Assembly: GCA_000827325.1 (NCBI GenBank)
Contig: KN832889.1
Location: forward strand, 124,001 to 188,000
Source: Oidiodendron maius Zn
Lineage: Eukaryota; Ascomycota; Leotiomycetes; Myxotrichaceae
Length of the DNA: 64,000 nucleotides
Reading direction: 5' to 3'
A program made the translations under genes and the position numbers. Shown piece after piece: positions 1 to 64,000 of the stretch. Under the pieces are notes generated by a model that had not been told where the DNA came from, ran no database searches, and saw only the letters and a program-made list of their open reading frames with translations. The first letter of the stretch is position 1. Every line of letters begins with the position of its first letter.

Positions 1-138
1 CTATCAATAAGAAGGTTTCTGCATCTCTCCCAGGTACGTTTATAATGTCTGTGGTGCTAGGGGAATCGCATACAATATCAGATGCCCACTTGTTCAGCTT
101 ACCGCGTAGTTTGTATTCGCACATCGCACTCTACACAT

Positions 139-1020
139 CTAACGTGTGAACACAGTGCGCAATCTTCGACGTGAATCCCATGCCCCCCCGAACCGCACTG
201 ACAACAATACCACCTCCATTCTCGCTTCCTTTTCTGAGGCTGCCATAACAGAAGGTGTTACTCCAGTTCCTAAAACCAAAAGGGATGCCGAACTTACCAC
301 GATCTTTACATCTAAGTGGTTGGGGAAGGGCCACAGTTGTACAATTTTGACCGTCCATGGTAGCGACCACCACACGACCAATGAGGCTTGCAACTTATTA
401 TTCCACTTCAGATAACCAATTATATCCTCTCCATCGTTCGGAAACCAAAACACCCAGGTATGACTCGCAGTCCCCGAAACTATTATGAAAAAGAGACGCG
501 TCATGCTTTCCAGATCAACATTGCTGTAGGGTCGGTCCTGTGATTCGTGCCCGCTCTCCAATGGCCACACCAATGGCCAGAATGGACTATTCACCACGGG
601 TTTGGACGCGGCTTCCTCCCAACTATGTATCTTTAGCGTTATGTGACGCATCTCATCGAATACGAACAGGATATCGGCGACTGATATCAGGCTAGATGCG
701 GCTTCCTCCCAGCTGTGTATCTTTAGTGTTATATGGCGCATCTCGTCGAATAGGAATAGAATATCAGCGACTGATATTAGGCTAGATGCAGCTTCCTCCC
801 GGCTGTGCATCTTTAGTCTTAAGTGACGCGTCCCGTCGAATATCGCGAACAAGGCATTGACGACCGGTATCAGGCGGAAGAACTGGAACCACACCAGGCA
901 CGGATACCGCCTAAGAACATCCTCAAGTGGGCCATAAGTGCACCGGGGGCGATGCCACGACGAATGGTTTCGCGGTTCAAAGATGAGGGACTGCGATGCT
1001 GATGGCAATGAAGGACACAT
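139..1020 (-). CDS. Hypothetical ORF with 30-residue repeats
   Basis: An uninterrupted 293-codon frame opens with an ATG on the minus strand. I do not recognise a family. Its middle (about residues 65-140) is made of three copies of a 30-residue unit containing EEAASSLISVADILF and MRHITLKIH, encoded by the 90-bp DNA repeat listed separately. Because a 90-bp repeat keeps any frame open, the length of this ORF is weak evidence for a real protein. No signal peptide, domain or convincing intron is visible, and an opposing 89-codon frame overlaps it. It may be a genuine repeat protein, or only a tandem repeat that happens to stay open. Confidence 0.25.
   Translation of the reverse strand: MCPSLPSASQSLIFEPRNHSSWHRPRCTYGPLEDVLRRYPCLVWFQFFRLIPVVNALFAIFDGTRHLRLKMHSREEAASSLISVADILFLFDEMRHITLKIHSWEEAASSLISVADILFVFDEMRHITLKIHSWEEAASKPVVNSPFWPLVWPLESGHESQDRPYSNVDLESMTRLFFIIVSGTASHTWVFWFPNDGEDIIGYLKWNNKLQASLVVWWSLPWTVKIVQLWPFPNHLDVKIVVSSASLLVLGTGVTPSVMAASEKEARMEVVLLSVRFGGAWDSRRRLRTVFTR
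608..877. repeat. Three-copy 90-bp tandem repeat
   Basis: The string GCGGCTTCCTCCC begins at 608 and 698, and a one-base variant begins at 788, giving an exact 90-bp period. The first two copies are the most alike; the third diverges and fades after about 850. The period is a multiple of three, so the repeat is in phase with the minus-strand ORF that spans it. Confidence 0.85.
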
Positions 1021-1030
1021 TGCAAGTGCT

Positions 1031-4000
1031 TGCTGCCGAATGAGACCAATGGGTTCAAATTTGGTTGGTTTTGTGCATGTCTGTGAGGATCTCGCGTCAA
1101 GATTAGGTCCAGTGGTCGCTGCATAAGATCAATTGGAAGGGCGTTGGTTCCCTGAGCTGGATCAGGATTGTCAATGCGAATTTTTAGCTCTGAGACTCCT
1201 CAGACATAGAGAATTTTCAGAGGTCATGAATCACGTGACGGAAGGCTGAGGTCGATCTGCAAGCACCCATTGCCGGAAGCACAGCATCGCCTCCCGAGTG
1301 AATGATTAGCTCGTTAATCAGCTGCTCTGAGGGATGCTGATTCGAGTACTACTCGGCTCCGGACTGGATTTGGGGACGAGCATCCCCAAAATCATTTTGC
1401 TTGCGGATAGGGTCACGAGAGAGGACCTAGCGGGGTTGAATCGGCAGCCTTCCAAAGCTTAGAAGCTCAAGAGCGCTGTTTGGACATAATGGGAGGTATC
1501 AAGATCGATGAGAGTAGGTGGTTGCTTGATCCCTGAGTGCTTAACAGTCAGCCAATATACGTTGTGTGAGGACGAAGAAAAGCCCGCATCGATAACACTG
1601 CGTTGCTGTACCGTAACTATACACAGTATACAGTCTCCGTAGGAGGAAATGAACCACCCAAAGGTAGAGATTTTGGTTCTTCATTGCCGATTTAGACAAT
1701 CTTGGATGCAATACTCTCCGAGGAAAAAATATTAGCAACTTTTTCGACGGATATTGGTCGCGGAGAAAGTTTTCGATAGATATATTTTGGGTCATTCATG
1801 TTCCTGTACAGGGACTGCATCATATTGGACAAATATTAATATTGAGGTGATCATGCCGATGTGGCCTTCCATGGTGTGTGCGATCTGCGAGAGATAGTCT
1901 GGCCGGGGTTCGGAGATGATTCGTGGCAACGGAATAGCTGGTCCGTGGCAGGACACATTGATCAGAGGGTTAGGAGCTGGCATGCCATTACTCGCACTCG
2001 GGTGTAAAATGATGATAGGTTGCGGCCACAAGGTATTACACAAGCGGTGTGTTGAGAATTGTAGTCTTGTCCTCGTGGACAGAAGCAAATGTCGGTCAAC
2101 CAAGGTGCAAGAACTTCGGCTTAACCCGCACTTGAACTGCCCTGTGTACAACATGATGTTCCCCCAGAAGTGATAGGCGTCGCCAGCATAGGGTGAAAAC
2201 CTTGGGACCCATAAAAGGCTCTGCAGAGGTGAAGGAAGGCCGGCAGAATTGACTCGCGGCGCGGGAGTTGTCATCTGTTTTGAGTCAAATAACTCGGCAG
2301 TTCAGAGAATTTGGTAAAGAGAGAAAGAGCGTAAAATTGAATTACTCACGCAGTCACCTACTCTCGATAGCGGGGCTGGCCACAAGCCATCGACGACTGG
2401 ATCCAAGGGGCCCGAGAGTGTTGCCTAGAACCACTCTACACTTGGAAAAATTTGCCTTCAAATCGACTTGCAGCTAAGCGATGGGTGCATTTGTAGAGTC
2501 TCGAAAGGGCCAGCTCAACAAAAGAGGCGGGGATTCGTCAGGTGACTAAATGTGGTTCAAGGTTAGGGTTCATGCCCCCTTTTCAGGGAGGGTCAACGTT
2601 TAATCTTCTTCAAAGAATAAAGTCTGTTGCCATGGCCTATAAGTGCGGTGAAACCTAGGGTATCCCGACACGTGGTTTAAAAAATATTTCACTCATGCAA
2701 CATGTTTAGCAGGTAGTGATTCACGGCAACCAGAACATACTGAGTATCGCATGTGCAATTTTGGGACTGACATGAGACCATATTCCGTAATTGACGATTT
2801 GGCTCACGGTCGTGAACCATTTGTTGAATGTCAATACCTCGCAAAGCCATTTCAATCCCATTTTTCTTGTTTCGATACTCAGCAACGCCATAGCAATGGG
2901 GTTTGTTCCTCCTAGACACGATTCTTACCTATTTCTGAGGGCAAGGAGTCTTTATCTTTACATTGGCGAGTGTGTAGAATCCAAGGGCGATCGGAAAGGA
3001 GTAGAGATCGTCTACCCGCGCTATTGAAGCAGGTATCTCGCGTTCAAAGTTGTTCCTCACCTCTGGCGCCTGATTTGATAGATAATGTTAGGGTCGGTTG
3101 CGCCACGTCTTCAGTTCGATTTCGTCCCCAGTCCAGGACATGCAGCACCTCTTTTATCTCGACAACAACCGCGTAGTATGCAGTGTCGGGTCTGGTGACA
3201 CTCCCCGGTAACCGGAATCAAACCTACTCGCAACCGTCGGCAATTCAGCTACGAGTAGCTTCACCGTGTTTGTCCATGGTCATCTCGGACTCCACCAATC
3301 GCCAAAGCGTAAAATTGCGAATGTCGGCTGAGTGCCCCGACCCGTCCCGACCGTGCGACAGTCCGCCTCTCCATGGCCTGTCCCTGGCAGCCATCAGGGG
3401 GCAGGAGGGCCATGACATCCAGCGCGTACGTGTCGGGATTCAAGATAGGACTTCCCCGCGTTGTACCTGCAGTCCAGTTTCAGTGCCGCTGACTAACCAA
3501 CTCAATATCATGATCCTTTATATCCAGGCCTTGAATCGGCTTCGATATAAGCCTCCGGCCCTAGAGTGACTTGGATAAGGCTGTGTATACCTTTGCAGAT
3601 ATTAAAAGTCGTGGCTGAAAACTCCCGCCTTGACAAGAGTTGGAGCTCTTCTCCTACCAACCACGTGATGCACCTCTCCGTCTGTATTTGTTGGTCAAGC
3701 TACAGGATCTAGCACGGCATATATTGAAAGATTAAGCTAAATACGACTCGACTAAACTACAGAGCTTTCGTATAACCTCATAATATACTCGAACAAGTGG
3801 CCTTTGTTCGTTGATATCACCGATATTCGGCTCTCGATATCGGTGTATCGGGATCTAAGTCATAGGACAGATCTCATGATGCTGCCACCTGACTGAGCTG
3901 GATTCGGATAGCGAATCCACCCCTTACTAGCCTCATGCACCGGGTATCCGCGGTCGGCCATTATAATTCCGTGAGCAGAGCACCTTGCTCATGGCAGAAA

Positions 4001-4274
4001 ATTGTATCCGCTTGGTGAATCCGCTCTGCCAATTTTCGACGCACTGTTGAATAATTCATATCATCCAGGCCCTAAAAATTAACATACCATGTCAACCGAA
4101 TGATAGCTTGACAAGTTTCTGGAAGTTTATTACAGATCATGTACCGGAGATAATAAAGGCTTCATAATTAAGTCTTGAATTCACGTCATGCTTACTTTCG
4201 ACCGGCCTGCAGCGCGACTAGCAATGTTAAACCTATCGCAATCGCCGCAATCCACGCAATGGTGGCTTGAGTAC
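1031..4274. other. Intergenic, no supported gene
   Basis: Only short overlapping frames occur here, on both strands (for example 1792-2274 minus and 3183-3569 plus), with no recognisable domain and no splice pattern joining them. I see no transposon termini. Decayed genes or promoter DNA for the downstream locus cannot be excluded. Confidence 0.5.
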
Positions 4275-6759
4275 TCAGAAAGCACCTCCATATAAGGCTT
4301 CTGATTTAGAAAAAGCCCTAGCTTCTTCTCTATCGGCATCTGTGATGTCACAAGACATAGTCCCTGCCTCTATGTTTTGTAACTGTGTCTGCTCGGCCAA
4401 CCTACGAATAGGGAAGAGCCTACGTTTCACTGCCGAAGATGAAACAAAAGTGTCCCTCGCGTTTCCCGTAGCGCTCGATTCATCATTACCGCCCTTATTT
4501 CCTGACTCTTTCCCTTCCATTTTGAGAAAATGATGTAGAAAACATAGATGCATTTTAACCCATTGCGCCACCGCTCCTGACCACGAACCCCACTTGAAAG
4601 TTAACACTATAAGAAAGGTAAATAAGAACAAGGACAATGCGAATGACACAAAATTCTGGGCGAAAGGCATAACCCCTGGCTGTGTGCTGAATAGGGTCGC
4701 GGCAAGGATAAGTGGGTAGAAGCACTAGATTAACACCGAGTTAGTTATGGGAAGTTGAAATATACAAATAACACTTACAATGGTCATGTTAGCAACATAC
4801 TTCGTGGTTTTCTTCTGGAGGACAGCCACATCATTACTTTCAAGAGATAAGTGGCAGTTGAGCTGTTTTGATTAGCCTCCATCTACATAGACTAATGCTG
4901 ATGTTATTACTAGTAAAAGGAAGAGAAATAATTACTGCGTTCAAGAAATCGCTAGAGATTTCGTTTTTGACCCTTCCTAACTCTTTCCTGAAGTTTCTCA
5001 ATTCATCAAATGTCTTGTTGATTTCTTCAGAAGATGAGTCTCGGCCATTTGAATTGGGTGGAGATTCACAGTGATGGTAAAAATATTGGATGTCTCTCCG
5101 CTCAAAAGTTTCCCATTCGCAAATCGTCGAATCGAGACAATTCGTCAACTCCGTAATTATGGACTTCATATCAGTGATCCAAATGTTGAAATCCCATAGT
5201 TTCTTCCTAGCCTCTTGCTCATCTGAGTCCTTGGATTGGAAAGAAACCAGAGCCTTCTTTCTCATTCTGGGTTTGTTTAGCATCTAAATGCTTGAATAAA
5301 AGCTCTAAAGATCACGAAAGAGGAAAAGATATCACAATGATGATGAACTCAACAATGTCCGCTAAACAATTTATTAGCCCTAAATGGGACTTGGTACGTA
5401 CTTTTTGACCTCTTCCTGAAATCTACGAACAATATATTGCCACTCACACTTGACTTTGTCTATGCGGATTTGAAATACCTTTAAAAAGTACCGTTTTGGA
5501 GGTAAAAAGCGTCTGGCTTCAACCATAATGCGACTACATGCGAGAGGGTCGGGAGGCAGACCCAAATCCTGGGCCTCTTGGTGGTAGTGTGTTACGGTAT
5601 CCTTGTCTTCAATGGCGTCAATAAATGCGTAGGCAGACCATATCCTATTATCGATTCCTGTCACGACGACGGATACTTGTGCCTGGTATAGGCGTTCGAC
5701 CCCCTTTGGCGGTGTAGTTGAAGTATCATCTGTTATGCCAGCGAACGGCAGATCCAGGGCTATTCTCACGGGACTCCCCTTTGATTTCCTGCGAGAACCT
5801 TCAACTTTCACGGTGCATATTCTAAGCGTATAATACGGGATGTGAAAATTCATGGCAAACACATGAAATCCCGGAGACTGATACAACTTCCTTAGCAACG
5901 TGTGTTATACATAGTGTACCTTTAACCTTGTACTTACAGGGGGTATCGCGCTAATTGATGCTCGGAATGTTAGATGTTTGTAAACAAGATCGATTAGGGC
6001 GGGGCGTTGTTTCCGAGTGGCTGTAGCGAAAAGAGCTAAAATGCTCCAACGGTCTAAGTTAGTAACATAGCTTGGAGAGAAATTAGATGTGGTACGTATT
6101 AGAACTAAAGCAGTGAGAGTTGGAAGTTACATTAATCGCTTCTGTGTATTGGACTCCGTCAAATGCCGCCTCATGTATTCATCGACGTTGCTAGTTGTGT
6201 TTTCGTCAAAATCGCGAGATCGCTGCCGAACGAGTCAGTCATTATCATGCTTTCATAGCCTGAAGACATTTGAGGGTAAGTGCAATTGTCCTTCTACCTT
6301 GCTTAGCTTCTGATATAACTGCTTTTGGCTCGACGGCCCTTCGTATGGTCTGCTGTGTCCACCGCAACTAATCTCATGAAGAATTGCAACCGGAACTTCA
6401 TTATTTTCCTTTGTTCCGTCACGCAAATCCCTGAGACTTATCTCTTGACAAAAGCCTCCTACTACTTCAAGAAGATCCCTGTAACGTTGCGAGTAATCTT
6501 CTTCCTGTAGAAAATATCTCACAACATTTTCGTCATTGAGGCATGATTCGTCTCCATCATCGTCCTCCATGTCGCTAATATGTTGATTCTCATTGTCATT
6601 TTCCTTATTCGGCTCACCGTCCTGGTTATCATTTAATATCTCGTCTATGAATGCTTGATTTTCATCTCCGAGATTAAATTTTGGTGAACTTGAGAGTTCT
6701 TTCTCCCAAGAGCAAAATTTACACGCCGTGAATAAACCTCCGTGTGAATTTGTTTCCAT
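4275..6759 (-). CDS. CorA-like fungal membrane protein, 7 exons
   Basis: Seven exons join in frame to 682 residues: 6759-6298, 6222-6131, 6070-5938, 5877-5398, 5283-4936, 4862-4779 and 4724-4275. All introns are GT-AG. The N-terminus is acidic (runs of D, E and N at about residues 30-75). The centre carries the motif FHVFAMNFHIPYY, typical of large uncharacterised fungal proteins. A helical, charged stretch follows, and two hydrophobic segments lie near residues 534-580, the second rich in F and L. A helical stalk before two C-terminal membrane helices resembles CorA-type ion transporters, but I do not see the GMN motif, so transport is not established. A hydrophilic tail of about 100 residues follows the helices. 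No neighbour suggests a pathway. The gene appears intact. Splice sites are by eye; the intron at 6071-6130 was chosen because only that acceptor keeps frame. Confidence 0.75.
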
Positions 6760-9700
6760 AACTGTTGATCATATTAGCGTGAACGGACCCTCCACCTACT
6801 CAAACACCTGCTACTTCCTTGACTTCTACAAGAGAAACATTAAAGAGAAATTGACGTCTAGAGAACGACTAGTAACCCGAGTTATTGATGAAAGCAGAGA
6901 GGTTTGGTCTTGTTAAAAGGCGGCGAAAGGGTATAATTCTCAGGGTGGGGCAAGGAACTAAACTTATATGGCGAGAAAGCAGATATTATAGGAGGAGATT
7001 TATGGAAATGCTTACTAAATAATTTGATCTGTCTTAACTTCTGTTGTTTATTGAGGAGGCCTACTTTATATAACGCCTTGTGAGAGAGAAGACAAGACGG
7101 TCAGAAATTTTGGACAGGAATCCATCATCAAGCTTTATCTGAATTGCCAGCTCTTGTTGCTGAAGCGTGTAGCTTTCATATTAAAGATAAGGCTTATAAC
7201 ATGTAATACGCTCCAAACAGTCACACCTTCCCTTCTCAGATGGACGTATAGCCGGCGCCCAGGTGGCACTCAGCTTGAGGATGTTCGGGCCGTTAGATTT
7301 CATGTGACTTATCTTCTCGGAGCCCAACGCAATAAGGATGTCATATCTCCGTGAAAGAGCTCGGTACACATGACCACTAGTTCACGCTTACACTGCTGGG
7401 AATATACTAGTGGACAAAGATCCGTGTGATCTTAAACAACTATATCTCAAGGGTATCCTGGGAAATTATGGCCCTGGTTATTCCATTACTAGCCCTAAAA
7501 TACTAGACAGTGCAGGGCAAAAATTACAAAATTACTCGAGCACTTTAATCGCACAGGACAGGCATCAAGATGTTTGAGATCTCGCTATTACTAATATGAT
7601 AGTGATTATCATGGTCAAATTTGGGGCAAATTCAAGCAGGCACAGAACCGCACACTGAATCACTCAGTTTCTACTGTGATCGAAGTACAGGCGGCCAAAT
7701 AGCCATCGTAGCGATGAGGACGAACAGTGACGATACTGCGTAAATGACTGCTTGTAATTTAACTACCTATGCCAGCTAAGGGTACAGGTCAAAGCTTGGA
7801 TGAGATAACTGATTTGAGGGTAAGATCAGCCCACATAGGTCTAATAACAACACCCATCAAGGGAAGAGTCCCCAGTCAGCTGCCGAACACTTGATATCAA
7901 TTTACCCGAATCTAAGCAGTATTTATTTTTCGAACTAATTGATTATACCCAATGCAAATAGAGATGGTTGGCCACGACTGCATATTCGGATTGATTCCTT
8001 CACCCGTTTCTAATTCTGCCCTGGGCAGACACCTCTCGGGTTGGTCAATCTGCGATCAAAATAACGCCTTGGGTGAATATATTTGCCCAAAGGCCAGGAG
8101 GAAGTGTGGTGACGTGGATCCCGGAATTGCCCGTGGTAGGGCGGGGTACCATGGCTTGGTCAATAACCGTTCAGCGCCCTGGCAAACCGGGCGCGCCGGC
8201 GGTATCGGGATGACAAAAATAGCCTCGCAAGGCTGCAGTTCTAGTGAAAGCGCAAACATGTGCAACCCAATCTGTCCAAGCAAATGGCTCGCCGGTGGAC
8301 AGAAATTCAGCTGACGACCAACTGACCAAGCTTCATGATGTGCATGCCGAAGCACCAAATGAGAGTTGGGAGTAATTTTCGGTGTGACACTCAAGATGCC
8401 AACACAGTGGGTGTCATTTGCGCTATGAAATGGTCTCCGTGCTCCATTCTCTGCTCCAATTTGGTAGCTAATAAAACCAGAAGAAATTTCAGGGCGAACG
8501 GCAAACCCTACGGCTATAGATGAACACAGATAGGAGAGGAAAAGAGCAGGGGCTTCAATAGTGGTATTCATAACAACAGACGTGAGACGTAAATTGAGGA
8601 CGGGTTATGCTGAGAACTGAACTAGATTTAGTGGAGAATTGCTGTTATTTGGAGAATAATTCGCCTTGTGGAGTCGGGGAGGACATAGACTGCGGCTTGT
8701 GACTTCTGCCCAAGATTTTCTGCTGTTACACGAAGCCCAACGTGCTATTCGCCTCCTTATTGGCTCAGCTAGTTCTAAGACGCGCTGACTGTGTCAAATG
8801 ATCCCTACTGCGCTGTGGAAATGATCATTATCCCCTAATAAAATATTAAAGAGGGATTCGTTTCAGCATCTGTTCGAACTGCCGCCTCGTGCTACCTTAA
8901 TAATTTCGCACGTTACCTTATTTCATTGCCTACATGTTTTGTTTCTCAGGCAGGTTTCCAGGTCTATTTAAAGCACAAAACCGTGACAGCCTTGAGGTCT
9001 TATCACCTTCTCTAACCGTAATACTGTTCGTCCCGCTGCTGCGTCCAGTTTCCAGTTCCAGCCAGCCTCCCATTGGTTTCCCATAATAGTGCAGTCTTTA
9101 GTAAAAAATCTATACTTGTTCTGGAGCCTCCTTCTAAGTCTAACTAGTTAAACCAATGACGTGACGTCGTACCTATAAGGGGTATTGGTGCATGGCTAAC
9201 TGTTATTATTCGTCGCAGGAAGAAGAGGGAGGGTTGGTTTTGCGTTAAAGAAAGGATGGGAGACATAAAGGGAGAGTTAGTGATTATCACGATGCACAGG
9301 CAGTGAAGAGCGTTTAACGAAACAAGCCAATTCATTAAAATTAAATTTCGTTTTAAAAGAGGAACAGTTTTTCCTCAAGTCTATTTCAGAGTCGAACTGA
9401 TATTAAATACAGTTGCAATTTCACCAATTTGCATAAAAGAGTAGAAGACGCTTCGCTTGAAGAAAATACCGGGCCAAGAAGCAGAGTAGGAATGCTCTAC
9501 GTATTGGGTAGTACTTCTCTGTGGAATGATCTAGTCTCCTCGCAGTAAAGGGCCTCCCAGTAAGTACCGTCCAGAGCGGCTGTGAGATGGGCCACTCTGC
9601 GGGCTTTGAACGGAAGAAACTGTCGAAGAAAGAGAAGAGGCCGAAGTCAGGAGAGGGAGATATATGGGTAGCTCTCATATCATCAGGGGTTGCATTCTGG

Positions 9701-10185
9701 CCTAGTTAAAAGGCTCGCCTACCCTCTCTCAATCCACCTCCACTTCAAGCACATGTAGTACCGAGGCTGTTATTGTAATCACAGTCTGAATCCGATCATA
9801 TCTCCAGTCTTCGGCATTTAATCATCTCTGCCCAGTCCTCGGCATTCTAGAGCGCTGAAATACGCTGATTTTATATACAAGAAGATAACTCTGTATCTCT
9901 GCATAACTAAAGAAGCTACTGGGAATGGTTTATGCGAACGCACGTGTGAAGGCAGAGACTCCTTCATATCCTGCCTCTTCTTGCACTTATTCTGCTAGAA
10001 CTGTAGTGGGAGGATCGTGTTTTAAGCAGTGGCGGTTTCCTTCTTTGGTCGTGTTATTTGTGCTGTTCGTTCACTAATTCATACGGCTGGGAGAGAATAT
10101 CTAGCGTTCCCTTTGTAGTGCAGAGGACAGTATCATCCATTGCCGCAGGTATAACGGGACCTGCATCTCCACCGGCAAAAAGGCT
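6760..10185. other. Intergenic, no supported gene
   Basis: A 171-codon minus-strand frame at 8056-8571 starts with a hydrophobic stretch, and a 120-codon plus frame overlaps it. Neither matches a family I know, and no introns extend them. Several stretches are AT-rich. I see no transposon termini or RNA gene. Confidence 0.5.
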
Positions 10186-11018
10186 TTAAAACAGGGAAAT
10201 TGTCATCGAGGCGTCAGCAAGCCTAAACCTGACTGTCATGTGAGCTCGGGGCCTAATCAGAGCTTTGTCGAGCTTCTCGACATGATTGGTCGTCATGGTA
10301 ATCATCTTCCCTTCCCAGGAAGCAGCACCACCTAGAGCGTTAAGTAGAGCCGAAAGCGAGACTCCAGATGTGTTGCAACTGGTACCAATACAGAAACCTG
10401 GCTGATCACTCGGCGATCCATGCCCGCTACGATGCCTCAATTTTTCGCCAGCCAGCCGGCAGTGCATCAGGTCCGCTCTGTTAACGTCCTCTAATAGCAC
10501 TACACACAGACCTGGCAGTGTGGCGAGAAGAATTTCCAGCGTTTCATCGTTCATCATAGGTGATATTAGACTAGCAGTGTAGATGTTCAGCTTAAGGAGG
10601 CCAGCTATCGCAAAACCGAAACCGGCCTCTCCGGTTCCAGGGGGCCCTAGCCTCGTCGGTATGGAATACCGTGATTGCTGTACCATGTCAGTGAAACGGG
10701 GTGTAGATAGTCTGTCGCATCTCTAATCAGCGGCTCCTTTACCGAGGCTGCCAGAAAGATGGTTGAGAGTGGCCTTGCCTTACGAGACATACAGCGTCGC
10801 CAAACAGGTTTGGTTAGTGCTATGCTACAACTCGACCTGTATATAACCGTTCGGGTTCCATCCTTGTCTAGGAAGTTGGCGCGGCATTCCTCGAGAAACT
10901 CCTTTAGTATGCTCGGATCGTGGCTGGGGTCGACATGGAAATTTCCTCCCTTTCGCTTAGGCGGACGGACGGGTAAAAATGAAGCCCCCCTTACTGCGCC
11001 AGACGTAGTTCGTCTCAA
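10186..11018 (-). pseudogene. Decayed BCS1-like AAA ATPase fragment
   Basis: BCS1-type ATPases are mitochondrial inner-membrane AAA proteins; fungi also carry many paralogues. Two overlapping minus-strand frames hold successive parts of one such protein. The first (11018-10647) has the segment before the ATPase, including ARPLSTIFL and WYSNHGIPYRRG. The second (10686-10186) has GPPGTG, the Walker B-like LCVVLLEDVNRAD, and SLSALLNALGG with MTTNHVEKLDKALIRP. The frame changes between GIPYRRG and GPPGTG, with some codons missing. The Walker A lysine-threonine is replaced by glutamate-alanine, and the arginine-finger region is shortened. The membrane-anchor N-terminus and the C-terminal lid are not seen. 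This is a truncated, inactive host-gene copy rather than a working chaperone. Confidence 0.8.
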
Positions 11019-12654
11019 ATGACGGCGGGTATGCCTGAAAATTGCCAGATATGTCTGTTACGGCTAGTCAAATTTGTGTTTGTTACAAATCGACGTGAAC
11101 TCCTGGCGAAGTCCTGGGTACTGACCCATACAATGACTATTGTACGTCTCATTGTTAACGGGAATATCTATCACGCACATGAAAAATCACTCTGATATAT
11201 TTGAATGCCATAGCAATAAGCCCGCCGGCTATGCCCGTAGCAACGTAGGGCGATGTGTCGATTGTCATATACTTACCCATGATGATACGCAGTGGAGCGA
11301 AGCTGGGGGAGAAAGCCTCCAATAGAGCAACAAGTGGTGTAACGGATGCCGATATTCCATCTCTCTCCGTGTGCTAACCCATTACATAGATCTTACACAA
11401 ACTGTAATTCTCATAATGACTACTCGGCCAATGTACAAACTACTCGCACCCAAGGCTGACCTCTTAAGGCGGCATCCCTATGAAGCCAACGCACAAGCTA
11501 TCGGGATCCTTCAATTCGGCATCGTCGAAGCCACTTATGGAGGCTTCAGCATCACGTTCCCTACAGATAGAGACGGTAAGACCTCTTGACTTGATCCAGC
11601 TATGCTGATGACTTTATTCGCTTTCAACGTATGTGGCGCTAATACAGCTACCTTACTGGCTCGACGCAGTTGCGCTTTGCATCGTGTAAAGATGAGGGGT
11701 CCATTCCGAACGGCTGGTGCTTGAAGATGGAACTAAAGCTTTATTGACTGGTCAGCAGGGCATGTACGTGCTAGAACCCCGCAAGTAAAAGGGGCTTAGC
11801 GTTCCCTCAAACCAAGGTTCGCACCAAAATTCACGCCTTCGATCAAGACTAAGACAATACTGGCAGAGCGCAAGCAGATTCCGCGGCTATGAAATGTTAC
11901 GGGCTGAAGGGTTGTCGGACAGCTAAGGTAGACCACATGGTAGATGATATGCAGCGGCATCTAGAGTTAAGAGCTGTACATATTTGAGATACGTGATGCT
12001 ATATAATGGGTCAGAGCCATCTGACAGGTGAGGGTAGGCAATATGGCTGGTGAAAGACCCGAGAGTGGCTAGTTTATACGGTTCAATGGAGGGCATTATG
12101 GTGTGCGAGAGACCAAACGGTGGGTGGTTGGTTGACTCCTGGTCACAGCCCCTCGGTTGGATGCAGTCTCACGGACCGAGGACCGAGCCTTCCTGCAAGT
12201 ACATGCCAGCCAAGCGCTGCACCGCGGTTCTAAGCCGGCTGAGGGGATGACCGGGACTCGAAAGGGCAGTAGGTCGCGTGTCAGGAACTTCTCGTATTTC
12301 TTGCAGAATGCATGGCTTTAAAATATTTCGTATATGCTGCCCCGCAAACATCCCAGCGCGAAGTCCCGTCCTTATGCCAACATCCCTTGGAGAAAAGGAA
12401 GATAATACTTTTCTAGTCTCAGTACATGCCGGGTTGTGCGCCATTCCTGGAAATTATGGGGTTCTGAGACGTTGGAAATAGTATGTAGATCGTCATAAAA
12501 GCCTCTCAGGGCCGCGCTTCCTTAGATATGTCTCTTCTACGCTTCGAATGCCATTATTTGCTGACGGTAGCACCTTGAACAACATCTTGATATCTTTATC
12601 GGATTAAAGTTCGAACCAACTCTAGCCCCTCATTGCGACCACGAGCCTGATATA
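11019..12654. other. Intergenic, no supported gene
   Basis: A 72-codon plus frame near 11371-11589 reads like ordinary protein (KLLAPKADLLRRHPYEANAQ) but matches nothing I recognise and has no clear continuation. It could be an exon of a lost gene. The remainder, to the ATG at 12655, shows only short frames. Confidence 0.4.
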
Positions 12655-13422
12655 ATGGGGCAACTGACCCTCGCATCGCGTCTCAAAGAACATCTTAGCG
12701 CTCCAGTTCTTGAGGATGTTCTACTCGAAGCTGAAATGCTCACTCTTACCTTCGCTACTGGTATAGAAGACGCCGTCACGTTCCCCGATTTCCATTGCTT
12801 CGTCTCTAACCAGACCGGTAATACCGTGATGTTAGCGATAGCTGCTAGTGGAATCATCCCAACTGTCATCACTCTACGATATATCGCCACCAGTCTTTCG
12901 ATGTTCGTCCTGGGTGGATGCGTGATAGGTCAACTAGGCAATTTTATTGGATGCCGCCGGAGAGGCTGGTTGATATTGAGCAGTTTCATCCAGACAATTC
13001 TAGTCTTTACCGCATCATATCTCCAATTCAACTATACTGGATCAAACCGTTCTCAAGTCGCGGACTTAGCCGTAATAACGCTTCTAGCCATTTCGGCCAG
13101 TGGTCAGGTTGCTATGGCAAGATCATTGCGAATGACCGAGATCACAACCGCCAATGCCACCTCGGCGTACGTGGACACATTCATTGACGTGAACTTGTAC
13201 AAGTTTCAAAACAGATCTCGGAACCGGAGATTTCTTTTCCTACTAAGCCTTTATGGAGGGAGTTTCACGGGAGCATTTGCATATTTGAAGTTGGGATCCT
13301 CTCTTACACTTTTGATCGCTGCGGTTGGAAAAGTTCTCGTAACTATCGCTTTTTTCTTTAATAGTGAGATTGAGAGCTTGAACACCTCTTCTCTAAATCT
13401 TTCTGCAATAGCATATCGATGA
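12655..13422 (+). CDS. DUF1275 (YoaK-type) membrane protein
   Basis: A single-exon gene of 255 residues. The N-terminal part contains FATGIEDAVTF and SNQTGNTVML, matching the conserved start of the DUF1275/YoaK family, in which the first helix is followed by a G-N/T-rich turn. About six hydrophobic segments follow (near residues 25-45, 55-70, 78-95, 110-128, 138-155 and 195-245). The later motif ITTANATSAYVD is also characteristic of the family. The role of DUF1275 proteins is unknown; they are small integral membrane proteins found in bacteria and fungi. The length is normal for the family and there is no sign of damage. The ATG is the first in frame and no upstream exon is needed. Its neighbours suggest no function. 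Confidence 0.88.
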   Translation: MGQLTLASRLKEHLSAPVLEDVLLEAEMLTLTFATGIEDAVTFPDFHCFVSNQTGNTVMLAIAASGIIPTVITLRYIATSLSMFVLGGCVIGQLGNFIGCRRRGWLILSSFIQTILVFTASYLQFNYTGSNRSQVADLAVITLLAISASGQVAMARSLRMTEITTANATSAYVDTFIDVNLYKFQNRSRNRRFLFLLSLYGGSFTGAFAYLKLGSSLTLLIAAVGKVLVTIAFFFNSEIESLNTSSLNLSAIAYR

Positions 13423-14759
13423 TGTAAATAACTGATCTCTATAGTATCTACCATTGTATGAATAGGAAACCGGAGAAAAGTATTATCTCGGCGCTTTCTT
13501 CTCCTTCTGTGATGCCTGTCCTCCACCGGCTGGTTGTGCACAACTGCCGAATTGCTCCAAGTAGCTCGCTCTGCAGTACAGGCTGAAATTGCCCATAACA
13601 ATACGGCCAAACTCCTACCACCGATAGACACCAGCCTTAGTCATAATCCTATTCATCTTTCCATGCTATCTGGACATCAAGGTTACAGTACATGTGAATC
13701 TCGCCTCCAGGAATCATTCCCTGACTCCAAACGGATCCGGTCTCTAGCCATTGGACTTGCTCACCTGACCAGATCAAAATGCTACTTGCCGATATCATAC
13801 TACAGAGTGGAAGCACTAGGTACCTCGAGGAAATCGTGTTTATTATTACGCACCAGACGGCTCGGCTGTGCGGGCGCAAGTCTTCCGAACATGCCCGATA
13901 TCCTGGGCCAGATGCTAGGCGGCCCGCTGCCATGGCTTCCGTGGAAAGAAGTGGAGGGCGATAGATAGTGTGGAGATATTCAGGAGCAATTAGTCCGGCG
14001 GCTGTGGGGGCACGACACAAACCTATCATTATTGCGTGCTTTTCTGTCACATCGTACTGGAGGCATGTGCTCACCTGCCTCTCTCGACGTGCCGCTGGAA
14101 ATAAGCTGGGCGGTGCGTACAGGTGGCTGAGACCAACGCGTGTCAGCCAATAGAAAGCGAGCGGTGACATTCGCAGCCAGCGCCACCTGTTTGGCCTCAA
14201 ATCGAGAGTATGCCCGTACATCTCACATACCAATAGTATACAGTAGAAGGGGCTAATTTACATATTCAAAAGTGCTGTAAACAATCACGAGAAGTGGTTA
14301 ATAATGTGTAAATCTGCCCTGCTCAGCCAGCTGTATTGGGCCCCATGAGCATGAAACTCGGACTATTCCGGTGGTCGCGTGCTCGTCCTCCAGATTTTCG
14401 GCTTGTAGTCTTTAGTGTAGCACTTAGTGGTCAATAGGAGCAGTTCGGCTTATCCGTGCCGCTAGGGAAAAGGGGCCGGCTGATACTGTACGCTAACTGA
14501 AAATCGGTGTTCTGTCTTTAGGCCCACTTGAGCAAGCTTGCTGGATAAAACAGGTCAGTCGTTGCGAGCGCCCCCGCCTACCTGGTACGGACGCCAGTCA
14601 TAGACACGTTACGGCCATTTTCTAGTTCGAGTGGTTCACGCGAGCATATCAACTGGAGCACATGATCCTTCTTTACTACATGTCCGAAGGAAACCGTCTA
14701 TCGGAACCAGGCTCTTCTACAGAGACCAGAATGGTAGGGCACAATTCCCTTCTTCGGAG
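13423..14759. other. Intergenic / upstream of bHLH gene
   Basis: Long frames on both strands overlap (13534-13968 plus, 13649-14233 minus), but neither has a domain or credible amino-acid pattern, so I treat both as chance. The bHLH frame is open back to about 14631 without an ATG, so a short upstream exon of that gene could lie here. Confidence 0.45.
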
Positions 14760-15675
14760 ATGTCTTTCGAAGTCTCTTCTTCTACCATCGCAGGGACAGA
14801 ATCCCAACAGTCAAGGGCGTCTTCGAACTTATCCTACACCAGCTCCGCCGTCTCATACTCTACCACTTCAACCAGGTCCTTGGTGATTCCATCATGCGAA
14901 GTATTCAAGATCCATCGACAATCTCCGCCAGCACAGCCGTCGAAAAAGGATGCTCTGGCTCTCCTCTCTGCGCCAACAAGACCCAAAAGGTTTATCCAAA
15001 TGAAACCCCGACGACAACGAGGAGAACAACAACCAGAAGAGACGCCAACTAAGAGGCGCTCATCTTCGACAAGAGCAGCAGCAGATCGCAAAATAACGAG
15101 GAACAAGGCTCATAGCTTAGTTGAACAACGGAGAAGGGCGAAGATGAATGAAACTTTCGCAATCATGAAGGACATGATTCCGGCCTGCACAGGAGACATG
15201 CACAAACTAGACATTCTACAAGTGAGCGACACTACACGGTGCTATGTATTCGACCACTGACCCGTTGCAGGCTTCTATCGACTACATGCAGTATCTGGAG
15301 GATTGTGTTGAAAAGCTCCAATCCGAAATCCGCGACGCGAACGGTGATAATTGTGCAACGTCCATACTTGAGCAGACTTCTTTCCCCCGATCAGCATCCT
15401 CAAAATCCTCGAACTCGTCTCCGCAGGATCCCATATATCATGAAGATGTCGACACAGCTGGCCCGGAAAGCTCATCACCCCCCACTCCTTCCACTCCCGC
15501 CCGCCGCTCTACTCTGCCAACCGCTACGCCTACGAATTCCACTTTCGGTCCTGTATTGATGTCACAAACGGATCTTGATCAGGATGTTCTTCATCCTCTG
15601 CAGATGGTCGATCTCGACCGCGACCATACCAGCATCATAAGAAAAGGGCTGAGCGTCAGAGACTTGTTGACATGA
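14760..15675 (+). CDS. bHLH transcription factor
   Basis: Two exons, 14760-15221 and 15271-15675, separated by a 49-bp GTGAGC...TTGCAG intron, give 288 residues. The intron splits the helix-loop-helix at ...KLDILQ / ASIDYMQYLE. The basic region (about residues 112-130) reads NKAHSLVEQRRRAKMNE and keeps the His, Glu and Arg positions that read E-box DNA. The second helix continues into DYMQYLEDCVEKLQSEI, a possible short coiled coil for dimerisation. Flanks are rich in Ser, Thr and Pro, as usual for fungal regulators. The ATG at 14760 is the first in this frame, but the frame is open further upstream, so an earlier start via another exon is possible. It is expected to act in the nucleus; its targets are not evident from the neighbourhood. 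Confidence 0.85.
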
Positions 15676-16375
15676 GAGCGCAATGACAATGGGTGTCAAA
15701 GGAGTGGCACGAGGGACACATCGTAGAGCGGGTTATGTGTTATAAATACTAGGTCAAGGACTGGAAGATAAGAGGATGTCTCTGCGAGTATTATATAGTA
15801 CTTCTACGGGCCTAGCATCTGGAGGGGGTTACAGGCCCCTTTAAGCCAAGTAAATCCTCTCTACACCGGAGTTTTGATGCTGTGACATTCCTCGCGACTG
15901 TCACGGCAAGTTCCTAGTAATGGGAGCAAGCCAAGTATATCCACGGTTAGGCTCTTTACGAGGTCTGCTCTCGTGTCCGCCAATGTCGCAGAACAGCCTC
16001 GTGTGCCACAAAATAATCACCGCCCTAGGCTTGATGATCTCGTCTTCGTTAGCTATTGAAGATTGTCGAGGATTCTGACATCGATGTAAGACCCAGATAG
16101 AACTCCGAAAGGATTTGTACCCGTTGAATAGTACGCAACCTTTGCTCTTTGGGTATAAAGTATCAAGATAGAATACCGGCCTATTTTTCTCCATCCTGTT
16201 TGCTAAGCAATACACGGGAAAAATAGTCGCCCAGGGCAAAGTCTCATCAGGTGACCTAGGATTTCAGCTATATCTTCTGCAACCAGCAGGACCCGCATCC
16301 TTTGTCGTCTCGCCACAAGACAACACTGAAGTTAAACGCAGGCCTTACAGGAGTCTCTCTTTCGTATTTGATGAC
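15676..16375. other. Intergenic between bHLH and cyclin genes
   Basis: About 700 bp that probably holds the 3' end of the bHLH transcript and the promoter of the cyclin gene. Only short minus-strand frames are present (for example 15901-16239). No element is recognised. Confidence 0.5.
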
Positions 16376-17450
16376 ATGTCGACATCCCCTTGCCCCAGCA
16401 TCCATCCCTCCTTGGTGTTGTCGGTCTCCCGCTCTCAGCTTGATCGTGAAAATCCCCGTGGAGGTCAAGAGTTGCAACGGCTGGAGTACAGTAAAGCTTC
16501 CTCCCAAGCCCCGATAATCGCAACGCCTGAGGGGCCTGATCTTGACCCTTCAGGCCTGCGATACTATGTAGACGCTGCGACACAATACTCACCAGGCGTG
16601 TCGACAGAGGCTGTCTCACCGGGAGCCTTGGTCGCAGTCACAGTTAGAGAGCAGGAAGCTCCAGCCGCTAAAAGCCGTAACACACCGGAAGCCGTGCAAT
16701 CACCGGACGTTCCAGTATACAAAATCTCATCGCCAAGTTCTGCGCCTCAATTCACAACCACCAAACAGGGGGCATCACAGGGGCTTGTAGAGTCAGATTC
16801 CTCTTTGTCGCACGCGAATCCGTCGTCTCGTGAAGGGATCACGACAACCCCTATCAGAGCCAGGGTATTTCCTGCTAGATACGAGTTCTGCAAAGTTGAG
16901 GATCTCGTAGTCCTAATATCAGATATGATCTCGGATCTCATCCGAATAAATGACAAGCTTCCATTAAGAGAGGATGGCCTCACTAGATTTCATTCCAAGT
17001 ATGCATAATTTCCATGTCTCCTCAGGGAGCTTTCCTAATAGAAACAACAGAACGGTTCCTAAGATTTCGGTGGCCGATTTTCTACAAAGACTAGCGACTC
17101 ACGTTACGCTTACACCCCCGCTCCTTCTTGCTATGATTTACTATATGGATCGCTTGTGCGCTCTCTATCCAATATTCAGCATCACGTCCTTGACAATCCA
17201 TCGTTTCTTGGTCGCAGCGGCAACAGTGGCGGCCAAAGGACTGTCTGATTCCTACTACAGCAATTCGATGTATGCGCGGGTCGGCGGCATCAGGATCACT
17301 GAGCTCAGCGTGCTTGAGCTAGAGCTCTTATGCAGGATGGAGTGGAAGGTAGTGCCCTGCTCTGAAGTGCTTGTGGATTATTATAATAGCTTAGTGACTC
17401 GAGGAGGCGGACATATTTTAGAAGGCAGTGCTTCCCCGGTGGTGAACTAG
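16376..17450 (+). CDS. PHO80/Pcl-like cyclin
   Basis: Exons 16376-16998 and 17051-17450 with a 52-bp intron give 340 residues. The first 190 residues are low-complexity and Ser/Pro/Thr-rich. The cyclin box follows: KVEDLVVLISDMISDLIRIND, then LTRFHSK joined by splicing to TVPKISVADFLQRLATH. Next comes MIYYMDRLCALYP, then LTIHRFLVAAATVAAKGLSD and ARVGGIRITELSVLELELL, ending in EWKVVP. This order is that of Pho80-type cyclins, which bind the Pho85 kinase and act in phosphate sensing, glycogen metabolism or cell-cycle control in yeasts. The acceptor at 17050 was preferred over nearer AG sites because it keeps frame and the usual spacing between FHS and ISV. Intact. Which Pho85 cyclin it corresponds to is not resolved. 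Confidence 0.87.
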
Positions 17451-18638
17451 GGTGTCAAGTATTCCACTGATAAATGAGACAGTGATAGACGGCTGTCAGT
17501 GGCGAATCTCTATCCAGCACACGTATTGGGATTGTCGCGTTGGAATTATTCCTGCAGAATGACATCGTAAATGATGTCCATTTCATCATTACACAACAAA
17601 TGACCACCATTCTCATGAAGAGGCAAGGCTGTGCCAATGGCGAGACACACCCCGTAACGAGACAAATCGTAGGTACTTCGAATCCAAACGACTCTAAATC
17701 TATGAATATATCAAAATTTCAATATATTTTTATTTCAGTTACGTTATATGCCTCTCCTGAATACTCCTGGCCTATTAATTCCGAAAATTTTTATCGCGTC
17801 GTCGCTGCCTATCTGAATTATAAAGAGCCTCTTATTATGGTATAATAGGACTTCTTGATCTACAATACTATTATTAAGTTCTTTCGCCTCTTAAACTTAT
17901 AGAATAATTAGATATAGATCTCCGAGTTTTATTACGATACTAAAAAGTTATTCTTAGTGTTATGGCGGCCAGAGCATGGTGTGTCATCCACCGTCGCCAC
18001 ATAGGCTGATACATCTTCCAATCAAGCGACCAGAACGTGTGGCTGCGACACTTGTGGCTACGAGTATCTTGCTGGAAAATTCCTAAAAGTGGCCCTGTAC
18101 GCAGCCAACCAAATCGGTCATCCCCTTTCTCGGAAAAGCAACCCTCTTCTCTCTTCGATAATGTAAAAAGAAAGCAGCATTGGAAACAGCAAGATGTGGA
18201 GCACAGACGATATAATAAGTCAATGCCGCCAGCCTACGAAAGGTGTTACTAACTTAAAAAGGATTTAATTTTCGGAACAACGAAAGGCCGAAACCCTCAC
18301 CCTCTCTTCTCTTTGAAGAACCTCACACGAAGCCTTCGAAATGGGCCCAAGTACGGTCGCTTATAGAATCGGCTTTGTTTTGGTGCTGGGAACATTAAGA
18401 CTTAACAAGTAACAGGGATCTATGTGGTCCGCATAACCGAAGACGTTTGGCGCAGCGCAGTCTTTCCAGAACACGTGGAACTGTCGAAGCGCCAGCCTCA
18501 CCTGAAATCCCATCTGAAGGATACGAATGCTCACCGTCCCTCACCCCCTGTGTCCTCCTTAGGCGCATACAAACTACCTAGCTGGCAGGTGAAACCATAC
18601 ATTTCCATCTGAATGGAAGTCTCGTTCACATACAGATC
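17451..18638. other. Intergenic with AT-rich block
   Basis: The stretch 17690-17960 is markedly AT-rich with many stops in all frames, the look of a RIP-mutated repeat remnant, though I cannot assign a family. The sequence from 17960 to 18638 is of ordinary composition and contains the promoter of the HET-NB-ARC gene. No other gene is seen. Confidence 0.45.
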
Positions 18639-21600
18639 ATGCGTCTCATAGAAATAAAAGGCTTTGGCGAACTCTGCCTTACCAAAAACTTTACTGAAGA
18701 CATTCCGCGATACGCCATCTTATCGCATACCTGGGGAGGTGACGATGACGAGGTTACCTTCGCCGACTTTATTGCGGGAGCTGGCTTAAGCAAGGCTGGA
18801 TATAGAAAGATCGAGTTCTGCCGAAAGCAAGCCGTCAAAGATGGTTTACAGTACTTCTGGGTAGACACATGTTGTATCGACAAATCAAATCCCGCTGAGC
18901 TTTCCGAAGCTATTAACTCCATGTTTCACTGGTATCGGGATGCCGTCAAATGCTATGTCTACCTTATCGATGTTTCAACCTGTGGCCCCGGTACAGACAA
19001 GTCGATCTCCAGGTCTGTGTGGGGTTTAGAATTTCGACAAAGTAGATGGTTTACTCGAGCCTGGACTCTTCAAGAGCTCATTGCTCCAGCTACAGTTGAG
19101 TTTTTCTCTCGGGAAGGCCAAAGACTTGGTGATAAGCGATCGGAGGAAGCATTACTTGAGCAGATAACAGGCATTCCTGTTGAAGTGTTCCGCGGAAAGT
19201 CAATAGCCGAGTATACTGTTAATCAGTGGATGATATGGGCAACAGAACGTAGAGCGAAACGTAAAGAAGACGAGGCATATTGTCTGCTAGGAATTTTCAA
19301 CGTACATATGTCGCTCAAATATGGCGAAGGGAGAGCAAAAGCGTTTGCTAGGCTCCAGAGCAAGATTCAAAAACATTCACAAAATAGGATCAGCGGTAAG
19401 AACTGCAACAATTCTAAGTTGGATACACATAGTAGAACCTAGCTAACGCAATTCTTCTAGATACTAGCACGGTTATACACGGCAACGTGCACTGGATGGT
19501 GCCTCGCGCGGTCAACGATCTGTTCACAGGACGGGCTGAGTTACTAGCTCGAATACGGCAAGCTTTGCATATAGACATCACTTCCAACCCTACAAAACAG
19601 AGGAGGTTCGTGATTACAGGACTCGGAGGACAAGGAAAGAGTGAGATTTGTTTACAGGTTGCAAATTTCATGCAAGAAGAGTATGTGACTTCCTTAAGGA
19701 TATTCTATAATGCTAACTAAGAATAACAGATTTTGGGGAATATTCTGGGTCGATGTGGGCACTCCTGCCACGGCCGAGCGTGACTTTATTACTATTGCAA
19801 AGCTTATCGGGCGACCAGTCGAGACCGTTTTCGAAGCTCTTCAAATTCTCGCCAACTGCCCACAGAGCTGGCTTCTCATCCTCGATAATGCGGACGACCC
19901 GGATTACGACTACCAAACTTATCTTCCCTCAGGCAACCACGGCGCAGTGCTTATTACATCTCGTGTTGCAGAGTGCAAGCAGTATAGTCCAGACGCGTAT
20001 GACGCACTGCAGGGTCTTGAAAGCAAGGAGTCGGAAGAGCTTTTGCGTAAAGCAGCTGGAATTTCTTTAGATTTGTTGTCAACGAGCGGAAATCAAGCTG
20101 CTGCCGAGAAAGTAATTCAGCTTCTCGCATCGCATACGCTTGCGCTCATACAAGCTGGAGCCTATATTGCACAAGGCCAATGTAAATTAAATGAATACCC
20201 CCAGGTCTTCAAACGTCAGCGAGAACGGCTTATGAAATACCACTCCAAGCAAGCGCAATCGAGATATCGCGATGTTTATGCAACCTTTGAAGCATCAGCA
20301 GAGGTTCTAGAACAGTCCCAAAGCGAGGCTGCAACGGACGCTCTCCGCTTGCTTGAGCTTCTGTCGATGCTGGACTCTAGTTTTCTGCCTCTTCAGATCT
20401 TCCAGGATGCATGGAACGGCTGTAAAAAGGTCCCGGAGGCGAATGTAGTAAGCACCACGAGTATCGACGATTTATCTCAAATTCATGTTTCGAGCTTACC
20501 TAGCTTTGTAGTAGCAGAAGAGGCCGAATGGGATTCTTACCGTCTTATAGAAGCCACTTCCCTGCTCGCATCACTTTCTCTAGTTACTCGGAACAATTTA
20601 GATGGCTTACCCGGTATCTCAATGCACCCGTTAACTCACGCTTGGGCCAAAGATCGCCAGAACGCGAAACAGCAAGGTGCAGCTTGGATGACCTCTGGAT
20701 GTATCCTTGGATTCTCTCGGTCGAATAATTACTTATGGCAGACACAAGAGAGACGTCTTTTACCACATATACAGTCTTACTTGAATATAAACGTCAAGAA
20801 AGCATTCTCGTTTGCATCTGGGGCTACGATTCTCCCAATTATTCTCAAGTGCGGCTGGGCTTTATTACAGATGCGACAAGACTTTCTACTTGGCCGTCTA
20901 CTGCAAGATGTTTTTTTGCAACTTAGCCTGATTTCGGATCAGTTATCAGAAGAGTTCTTGCCGCTATATGACCTCCATTCTAGAAGCTTGTCAAACTTAG
21001 GGAAGAGCAAAGAGGCCGTGGCGCTGCTCGAGCAGGTGGTCAAGACTGAAGAGACGACGCTGGCCGAGGATCACCCTGATCGGCTGGCCTCGCAGCACGC
21101 GCTTGCTATAGCATACAAGGCAAATGGGCAGATCAAAGAGGCCGTGGCGCTGCTCGAGCAGGTGGTCAATATCGGACAGACGACGCTGGCCGAGGATCAC
21201 CCTGATCAGCTGGCCTCGCAGCACGCGCTTGCTATAGCATATGAGGCTAATGGGCAGATCAAAGAGGCCGTGGCGCTGCTCGAGCAGGTGGCNNNNNNNN
21301 NNNNNNNNNNNNNNNNNNNNNNNNNNNNNNNNNNNNNNNNNNNNNNNNNNNNNNNNNNNNNNNNNNNNNNNNNNNNNNNNNNNNNNNNNNNNNNNNNNNN
21401 NNNNNNNNNNNNNNNNNNNNNNNNNNNNNNNNNNNNNNNNNNNNNNNNNNNNNNNNNNNNNNNNNNNNNNNNNNNNNNNNNNNNNNNNNNNNNNNNNNNN
21501 NNNNNNNNNNGGCCGTGGCGCTGCTCGAGCAGGTGGCCAAGATCGGACAGACGATGCTGGCTGAGGATCACCCTGATCAGCTGGCCTCGCAGCACGCGCT

Positions 21601-21997
21601 TGCTATAGCATACAAGGCAAATGGGCAGATCAAAGAGGCCGTGGCGCTGCTCGAGCAGGTAGTCAAGATTGGACAGATGACGCTGGCTGAGGATCACCCT
21701 GATCAGCTGGCCTCGCAGCACGCGCTTGCAATGGCATACAAGGCCAATGGGCAGGTCAAAGAGGCCGTGGCGCTGCTCGAGCAGGTGGTCAAGATCAGAC
21801 AGATGACGCTGGCTGAGGATCACCCTGATCGGCTGGCCTCGCAGCACGAACTTGCAATGGCATACAAGGCGAATGGGCAGATTAAAGAGGCTGTGGCGCT
21901 GCTCGAGCAGGTGGTCAAGCTAAAACGATTGAGATTTCATCAAGACCATCCTAGCCGTGTAGTTTCAGAAAAGGCACTTTTTTATTTTTCACAGTAA
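18639..21997 (+). CDS. HET-NB-ARC-TPR NLR-like protein
   Basis: Three exons: 18639-19395, 19461-19680 and 19730-21997. The N-terminal HET domain has YAILSHTWGG, FWVDTCCIDKSNPAE and WFTRAWTLQELIAP. HET domains trigger fungal cell death in heterokaryon incompatibility. The NTPase follows, with Walker A GLGGQGKSE near residue 305, the Walker B-like SWLLILDNAD, and the MHD-like MHPLTHAWAKDR. From about residue 754 the C-terminus is a run of 42-residue TPR units (KEAVALLEQVV...HPDxLASQHALAIAYKANGQ), the last one divergent. Such NLR-type proteins are cytosolic switches: the repeats sense, the NTPase oligomerises and the HET domain executes. A run of 218 Ns (21293-21510) interrupts the TPR array. 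Its length does not preserve frame, so total repeat number and protein length are unknown. The frame is otherwise intact on both sides. Confidence 0.9.
21012..21970 (+). repeat. 126-bp TPR-coding tandem repeat
   Basis: The start of the unit (GAGGCCGTGGCGCTGCTCGA) is found at 21012, 21138 and 21264, and after the gap at 21509 (partly in N), 21635 and 21761, with a one-base variant at 21887. All spacings are exactly 126 bp. Copies are nearly identical in DNA. Differences cluster at the positions just after LEQVV and at the R/Q before LAS. The last unit diverges sharply. Confidence 0.95.
21293..21510. other. Assembly gap (218 N) in repeat array
   Basis: All bases are N. The distance between unit starts across the gap (21264 to 21509) is 245 bp, seven short of two 126-bp units, so the gap size is an estimate and shifts the apparent frame. 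The real number of missing units is unknown. Confidence 0.97.
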
Positions 21998-22209
21998 GCC
22001 TAAACTATCTCAGCTTGGAGACATGTAAATGGTCGTCGAAACTATCTCTATAGATATTGTTATTATTTATTTTAATAACTTTGATAGAGACGGGCTTGGG
22101 GGACCTGTGTGCTATATACAACTAGCTTGTGATTTGTAATATACAAGACGGACGAGCTGAGAATATTTAAGTAGGTAGACCCACCTACACCACGCCAGCT
22201 CTTAGCTAC

Positions 22210-22477
22210 ATATGCTGAGCTGTATACCCGATGCAGACGCCATCATCTTGCCGTCGGGGGAGAAGGCCTGCAGCTTGAGATCGCGATGTGCAAAAGATTC
22301 CCTATGCATAATCTCTAGCCCTAAAAGTATCTGCTCATCTCGTTTAGTGTTTGGGCAGAGGGCGGGATTCAGGAAGGCAACAATGTTAGGCTGGACTGAC
22401 GACACGGGGCCCATGTTGATGCTTTCGAAGGTCGTAGTGTCAGAGAGCCTGGACCACAGAACACAGGGCCGGGACAA
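22210..22477 (-). pseudogene. Kinase fragment joined to WD40 fragment
   Basis: One short minus-strand frame combines pieces of two families. QPNIVAFLNP resembles the start of the kinase beta-4 region, and LLGLEIMHRESFAHRDLK is the helix-E/catalytic-loop segment with its HRDLK motif. This runs directly into LQAFSPDGKMMASASG, the core of a WD40 repeat. The rest of both domains is missing. The expected kinase sequence between the two kinase pieces is absent, implying an internal deletion. It lies just past the 3' end of the HET-NB-ARC-TPR gene. It cannot encode a working kinase or propeller; I read it as recombination debris, perhaps from an STAND/NLR or kinase gene once present here. Confidence 0.6.
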
Positions 22478-22854
22478 TGTTTCTCCGGCTTACGCGGTGT
22501 GCAGCTGGCTACGATGCTTCAGCTTCCAACGAGAACAACGAGGGACGTTCACATCTACACTTTACAGTACAACATGGCCAACTGGTGACCTACTGGCAGC
22601 CTATATTTGCCCTAATAGCTAGAGGCTGTTAAGATTGGCCCTCTTTTGGCTGAACTTACGCAGTAAGCCAGGATCTGTCTGGTTCAAGAACCCGGTAAGA
22701 GTAGGACCGTAGACATACTATTGCCATTAGTGTTATTTCCTGCCTCAATAAGACAAGCTTGGAATACTGCCTTCTTTTACCCATTGAGGCTTAAGAGACC
22801 AAGAGTCGCACCACTCACCGACGAGCCTCTCGGTTCCTCACGACAAGAGGGGCC

Positions 22855-25035
22855 ATGGCGGAAGGATCAGCGCAGCTTTGCAATACTTGTCGTAAAGTCA
22901 CACTCCAAAATCTCCTGGATTCCGGGCCAAAACCTTGGCAAGATGATCAAGGCAATACGGGCATGACTTTCGGACAGAGAGACACGGCAATCACACTTCA
23001 ATGGAATAATTCGGATTTTCTTACGAGTGGATGCCCGCTTTGTCGCTGCCTTGCGAACGATGAGCTGTGGGAGACCGGTCAATCCCCATTCCAATTAAAT
23101 GAGAGACACAGTGATAGCCAGCTAAATATATCGGTTGAGTTTAATGCCGACGACTCCGAGGCCACATTTCAGTGCGTAAATATGCCAAATAGAGCAAAAC
23201 TCGGAGTGTTTGCTGAAAAGGGTTAGAAATTATGAATTCTAGAATTGTACTACGATGATCAGATACTGATAAATAATCAATAGGGTCGTTTGCAGCCACT
23301 CGAGCCAATGGACGTCCATGGAAGGGCGCACGACATATGACTACCTTAGACATGGTGAAAGAGATACTAGGAGAGTGTGATAATACGCACATTACTTGCC
23401 CCATCCGCATCCTTTCCCAGAGCCCTGAAGAGAAGCCACGGCTGCCGACTCGACTAATATTCGTTGGCAGCACTGAAGAGAGAGCGATTCGTCTACACGA
23501 GGGAACAGACCAGGCGGCCCAGTACCTTGCTCTCAGCCATAGATGGGGTGGTGGCGTAGAAGCAGAGACTACGAAATCGAATTATGAATCTCACTTACGT
23601 GAGATTAGTCTCGCACAACTGTCACAGACAGTACAAGATGCAGTAGAGTTCACGCGTCTACTGGGATTCCAATACCTGTCGGTGGACTCACTGTGCATTA
23701 TCCAAGATGATGACGACGATTGGTTGCGGGAGGCCAACGCCATAGGTGCCATCTATGAAAACGCGTCCTGTACTCTCGCTGCGACCGACGGAATGGATGG
23801 TTCGTTCAGTCTTCTCAGCGGCAACTTAAATGCCGGTTCGGGAGAGCTCTTGAAACTGCCTTGTGACCCGGATGATAAGAGCAAAGGTCATTTACATTTG
23901 CGAAAACCCTTCAAAAACTGGCCGCACGCATTGACCATATACCATGCTCCACTTAACACAAGAGCTTGGGTACTTCAAGAAAGAATTCTCTCTCCGCGTA
24001 TCATTCACTTTGCATCGGATATGATTTATATCCAGTGCGATTTGGATATTATGGGTGTGAATGGATGGCTGGTGATTAATTGGGTAGAAGTAGATGCCCG
24101 TCTTAGACTTCGGCTCCTTGACATTCATAACCACGCCCTTTACGATGCCGAGGGACACGATGATCTTATACGAAAGCTATCGAAGGGAGTCGACGGTATT
24201 TGGGTGTGCTTTGGTCGCGTGGATGTCCTCTGGTCTGAACTTGTGAGCCAGTACTCACGCTGTAATCTAACACGACCATCAGATAAACTGATCGCCTTGA
24301 GCGGGCTTGCTCAAAGCGTCAGGGTGCGAACAGGTATTGTTTATTCTTTTGGCTTATGGCTCGGTGTCGAAAATGAACTGATTCCTAAACATCTCACCTG
24401 GATGCCGGCTGGAGGCCGATCTGTCAGCCGCTCTTCAGTACTTCGAGCTCCGTCATGGTCGTGGGCAGCGCTAGATGGTGAGATCGAATTCTGGGACGGG
24501 CAAAAACACATCCTTCCTACCTCCAATTGGTACCAAATCGTGAAGAGGGACTATGCCTTGACGATCAAATCACTCATCCATCGGCCGCTATCAAATCTGG
24601 CAGGGAACAGTGCCATTATACTCGAGGGGCCCGTCAAACCTGCCACGAGAACAAGAATGCGTAATCCGGACGAGCCCCGAGAGCATCTTGTGGCGGATGC
24701 GGAGACATGCAAACTCGCACTTTGGGGCTTTCCCCGTGACTTCGACTGCAACAAGCGTAGCTACGCCGTGATAGATCTCGTGGATATAAATAACAGTTCC
24801 CCAGGACCATTTCATGGTTGGGAGGGTCTTCTTTGATGTTGATGAGGACGAACCTGTGGAATTTTATTGCCTACCGATTGTCTGGACGGTTTATTTGACG
24901 GCAGAAAAGGATACCATGTATAAGTCTTGGAGAATCATGGTGGTATCAAAATGCGACTCTTCGCAAGGAGGGTATCCAAATTATCGTAGAGTTGGATATG
25001 GCGAAGTCTGGGTTCAGATGGTTCGAGTCTCGTGA
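22855..25035 (+). CDS. HET-domain protein
   Basis: Exon 1 is 22855-23221; exon 2 begins at 23284 after a 62-bp intron. The N-terminus has a cysteine pair pattern (CNTC, CPLCRC) common before HET domains. The HET domain includes YLALSHRWGG, TVQDAVEFTRLLGFQYLSVD, SLCIIQDDDDDW and AIYENASCTLAA, then NTRAWVLQERILSPR. The C-terminal half has RAPSWSWAALDG, typical of this group. It is a likely cell-death or non-self recognition protein of the cytoplasm. The main frame stops at 24836, giving 639 residues, but a family-like ending (VFFDVDEDEPVEFYCLPIV to YRRVGYGEVW) continues in another frame from about 24814 to 25035 with no convincing intron between. So the 3' end carries either a small indel or a sequencing error, and the gene may be recently damaged. 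Confidence 0.8.
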
Positions 25036-26908
25036 CTCTACTTCTGAGACCATTATCTTGGTATAATTCATCGAAGTCCATGATTAAATTCCATGGACAA
25101 TATGGGATATTTCAGGATAATGAGCCTATTACTTAGGAACACTGTCTTCTTTTTTGCGGTTTTCTAATATCGTTAAGAGGAGAGATGTGGTTTCCTTGCT
25201 ACATCTGAATTGAGTGCCGCACCTTGCATTGGAGGTCGGTTTTGCACGCACAGTATCTGATGAAAACGCGACCAGTATCCAGGATAATCAACGGCTGGCC
25301 TTTCTCCCACTCTGACAAACTCTCTTCTGGCTTTGGTGACCTAGGGTATTTTGCCTTGATTCTTTGTCGAGGCAAGTGTTTCCAAATCCGCAAGAATGTT
25401 TTCGATACTCATCGGTTAGTCTGGTTGAACGTGTGTATTCCAAAGTGTGAGTTAACTCCCAACTGCTGCATCGTCCTCCATCCCGCCACCTTCAGCCACG
25501 TCTTTCTTGAATAGCCATACTAGCCAACTCAAATGTGCCCACATTCCAGAATAATAGAACGATTGGTGAGTGAGGAACAGAGCTCCTTACTGGACCAGGT
25601 CTAAAAGAATCTTGTGTGCGCAAAACCGGAAACCGATTGTACAAGCAACTGTGCGGCTGGTGCTGGTGTCGAATTCCCCATGTTGAAGAGGGCAGTAGGT
25701 ACTGATTTAGAATATTAGCCCGAGCTGGCTCTCTCCTCCTAATCTTAGGGGTGGGGGTCAAAACAGGCTCTCACGCTATAGCGAAACTTAACAGGAGCCA
25801 ATTTTATATCCTAAGCTGGAGTGCCACCAACTTTAGAAGTGGATGCCTTGCTGGACTCCGAGGTCATCATATCGGCACTTCAGAATCATTAAGGCTATTA
25901 ATCAGGGTAACTAAAATACCTCAGCAAAATATATTGGTTAAACAACATTCTCGTCCCCGTTTTCATCTTCAGTTTCCGAATTTCTGTCTAGAGTAATTTG
26001 TGCTGGTGGATGTTCGTCATGGTGGTTGTGCACAAGGCCGCGATCGATAATCCGGCCGGTATCCTGAGTGGAATGCGGCCAAGGGCCGTGAGACTCGTAA
26101 AGCTGAGTTAGGGTACCTGTAGATAACGAAGGACCTTTTTTTTGAGAGAGAGAGAGAGATGGACCCCAGAGATGTGAGTCAGCTCCGAGAAGATGTGCTG
26201 GCTGGGAGGTGGACGCCACTGAAAGGGATCTCCGAAAGCTAGAGACATTATTAAAAGTGTAAGGATAGAAACAGAGAGAACTAGGAGAGCATCCTCTAGC
26301 TGCTCTCCATGAGGGAGCTGGGACCTGTTGGTCATACCGTAATTACTCTTAAAATAAGAAGTTATTTTGGATGTCGATTTCGCAGAAAATTTTACATAGG
26401 CTCCAGCTGATAGTTTCTTACATGCTTATGCAGAGCGGACCACAGCGCTCTGCAAAGCCACTAATTTACGGGCCATCTTCCCACTCATCTCGCAATGCTC
26501 CGAAATCTCGATACAAAGGTAATAAACTCATCTTACCATATTAAATGTGGAGTATAATACTATCTGTGTGCCTAGAGGAGGGGATTCACATAATTCTGAG
26601 TTTACGATTCTCATTGAACATGCTCCGTATTTCACGATATCAGATAAGGCTCTATCTCTAGCCTCATCAATTATAAGAGCCATTATTCGGTCTTGTCTCG
26701 GGTGGAAGCAATGATATGCAAAGACTATTTCAATCTTTTAGAGAACAAAATTCCATTAGTTCTACCCATGCTCTGCCCATACCGCCGAGTGGGCCTAAGA
26801 ACTCATGGTGTTCCCTTCTCATCAAATGAAAATTACACTACAACCACTTAAATCCCCTCTCTAGCTCATCTGTCTTTCCCCACCGGCCAAAATCTTTGTC
26901 CCTGACTC
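25036..26908. other. Intergenic, with GA microsatellite
   Basis: No gene is supported. A (GA)n run lies at about 26142-26159, preceded by a run of T. The part next to the GMC gene (26700-26908) is probably its 3' flank. Short frames here have no recognisable content. Confidence 0.5.
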
Positions 26909-28881
26909 CTAACTTTCTTTAAGCTCATGATGATAGTCTTCTTTGATCAAATCTGCCGCCTTCTCCGCAATTGCATACACCGTCGCGATGATGTTCCCAC
27001 TAATCTGTGATGGAATCACACTTGCATCTACCACGCGTAGACCAGCCACCCCTTTAACTCGTAATCTTGTATCTACGACCTGGCCCATGGCACAAGTTCC
27101 CAAAATGTGGTTGAATATCATAGTCCGGTCTCGAATAAAATCCTTGGCCTGGGCGGGATCCTGCACATCTATCTCCGGCGCGGGATCAACCCTCTCCGCA
27201 ATCTTTCCCTTCACACACTCGGACTGGAAGGAAGACGAAGGGGATATAATTCGGTCCACAAAGGCTAATCCAGCAGCCAGGACATCCAAGTCAACCGGGT
27301 GGGAGAGTATTCCCAAATCAATCCGGGGGGATGATCCTAGAGACTCTGAAGAGGAGATGATGTGCGAACTGCCGCGTGATACAGGATACATTGAACTAAT
27401 GAGAAACGAGTAGCATGCATGTCGCCCGGGCCGAGGTCCAGGAACTAGAAGACTTTGGTTAGAGGCAGCATTGGCAATGTCGACGTTAGCAGGAAAGCCA
27501 ATATATTGAATGGCAGCAGAAGCTGGATTGCGAAGCTGGTCAACTATAAAATTGGCTTGTGCGCTCTGAAGCTTGTTATCTTGGTGGTGCGCGGATAACT
27601 CCTGGACACTGCGGACGGTCTCCTCCAATGATTCCTTATCAACTTGGGTTGCGTACGGCACAAACCCCATCAGTCCCGCCGGACTCGCCAACATTCCTGT
27701 TTGGTTCTCAGCAAGCAATCGTTGATGCTCTGCAAAGACGTCTGGATTAAGAAAAAGTGAATCTAGAGTGATATTGTCGTTATCCTTTCCAGGCGTGAGT
27801 TCGTATATGATGCTGGTCATGGGATGTTCCTGCAGATTCTCGCCAACACTGGGGAGGTTAACGACACAATCGATGCCCGCAGCAGAGAGAACTTCCGGGT
27901 TGCCAACCCCAGAGAGTTCAAGCAGGCGAGGACTTTGAATCGAGCTGCAACATAGGATTACCTCTCGGTTTGCCAGGGCCTTGTATACGACCCCTCTGTG
28001 CTCGAAGCTAATGCCTTTCGCACTCACGGATTGATCAGAGCTTCCATCTCTCTCCAAATGGATCTTAGATACGGTAGCTTCTGTAAGAATCTTCATATTC
28101 TTCTTCTGTAAGATTGGGACAAGATATCCCGTCGTTGCATAGCTGCGACTGACTTTGCCGGCCTGACTCCGGTCTACGGTGTGCGAGCTTCCAAAGAAGC
28201 CCAAGTGGGATCCTTGCATTGGGTCTGCTGTCGGCGGAAACGGTAGATCCGTCTTATCTGCAAACGCTTGGAGGATCGAATCTTCGATAGGCGCTCTCCA
28301 GACAGGGAAAGAGGTATGGATGGGACCGGCTGTTCCGTGCTTAACTGCATCTAAAACACATGATTCGGGCCAGTCTTCGCGATTCTTTTGATAGCTCGTC
28401 TCACTCTTGTGATAATATGGCTCCAGATCGGCCCATGACCAGCCTTCCATATTCCACGAGTCAATATCCTCGGCGTTTGGTCGCACATAGGCCATAAAAT
28501 TGATAGCGCTAGATCCTCCCACAACCTTTCCCCGAGCAATATGAAGGATGCGGCAGTTTGAGCTTTGCTATTACCCCACATATTAGCCCCGCCTAGCGTT
28601 GTGTGCCTGTGAAATATTTATACCTGCGGCACGCTTTTAAATGCCCAATCATAATCCGCATTATTCAACATGGCACTCATTCCTCCCAGCGACTCAATAT
28701 TCAAATCGCCTAGGCGCAATTTTCCTGCTTCTAAAATGCCGACTTTTGCATTTGTTTCAGCGAGGCGGGCGGCGAGCACGAGCCCCCCCGTACCGCCCCC
28801 AATTATGAGATAATCGAAAGGCGATGATAGAAAAGAGGTCGCATCTTTGCAGAGACTGTCAGTAGCGGGTAATTCTGCCAT
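26909..28881 (-). CDS. GMC-family flavin oxidoreductase
   Basis: Two exons, 28881-28624 and 28567-26909, with a 56-bp intron, give 638 residues. The N-terminus has the FAD-binding Rossmann motif DYLIIGGGTGGLVLAARLAE at residues 23-42. Splicing restores HIARGKVVGGSSAINFMAYV, the first GMC signature. SSIQSPRLLELSGVGNP is the second. The C-terminus has HILGTCAMG, with the catalytic histidine region, and SGNIIATVYAIAEKAADLI. GMC enzymes oxidise alcohols (aryl-alcohol, glucose, choline and others) using FAD and oxygen or another acceptor. There is no signal peptide, so it is probably intracellular, which fits a biosynthetic role better than lignocellulose attack. Length is normal and the frame intact. 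It lies at the edge of the putative metabolic cluster; membership is inferred. Confidence 0.92.
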
Positions 28882-30312
28882 TTTTAACCTCAAAAGCTCA
28901 GTCGATCCAATGGATAATCGAAGTTCTTTGCTCTCTGCACCCTATTAAAGATTGTCGTGGGGAGGGGATGCATTATATGCCCTACGAATGCACGGGTTGT
29001 TCTGTAGGCACCCGTAGACCAGTACGAGGCAACAAATTCCATGGAGATCATTTATGTCCGATCTCACGTAATCCCTCACTTTTGTCTCCACACTTTCAAC
29101 GATGAAGTGCACGGAATGCAGATCGCAGATTTCTTAGACGTTACAAAAGTATGCCTGTCTCTATTTCTCTTCTTGTGTATACTTAAGCAGGACTGAAGAG
29201 TACGTTGTGCAAGCCGTATATATGCAACTACTGCAGGAGAGCCAAGACCTTTTTCTCACAAAAAGAGGGATGCAGTTCACTGCGGAACCGGGTCTTAGGG
29301 AACTCGATAGCCCGAGACATTTGGCTCGCCAATGCTGACACAAAGGATATCGATGTAGAAGGAGACGCGACGCGGACAGGACATGATGCGTGAGTTGGTG
29401 CCAGCGCTAATCTAGACATGGGATGCCTTTTCGTGGTGCTAGCAGTAGAATATTTTGTTAGGCACGGAGCAGCTGCCTAGGCTTCGCCACCAGATTTTGG
29501 CGGGAACGCTATCTCCTGCGGTATCGGTATGATTGGTTCGATTTAAGCTTAGTAGAGGATCCGCCATGACCTCCAGGATACAATAGTTCAGTATCGGCAT
29601 TAGTCTACAGGTCGGCATCCCGCGATGGGGTACCTTACCAGTGGCTGTGTATTTCTCCTAGGACTCTCATTCCTGCATATTGATGGCTTTTGGGCTGTGC
29701 TAACCATACTTGTATGGCAGGGAAGCATTTAATATTTAGGTCTCTTTATGGTATCAGTTCCGGCATACTTGGCTACGGAATACACAGTGGCGAAGTTGGC
29801 AGAATATCCTTATACCTATTTAAGAGTTTCTTGAGAATATTCAATTTAATATTCGCTATTATTGGTCTTCGATTTATCATTCACGAACGCAAGAAGTCAT
29901 TAACTTCGAAGCATAAACTTGAACGACATGAAGTTCGTTTACCTCCTCAATGCTCTCAGTGTCTCAACGGTAGCCTTGATGCCCCAGACGGTTAACTGTT
30001 TGTGCCTCGTCGTGATTGTATTACTAATATATACTTAAAAGTTTGGGTGTCTAGTATATCACGAGGTTGCCCTAAAATGGCACCTGATAACTAGTATTAT
30101 GTGCCTCACTTATTCAAGGCGTTGAGGCCTAGGCTAAGGTAAATACCTCACTTACCTAGACGTTAGATACAACCCCACACGGCACGAGTAAAATATAAGA
30201 TTAGGACTTTAGGAGGTGCTTTATATATATTAGGGAGTACGCACCTCTGTAGTAGTTATCTATCCTTTCAGCGCACCACCTGCCTACTCACTTCACCTTC
30301 TGCTCTCCTCCT
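28882..30312. other. Intergenic, GMC promoter side
   Basis: 28882-29100 should contain the GMC promoter. 29690-29995 is an open but unrecognised frame with hydrophobic residues. 30000-30312 is AT-rich and repeat-like and leads into the LINE relic. No intact gene is seen. Confidence 0.45.
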
Positions 30313-30610
30313 TTAGGCAGGAGCTGCAGCCCTACAGGCCTGATTCTTGTCCTCTGCCTTCGGAGGCGGGTCGCCACTGCTGTGCAGGCGCTGCGCACCC
30401 TTCTTGGCTATGCCTGTGTGTTCAAGCCTTGACTCGAATTCTGCAACCCTCTTGTCGAGGTATATATGGATTGGTGGGGTGGCCGCTTCGACCTCAAGGT
30501 ATCGAATCTGAGTTGCTCGGTATCCCCCAGTTACTGTACGGAGGCAGTCGGACTGCGCTGTACTAAGGTGGCTGGTGATGCCCCTAGGGTTCGCCCCTGC
30601 TAAATATATA
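30313..30610 (-). mobile_element. LINE (Tad-like) 3' coding relic
   Basis: The minus-strand frame ends with QSDCLRTVTGGYRATQIRYL followed by VEAATPPIHIYLDKRVAEFE. This is the conserved post-reverse-transcriptase segment of fungal Tad/I-type non-LTR retrotransposons. Only about 90 residues remain and the reverse transcriptase itself is absent. The pogo-like element begins at 30611, directly at its upstream edge, so it may have inserted into or beside this relic. It is non-functional. Confidence 0.65.
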
Positions 30611-30658
30611 ACGTGCATGTATAGCGAGTCGTAAATATAAGCGAGTCGTAAGTTTTTC
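30611..30658. repeat. Left terminal inverted repeat of pogo element
   Basis: Begins ACGTGCATGTATAGCGAGTC and contains the 11-bp word GCGAGTCGTAA twice in direct orientation, about 18 bp apart. One transition separates it from the right end. Confidence 0.95.
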
Positions 30659-30690
30659 TAAGAATCACGACCCTGTTACTTTAAAATCTA

Positions 30691-32325
30691 ATATCTCAAC
30701 CAAAAATCATAGAGTCAGTTTCTCAAGAAAGCAGAATACTCTTAGCCCTTCAAGCAATCAAACCACCTAGGGCTATTAATCTCTACCAGGCTGCAAAGGT
30801 CTATAATGTGCCTTATACTACATTACGCGATCGGAGCCATGGAATACCTGCACGACGCGATATTCAACCTAAATCTCGAAAGCTTACTGATTCAGAAGAA
30901 TTAGTGATTGTCCAATATATTCTTGACCTTGATTCTAAAGGGTTTCCACCTAGGCTTTGTAGTGTTGAAGATATGGCTAATCGTCTGCTTATTGAGCGAA
31001 ATGCAGGACGCGTCGGAACGCGCTGGGCTTCAAACTTTATAAAACGATAACCACAGCTTACTACACGTTTTAATCGAAAATATGACTATCAAAGAGCGAA
31101 ATGCGAAGATCCAAAGCTTATTGGCGAGTGGTTTGCCCTTATACGGAACACAATTGCAAAGTATGGGATCGTGGACGCGGATATCTATAATTTTGACGAG
31201 ACTGGGTTTATAATGGGCGTTATCTCAACAGCAATGGTGGTTACAAGCTCAGAGAGGTCTGGTAAGGCAAAGGCAAAGCAGCCTGGTAATCGCGAATGGG
31301 TTACAGTAATCCAGGCTGTAAATGCGCTTGGCTGGTCGCTGCCGCTATTTATAGTTGTAAAGGGCACATATATCCTACTATCCTGGTACAATGAATTCAA
31401 ATTACCAAAGCATTGGAGGCTCTCTGTGAATAATAATGGGTGGACTACAAATAAGATTGGCCTAGAATGGATTAAGCACTTTGAATTACATATACAGCCT
31501 CGAAAAGTGGGTGGATATCGACTCCTAATACTTGATGGCCATGAATCCCACCACTCGACTGAATTTAAGCTTTTCTGCCAGGACCACAATATTATTATAC
31601 TCTGCATGCCTGCTCACTCCTCTTATATATTACAGCCACTTGATGTGGGCTGTTTTAGTCCATTAAAAAAGGCGTACGGCAAGCAAATCGAGGGGTTAAT
31701 GCGTGGTGGTCAGACCTATGTTGCAAAGGAGGATTTCTTTCCAGCATTCCAGGTAGCATTCCAAGAGTCAATGACTATACAAAACATCCAGGGAGGCTTT
31801 AGGGGGACTGGAATTGTACCTTTTGACCCTCAGCGAGTACTGGATACCCTCCCTCCTTATACAAAAACACTGACTCCTTTAAACTCACGTCCTGGTACAG
31901 CCTAAACCTGGAACCCTATAACCCCAAAGAATGCAACCGATGCTTCACGACAGTCTGCCTTCATTAAAACCCGAATTAATTGCCATCAGGGTAGCTCTCC
32001 AACACAGACTATTGATGCTATAGACCAATTTACTAAGGGTTTAGTGGCAATTATGCATGAGGTAGCTTTATTGCGATCCCGAATCACTGAGCTTGAAGAG
32101 GCAAACGAGAGGCTTAGCAAGCGTCACAGGCTAAAAAAAACCAGACTACAAAAAGGAGGATCACTTTCTATACAGGAGGCAGAGGACTTAGTAGCTCAAA
32201 CTAATGTGGGTGGCCAGCAGGGTGATGAAATAGATAGTAGTGGTGGTCAGGACCAAGGGGTACAATCGTGCATTCGGCGTTGTAGCAAGTGTAATAAGGC
32301 AGGGCATAATGCGCATACTTGTTAA
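30691..32325 (+). pseudogene. Fot1/pogo-like transposase, damaged
   Basis: The frame has the order usual for pogo-class transposases. First is an N-terminal psq-type helix-turn-helix (ESRILLALQAI...YQAAKVYNVPYTTLRDR), then a CENP-B-type DNA-binding region (KLTDSEELVIVQYILDLDSKG). The DDE core follows: YNFDETGFIMG, LLILDGHESHHS and LQPLDVGCFSPLKKAYG, in which the three catalytic aspartates are visible. A coiled-coil stretch (LRSRITELEEANERL) and a C-terminal zinc knuckle, CSKCNKAGHNAHTC, close the protein. Two TAA codons interrupt the frame (31048 and 31903), and the expected first codon at 30691 reads ATA rather than ATG. All can be explained by C:G to T:A change, as RIP produces. It is unlikely to make active enzyme. 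Confidence 0.88.
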
Positions 32326-32422
32326 AGGTAATATAGGCCTCTAAAGAAGGAGAAATATATAGTAGGAATTGATTTCAAGGTATTATAGTTGAATAATAAT
32401 TAATTTTAATAATAAGGTTACT

Positions 32423-32470
32423 GAAAAACTTACGACTCGCTTGTATTTACGACTCGCTATACATGCACGT
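32423..32470. repeat. Right terminal inverted repeat of pogo element
   Basis: Reverse complement of 30611-30658 with a single C/T difference; ends in GACTCGCTATACATGCACGT. It carries the same doubled internal word, in the opposite orientation. Confidence 0.95.
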
Positions 32471-33152
32471 TATATATATATTACTATATAATATCTTGTT
32501 CAGAGGCAATATAGGTGCACAGGTTATAGTCGGATCAAGGTGAAACTCAGTTATATTAGCTATTGAGTCATGCAGAGACAACTAAGGGGACTAGACTACG
32601 GAATACAACACTTATTATATGCCTGCTTAGGTGGCAATATGTGTAAGCTTTTACGACTATACAGTCGTATGCTATTGCGTATGTTGCCACTAACTCTGAG
32701 ACATTATACGTGCTTGAAGCCCTGATACTAGTCAACATAATATAGTTATAGGCAACCTAGATATAATTATAGGCTTTACTCTAATCAGCCTGTTAAGTAT
32801 AGGCAAGCATGAAGGGTATAAGATTAGTTGATAATTGACGGTAAGTAAGCCTTATATACATGTACGTTAGTGGTAATTGATCAATTGGACGGTTAATTGG
32901 TGATATTATACGAATTGGATGTCCAATTCGGCATATTAGTGTCCATTTCATGAATTGTACGATTTGATGAATACCATACTACAATGCATCTAAGGGTTTC
33001 CAACTTCCTTTGTAAACAAGTTCTTCATCAGGTGCAATTCGAGGAAGATGACTAGATCCTCCGTACATTAGTCGTAATCCTTCAAGAATAACGGCGCTAA
33101 TGTTTCTCCAGCGTTGGCCAAGCAGGAAGGTTGGTTGGATCTGGGACAACAG
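32471..33152. other. AT-rich flank of pogo element
   Basis: AT-rich DNA without coding potential. Small palindromes occur (for example ACGACTATACAGTCGT at about 32655) and the words AATTGG and CCAATT recur around 32880-32945, so this is probably older repeat debris. From about 33000 it merges with the 3' flank of the carboxylesterase. Confidence 0.4.
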
Positions 33153-35044
33153 CTACCAAGACCCCTGCGCCGCAAGGTTGGCCGCTGCAAATGCATTGAT
33201 CGGGGCAAAGAGCTGACAATTCACATCTACAACCTCCCGGCTCAATACCTGAACGCCGCTTGAGCCATTAGTCCCCAACACCCCAAGATCAGTGCCATCA
33301 AAGGTGTCTATAGCATTCCAGCCCGGTCCGGCTAGGGGGGTTTTGGCAAATCGGGCCCATGCTCCGCGCATATAATTGCTAAGGGCGAATTGTTGCGCTG
33401 TGAACTTAGGAGGGTAAGTCGTGAAGACTTGAGCGATCTCGGCAGAGTGATAAGCCGCAAGGTCTGGGAGAACCTGCTGGTTGGCGAAGGTGGCGTTATA
33501 CCAATACCTGCAAAAAGTGGGGGAGATTGCTTAGCATTTGCTCTGTATCTGTGCGAGGCCTGAATCGAAGAGAATTTGAAGCGGGGTTTTCTTATTATTG
33601 GCTTAGAGGATCTTCTTACCTCCAGGTCGGATAGCCTGCGGAGGCGCTCTGGCTGATCATAGCAGCTTGGGGCTATGGGAGTGATGGGTTGTTAGAGTGG
33701 TGGTGAGCATGCCCATATGGGAAACAGTGACTTACACAAGTATCGAGTAAATCTGTATAGATCTGCGCAATAACTTCAAACTCGTTGCTCGTCCCAAAGG
33801 CACCTATTGGATACGCATCTGTGATAGCTATTTGTAGAGCTGGGGTCATTCCAGGTACCTCCTGGAGGAACTTTGTTAGGTTGGTTGTACCATATATCAA
33901 GGCCCAGGCCCTGCCTTCTTGCCCATTAGTCCCAGCCATGATGGACACGTTGGCTACATTATGAGCTGCACGTGCGGCAGCTGTATCTTGAACTGGAATA
34001 AGCGTAACATTATCAATAACTGGCCGGAATGATAGAGCAGCGTGTTCAATAATGCTCTGAATTGTCGTAGCATCGGCGGATCTGACACAGCTCAAATTCG
34101 ATGTGGTGCTAGAGCAGTTCAACGCCGTCGTAAGCTGGACCCAGCTCTCTGTGCTATTGATCCCGACATCGGAGATTAGTGGCACCGAGGACTGTCCGCT
34201 CTCAAGGATGGCAGCGCGGAAGGGGGGGTTATCTGGCCAGGAGGTAACTAAAGCGTCGACAGAAGTTGCGCCGGCAGACTGGCCGAAGATGGTAACTTTC
34301 TCGGGATCGCCTCCAAAAGATGCTATGTTCTCCCTCACCCATTCTAACGCAAATCGTTGATCGAGGAAGCCCAAGTTGCTTTGTGTGAGTGGAATCTCTG
34401 GAGAGTTTGGGAAGCCGAAAACTGTCTTGCATTTCAGCATATTTTCACCATTTGCTTATTCTTGTAGTAGCAAACCATTTGTCCGATAATTAGCAGCAAC
34501 AATAATAACTTCTTCAAAAGCAGCAAAGTGTGAGCCGTCATATAGCGGTTGCCCAGCATTGCCAAATCGGAAACTTCCTCCGTATATCCAAAAGAGCACT
34601 GAATAGCCGCCGGTAGGAGGGGCAGTGGACGGAGCGAAGACATTCAGGTATAGGCAATCTTCACTTTCCTCAGCTTGTGGATTGTTGAAGAAGAGATCAG
34701 TGAGATATCGTTTTCGCTCTGGATCTATAACATATGGGGGTCAAATTTACTTGGACATGAAAGGATGGTGCATACTCACAATTGATTTGCTGAGTACAAG
34801 CCGGGCTCTGGACCGATGTGTTTAGTGGATTCGTCCATGCTGGTGGCTTTGTGGGAGGGGAGAATCTTTCTGGTCGGGCTGCGAACGGAATGCCTAAGAA
34901 CTGGTTGACGGTAGCTGTCGCCGATGCTATAGAGGTAGTTGTGCCTATCACTATGCCAGATGCCAAAGTCGCCTCTGGAAGGCAATCTGCAGCAACTATC
35001 CAAATGGCAGATAAGACCGCTGTGATCGTATATATAATTGACAT
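33153..35044 (-). CDS. Secreted type-B carboxylesterase
   Basis: Five exons (35044-34780, 34724-34476, 34421-33736, 33672-33620, 33507-33153) give 535 residues with consistent phases. Residues 1-20 form a signal peptide (MSIIYTITAVLSAIWIVAA). Family motifs follow in order: GIPFA, SEDCLYLNVFAP, FWIYGGSFRFG (oxyanion-hole region), the NLGFLDQRFALEWVRENIA block, and the nucleophile GQSAGATS with serine near residue 220. TNGQEGR carries the likely acidic residue and AYHSAEI the catalytic-histidine region. Type-B carboxylesterases/lipases hydrolyse esters; in clusters they may unmask or trim products, but a secreted one may simply be digestive. A MITE-like element starts about 107 bp upstream of the ATG. 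Intact. Confidence 0.92.
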
Positions 35045-35150
35045 CGCTGGCTATGAAATAAAGAAAATAAAGCTGCAGTTCTAAAAGCCAGGTAAACTGT
35101 GCAGAGACGATGATGAGCGGAGAGCGACCTACAGTCGGTACAAGGAATAT

Positions 35151-35506
35151 GGGCCTTGCTAAATACCCAAGGCAAAATCCCTAATGGTAACCACTTATAG
35201 AATATTTACGGAGTTCACAGTGGGCACTCGCGCCACAGTACAATCACCAGGATGCTATATATGCAGGGGCTATCATCTATTTATCAGACAAATTCTATGG
35301 TAGACCCAGCTACAGCGATTGCCGCGTTGATGGAGCCCGAGGTAGAAGAGACTATGGAATTGGGCGTTGGTAACTAGGCAGATGGCTGGCAATTGATTGT
35401 GTGTTGACACTGAAGTTACCTAGGAGATTGTACTGTAGCGCAAGTACCCACTGTGAACTCCGTAAATATTCTATAAGTGGTGAGCGTTAGGTATTTAGCA
35501 AGGCCC
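35151..35506. mobile_element. MITE-like inverted-repeat element, 356 bp
   Basis: The ends are GGGCCTTGCTAAATAC and its exact complement. The inverted repeats extend about 85-100 bp inward and include a 34-bp stretch without mismatch (ending at CAGTGGG). The left arm has about 14 extra bases. The middle is non-coding. The flanks show no clear target duplication, so the superfamily is uncertain. It lies between the carboxylesterase start and a gene-poor gap and may form part of that gene's promoter. Confidence 0.82.
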
Positions 35507-36481
35507 TAGAATAATTATCGACCTCATACGGTCATAGTATTATCATAGCCCCGCCGTAAATGACAAGACAACAGGTATATTGAATATCGTCAAAAACATC
35601 CGTTGAGGCCGCGACTTTGAAAGAAGGTGTTGAATATGTTAGGAAGCAATATTTTGAGTCAATTGAACAAGGAAATCCGAAGCAGTAACTCCTTTCGTTC
35701 ATATCAAAAGTTTAAAACGCATTTGAGACATCAATTTCCAAAGACGCACTCCTAATACAGTATATATGGTTAGTCTCACACTCTGGGTGAAGCTTGTCTT
35801 CGAGTCATGGGAACCGTATAAATACATATTCTACTGTTTCCAGATGTAGCTGCGTGAAGTAAAAGATACACTTCTTGAACCTTTCGGCCTGTAGTATGGT
35901 GTTCATCAATACGAGGGTTTCATGAACCGGACTAATTAAAATCTTCGGTAATCTCTTGCAGGAGATTATCAATAGTTGATGCAATGCACCTCCAATAATT
36001 GAAGTACATGGAATTGTCAATAGTTGGAGAGCAATCTTGGCACCACTTATATAGTTACCACTTAGCTAGCATTTCTTCTTCTTCTTTTATCGAATTCAAA
36101 GACAGTTTTACCCAGAGTTCGCGTTTTGATCGCATTTCAACGTGAACCCTTACAAAAAGTGTTATATGAGATAGGCTCCAACAAAAGGGATGGTATATGA
36201 GATATATGAACACTCTTTTTTATGGTATATGAGTCATTTGCCATATAAAGTACGACATTAAGAAATAGCTAAGTCATAACAATTTCAAGTCGCAAATGGG
36301 CGGTTTCAGTAATTAGTTAATATGTGTAGGCGGTTTCAGTAATTTTGGAATAAAGTTGGGCGGTATTAGTCATTTGCCGATTGAGAAAATAGTATTTTAG
36401 GACTCCAAAGCAAGTATATAGTTAACAATCAAGGACTTGATCAGAAAGATTAGATGTAGTGATCCTGCATATCTGCGCGCA
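35507..36481. other. Intergenic with short repeats
   Basis: No gene is supported. At 36298-36380 a unit of about 30 bp beginning TGGGCGGTTTCAGTAATT occurs three times with drift. A related word (GTCATTTGCC) occurs at about 36234 and again at 36369. This resembles the repeat-rich end of a degraded DNA transposon. Confidence 0.5.
36298..36385. repeat. Three degenerate 30-bp units
   Basis: GGCGGTTTCAGTAATT begins at 36299 and 36329, and GGCGGTATTAGTCATT at about 36359, all in direct orientation with a 30-bp period. Function is unknown; subterminal transposon repeats are one possibility. Confidence 0.75.
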
Positions 36482-38440
36482 TCACGCTTCACCTTCCCAG
36501 TCCCACGCCTGTCGGTTCACGTTCATGTCAACCCTGTTCCCCCAGAATTCCACCCCATCCAGAGCATACTCGTGCGGACGGTAGTCCGAGATGTGGAAGT
36601 ATTGTTCTAGCATTTTCGTTTTCATGGCTTTATCTGAAGCCGTCCGCGGCACGTCCTCCCCATCTTGTAGAATCCGTAACAGCGCTGGTAATTTATACAA
36701 CTCAATAGTCAATGCCAGATCATCGCGGATCTTCTGGAGATTGATAGTTTGCGTTTGATATTCTTGACTGTTAGGTTTCTGGAGGCGAACGAGGGCGGCA
36801 GCCAATCCCTTGGATTCATGGTCCAGAACGGGAAGTACGTAAGCTTCAGAGATATAAGGGAGCCGCATGATATGTTCCTCGAGCTCGAGGACCGGGATCT
36901 TGAAGTGCCAAAATCGAATCCCTGTGTTCGCGTGGATTGAATTGTAAGTGAGAAGTTTGTGCTGCAAAGGGCAAGGAGCGTTGGGTTACGCACAATCACA
37001 TGTAGCCCTGCCCTCGAAGAAGTACTGGTCTCCGACCCGGCGACCAAGGTCGCCAGTTTTGAAGAAGCCTTCCTCGTCAAAGGCGGCCTTTGTGGCGGCT
37101 TCGTCTCCGATGTAACTGTCATCAAGCGTCAGCCGACCAGTTCAGGACTGACGCGTATATTATAACCCCTACTGGGTGAACATCCAGGGACTCTTGACAA
37201 GAATTTCGCCTTGCTCTCCATCGGAGAGTTTGACAATGATGCCTGGAAATGGCTTGCCAATGCACCTCTAAATATGGCACGATTAGGAATGCTCGCCAAA
37301 GAAGAATCCGGAAGTACAAGTGCGAATTAACAGACATCTACGTAACGAGCGCCTTGTGTGCTCGTTATCCCCCCTAGCTCAGTTGCCCCGAAGACGTTTC
37401 GGATGGGCATGTTGGAGAGTTCCTCCCAAAAGCGTGCTGTGACCAGGTTCAGCGTGGAACCGCTGCACTTGATGTCCTGAAGCCGGGCTACACCAGCAAT
37501 ATATCGCTGGTGCTCTTCGGGGGGCAGATATCGGATGTGGGCGTGGTAATAGTCCTGGAGGTCTTTGAAAAGGGCCGGGGCCAGGGAAACGGATGTAATG
37601 TCGCCTTTCTTGAAGAGCTCCCAGAATGCCGCCGGTGACGGGCGGCGCTTCATGAAATGGATTTTTCCTCCTTGCAGAAGCTTGAAGATGGGTGGTACAG
37701 CACCTCCGATCCAATGCACTGGCCGGTATGCCAGGTAGTGGCTGTCTTGGTCCATCGTGGCTTGAAAGAAGAATCGCCGGCGGGGGATCACCACACCTTT
37801 GGGCCGGCCCGTGGTACCCGACGTGAAGACAATCAAGCATGGATCGGTCGGGGCGAGGATTAGGTCGTCATCAATCTCCATCAAGGGATATGGACTGGAC
37901 CCGGCTGCTGCTCTCGGCATGGGCATTGTATGCAGAGGTTGGTTTGTTTTGTTTTCCATGTGATCCTTGATCGCAGCGGCCTGCTGAACGGTATTAGGCT
38001 CAGTTAGGAGATAGTTTGCTTCGCATGCATTCAAGAAGTAGAGGGCTTCTTCCGTAAGAGCGCCGGGCGCTGAGAGCGATAGACATGGTGATTAGCATTA
38101 CTTTGCAACTACCTCGAATACAGAACTCACGTAGCGGGACACATGTCCCTCCGAGGGCTAAGATGGTGAGGAAGCCGACGATGTAATAATAGCCACTGAT
38201 GGTGATGGTGGCGATGGACCCCGCCTCTTGTCGCAAAAGACCTGCACTATCGAACCAGTTGCGAGGGAGCTCTTTTCGAAGGGCTTCCCGCAGCTGGGCG
38301 ATGTCATTCAGCAGATCGCCGTACTCTGCATCAATGCCATACTCATCATGGATGCGCGCTCCCGTAACCTCGTGACTGAGCTGTGCCAGTTGGGTGAAGA
38401 TGGGGTCGTTGGGAAACTTCTGACTCTTCAAATAGTCCAT
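36482..38440 (-). CDS. AMP-forming acyl ligase A (ANL family)
   Basis: Five exons (38440-38131, 38069-37342, 37267-37173, 37115-36994, 36921-36482) give 564 residues, phases consistent. Adenylation motifs are clear: IVFTSGTTGRPKGVV (P-loop-like A3), VFGATELGG (A5), FKTGDLGRRVGDQYFFEGRA (A7/A8), with splicing restoring RATCDWIRFWHFKIP, and RTASDKAMK with the C-terminal lysine. It should activate a carboxylic acid as acyl-AMP and pass it to CoA or another nucleophile. There is no carrier-protein or condensation domain, so it is not an NRPS module. Ligase B (52917-54927) is a paralogue with the same layout and the shared ending AWDW. The ATP-grasp gene lies 524 bp upstream on the same strand. 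Intact; substrate unknown. Confidence 0.9.
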
Positions 38441-38964
38441 ATTGTACTCCTGGTGTCTAGTAGGGGGGTGATGAAGTAGAAAGGAAACAGCCTGTATAAC
38501 AATGGTCTGGTAACCGCCGAATTTGCCGCTGGATCAATACATAAATCCATCCACCACCTGGCCAACACACCGTATCAAGGCAAGAAGCCCCAGCTTCATT
38601 ACAAAACTGTGAACTCCCTTAGTCCGCGCCAGATCCTAACTAACCTCTAGCCCTTATGTCTTAATTTTATGGCGAAAGATCATCATTGTCTTATGGTGCT
38701 AATATAATTGATACATACAGTACATTTCAGCTGGTTCGATACTAGGGGTTTAGTGAACGCAGATTGATTCAGATAAGTTAGTGCTGAGACTATTATTATG
38801 CACGGTGATGTCCGTGTGCTATATAGTATAGTCCACTGTTTTAATTTTCTCCGAGGCTAGGCGCTTAAATATAGATACCTTAGGCATGAAGGGTACTGCC
38901 TAATCATTCGACACAAAGAAACCTTGCGCCATGTCACTATCTGGCGATTCCTGACGGCAGGCTC

Positions 38965-40633
38965 TTAATTTGATAGACCTGTAACAGCAACAGATTGTAG
39001 TCTCCATCCGCCCCTACCGGTCATAGAGCAGAGCTTTCCAGGGCTCGATCTCCAACCCCCCAGGCCCACGTAACGGCCATTGAAGATGTAATATGTTCCC
39101 ACCATGAAGTTCTGGCACACACTGTTGTCTTCGTCCAGCATCAGGTCAAAAACCGGCTGCTGAATAAAGGGTTGTATAATATACTGCGTTTTATCTGCGT
39201 AGAGAGTCGGGTCTTGCATACCCATTAGCATCGACTCCCACTCTTCTGTAGAGAGGCTCTCGCCGAGGATATGCCCGAAGCCGCGGCCCCCGCGACACGG
39301 TTTGACGATGAAGTCCTCCTTCTTCACTATACCGTTACGACACTGACTGATTAGATCCTCTAGTTCTGGGGATCCAGGTAATGTGGTTGGCACAACCCCA
39401 CGCTGCAGGAGTTCTCCCTGCGCTGCAGTGAGCACTCCATGTTTGTTGACAAGCGCGTCTATCTCTTGATGAATAATGCCGAGTATTCTCTTGTCATTTA
39501 CATGGAATATGGTGCGTAGATCGTTTACTCCGTGTAGTCCCAGGTGCAGTAGTATTTCAGATGATAGCGCTCGATATTCATGGTGGAAGAGCTGGAGCCC
39601 GGCTTGGTGAATGCGCTCCAGAACATGGTCCGTAGAGTGTCTGGGATCTGATCCTGTGTCGTTAGAACTGCGGACACAATACAGAGAGTAGCCAGTGTAG
39701 GAGTCTGGATCTGATAGTAGTCGCAAGTTTGCTGGGTTGACGACCTTCGGAACCATCCCGGTTCGCCGTTCAAAGACTTCTTCGAACTCCACGGTAGAAG
39801 TATACGGATCATCTCCCCGAATGAAGTGAAGCGGCAGATTGGGCTCAAACGCGGCGAACAAGCTATCCAGCATGACATTAGGGTCAGATACTGGTTCCAG
39901 GCGTGAGAAATGTCTTGTCATGTCCCCCATGAGCTTGGACCCATACGCATTGGTGAGGATGGAGTTTAAAGGACCTCTAGCATTGATCTCGCAGATGCTG
40001 AAACCAGCCCTAGAATCAGAGCTCTCTCCATTTTGTAACAGAATATCCGCTCTCCACTGGCCTAGGCGATCTCGATGGCGTAACAACTGGCCCTCCTTAC
40101 TATATTGGTGAATGCGCTGAGCTCTTGGTTAGCACAAGATCCGGGAAACCTAAAACGAGATTCTGAACCTGTAACACCGTTTCTTCATGGCGCTCTAGAG
40201 GCATCCTGCTTGGAAAGGCAGCCTCTGTGTCTTCCCACCACCGCTCCACAATATTCCCTATAGCAATCACAAGGACCTCGTTAAAGTCCTTTATCTCTTG
40301 GATAAATCGCCGTGTGACGAGCATCGGATGGGCGCAGAGAGGAAACTTGTGCTGTTTCCCATAAAGCGCGACAACAGAGTGGAGAGCTTCTCTATCTTGT
40401 TGTCGCTTTTCCGCATCTGCCTCTACGGTGGTGACAGGATTGTCCTCATTACTAGTGGCTGAGACGCATATCTGCTGGAACTGGTGACGCTCACCAAGAC
40501 GATCCATCATGTGTGCTTCTTGGAGTGGTATTTGCCTGCTGGTTTGCTGCGTTTGACGACGAATACTGTGAGCTACTCCGCAGAGGGAAGAAGAAAAATC
40601 GGAGGAATCGAATATAGCCAGTGTGAGACACAT
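38965..40633 (-). CDS. ATP-grasp-like ligase, fungal family
   Basis: Exons 40633-40169 and 40116-38965 with a 52-bp intron give 538 residues. The N-terminal part (LPLCAHPMLVTRRFIQEIKDF then IGNIVERWW) is helical. After the splice come RDRLGQWRADILL and FSICEINARGPLNS, then a long middle domain. The C-terminal part has DFIVKPCRGGRGFGHILGE, a glycine-rich loop with lysine like the ATP-grasp nucleotide loop, then QYIIQPFIQQPVFDL and GTYYIFNGRYVGLGGWRSSPG. The order suggests a circularly permuted ATP-grasp fold, which joins a carboxylate to an amine or thiol through an acyl phosphate. Assignment rests on motifs only. The start at 40633 is the first ATG in the open frame; another at about 40510 is possible. 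Same strand and adjacent to ligase A, so co-function is likely. Intact. Confidence 0.75.
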
Positions 40634-41858
40634 TACTTTGTAGTTTTCGTTGAGTCCTCGTAGCAGGGTCTTAGATTGGTGACAGAAACCAACTCGGGAA
40701 GCTACATGCACAGCGGGGCTTTCTGACTGCGAAACACCAATGTGGCGGTTAGAATGCCTCAGCTAGCCACCTGACCCTTACCAGGCGCAGGCAAGTACAA
40801 CTTGTATAAGATAATCACTAAAATAGTGAAGCGCGTGGATACACTGGTTCATTGCCAATCCCAAAGACAATATTGTACGCGTGACGTTTTCTCACAAACA
40901 CGACTATTCCCTCAGCGCTCTGGTTTTTCCGCGCAGTGTACGGCATAACCAGAAGAAGACGCTCAGCTTAGGTTAGATGTTGACAAGGCTAGTAATTTCC
41001 TACTGTATTTTCCAAACAGGCCGGTCTTATCGACTTGTGGCTAGCAGCTCTTGCTTCGTCGTGAACTAGCCGAAAATTGTTTCAGTTCTTTGAATCATGC
41101 ATGCAGGCACTTTACATCGTGCGCCCGATAGCTGAGCTACGGCTATTGAGCTGTAAGTTAGCTATTGGCTCATCCGGAGACAATATGCCTTCTACATGCA
41201 TTGTTCAGATACATGAGTCTAGCATAACAGATATCGTCGTCTATTCTGTGTTAAGTATAGGACTCTAGCTCTCCTGTATGCCTTCTCCTTGTAGTCAAGT
41301 TATACTCAGTAGTCAGCATAACTGAGTTTCACTAAATAGCATCATAAGAGATTTTAACAGCGGAGCATATAGTAAAAAGCGCACTAAGACGACAGTAACG
41401 ATATAAGCACATAAATCCATCGCGCTTAGAAAGAAAGAGACGGATTACCAACCTGCGACTTTTCTCTTCTCTTTCCGGCCACGAATGAAAGGTAAAGAAG
41501 CGGGTTATTTCTCTGTAAGGCGCGACATCGAAGAACGGTGGATCTAGACAAACTTCATTTGGTCATTTTCACCCATAGTCTTTTAAGGACATATATAAGA
41601 CTATATTAGATAAGGTAAGTAGTTCGATCAGCGGTGGCCATTTAAAAACATGACGCCACATAATCCGACTAAGAATACAAAATCTTATGTTCCGAAGCAC
41701 TGATCTGGACATATTCGTTTCCGTTTCAAGATTAATTACCGTGCATTTTGTCTATAATAGATAAACGTTAGTGAGAATACGCAATGTTGGCATCGCAAAT
41801 GTACCCCTTCTAGAAGGCTCTTACCCCGAGGTGCGTGGAGCTTAGTCGGGCAAGGCCA
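40634..41858. other. Intergenic, no supported gene
   Basis: 40634-41000 should include the promoter of the ATP-grasp gene. The rest has only short frames with many stops. No transposon ends are visible. Confidence 0.5.
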
Positions 41859-43446
41859 TCATTTCGAACAATTAAAGGGGCAGCCAATTAGCCTCTTAGC
41901 CTCCAACATCTCTTCCCAAACCCTCATCTCCTTCAACCCCCTATTTTTCATATAATCTGGCCCAATTTCCTCGAAAGCATACCCCTCAAGCATGTACAAG
42001 CTGCTCTTCGAGCCAGGTACATCGCCCCCTGAGAAGTACACAAACCATGCCCACGGGCCCCAGCGGTTCCATAAACCGGGTTTATTATAGTAAGGGTGTA
42101 CGAGGTATCGTCTAAGGTGGTACCGACCAGTTTCGGAATCAGGATAGTGGCAAAGGTCTTAGATGCGGAACGCATGTGGACGGGGAGGAGACAAGTAACG
42201 GAGTATAAAGCGGCGGATCGCGATCACTCCCTTTACGAAGTAGAAATAGGCTCTAGGCGGGGTAGGATAACTGAATTTATCCGTTGTGGTAAATGAAGGT
42301 GAGGGCAAATTTCTAATCAGTAGAGATTGGAGACTTACATCATGGATATTCTTAGGCGGCTACCCATTAGTACGCCTATAGTGTTCGCGGCTATAAACTT
42401 GAATGGCTTAGGTGCATGAGTAGCGGAACTAGATACCAATTATTACTTTCAGGGATTCAACTGTTTCGTGGAGACTATTCACACCAAGTTCATCTGCTGT
42501 TTTTTTATTGGTCGCAGCGGGGACCATGTGCCCCATCTCGTAGTTCTCGGCCCATTTTTTGATATCATCGTAAAAATCTAAGCCGTTCTCCCACCCAGCT
42601 TCGGATCGACGGAGCTGCACGTAGCTGATCCCCATGTCGTCCCCAAGGCTCTTCCAGAACGTGGCGATGGCGCAAATTTCCACGTCGGTCATTATTCTCC
42701 ACTGCTATAATTCTACGAATTTAACGGGCTTTGCATTCTCAAATCAACAATGAAACTGCACATTAATTAAATTTAGAGTATACCTGTAACAAAGACACTT
42801 AGGGTATAAAGAAGGTCGTCATTCGAAATCTTTCCGGCCTTCAGATACTGGGCATGGATCGTGTTCATTCTGGCAATGGCTTTGATTGCGCGCTCGTCTC
42901 TTGGGTGATGGGTAGCAACCCTAGTTAGGTTAACGACAATATCACTTCTGTGGCTTCGATACTCGCTCTGAAATGAGAATGACGGTTTCCGTGTATCTGT
43001 GACAACATCAGCGTATGTTCTTGGCGATGTTGAAGGCGGAGAAAGATTGTCTCATGGCAATGTTTCTACTTCGATTGGTAACTACGGTAAAAGATCCACT
43101 TACCTCTTAGATGCATTTTCAGGAGTTGAGAATTGCTTTGTGGCTGCCAACAACCCAGCTGACATTACAATGTAGGGGACTGATTTGTGCATTTAAAATC
43201 GAATACTCACATATTGTTGGGATGCCATAAGTCTTATGCACACGTCAGATTCTCTAACTTTACTTTTATAAATCATAGATACGATACCTTGAACAGCGCA
43301 AATTGGAGAGACGAGAGGAAAATCCGAGGAAATTCCAACTGCTGCAAGTAGGTCATGATCTCCTGTGCGTCGACATTTGTCATTTTTGAGAGCGACTCCC
43401 TATCTGTGTAGCCGAACCTCCTCTGCATGGCACTTCGCCTTTGCAT
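41859..43446 (-). pseudogene. MpaB-type ER-bound oxygenase, probably dead
   Basis: Successive minus-strand exons match the MpaB/rubber-oxygenase-like (DUF2236) family: RFGYTDRESLSKMTNVDAQE, LEFPRIFLSSLQFALFK, TYGIPTI, LLAATKQFSTPENASKR, then HHPRDERAIKAIARMN and GKISNDDLLYTLSVFV. EICAIATFWKSLGDDMGISY, KTADEL and ANTIGVLMG follow, and the C-terminus WNRWGPWAWFVYFSGGDVPG to EMLEAKRLIGCPF. In mycophenolic acid biosynthesis MpaB cleaves a farnesyl chain; relatives are membrane-associated b-type haem oxygenases. Here at least one in-frame stop lies in the conserved C-terminal third with no splice that avoids it, and one exon junction is ambiguous. It is most likely a recent pseudogene, since the rest of the sequence is well preserved. 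It lies within the putative metabolic cluster, upstream of the P450. Confidence 0.78.
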
Positions 43447-44424
43447 ACGGAAAATATTACACAATAGAGCGTACAGCAAGAATGAAGGGATGCCGGCAGT
43501 GGTCCACAGTCACGCGCTAGGCGTGATGTTGAGGTCTGCAATTCTTATCCCAGCCATCGTAACGCTATCAAGGAAAATTGGAAAAGAATGGAAATTGAAA
43601 AAAGGAATTGAACAATTCATCGCGGCACTCTCCCTACAAATAGTCTAGGCAGATAGAGTGGCGTGTGTTAAACCTGTCATTGGAGCTTCATTCCCCTGCT
43701 ATTGCAAGGAGCATTGGTTTCGGGTTAAAAGATTGGCCTAGAATCCTAGCGCCTTTGTTTTCGTAATGTTGTGTACACGTTATTGAGTCTAGTGATGGCA
43801 AAATAGGTCGCGGTTAGGAAGAGCTTAGTTGAATTGGCAAATAATACGGACATCGTATAATCCGTTTACGATAATTTGAGTGGTAATATTGAACGGCAAT
43901 ATTGATCTTACTCTACAGAGTGGTAACGCTGATCTCGCTTCATACCGAGACACCAGGTCACACGGTACTCCTCTGCCGAAGTTGATAGGACCACATACTG
44001 TATTATGTTCAGTGCGCTACTAGACGCAGCGCACAAGGGTGGAATATGCACGTTGCTGAAACAAGCTTCATATTAGATAGAACTGCTTATGATCCACATT
44101 GGTATGTACTGTACACTCAAGAAGTGCTGGCGTGGAGCGAGGTATTTTGAGAACGGTACACAAACCGACGGTAGATTAGTAAATTGCGGAAATTATATTG
44201 CTAACTTACGGTCTACGAACTGCATTATCGTTGAATTAAATATTTCACTTATTAATAATGCTAAACATGATACCACCATAGCTTTACCCGTACTGTATCT
44301 CCTATGACTGTAAGCGAGAATCATTTACAAACCATACAACTACGCGCATTTGGCCAAAGCATTAAGTAAAGCAATTATAGGACCGCGAGATCCATCTATT
44401 TAGGGCCAGATAAAAGGGTAATCG
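43447..44424. other. Intergenic, no supported gene
   Basis: AT-rich in its centre, with short frames only. It separates the MpaB relic from the 3' end of the P450. Confidence 0.5.
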
Positions 44425-46200
44425 CTATCCATCAGGTAGGAGGCGATGAAGCCGCAATGAAATTTACATTTAGGAACCCGTGCCCGAAATTCAAGTGTCA
44501 ACCCTCTTTTCAACCTTAGCCGGAGCCAGTTGCACCCATAGCTTTGGGGATCTCCAAATGCCGTACGTTTTCATACTTTCGTCCCATTTCAGGCTTTCTT
44601 CACAAAGAGACATATCAAAATTCCAGAAGAGCCTACATAAAACGACTCTCACCTCCGCATCTGCTAAACTAGAAAGATGTTAGCATATCGAAATCCTACG
44701 CAACCACTTGTGCTCACTTTCTACCCAGGCAGCTCCTTGGACCTATGCCGAACGCCTTTATTACCCCTTTCTTGTCGCCAGTGTACCTTTCCGGACAAGG
44801 AGCCATCCATCTGTCGGGAATAAATGTGTGAGGATCTGTGAAATTATCCTTGCTGCGATATGCACTCCAACTCTGAACGCCAACAAAAGTCTTGCCAGGG
44901 ACATATTTCCCACAAATTATTGCGCCATCTGGCCGAGTAAAACGTGGAAACGTGATGGCAATTGGGGGCCTCAGACGTTTGGTCTCCTCGATAGTCGCGG
45001 CCAAGTATGGTAAAACAAGAGTGGTTGACATATTGATCTCATAACTGTGAGCGAAGGCATTACGAATCTCAGATTTACAGCGTTTATGAACATCTGGATT
45101 CGATAGTATTAGGTAGACTGCGGAAGTCAGAAGTGTTGCTGTTGTCTCAGTTCCAGCAAACAAGATTTCAATTGCTGTAGCATTTAGTTCCGTCCGGGAT
45201 ATGCCATTTGTCGCATTCAGCTGGGATATTGCAGTTTTCAGACTGTCTTTGTGAACATATTATTTTTACTGAGAGGGCAGAGTAAACCTACAAGTCTGGT
45301 TCTGAATTTGCTTTGGCAATACGTTTATCCAGGAGTTCATTAGATGCGGTAATTGCTTGGTGGAACCAGGGGAGAAATCTAGGTGGAACTGCTCGGACAA
45401 GAAATTTGACAATTGGAACAGCACGGTGAGTAGCCGCGACAATTACAAACGCAAAGAACGCCTTGTCTAGATGTTTCGTTCCATTGAAAAGTTAGTTTTC
45501 ATCGTCTATGGGGACATCGAACACTAACACAGTATGATGATCACCGCGATGAAGTGAGTTGAAGGATTGACCGAACATCAAGTCACTGATGACATCGGAA
45601 CTGAACAGAGTCATCCAATGGGAAATATCAACTTTACCGTGGCTCCTAGCAAGCATTTTGATTATCAAGTCAAAATGTCTATTTAGCCTGGGCTCTTGGT
45701 CTGTTAGGCTCTTGTTGGAGAAACCAGCTGCGATTAATTTTCTAATCCGCGCATGCCCTATGTCGTCTTGGACGGTAAATATGCCCTCTTCGTCCATCGG
45801 AACATGGCCTTCAAGCTCTTTGGACAATGAAATCCTACCAGGTTTCATAGAATAAATGTCGTACCAAGCTTGTGGTTCAATATAGGACAGCTCATTAGGA
45901 GCGATGCGAACAACTGGTCCATATTTTCGGTGCATTATCTCTGTCCATAGATGAGTGTCTCCATAGTAAATATGCCACAACCAACTTAGTCGGCTACAGC
46001 AACTCAATGGATGCCCTGGGTAAGATGACAAAGGATGCCAAAATAAATTGTATGACACGCAGCCGAAGGAGAGAAAAGTGCACTAAATACGAGCGATTAG
46101 CATGCTTTTTACAATTACTGGCAAGGGCTCATACCACAATGACGCAGCACTTCAAAACCCCCCATATTCCAACTGTCAGTGAATATAGCTGCGCATCCAT
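44425..46200 (-). CDS. Cytochrome P450 monooxygenase
   Basis: Five exons (46200-46135, 46082-45525, 45461-45292, 45242-44718, 44668-44425) give 520 residues. The first, 22-codon exon plus the start of the second encode a membrane anchor, followed by LFWHPLSSYPG and RKYGPVVRIAPNELSY. FAGTETTAT (I helix, oxygen activation) is near residue 292, EETKRLRPP contains the ExxR pair near 350, DPHTFIPDRWM follows, and FGIGPRSCLGR is the haem-thiolate loop with cysteine near 435. The microsomal type uses NADPH-P450 reductase. The layout resembles fungal secondary-metabolism P450s. The exon 2/3 donor is chosen among three close in-phase candidates (45516-45531). The gene is transcribed away from the ABCC transporter, with 1.4 kb between starts. 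Intact; substrate unknown. Confidence 0.93.
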
Positions 46201-47597
46201 CTTTCGGCCCTTCGTTCGACAATCGGTTTTATCGCCGGGTTTTCACGCCAAAGATTGGCTACTCTGGTGATAGAAATAAATTGAACATCTGGATTTGTCA
46301 CCAGTTTGCACGGTGAATAATTATAACTAGTCCGACAGGGGCGACTAGATCTCTAATGGTCCGGCGGCATTTGTTCGCCACGGAGATATTTTATTTCGGT
46401 CAAATAGATGTCTTGAGTCCTCAACTAGCTGTTGAATATACTTCCAATAGACATATAGCCTTTGCTGACATGAGACTAAGTGGAACAACAAGAAAGGGAA
46501 CTAGGTAGGAATGGGCATTGAATGAAGATCCATACATACGCCTGCTTAGAGAGCTTACCCGGAAAGCAACACCCTCGCAGATCATCTACGGCTACCTCCG
46601 TTATATTAACAAGAAAATCATCGTGGCCCATGATGTGGTCTTAACAGGTTTCAAATGGAGGAATCTGATCCTAACGGAGAGACATTCCGGTGCTGCAAAG
46701 GACGATGCACCAGCTACCGGTATGCTTCGGTCGTAGAGTAACCACTAAATTTAAACGAGTACGAGGACGTCTGAGACTTCTTGACCACCATTGACTACGG
46801 AACTACTTTCTATATACAGTATCCCTTCACCTATGCTAGCCGCGTGCAGTGGCCGTCACGTATCGCGTATAGCTTGTCGGTTACAATGGTGAGCATATCA
46901 CGGCCATGCCCGCGAATGTTTGTTATACTGGTATCAACTACTAACACGCACTAAGAACTCTGCACAGTAATTTTCTTTCTATTGGCTTAATACTATACTA
47001 TATTTGAGAATACTTTGCAATTTTGTTTTCCTAGACCTCAATACCTTGACTTGCACCGAGGCTACTAGATTGTACACACCTCCACGAAAAGAAACTGACG
47101 AACAAAGTAATCGTACTTATCTATTCATACCTAGCATTGTCGCATCCTGCCTTATATTTACATATATGCAGCAGTTGTCAGACTGAATGCTCGATCAGTT
47201 GAATTTATGGATAACCACTTAATGTACCCAAATTCTGACGAGTTAGGTAGGTATTCCACCAATCTACCTTCACCCACGTATGTTTCAACATTGATTTTGT
47301 TCTGCATCCTAGCCTAGCATAAAGCCAGTGTGTTAGTAGATCAGTGCCGATCTAATTTCGTGTGTCTAGTAAAAACCCTAATAAAGACTGATCATCGACG
47401 ACGTAGCAGGTTTGTGGTCCCGTTGTATGATATTAGAATAGAAATCGAAAGCCAAATTTCTTTTCTTACGTAGAGGGGCGCATTTTCCTTCGGAGCTGGA
47501 CCCGATCTGTATCATAAGTATGGCCCGAATGCGTTTCTCAAATCTCGCGATTTTGATTTTGTGGTACTCAACTGGAGGTACTGCTCTCAGCACGGCC
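46201..47597. promoter_or_regulatory. Divergent intergenic region, P450 / ABCC
   Basis: About 1.4 kb separates the start codons of the minus-strand P450 and the plus-strand ABCC transporter, so both promoters must lie here. Only short frames occur. I did not find a motif I could assign to a named regulator. Confidence 0.55.
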
Positions 47598-50500
47598 ATG
47601 GCATCGACTTGCCCGCCTTACATTGACGATGCCTTCGGGCCAGTCGTCCATGGATGTCGTTCGAATTTTGATTTCACGCTCCTATTTGAGGACTCTATAC
47701 TTTCCATCGGCCCCACAGCCTTGCTTCTCATATTTGTACCTCTACGACTAGTCAAGCTCTGGAGGTCGAGTAGAAAGACCGTGCCTAGCACAATGCGTTC
47801 CCTTAAATCAGTCAGTCAACTAGATATGCTGTAGTATGATAAGGAGCTGATAGCCTTCAGATTTTGGCTGTGCTCCTGATTGGAGTTCAACTTGGACTGT
47901 TGATTTGCTGGTCGTCTAACACTGTGATGCGTGCTGTTGTTCCGTCCGCGACGCTTTCCTTCGTGGCCGCTTTCGCGCTGTTGTTCTTATCCCGTCTTGA
48001 GCATAGTCGATCGGTACAACCTTCATCCATCCTCAACATATATCTTTTAACATCCGTAAGCTGTGATACTCTTCAAGTCCGCACACTCTTCCTCAGACAT
48101 GACAAACCGGTGATAGTTGGTCTGACAACGGCGAGCGTCGTGATAAAATCGGCCCTTCTGCTTTTGGAAAGCAAGAGCAAACGGGAACATCTGAGAGCCC
48201 CGTATAAAAGCTATCCGCCTGAAGTAACAAGTGGAATTTACAATCGACTTTTCTTCTGGTGGATTAATCCTATTCTTGTAACCGGCTTTCAAAAGCTTAT
48301 TACTTCGGACGATTTATTTGCGGTTGATTCATCACTCACGTCAGAGGCCCTCCTCGTCGAAATGCAATCCTCCTGGTCTAAATGCAAGCACCATGATACG
48401 TGACTCTAGTCACTGCTGACATCGTCTAGATCGAGATTCTGGGAAATACGCCCTAGTTTACGCAGTCTTACACTGCTTGAGGTGGAAGCTCGCATCCATC
48501 ATATTGCCACGCCTCTGTCTCATTGGATTTAACTATTCACAACCGTTTCTCATTTCCACAGCTATAAACTTCGTTTCACAGGCCGGTGACCCTCCTAATA
48601 AGAGCTACGGGCATGGGCTGATCGTGGCAACAGCATTAATATATTTTGGAATTGGAGTACATCACTGCCCTAGGCACATTGACTACGCTTACCAGTCTTG
48701 CAGATTACCACGACTGGATATAAACACCGCATGAATCGGACCATAACTGCATTTCGGGGCGCTATGGTGTCTATAATATACGCCAAAACCTTGCAGCTTC
48801 CCGCGGGACTCTACGATGAATCAGCGGCGCTGACGCTGATGAGTACCGATATTGACAGACTTGCCGTCAGTCTGGATTCTTTAAATGAAATATGGGCGAG
48901 ACTAATTGAAATATCAATCGGTATATGGTTGCTTGAGAGGCAGCTTGGCTGGGTTTGTGTGGCGCCTATTGTCATTATTGCAATTTCTGTCTCCGCCTCT
49001 TCTTGGGCTACCAATCAAATCGGACCCAGACAAGCACAATGGGTGAAAGCCATTCAGAAGCGAGTTGGAATCACATCATCGATGCTTGGATCTATGAAGA
49101 GCGTGAAAATGATGGGCCTATCCGATAAGCTGTTTGACACCTTGGACACTCATAGGATTAGAGAGCTCCAACTTTCAAAGCATTTCAGGATGATGAGTCT
49201 TTGGCGCGTTTTATTATGTGAGCATATATCTTTTCAGCAGTAGTAACCTCTACTAACAGAGAAAGCGTTCATCCCGACTATTTTTGCACCTCTATCTTGC
49301 TTCGTCATTTTTGCCATCCAATTATCACACCATGGATCAGACCCATTAACTGCTGGTGACACCTTTTCATCGTTGGCTATAATTTCTCTGCTCACAAGTC
49401 CAGCTAGCAACTTTCTTCAGGCGCTTCCCCTAGTTGGAATGTCCACTGGATGTTTGTATAGGATACAGAAATTTCTGCTTTCTGAGTTACAGGAGGATGG
49501 GAGGAGTGTTTTAGTTGGAGTCTTGCATCACACCGGTGGCGAATCACAACTAAAAGAATGTTGTTCTGAACTACAAGAATATCAGCCAAGGAGTACAGAG
49601 AACGTTGCCATTACATTCAAGGACGCAAATATCCCGGCCTCTCCAACATCTCCTACAGTTTTGCATGATATCAACCTACAAATTGAGCAAGAGTCATTGA
49701 CTATGATTATTGGAGTCGTTGGTGCGGGCAAGTCTACCTTGTTGAAAGCTATAATTGGGGAGTTGCAATGTACTTCTGGTTCCATAAGCAGTGACTCGAA
49801 GCATATGGCATATTGTGCCCAGGCACCCTGGCTCCCAAACTCTACAGTGCGGCGAATTGTTTGTGGTTACCATGACGGGTCAGATGAAGATGAAGAATGG
49901 TATAACACAGTACTGCATGCTTGCACATTTGACGAGGATGTCAAGCTCCTCCCCGATCACGACGACACAATCATTGGAAGTCGGGGTGTGACTTTGAGTG
50001 GAGGCCAGAAGCAGAGATTGGTGGGTTATCAGTTACAGCCAAATTTGTAATATCCACTGACCCACTCAGGCACTAGCTAGAGCCGTCTACTCGCGCCTTA
50101 GCACGATCGTTCTTGACGATGTGCTCAGTGCTCTCGACGCCCGTACCGAAGACTTGGTTGTAGAACGGTTGATTGGAAAGACCGGTCTTCTCCGAAAACT
50201 GAAGTCTACAGTCATCTTGGCAACACATGCTGGTAAGCATAAACAGACTCCTAGATAGAAGATCCTTGTGTTAATCTGTTGCTCTTAAAGTCCGCCACTT
50301 ATGGCTGGCAGATAGCGTCATAGTTATTGGGGTAGATGGACACATTGCGGAGCAAGGAAGCTCCGAAACCCTCCTATCACAAGATGGCATCGTCGGCGAA
50401 CTGCCATTAACTCCCGAACTCCAATCCAATCTACACTCTGACCCAGGACCCAATTACGGTGGCGACTCGAAGTCAAGGCCATGTGGCACTATTCCCAAAG

Positions 50501-52503
50501 CCCTTCGAGGCGCAACTGCTAATGACGCCGCTGACCTAGCTCGTCGAATAGGGGACTTTGCGGTTTATAAGTATTACCTGAAATCAATCGGTTGGAAAGT
50601 TGGATTAGTGTGTATAGCATCCTGCTTTGCATCCATGATAGGTCAAACGTTCCCACGTAAGTATACTCGAATCTAGGGTAACAGGCCCAAGCTTATCTAT
50701 CAGAATTCTGGTTGACTTTATATTCCAATGGTACGGTTAAGAGTCTTCCGCTTTTTGCAATCATCTACGTGGCTGCGGCCGTTGTGGCGCTGTGCGCAAT
50801 AGCTGCCACGCTATGGTCTAGGGCCCTATCCGTATTAATTCTCATAAGCTGAAAGTTTCCAGGACACTTTACATGATAATTACTCCCAAGACAGGAATTG
50901 GTCTGCATAGAACCATCTTGAAATCAGTTACGAGAGCCTCTCAAACTTTCTTTGATGAGACAGACTCCGGCGTCACCTTGAACCGTTTCAGTCAAGACAT
51001 GACGCTTATTGATGGTGCATTACCAAGAGCTGCGGTGATGTCATTGTGGAGTAGGTCATCAATCATACCTCCCACAATAGCGAAACTAACGATTTTAGCT
51101 GGGATGCAATGCATTGCTCAATTCGCCTTGATTGCAGTAGGGTCAACTTATATGGCCATCATATGTCCTATTATGATATGTGCCCTATACCTCCTTCAAA
51201 AGTTCTATCTCCGTACATCTCGGCAAATGCGATTCCTATATTTAGAAGCTAAGAGCCCATTATATACGCATTTTAGCGAGACTTTGGAAGGGCTTTCAAC
51301 TATAAGAGCATTCGGATGGCAAAAGCACTTCACCAACACTAATCACAGGTATCTTGATATCTCTCAAAGGCCATACTATCTTATGTTCTGCATTCAACGA
51401 TGGCTTAATCTCTTCTTGCTCCTGATTACTGGTATCACCGCCGTTGCGGTTGTTGCACTAGCGACTAGTTTTATCGGAAGTACTAGCCCAAGTAACCTTG
51501 GCGTATCCTTGAGTTCTGTGACCAGATTTAGCGATAATATGTCGCGGTTCATGGGGTTTTGGATTCAACTTGAAACGTCACTTGGTGCTATTTCTAGGAT
51601 TAAATCCTTCCAGGAGGGGACTATAGCGGAGAATAAAGAGGGGGAGAGCTTTGTTCCCAGTAAGGACTGGCCCAGTCGAGGTGCAATCATATTTACGGAT
51701 GTATCCGCTGCATATAGGTAATGATGTTGTTCTCAAATCATAATTGAAAGGCATAATGACCAGCTTCCAGAGACAATCCGCCGGCGCTGCGTAATGTTTC
51801 ATTCACCATTAACCATGGCGAGAAGATTGGGATTTGCGGCCGCACGGGCAGGTAAGTGAGACCTTCCATAATCTCGGCAATTACTGACGGTCCCAGTGGT
51901 AAGAGTTCACTTCTTGCTGTTCTCCTTCGTATTCTCGATAACTCCTCCGGCACAATCAAAGTCGACGGCCTAGATCTTAGCACTATCCCACGCGAAATAA
52001 TTCGATCAAGACTTATTGCCATTCCTCAGGAACCCTTTATACTGCCCGGGTCTGTCCGGCTCAATGCCGATCACACAGGGCTTTCTTCTGACGACCTCAT
52101 CGTTGGCACACTCTCTAAGGTTGGCCTTTGGAGCGTCCTAGAATCTAGAGGTGGACTAGATGCTGAGATGGGGGCAGATATGCTTTCTAAAGGCCAACAG
52201 CAGATGTTCTGCTTAGTCAGAGCGATTCTAAGAAAGAAGAGCACGATCTTGGTGCTTGACGAGGCGACGAGCAATATTGATACAGAGACAGACGGAGTGA
52301 TGCAAAGATTGATCAGAGAAGAGTTTGCAGGACGGACTATTATTACTGTTGCACATAGATTGGATAGCATCATGGACTCGGATAGAATACTTGTTCTGGA
52401 TGGTGGAGTACTTGTAGAAAATGGGTCACCGGAAGAGCTGCTATCCAAGAACGGTGTGTTTTGGGAGCTGAGTACAAGAACTCCAATGCCAGGTGTGCCA
52501 TAG
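47598..52503 (+). CDS. Full-length ABCC (MRP-type) transporter
   Basis: Twelve exons sum to 1,455 residues: 47598-47810, 47861-48383, 48430-48656, 48704-49217, 49266-50020, 50070-50232, 50291-50656, 50704-50815, 50863-51050, 51099-51717, 51771-51851 and 51897-52503. The N-terminus (CPPYIDDAFGPVVHGC then DFTLLFEDSILSI) starts an extra membrane domain as in fungal MRP pumps. TMD1 follows, then NBD1 with GVVGAGKST, LSGGQKQR and STIVLDDVLSALD. TMD2 comes next (GVTLNRFSQDMTLID, SETLEGLSTIRAFGW). NBD2 has GRTGSGKSS, LSKGQQQM, ILVLDEATSNIDTET and AHRLDSI. Such pumps export conjugates, drugs or metabolites, often at the vacuole or plasma membrane. The second intron fits frame only with a GC-AG splice. 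An in-frame ATG at 47520 is a possible earlier start. It probably exports the product of the surrounding genes or protects against it. Confidence 0.93.
48384..48429 (+). other. GC-AG intron in ABCC gene
   Basis: The 46-bp intron begins GCAAGC and ends GTCTAG. None of the nearby GT donors I examined gave the phase needed by the next exon (RDSGKYALVY), whereas the GC donor leaves one base that completes a tyrosine codon. GC-AG introns are a known minor class in fungi. Confidence 0.65.
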
Positions 52504-52916
52504 GTCGATCAGGTCAATGAGTTTTGAGGTACGATCTTTGGCCTGGTAGATCCGTATGTAGCCTAGCTTATATCTGCTACATTCTTGCTTGGCTTTACCA
52601 GGATAGAGTGCGTTGCGTTGGAATACAGATTTTTACTGCCTGATCTACCTTCTGGGACTTTAATCTAGAGAATCACGTGCGGCTTATCACGCGTTTGGCC
52701 CATCTTTCACATGGTGGACTGTTCAAATATGGGGACTGAAATCGGCAACTAGCACTCGAAAGTGCACGTAATTTCTTCGAATTGGCTGGTTCTAAAACCG
52801 GCCAAGGACTACTCTGGCGGTGACCTTGCCTGGATTATTAAGGTATTGCGTAGAGCCAAGTTAAAAAGTTTCATTGAGCTCTCCTGGGCAACCTGTATCC
52901 ACAATTATAGGACAAT
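52504..52916. other. Convergent 3' region, ABCC / ligase B
   Basis: About 410 bp between two converging genes. Short frames only; it should hold both transcript ends. Confidence 0.55.
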
Positions 52917-54927
52917 TTATAACGCACTCGTGATATTAGTCTGTAAGCCAGCCCAATCCCACGCCCTCGGTATCCAGTTATCATGGCACGTCTCAGGATC
53001 CCATAGCTCGACATCAGTAGGCAACTCAGAGTCTTTTGAGAGTGGGAAATATTGGTCGACTGCCTTCTTCCGAATAACCTTATTGGATACGGTTTGGGGA
53101 ATTTCTTCCCCGTCCTGTAAAATGCGTAATACAGTTGGAAGCATATATGCTGGTAATGTACGTGCCAGGTGCTCTCTGAGGAATTGAAGGTATGTCGCAA
53201 ACGAGCCATGACAACCTACCTGTACTGCCTTTACGGAGTCCTCGAAGCGAACAAGGGCTGCCACTCGTCCACTGTTGTTGGAATCTGGGACTTGGAGGAT
53301 ACAGCCTTCAGATATGAACGGTAGATCCTTAAGCGCCTGTTCTACCTTCAGGATCTGCACCTTATAACCTTGGCACTTGATGACTGTTTTGATATTCAAT
53401 CGTGTCAGAATAATCTAGACCGCGGAGTGGAATTAAAAAAGATGCCAAGCGTAGAGAAAATTACAAACATACAGTCTCCGGATGCCCGTCCGTCCAAAAT
53501 ATAGTCATCTCCTATGCGGTGGGCTAGATCACCGCTTCGGTAAAAACCGTCGATGGAGAAAGCAGCTCGAGTTGCTGCTTCATCTCCTAGGTAACTGGCA
53601 TGCGTGAGTTGACGGGGCGAATTAATTTGAAAGATGTGACGATACGTACTGAGAGAAGAGAGAGGGGCTTTTAATAAGGATCTCCCCATGATCGCCTTCC
53701 GAGAGGTGTATGGTAACTCCTGGTAATGGTCTTCCAATGCAGAGCTTCAGTTGTGTCAGCATTTGATGCCTCTGACTTACTTGGGGCAAAAAAATTAGCA
53801 GGTGTGCACACCTCGAGATTTTCGTCCGTATCATCAGTGGTACATGTTCCATAGCCGCCAAACTCTGTCGCCCCGTAAGCGACCTTGACCTTCTGACCCA
53901 AAATTCCTCGCCAAAACCGTAGCAGTGAAGGATGTGGCATTGAACCTGTAACATAAGCGACCCGAAGCCCTTGCGCTCCACGGATGTATGCGTTCAATTT
54001 TTCGAGAGGAAGGCAACTGAGATGATCATCGAAATATTTCATCATCGGTGTCCAGATATAAGGAGTCCCAGCGAGAATTGTCACTCCGCCCGTTTTCAGC
54101 CTTTCCCATAGGATTGACGGATTTGAGCTCGTAACTTCTAGCCGTGCCCCTCGTAGTGGCAGGCTGATTAGTGGCAGCATACCAGAGATCCAATGAGGAG
54201 GCCGGTGGCTCAAGAAGACGTCACCGTACAAGATTTTCGTATGAGACTCGTTGAAAGCTCGGGTGTGCACCACGGCCTTCGGAGGTCCGCTGGTTCCCGA
54301 CGTGAATAGCAGCACCCCGGGACGATGCGATTCAACTCTCATGTCCGGATTTATTTTCACGCACCCGCTATGAGGGTCTATCACAGGTGAAACTTTAATT
54401 GAAATCGGTAGCACTGTGACACAGAGGTCATGAGACGCGGCGTGCTCCTTAACTTCCGCGGCCAGTTGTAGATAGTCTTGACCTGCTAGGATAGTGGTTG
54501 ACTTGCATCGATGAAGAAGCTGGGATGCTTCTTCTGGTGATATTTCAGTTGCTTCCTCGCCCTATCATTAGCTAATCTCTTCAACCTCTAAAGGAGATAT
54601 TCTGGGTAACTCACAGAGTGGTACCAATGCTCCACCAATGGACAGAATAGCGAAAGAGGCTATAATAAACTCATAGTCTCCACGCGATAATATAAATACA
54701 TATGGGCTCTCTTCCCGGATAATATTCTGCTCGTCAAACATATCCTTGGGAAGAGATTCATACAATATTTCTCGCATTCGTAGCAAGTCCGTGAAGAATT
54801 GGGAGTAATCCGCGTCAACTCCATTCTGAGGGTCGTGAACAATGATCTGATGAACTTGCCGAAACACTCGGAGCAATTCGACAAAGGTAGGTTCATTTGG
54901 GAGTTCTGCATAGATAGCCTTCGTCAT
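52917..54927 (-). CDS. AMP-forming acyl ligase B (ANL family)
   Basis: A paralogue of ligase A with the same exon layout (ATG at 54927, stop at 52917). The N-terminal part PNEPTFVELLRVFRQVHQ and YEFIIASFAILSIGGALVPL leads to LLFTSGTSGPPKAVV (A3), HRPPHWISGMLPL, VAYGATEFGGYG (A5), LCIGRPLPGVTIHLSEGDHG, YRSGDLAHRIGDDYILDGRA (A7/A8) and TVSNKVIRKKA with the catalytic lysine. Splices at about 53820, 53650 and 53470 agree in phase. The first splice is uncertain: the best donor (GTGAGT after ALVPL) is one base out of phase with exon 2 (from 54561), so either a weaker GTACCA donor is used or a small indel is present. It should adenylate a carboxylic acid. It is divergent from FPGS and convergent with the ABCC pump. 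Confidence 0.83.
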
Positions 54928-55697
54928 CTTCGCCTCAGTGAAGTCGGCCAGCAAGATAGACAAGAGGATGGCTAATTATTGCACAGACCGCGGGAGAGCA
55001 ATACCAAGGAACTGACCTTAAAGTAAATCCGTCGACGTGACCGCCAGATAGGAGGAGCCGGGTTGGGTGGTCTAATGATGAACAGTGTGTCACTCAGAAA
55101 CTAGCGGTCTGAGCGGGTGGTGCATCTAGCAGAATGCGCTTACCGATTGCCTTCGGCAGAGACTTATGGTACAGAAAGCGGATGTAGATCAGACAGATCT
55201 GGTATTTCTTCTGGTTGAGGCAACTCTAGGAGCGATGCATATTTTTTTAACTTACTTGTTATTGTCAGTACTTACAGAGCCATATCATTTCTCTCGACGA
55301 CTGGGCCCGCAGCGGCAATTGGCTTGAACACATATACTCTTGTCCCGCAAGACAATTACAAGGGGTGTACCGGAAGTCTGCCATATTGCATACAGCAGAC
55401 TGCTCTTGCACAGGCCTCGAATATGACCACGTCACCCACAAGGAAGTGAGACAGACCATGAACCATGTGTATTTTATACGAGATGCATGCGATATTTCTT
55501 GGCCGTGGGTGTGGGAGTAATCTCTATTCTACTCACAAAAATACTTCTTCTCTCGGCTTCGCTGATGGCCCTTGCATCAAAACGACTCGAAATTGTATCA
55601 CTGTACAAAGTGCCCCCAGGACCCAAAAAGACTCGAGCGATCAATCAAAATTTGAGTACCAGCTCAACACTTGCCGTTTCATCCAAGTAACACTGGC
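54928..55697. promoter_or_regulatory. Divergent intergenic region, ligase B / FPGS
   Basis: 770 bp between the two start codons. Overlapping plus-strand frames at 55465-55725 have no family match and end at or within the FPGS start region. This is the probable shared promoter for ligase B and FPGS; no named motif is identified. Confidence 0.5.
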
Positions 55698-57422
55698 ATG
55701 GCTCCAAGAGACACTTATAGTGTAAAATTCAGTATTGCTTTCGTAGATAATATTGTTACTAACAGGGTGGGTAGGAAGCTATTTCTAAGCTCAACAGCCT
55801 TGAGAGCAATAGCCAAGTTCGCCAGAGGTTTATCAAGGATGGAGCAAACTTCGAGGGTCTGATACCGCAGATGCGAGAATGGTGCCGGGAATGCGGTTAT
55901 AACGTTAGTAGTACCTTGAGGCGTATCAGCTGCGGTTGTGCTACCTTCAGAGGACCCCGAATAATCAAGGCTAATATAGTTATTAGATGACGGATATAGA
56001 CAGACTAAATGCCATTCATATTTCAGGCAGCAAGGGAAAAGGGTCGACATCAGCCTTCATATTTTCTATCCTGTCACAATACCTCAACCTCAACGGCAAG
56101 GTAAGCGCGTGTGATCCAATCTCGCAAATGCCATTTTATTAAGCATCAAGTAGCGGCAAGAAGACGAACAGATGACAAAGCTTGGGCTCTATACCTCCCC
56201 GCATCTCCATACCATTCGAGAACGGATACGCCTTCGCACTACGGCTGAAGAGCTTTTTTCAAGCACAGTCATCTCCGAGGAATTGTTTGGACGATACTAT
56301 CTGCAAGTCTGGGAGTCGCTTCAAATGGAAAAAAAATCGCGATTAGAACGCCCTTCATTCTTCAAATTCGTTACCCTGACTGCACTTCATACCTTTTTAC
56401 AAGAGGGGGTTGATACAGCTATAGTTGAAGTTGGCGTCGGAGGAGAGTACGATTCTACTAATGTTCTTCATCGACCGAGCGTGTGTGCAATCACCAGTCT
56501 GGGTCTGGATCATACCGATGTGCTGGGCAAAACTATTGAGGAAATTGCATGGCATAAAAGTGGCATCCTTAAGGAGGGTTGTCCAGCCTACACAGTTGAG
56601 CAGTCACCAGATATCATGGTGGCACTCAGGCGACGTGCCGCAGAGCGGAACGTGTGCTTACAGGTTATCTCTCGGCATCCCGACATCGATATAATGCCCT
56701 TAGGTTTAGCAGGAGATTTTCAAAAGATCAATGCAAGTTTAGCTATTGCCGTAGCTGCCGACCATCTGCGTCAAATGGGCTATTTGGACGTTCCTCATGA
56801 TATAATGGACGCACCGCTTCCTGAAAAATTCCGCAGAGGCCTCAGCGATGCGAGTTGGCCCGGGCGCTGTGAAACACGATGGAAAAATGGAGTTGCCTGG
56901 TGTCTGGATGGCGCGCACACAGTTGAAAGTATCCAGCTTGTCGGAGCTTGGTTTGCCAGCAAAATCCAGCAAGACTCATTAGCGGAACGGATTCTCATTT
57001 TCAACCAGCAGACACGAGATGCCGTCAAACTGCTTCATGATTTACGGCAGGCGATCTGCACATCAACTGGATCACAAAGCAATTGGAAACCATTCTCTCA
57101 TATTTTCTTCTGCACAAATATTGCCTGGTCCAAAGACAAGACGTTTGGCTCTGAACAGATGTCCATGATGGATTCAGGGAAGCCGGTAGGAGACCTTCAA
57201 ATCCAGCATCGCCTTGCAGAATTCTGGAAAAGTATGCCAGGCGAGCGCGACTCTGAGGTAACGGTTGTTCGAACTGTCGAAGAAGCGATCAACTCTACCC
57301 GACGACTCTTCTCCGAAACGCGAAACAAAGGCACACCGCAATTATCTTTAATAACTGGTAGTTTGCATCTAGTTGGAAGCGCTTCCGAGGTTCTCGGCTC
57401 GAGTAACGAACCCCTAGTTTGA
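55698..57422 (+). CDS. Folylpolyglutamate synthase-like (Mur ligase family)
   Basis: Four exons (55698-55721, 55775-55903, 55987-56100, 56172-57422) in phase 0 give 505 residues. The tiny first exon encodes MAPRDTYS and joins EAISKLNSLESNSQVRQRF, the usual FPGS start. Then come HISGSKGKGSTSAF (ATP P-loop, residues 65-72), GLYTSPHL and RERIRL (folate/omega-loop region), VEVGVGGEYDSTNV, SLGLDHTDVLG, and WHKSGILKEG with the conserved lysine near 218. The C-terminal domain has PGRCE, CLDGAHT and ILIFNQQTRD. The enzyme adds gamma-linked glutamates to folates using ATP. It has no evident mitochondrial presequence. Its place next to ligase B and the ABCC pump could mean a glutamylating biosynthetic enzyme, a resistance copy, or just a housekeeping neighbour. 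Intact. Confidence 0.93.
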
Positions 57423-57759
57423 CATGTAGCGATTCACGGGATTAGCTATGTCGCTGAAGGGTATATACGGCTGACCCTATAATAGCAAGCAGTGCAGTGG
57501 ATGGGAGGCCATGGCCAGCCAAGACGCCTACACCTCCCGACTTAGCACCCTCTAGGACTACCAGTACTTTTTATTAAGACATTACTAGAAATATTAAAAA
57601 ATTATAGTAATTTGTCAAGGGCTGAGATCATGTGATTTATGCATTTGTGAGCTATTCACAACTTTGCATAACCTAACGTAAACGACAGATTTCCTTACGG
57701 ATCTCTTCACTCCTCGTAATTAATCAATTCAAACCAAGTCGCAATTGTCCACGAACTTG
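57423..57759. other. Intergenic after FPGS
   Basis: AT-rich around 57560-57620. No gene or element is recognised. Confidence 0.5.
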
Positions 57760-58278
57760 CACTTGTTCCGTGACATAATGTTACTAGGTGGTCTGAATGA
57801 GCCTTTGGAAATTTGCAATCATCCCTGATAGGCTCTAAGAGTAGGAACATGTCGAATGCTCGTCGAGAATTCCCCGGTTCTGGTAACCAAAAACCTGTAT
57901 GAGGCAATGATGGCACTCAGACCAGCCAGAGAACACATTGTACTGTGGATCGATTCCCTCTGCATTAATCAATCAGATGACAAAGAAAAGAGCTGGCAAG
58001 TTAAACTTATAGCAGATATTTACCGACAGGCGTACAAGGCCGTTGCTTGGATTGGCTTAGCAGATAGAGGTAGTGATTCAGTGATGGATTATCTGAACTC
58101 GCTTGGAGCAAAGGCAGAAGCTTGCGGCATGGACAATGACCCCGAGCTATGTCGAGAAGTCTGGCAGAAGCTGGCACTAAGGCCTCCAACAACCCGTGAC
58201 CAGAGCCAGTCAATGTTAATAATAAGAACACCCGCTGGCAAAACATTAATGATTTTTCAGGAGACGGCCGTCATATGA
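57760..58278 (+). pseudogene. HET-domain fragment
   Basis: From 57856 the frame reads VLVTKNLYEAMMALRP, LWIDSLCINQSDDKEKSWQV, ADIYRQAYKAVAWIGLAD and VMDYLNSLGAKAEACG, the central part of a HET domain of the class containing LWID-LCINQ. Weak traces of the preceding segment (LLGGLNEPLEIC) occur in another frame near 57790. The homology ends in a premature stop at 58278, after the frame leaves the family pattern. The rest of the domain and the whole C-terminal half expected of such proteins (600 residues or more) are missing, so this is a truncated relic. It differs in class from the HET genes at 18.6 and 22.9 kb. Confidence 0.75.
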
Positions 58279-58872
58279 TAATGACCCAACGTGAAAGAAG
58301 CGCCGTCACCAGTCCCAGCAGAGACCTACTCGGCAGCGTAGCATACACATCAACTCCTCTCGACGTTCTCCAAGGCCACAGTCAAGCCTTGATCAGATTT
58401 CGACAGCAACTAGAAGCCCAAGCGCCAGCGATCAATAACTAGCACCTTTGGGACGGCATATCACAGTCCCATAGCTGTCATGTGACTGTGCGGACCTTGG
58501 TAGATCGTCTTCAGACAGTCTACCGACGCTGATTAATATATCGCTCCTTCCGCGATACCTGCCTTACAGCTCCTACAGAGCAGTTATCCATGACACCCGT
58601 GAGCAGAGTATCCGTCTCAGCCAGCTCGCTCAAGTTATCGAGAGCTTTGGTCTAATAGGAACGATCAACAACCTATCTGTCTGCCAGCTACAACATCATT
58701 TCCTCCTCGTGAATGGCGACTGTTAGCCTGCCTTCCCCGACTTCACATCTAGGAGGTCGGCTCTATCAATTGACACGGAGACAAGCCTTACTAAGAACAA
58801 TGCAACGCGATCTCTGCCCATAAATCGGAGAGTTATCGGAGCTGCCTCGCAAGAGCATCGGCACGAGAGTAG

Positions 58873-59200
58873 TGATGATGACAATAATCTAAACGATATT
58901 GGGAGTTGCGGTGACGGTTCATGTGACAGATGCTGTGACAGCTGCTGTGCCGGTTACGGTGACAGTAGCAGTGATAGTGGTATTGATAGTGGTATTGATA
59001 GTGGCAGCGAGGATAACGAGACTGAGCAGAGTTGCTTGAACGCGAAGAAGAATATTCCATGGGACGAGATAGACGAGCAGCGCCTGCGAATATACAGGGA
59101 AGAGGGGAAGCCTTGGAAGTGGATCTTCAAGCAATTACTAACAAGAACTGAGGCCGCAATCCGCACGCGGTGGACTACGATCCAACAGCGAAGTGAATAG
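58873..59200 (+). pseudogene. Acidic repeat plus SANT/Myb-like relic
   Basis: The open frame begins with Asp/Asn/Gly/Cys/Ser-rich sequence coded by short direct repeats (GATAGTGGTATT, about 58973-59010). It ends with IPWDEIDEQRLRIYREEGKP and WKWIFKQL...TRTEAAIRTRWTTIQQ, a SANT/Myb-like helix-turn-helix often found at the C-terminus of fungal proteins of unknown role. Upstream (58280-58870) related coding traces, for example LQGHSQALIRFRQQLEAQAP, are broken by stops. It is most likely the tail of a decayed DNA-binding protein; a small expressed ORF cannot be excluded. Confidence 0.5.
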
Positions 59201-61516
59201 GATGTATCTAAAAGTAGTTCGCTTACTGATATGACCCGCTTACTCAGAATGTTCATTTAAAGCACCTGGACCAGCTGATTCTCAAAACCCACGTGGCGGT
59301 CGTTCAGAAGGTTAATCTGCGACATAGACGTTGACCCTCAATAGTTTTGCATCAGGCTTGTTCTCTATATTCAGTAGTGTAAATATAATGTTGCATTCAA
59401 GAGACTCTTGTTCCATAGGCACCTCTACTCCAGAATGATTCTGTAGGCTCTAGTTGGATACGCAGGCAAAAATCCTTCATTTTTATACTCATCTGAGTTA
59501 AGCTGTTCGAAGGATCCCAAAGTGGAGAGGTGACATTTATTTGGAAGCTATGGGGGGAATACGTAGTACCTCAAGTCGAGGCGACTAACGAATTTTGGTT
59601 AGAGCAAAAACGACCCCGCACCTGCCATAAATAGTTGAGTTGAGTTTGGAGGCATTGAGTTTAAAAGGTTCTAGTTGCTACTAACTTAGCGATAGAGCCG
59701 CAAGGTGTACTGTAATAAGGCATTACTGCTGCAACTCACGCACACACCACAAATTTAAACCGCCGAGCTTCTGTCGACCCCAATCGAGATCTTACTACAG
59801 CACAGATCAAGGTACTGAGAGAGCGTGATTTGGTAATGATATTAGCTATATGGCAACTTATAGAACAAGGGAGAAACTGCGAGAAAGATAGAAGGCAAAG
59901 AAAAAGACTGTGACAACGTAGCTGCTGTAATCCACACAAAGGGAGGCAGTAGCCAGTAAAAGGTGCTGTATTGACGAAAACAATTAAGCTACGGAGAAAA
60001 AGACTCGGTACAGCGTGTGCAGCCATATAAATACAGCTCGGTCCGGATTAAGCCTAGTGCCGAAGGGACGTAGCGAATCGCTTGTGTCCGCTCCGCAGCG
60101 CTAATCCTAATTCGTCACGAATCCTCCTCCACCACCACACCCGGATCCTGGCCGGGCGTCAAGTCCTACTCTGCACCTCCCCGTGGTGACGCCTGGGAAC
60201 CTTCTCTTCGGAGGAGAGCTAAGCAGAGAGGCACAGGGAGTGCTTTGATGGATTATACTGGGCAGGGAGGAGCTTGGATGGATCGCCAGCTGATTTGAGA
60301 GATTCGGGTGGCCCGGAATGCAGAGATTTCACGAACAGAACGATCACGATAAGCACGACTACAACCACAACCTCTTGGCCTTACGGCCATGATACCCTCT
60401 TAGCTCTCATGAGCCCTGACTTTGGTTTGGTAGGCCAGGAAACAGTGCTGCCCGCTCTTCTTTATTTGCCTACCTTATAGGCAATTCTTCTTTAGCGTTA
60501 CAGAAGATAGAATACAACCTAATATAGAGAGGCACCACTGCTTCTCTCCGATAATTTGTCAATACTTGTGGAGGTGTTTTTCCCCTGTTTCCTACAGGTT
60601 CGGGGTTGTTTTTCCTGCACATCAATAGGGCCTTATAGACTTAGAGAGGGTGGAATCTCTAGGGAACTGCAACACTGCAGGATTAGGAACCTGGGATATA
60701 GGGTCTTATTTGAGTGGAATTACAGTATTGGGTGAACCTTCTGACCAGAGCGATATGGAAAACGCGCCCTAGGTCCCTTCATGTATTTCAATCTGTTTAG
60801 CCTAGCTAGATAGATCCAACACCCAGGACTTAACTCCTGGCGGCCTTTGCCCTCTATAGGGATTGGCAGGATCGCGTGCTAGTCGCGAGCCTGCGGCCGT
60901 TAAATAGCAACACACACACACACCCGGATCCTGGCCCACAGCCAGCCCGGCGGAACCACACCGCCCTGGCCTGCTGGCTGGGCCGTCACAAAGACAATTT
61001 TCCACGTATCACGACTTACAGGCAGCTCCTTCCTAACCCGCCAACATCGCATCAGTCCAACTACTTTGAGTTAGATCAGGAAAAATTTCAGCTTCGGGAA
61101 GATCAGCCCGAAACCCATCAGTTCTATCGTTGTTTTACGGAGTATAATACTAACAACTAGTAGAGCAGCTAGTAGAGCAGGTTTCTAGCATCTCTGGCCG
61201 TTTATTAATATGCTCCTTATCATACAACATCACGAGACTGCGTAACAATGATGATAGCTATAATAATTGATAGAAACGACCAGATCATACGCTATGCGTT
61301 GAGCATTGGTGCCAAAGGAAAGCTGAAGCTACTGAGTATGGCCTCTAAAGGATATGAACGAGGCTTTCGATACGGAGGACTTTTGACATACACCCAGTTA
61401 ACAGCATATGTAATCTAAACGTTCTTAAGTACTTATGTAACATTATAGCCTGTAGGTATATGCCATCCACCTACTTTATCACTAACTTTGATCAGGCACT
61501 CGAAATAGTCCACACT
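59201..61516. other. Intergenic, repeat debris suspected
   Basis: No gene is supported. A (CA)n tract occurs at 60910-60922. The word CACCCGGATCCTGGCC occurs at 60138 and 60921 in direct orientation. 60050-60300 is comparatively GC-rich, unlike its surroundings. These features hint at degraded repeats of unknown family. Confidence 0.4.
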
Positions 61517-62005
61517 TTATCTAAGGTGATATTCTCTATCTTCCTTTTGCAAAGACACTTGCAACTGCTTCGCTACTAACTTCATCTCTTGGATTGTGTC
61601 GATTCGCCCTGGCACCTCGGCCCTCTTTTCCTCTGTTAATCCTGCAAAGACAGTTGCAAGACTACTTGATTTGAAAGAACCCATTTGTTCTCTGTGTGCC
61701 TGCCAGATGGTATAAGCTAACAGGAGCACATGGAGGACCCAAATTGCGGCTGGCAGACTAAGCTAACCCCACTTAACGGTCAAGTACGTTTCCGTCTTCA
61801 ACGAGCTGCCATTCAAAAATGTGTGACCGCTGGAACTTGGGTCGAGTCGCATAGTGTTCGTCATACTAGTGGCAAGATTTTGCATGAAAAGAGCGATATT
61901 GGACGTAGTCGAGGTCAGGGCCGTGTACATGGCTTGCATAGGATCGGATGTAAAGGTTTGTTCGCCAATACCTCTGTTCGCTGATCCGGCCAATTGACCG
62001 GACAT
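61517..62005 (-). pseudogene. C-terminal relic of DUF3176-type membrane protein
   Basis: Minus-strand frames read TSTTSNIALFMQNLATSMTN, then TYLTVKWG, then a hydrophobic stretch with LSLPAAIWVLHVLLLAYTIW and MGSFKSSSLATVFAGL. This is the pattern at the C-terminus of a large family of fungal membrane proteins with DUF3176: VxxRWxW, a transmembrane helix, then W-KSS-LATLFHGL. A stop interrupts the sequence just before the helix (after VKWG) where the family has tryptophan, a G-to-A type change. The N-terminal three quarters are missing; the homology stops at about 62005, where the Tc1-like remnant begins. Dead fragment. Confidence 0.65.
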
Positions 62006-63030
62006 ACAGTACTAAATCAACTTATAATGCATAAACCTCGCTTAGCCAGAATACCAACATTTATACCTATATATAAAAGAATCAATTATATAAGAACTAT
62101 TGGTCTACATCTAATGAAAATTGTATTAATTAAATCGTCTAAACCCCCTCTTCTTATAGATAAACTTTTAAGCAATTTCTATTGGTCTATTATCTCAATA
62201 TTTAGTATACCACCTTTTTCTGTAATGACAGCCTTAATTCTCTTCCCTATACTTAAATAGAGCATAGAGAAGAGATTGTCTAGTAAACAGTCCTATATAG
62301 CTTATAAACAATTCTCTAGATATACCCGAGCCTCCTCTGAATCGCTCTTATCTGCTGCTACCTCTAGAAATATAGAAACGACAAGTTTTTTAAGGTACTA
62401 CCAAACATGCTCAATTGGGTTTAAATCTAGGGTGTATAGTGGCTGATCCTCAAGCGTATTGATCCCTTAGGCCTCAAACTATACCTTAACATTTTTTATA
62501 GTGTATATAGAGGCGTTATCTTATATAAAGTCATACTTATCACTATTCTAGCTAAGTCCTTCAAAAATTGGATAAACTTGTATATCTAGGACCTTAAGAT
62601 AGCTCTCTACTAAATATCCATACTTCTCTGACTTAAAATCTCGATCTATAATATATAGTAAGCTCCTTCCAATGTCCTAAAAGGCTGCCTAGACTATACC
62701 CTTTATATTCTTCTTTATATCGTATGTTTAGATTATTTGTCGGTGCCTTTTCTGTACTAGAGTACAGAATACCCATTTGTCGCGTTTACCCCGCCCCTGC
62801 TCTACAGAGCACTCGTCTGACCAGACTACAAGAGCCCAATCCTCTACAAGCTAATGTCTTCTCTCTAGACACTATACAAGTCGAGCTGCTGTATTCTCTT
62901 CTATAAGAAATAGTCTGTGCTTAGCCTTCCAATTCGTTATACTATATTCCTTTAATATACCTATAGCAGAACTGGCTCTAAACAACCAGGATGCTTTATT
63001 AATAGGAGTAAGCCTCTTCTTCCTAATATA
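62006..63030 (-). mobile_element. Decayed Tc1/mariner-type element
   Basis: AT-rich DNA whose minus strand carries disjointed pieces of a Tc1-like transposase: RKRLTPINKASWLFRA, GILKEYSITNWKAKHRLF, ALVVWSDECSVEQGRGKRDK and LYTLDLNPIEHVWWYLK. The last two include the second and third acidic positions of a DD34D-type core. Many stops and frame changes separate them. Widespread A/T bias suggests RIP. The edge near 62000 (after CATA) coincides with the end of the DUF3176 relic; the other edge blends into a gypsy remnant. Confidence 0.78.
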
Positions 63031-63059
63031 TAGGTACTTTATAGAACCGTTAGTGCTAC

Positions 63060-64000
63060 TAGAGGAGCTATAGCTTGTATAAAGCCCCTAGAGCCTAGTA
63101 TAGACAGCAGACAGCATTATACAGAAGCTATATTTGGCTGTAGAATAGGCCTAGTTAGTAATAGCAATATCCTAGCAAGAGCAAGAAGAGCAGGCCAACT
63201 GTCTTTATATAGAGGGCCTACAGTTTAAGGTAGGGAATAAGGTCTAGCTAAGTCTATAGAACATTAAGACAGATTATATAATTAAAAAACTTAACTAGAA
63301 GAACACTAAGTATACTGTAGAGGTTATCAAATCTTATAGTTACTGTCTTAATATACTACCTGGAATCTATAATGTCTTCTACTCTAAGTTACTCTACCTA
63401 GCAGCTATAAACCCCTTGCTGTCACAGACTTCGGACGACGCCCAGCCCCCTGCCTATATTATTAATAACTAAGAAGAATACAATATTAAGGAAATACTTC
63501 ATACGACTAAAGTACGGCGTGGCCGTGGCTACCAGAATAAGGTGCTAGTGAAATAGAGAGGCTATACTCGGCCTACCTGGGAGCCTCTATCTGCACTTGC
63601 AGACATAGCTGCATTAGCCTTGTACAAAGCTATTTATAGCCCAGTTCTCTCTCCTGCTGAAGCAATAGTGACATTTAAGAGAGGAGGGGGATAATGGTAT
63701 AGGTTAGACCTATAAGATGTCTTGGTGCCTAGGGCACCTGCAATTTCCTCTTCCTCTTTGAATTATTGTACAATATGTTGCGTAGGCAACTAAGTAATAT
63801 TTGTATTTATACTAGAATAGTAGAGAGTTTTTCTCTCTTTAGTTTTCTTCTCCTTGTTAATATAGAGGTTCATTGTTAACTGCAGAAATCCATTGCAGCC
63901 CCCTACAGATATCTAGAATTTAGTAAGTAAATAGATCTATTAACTTAAGATATTCGAGTAAAAGCAAATAGTAAAGTATAGATGCTTTAGTTATAACTTA
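63060..64000 (+). mobile_element. Broken Ty3/gypsy (chromovirus-like) 3' end
   Basis: A fossil of a Ty3/gypsy LTR retrotransposon. The plus strand to about 63690 retains the C-terminal part of the polyprotein, after the integrase core, with recognisable chromodomain sequence (RRGRGYQNK, RPTWEPLSALAD). The AT-rich DNA from about 63694 to the window edge is probably part of the 3' LTR. It is clearly broken, with several breaks in this short stretch and strong AT bias, so it appears old. The remainder of the element is not in the window. Confidence 0.75.

Follow-up and report, generated by a model that had tools for sequence, protein, structure and literature searches.

Can a fungal locus without a mega-synthase assemble an amide-bonded small molecule from separate ATP-dependent ligases? 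The question is raised by a stretch of the Oidiodendron maius Zn genome (assembly GCA_000827325.1, contig KN832889.1, positions 124,001–188,000 of the forward strand), referred to here as the window, 64,000 nt in length, within which the locus under study occupies positions 26,909–57,422. Our best reading is that the locus is a variant of a kind of cluster described in 2025, distinguished by the presence of two adenylate-forming (ANL) ligases, one of them head-to-head with a divergent FolC/FPGS paralogue. Genes were represented by predicted splice models built from sequence alone, and domains were called by running Pfam on pieces of open reading frames (20 ORFs in the main scans) and, for some genes, by NCBIfam curated cut-offs. 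Single-sequence AlphaFold models were unusable, with mean pLDDT values of 36 and 34. The features of the locus, in window coordinates, are as follows.

26909..28881, minus strand: GMC oxidoreductase at the left edge of the locus, 638 aa (PF00732 and PF05199)
30610..32471, no strand assigned: DDE_1 transposon (PF03184, E = 1.1e-31), between the GMC and esterase genes
33153..35044, minus strand: type-B carboxylesterase, 535 aa (PF00135, E = 1.2e-35), with a GQSAG motif
36482..38440, minus strand: ANL1, a stand-alone adenylate-forming ligase, 564 aa, 5 exons (PF00501, E = 2e-31)
38965..40510, minus strand: Cp1B-like ATP-grasp ligase, 497 aa, 2 exons, matching PDB 9cjn; a single match in the genome
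41879..43563, minus strand: broken gene that had been named "MpaB-type", with two in-frame stops and a paralogue on contig C9
44491..46200, minus strand: cytochrome P450, 493 aa (PF00067), with an N-terminal hydrophobic stretch and the sequence FGIGPRSCLG
47520..52503, plus strand: ABCC-type full transporter, 1416 aa (PF00664 and PF00005 in both halves)
52917..54927, minus strand: ANL2, a second stand-alone adenylate-forming ligase, 580 aa, 5 exons (PF00501, E = 2.9e-24)
55698..57422, plus strand: FolC/FPGS-family (Mur-ligase-type) paralogue, 511 aa, 4 exons (TIGR01499)

The original prediction had named nine genes, and Pfam, NCBIfam or PDB matches bear out eight of these identities (GMC, esterase, ANL1, ATP-grasp, P450, ABCC, ANL2 and FPGS), each with a spliced model free of internal stops; the ninth name, "MpaB-type", was not confirmed. 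It had also held that the locus contains neither a PKS nor a modular NRPS, and indeed no carrier, condensation or ketosynthase domain was found in the 20 ORFs scanned. No further enzyme was recognised when the translations of the ORFs of at least 50 aa in eight gaps were read by eye. These gave only a piece of a HET gene, confirmed by Pfam, and, at 58.7 kb, a Myb-like frame that had no Pfam match.

The evidence that an amide could be made here comes in the first place from the ATP-grasp gene. Its product has no match in Pfam or NCBIfam, and the "ATP-grasp-like" label given to it earlier can be made more precise, since it proves to be a relative of Cp1B (PDB 9cjn, E = 1.1e-73). In a comparison that covered the model without its N-terminal exon, 135 of 361 aligned residues were identical (37%), and the alignment spans residues 143–511 of the 517 in the Cp1B chain, that is, most of its length. 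The catalytic residues of Cp1B given in PMC12568646, R139, D141, E163 and N165, are all four identical, and from these we derived the chain numbering offset of 15. The amino-acid pocket is changed throughout, F175, V228, V477 and I488 of Cp1B being replaced by T, T, G and M. This suggests, at the level of the predicted protein, an amino-acid substrate different from that of Cp1B, and not a loss of membership of the Cp1B family. With the ATP-grasp protein as query, one place was found in the 45.9 Mb genome (E ≤ 0.01), namely the gene itself. In a two-pattern scan of a prokaryote genome collection, 241 stretches fitted a pattern and none was confirmed as an ATP-grasp relative.

In fungi, the protease inhibitor E-64 is made by a pathway whose ATP-grasp ligase is Cp1B; this enzyme is paired with an ANL amide bond synthetase, Cp1D, and no NRPS takes part, the two enzymes making two successive amides (PMC12568646). 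In our locus the ATP-grasp gene lies upstream of ANL1, in the same orientation and separated from it by 524 bp. Because a relative of Cp1B keeps the catalytic residues, and because Cp1B itself has an ANL amide bond synthetase as its partner, the earlier proposal of amide formation without a mega-synthase holds up: the encoded proteins strongly support the assembly of a putative amide by separate ATP-dependent ligases in the absence of a PKS or NRPS. ANL1 is a candidate amide bond synthetase.

The two ANL ligases, as had been claimed, are paralogues, with 35% identity (194 of 556 aligned positions). Although AMP-binding domains are abundant in this genome (120 first-look candidates, of which 14 were scored), queries with ANL1 (E ≤ 1e-6) and ANL2 (E ≤ 0.01) found nothing beyond this pair of genes. 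They lie 0.5 kb (ANL1) and 12.4 kb (ANL2) from the ATP-grasp gene, and the calculated chance that a random place falls within 16 kb of a given gene is about 7e-4. Neither model has a carrier or reductase part, nor a PTS1-like end as judged from the motif that we take to define it. The main exon of ANL2 had no PDB match at E ≤ 0.001 and ANL1 had weak, generic ones only, a result which would be in line with the reported unlikeness of Cp1D to bacterial amide synthetases (PMC12568646). At least 253 bacterial relatives of the ANLs exist; among the best 80 of these, three exceed 40% identity, over 31–55 residues only, and none of the 80 loci has an ATP-grasp relative beside the ANL gene (best E 0.62).

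The nearest curated models for both ANLs, all far below cut-off, describe either generic CoA ligases or adenylation domains for amino acids, and this leaves room for a reading in which the ANLs are acyl-CoA ligases of a catabolic or detoxification island, with the esterase, GMC oxidase, P450 and ABC pump degrading and exporting a foreign ester. The esterase, the start of which looks signal-like by eye, does have a fumonisin B1 esterase among its best PDB matches, behind a cholinesterase, a carboxylic ester hydrolase and a sterol esterase, in that order. Set against this, the Cp1B-like ATP-grasp enzyme and the FolC-type one are both ligases with a synthetic function, the 20 ORFs scanned contain no beta-oxidation domain, and the ANLs are not close to any CoA ligase of solved structure. 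We regard such an island as highly improbable, and we infer that ANL1 and ANL2 are amide synthetases rather than CoA ligases.

How closely, then, does the locus resemble the E-64 clusters? These clusters, cp1 and cp2 (Cp1A–D), were described in 2025 in Aspergillus flavus and A. oryzae; the minimal cassette is cpA with cpB and cpD, the PLP decarboxylase gene cpC not being essential (PMC12568646). What the two systems share is a Cp1B-type ATP-grasp gene, without a Pfam domain, adjoining a stand-alone ANL gene, and no NRPS or PKS was seen in our locus. Only here are there two ANLs, a P450, an ABC pump, an FPGS paralogue and a changed amino-acid pocket. A counterpart of cpB is present, whereas a cpA-type oxygenase beside it is absent among three Fe/αKG oxygenase families: none of the 28 TauD (PF02668), 24 2OG-FeII_Oxy (PF03171) and 18 PhyH (PF05721) genome matches listed falls in the window, a search defined by these three Pfam families, while Cp1A could belong to another. 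The same search gave no acid-forming gene beside the ligases, and no cpC-type PLP decarboxylase was found in the scanned ORFs, most gap ORFs having been judged by eye. A standard E-64 cluster was ruled out, and the locus was not filed as one, because the window holds no oxygenase of the three families.

An epoxidase (cpA) might instead act from elsewhere in the genome, so that a true E-64-type product would still be made. There are many Fe/αKG oxygenases outside the window, including a 2OG-FeII_Oxy match just over 3 kb to its left (C20:120,497–120,784), and when cp1A is left out, cp1BCD yields fumaryl and malyl products (PMC12568646). The minimal cassette, on the other hand, holds cpA together with cpB and cpD (PMC12568646), the locus has an additional ANL, a P450 and an FPGS, and its ATP-grasp enzyme, at 37% identity, departs from Cp1B at every named pocket residue. 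We consider an E-64-type pathway of this sort improbable.

The variant reading that we prefer has wider company. Relatives of Cp1B and Cp1D are present in other fungal clusters that are not E-64 clusters, and AnkG of the NK13650 pathway, with about 30% identity to Cp1B, is a proposed fungal ATP-grasp ligase which has as partners AnkA (tRNA-dependent) and AnkE (NIS type) (PMC12568646). Our enzyme is likened to AnkG by description, both being fungal ATP-grasp proteins distantly related to Cp1B, but AnkA- and AnkE-type partners were not among the ORFs scanned here. LinA, a CoA ligase of the lindolin pathway, is presumably of the ANL kind. In that pathway, from Kickxellales, LinA and LinB likewise form an amide by separate enzymes, by means of a CoA ligase and an N-acyltransferase step; there the genes are not clustered, and the abstract of PMC10478498 does not mention an ATP-grasp enzyme. 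The kind of locus is thus not new to science, NRPS-independent amide clusters having been described in 2025 (PMC12568646).

A further question is how many of the neighbouring genes take part. The P450 carries FGIGPRSCLG, which we take to be its heme motif, and lies 1.3 kb from the ABC pump gene, the two being divergent. The pump has a TMD0-like part (a weak TMD0_ABC match, below cut-off) and two ATPase domains, and is assigned to the ABCC type on our assumption. The best PDB matches of the GMC protein are a putative glucose oxidase, a GMC oxidoreductase and aryl-alcohol oxidases. It could be that the pathway comprises no more than the ATP-grasp and ANL1 genes, perhaps joined by ANL2, and that the GMC, esterase, P450, ABC and FPGS genes are unrelated neighbours. 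The region is rich in transposon and HET sequences, with HET genes flanking the locus on both sides and the transposon splitting the GMC gene from the esterase; the broken gene lies inside, and neighbouring gene models are 0.4–4.3 kb apart. Yet ANL2 is at the far side of the P450 and the pump, and the block from ANL1 to ANL2 therefore contains both; moreover, FPGS and ANL2 share a divergent gap, as do the P450 and the pump. This narrower reading seems to us unlikely, although it deserves weight, and the inclusion of the GMC and esterase genes in the cluster is weakly supported.

The transposon, presumably pogo/Fot1-like, has inverted ends that agree at 44 of 45 bases; it had not been noticed in the original prediction and is not part of the pathway. 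As to the broken gene, the claim of a damaged "MpaB-type oxygenase" is borne out for the damage and not for the name. The gene is 66% identical over 74 aa to its paralogue on C9, in which the stretches corresponding to both in-frame stops are open. The stop at 42,705–42,707 is close to a splice site, and splicing might remove it; that at 42,159–42,161 is mid-exon. No Pfam match was obtained for two pieces of the gene and two of its paralogues, and none of the three genome matches to PF09995 (MPAB_Lcp_cat) falls on any of them. With this gene dead and a transposon in its left part, the locus may be in decay.

The last gene, the FPGS paralogue, is head-to-head with ANL2, with 770 bp between their starts. 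It scores 235.8 bits against the FolC model TIGR01499 (cut-off 162.65), and Pfam finds a Mur-ligase middle domain. GSKGKGS, SPHL, DGAHT and GSLHLVG are present, which we take to be motifs of the family. In score and motifs it is thus like other FolC/FPGS proteins (TIGR01499; PDB 1o5z, 1fgs), from which it differs as a divergent paralogue placed among secondary-metabolite genes. Elsewhere the genome has four FolC-like places, of which one (C2:3.0M) is presumably DHFS-like and three are FPGS-like. To these three the paralogue is 38.5%, 36% and 32% identical over long alignments, and 44%, 45% and 38% over shorter matched parts. Two copies, C3:448k and C3:460k, both score as FolC and have HIS7-like and mitochondrial-carrier-like frames nearby (named from translations); the third, C5:362.8k, has a stop inside the matched stretch that may be an intron. 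With three other FPGS-like places, the paralogue is ruled out as the only housekeeping copy. No role for FPGS in fungal gene clusters was described in the titles and abstract openings searched, and PMC12584700 names FPGS in a row of a gene-expression table that gives no cluster role.

A divergent extra FolC-family gene with intact motifs beside biosynthetic genes could also be a spare resistant copy of a target, the product then being an antifolate or an FPGS inhibitor. We give this very little credence: extra copies are not unusual in a genome with three further FPGS-like places, and no pterin-making gene was seen among the scanned ORFs.

We thus return to the reading of a secondary-metabolite cluster whose stand-alone ligases make a small molecule with amide bonds, which we consider fairly probable. 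The Cp1B-like enzyme would phosphorylate a small, probably dicarboxylic, acid and join it to an L-amino acid; ANL1, ANL2 or both would then adenylate the remaining carboxylate of the pseudodipeptide and pass the activated unit on to an amine. Tailoring of the acid or the product may fall to the P450, perhaps helped by the GMC oxidase, and the ABC pump may export or sequester the product. The FPGS paralogue, the one gene behind the proposed glutamyl conjugate, might attach glutamate to a carboxylate of this product, or it might serve some other purpose. We infer the substrates, the order of steps and the joint working of the genes from gene content and homology. That three classes of amide ligase (ATP-grasp, ANL and FolC/Mur-type) serve one pathway, giving a glutamyl-capped pseudopeptide, is a tentative suggestion that we ourselves find rather doubtful; if true, it would give FPGS a novel use in the secondary metabolism of fungi.

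It is plausible that cluster finders keyed on core enzymes miss such loci, as originally proposed. Such clusters are easily overlooked because the key ATP-grasp enzyme has no Pfam domain, and neither "ATP-grasp" nor "amide" appears in the main text of the antiSMASH 8 paper (PMC12230676). The locus presents the same kind of ligase in another setting: the substrate pocket is changed, and a second ANL and an FPGS paralogue are present. It thereby offers defined enzymes for what may be a new amide product, and a test case for the recruitment of folate-type ligases into secondary metabolism.

Most of the original prediction's gene list proved right: matches in Pfam, PDB and NCBIfam bear out all but one gene name. 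The window corresponds to C20:124001-188000 of a genome whose gene structure and content point to a fungus. Pfam confirmed the identities of the GMC oxidoreductase, carboxylesterase, two AMP-binding (ANL) ligases, P450 and ABC transporter; within the FPGS-like gene it matched the middle domain of Mur ligases. Spliced models for eight genes, made with a simple codon-and-splice-site script, partly hand-corrected and using predicted splice sites, contain no internal stops.

Features of the locus and its flanks, with predicted protein lengths from the spliced models
18582-24833, HET-domain reading frame, left flank
26909..28881 (-), GMC oxidoreductase, 638 aa
30610-32471, DDE_1 transposon between GMC and esterase; inverted ends match at 44/45 bases; transposase stretch open
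33153..35044 (-), esterase, 535 aa
36482..38440 (-), ANL1 ligase, 564 aa
38965..40510 (-), ATP-grasp enzyme, 497 aa
41879..43563 (-), broken gene
44491..46200 (-), P450, 493 aa
47520..52503 (+), ABC pump, 1416 aa
52917..54927 (-), ANL2 ligase, 580 aa
55698..57422 (+), FPGS/FolC paralogue, 511 aa
57832-58275, HET-domain reading frame, right flank

The first point to note is that the ATP-grasp gene, whose pieces have no Pfam match and whose main exon has no NCBIfam match, returned a single PDB match, Cp1B (9cjn), at E = 1.1e-73, with no other even at E up to 10. The two share 135 of 361 aligned residues. In the E-64 pathway, as described in PMC12568646, Cp1B ligates (2S,3S)-trans-epoxysuccinate to an L-amino acid, and Cp1D, a member of the ANL family, goes on to couple the resulting compound to an amine through a second amide bond; cpA, cpB and cpD form the minimal cassette. 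The core of the original prediction, a locus of ATP-dependent ligases lacking a PKS or modular NRPS, holds, and its ATP-grasp gene is now tied to a solved and assayed homologue. Cp1B activity needs R139, D141, E163 and N165 (PMC12568646), and all four are kept in the alignment. The residues lining its proposed amino-acid side-chain pocket, F175, V228, V477 and I488 (PMC12568646), are replaced by T, T, G and M, respectively (0/4 identical). This combination of kept catalytic residues and a changed pocket suggests that the enzyme should still form acyl phosphates and amides, probably with an amino acid different from that used by Cp1B.

The ligases stand apart from the rest of the genome (45.9 Mb, 58 contigs), in which AMP-binding domains are abundant (120 first-look candidates, 14 scored). 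The ATP-grasp query found only its own gene (E <= 0.01), and queries with ANL1 (E <= 1e-6) and ANL2 (E <= 0.01) matched only these two, so that the detected genome set of these ligases sits within ∼18 kb. ANL1 and ANL2 have 194 of 556 aligned residues in common (35%), which marks them as an old pair rather than a recent tandem copy. Both keep, in the alignment, the nucleotide-binding motif and C-terminal lysine of ANL enzymes. PDB matches were weak and generic for the ANL1 main exon and absent for that of ANL2; this would fit the published description of Cp1D as differing from characterised bacterial amide synthetases (PMC12568646). A two-pattern bacterial scan gave no relative of the ATP-grasp enzyme, and none was present at the 80 bacterial ANL loci covered (the best 80 of at least 253 relatives).

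Likeness to Cp1B raises the question of an E-64 cluster. Three Fe/aKG-oxygenase families (PF02668, PF03171 and PF05721) gave 28, 24 and 18 genome places among the matches listed, none inside the window; the nearest, a 2OG-FeII_Oxy match, lies slightly more than 3 kb beyond the left edge of the window and ∼42 kb from the ATP-grasp gene. As the window holds no oxygenase of the tested families, we reject that assignment. Relatives of Cp1B and Cp1D with >30% identity also occur in fungal clusters non-homologous to that of E-64 (PMC12568646), and the locus is probably one of these.

NCBIfam places the FPGS gene in the FolC family (235.8 bits against a cut-off of 162.65), whose motifs it keeps. The gene and ANL2 lie on opposite strands, with 770 bp between their starts. 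The FPGS copy is 38.5%, 36% and 32% identical to three FPGS-like places elsewhere in the genome over long tblastn alignments, two of which run through stops or introns, and 44%, 45% and 38% over the parts matched in another search. One further FolC-like place is presumably DHFS-like. Of the three FPGS-like places, two are FolC-family genes ∼12 kb apart on contig C3 (448k and 460k), and the third is at C5:362.8k. The divergent extra copy at its position next to ANL2 suggests recruitment for a putative glutamylation or putative resistance role; none of the open-access papers listed describes FPGS as part of a biosynthetic cluster in fungi.

The exception in the gene list is the broken gene, whose MpaB-type name was not confirmed: Pfam returned nothing for pieces taken from it and from two relatives, and the three PF09995 matches in the whole genome all lie elsewhere. 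Compared with a paralogue on contig C9, it has in-frame stops at 42,705-42,707, near a splice site and so possibly removed by splicing, and at 42,159-42,161, in mid-exon. The matched piece is open in relatives on C9, C3 and C25. At C9:446974-451706, a relative of the broken gene and a genuine PF09995 (MPAB_Lcp_cat) gene lie ∼4 kb apart.

The strongest unit is the ATP-grasp gene with ANL1, 524 bp apart. ANL2, the P450 and ABC genes enclosed with it, and the adjoining FPGS gene are likely members. Membership is uncertain for the esterase and, past the transposon, for GMC; this left side contains a 4.3-kb gap. The transposon, absent from the original prediction, looks recent. In the left flank the HET frame is followed by a TPR-rich frame, an NLR-like arrangement, with 218 N (21293-21510, a gap or masked stretch) in its TPR-repeat part. 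Past these HET genes, ∼11.7 kb left of GMC, a bHLH transcription-factor frame (14604-15257) is a possible but unlikely regulator. To the right are a 157-aa frame (58727-59197; end Myb/SANT-like by eye, no Pfam match), an AT-rich stretch at 61800-64000 (GC 0.37, RIP-like dinucleotide ratios, TpA/ApT 1.43) that is probably a decayed transposon and, just beyond the window, a protein that combines LysM repeats with a part resembling SLT transglycosylases (L017:415-1314).

With its broken gene and transposon, the cluster may be out of use. The kind of locus is already known, but this form of it, with an added folate-type ligase of putative role, is new.
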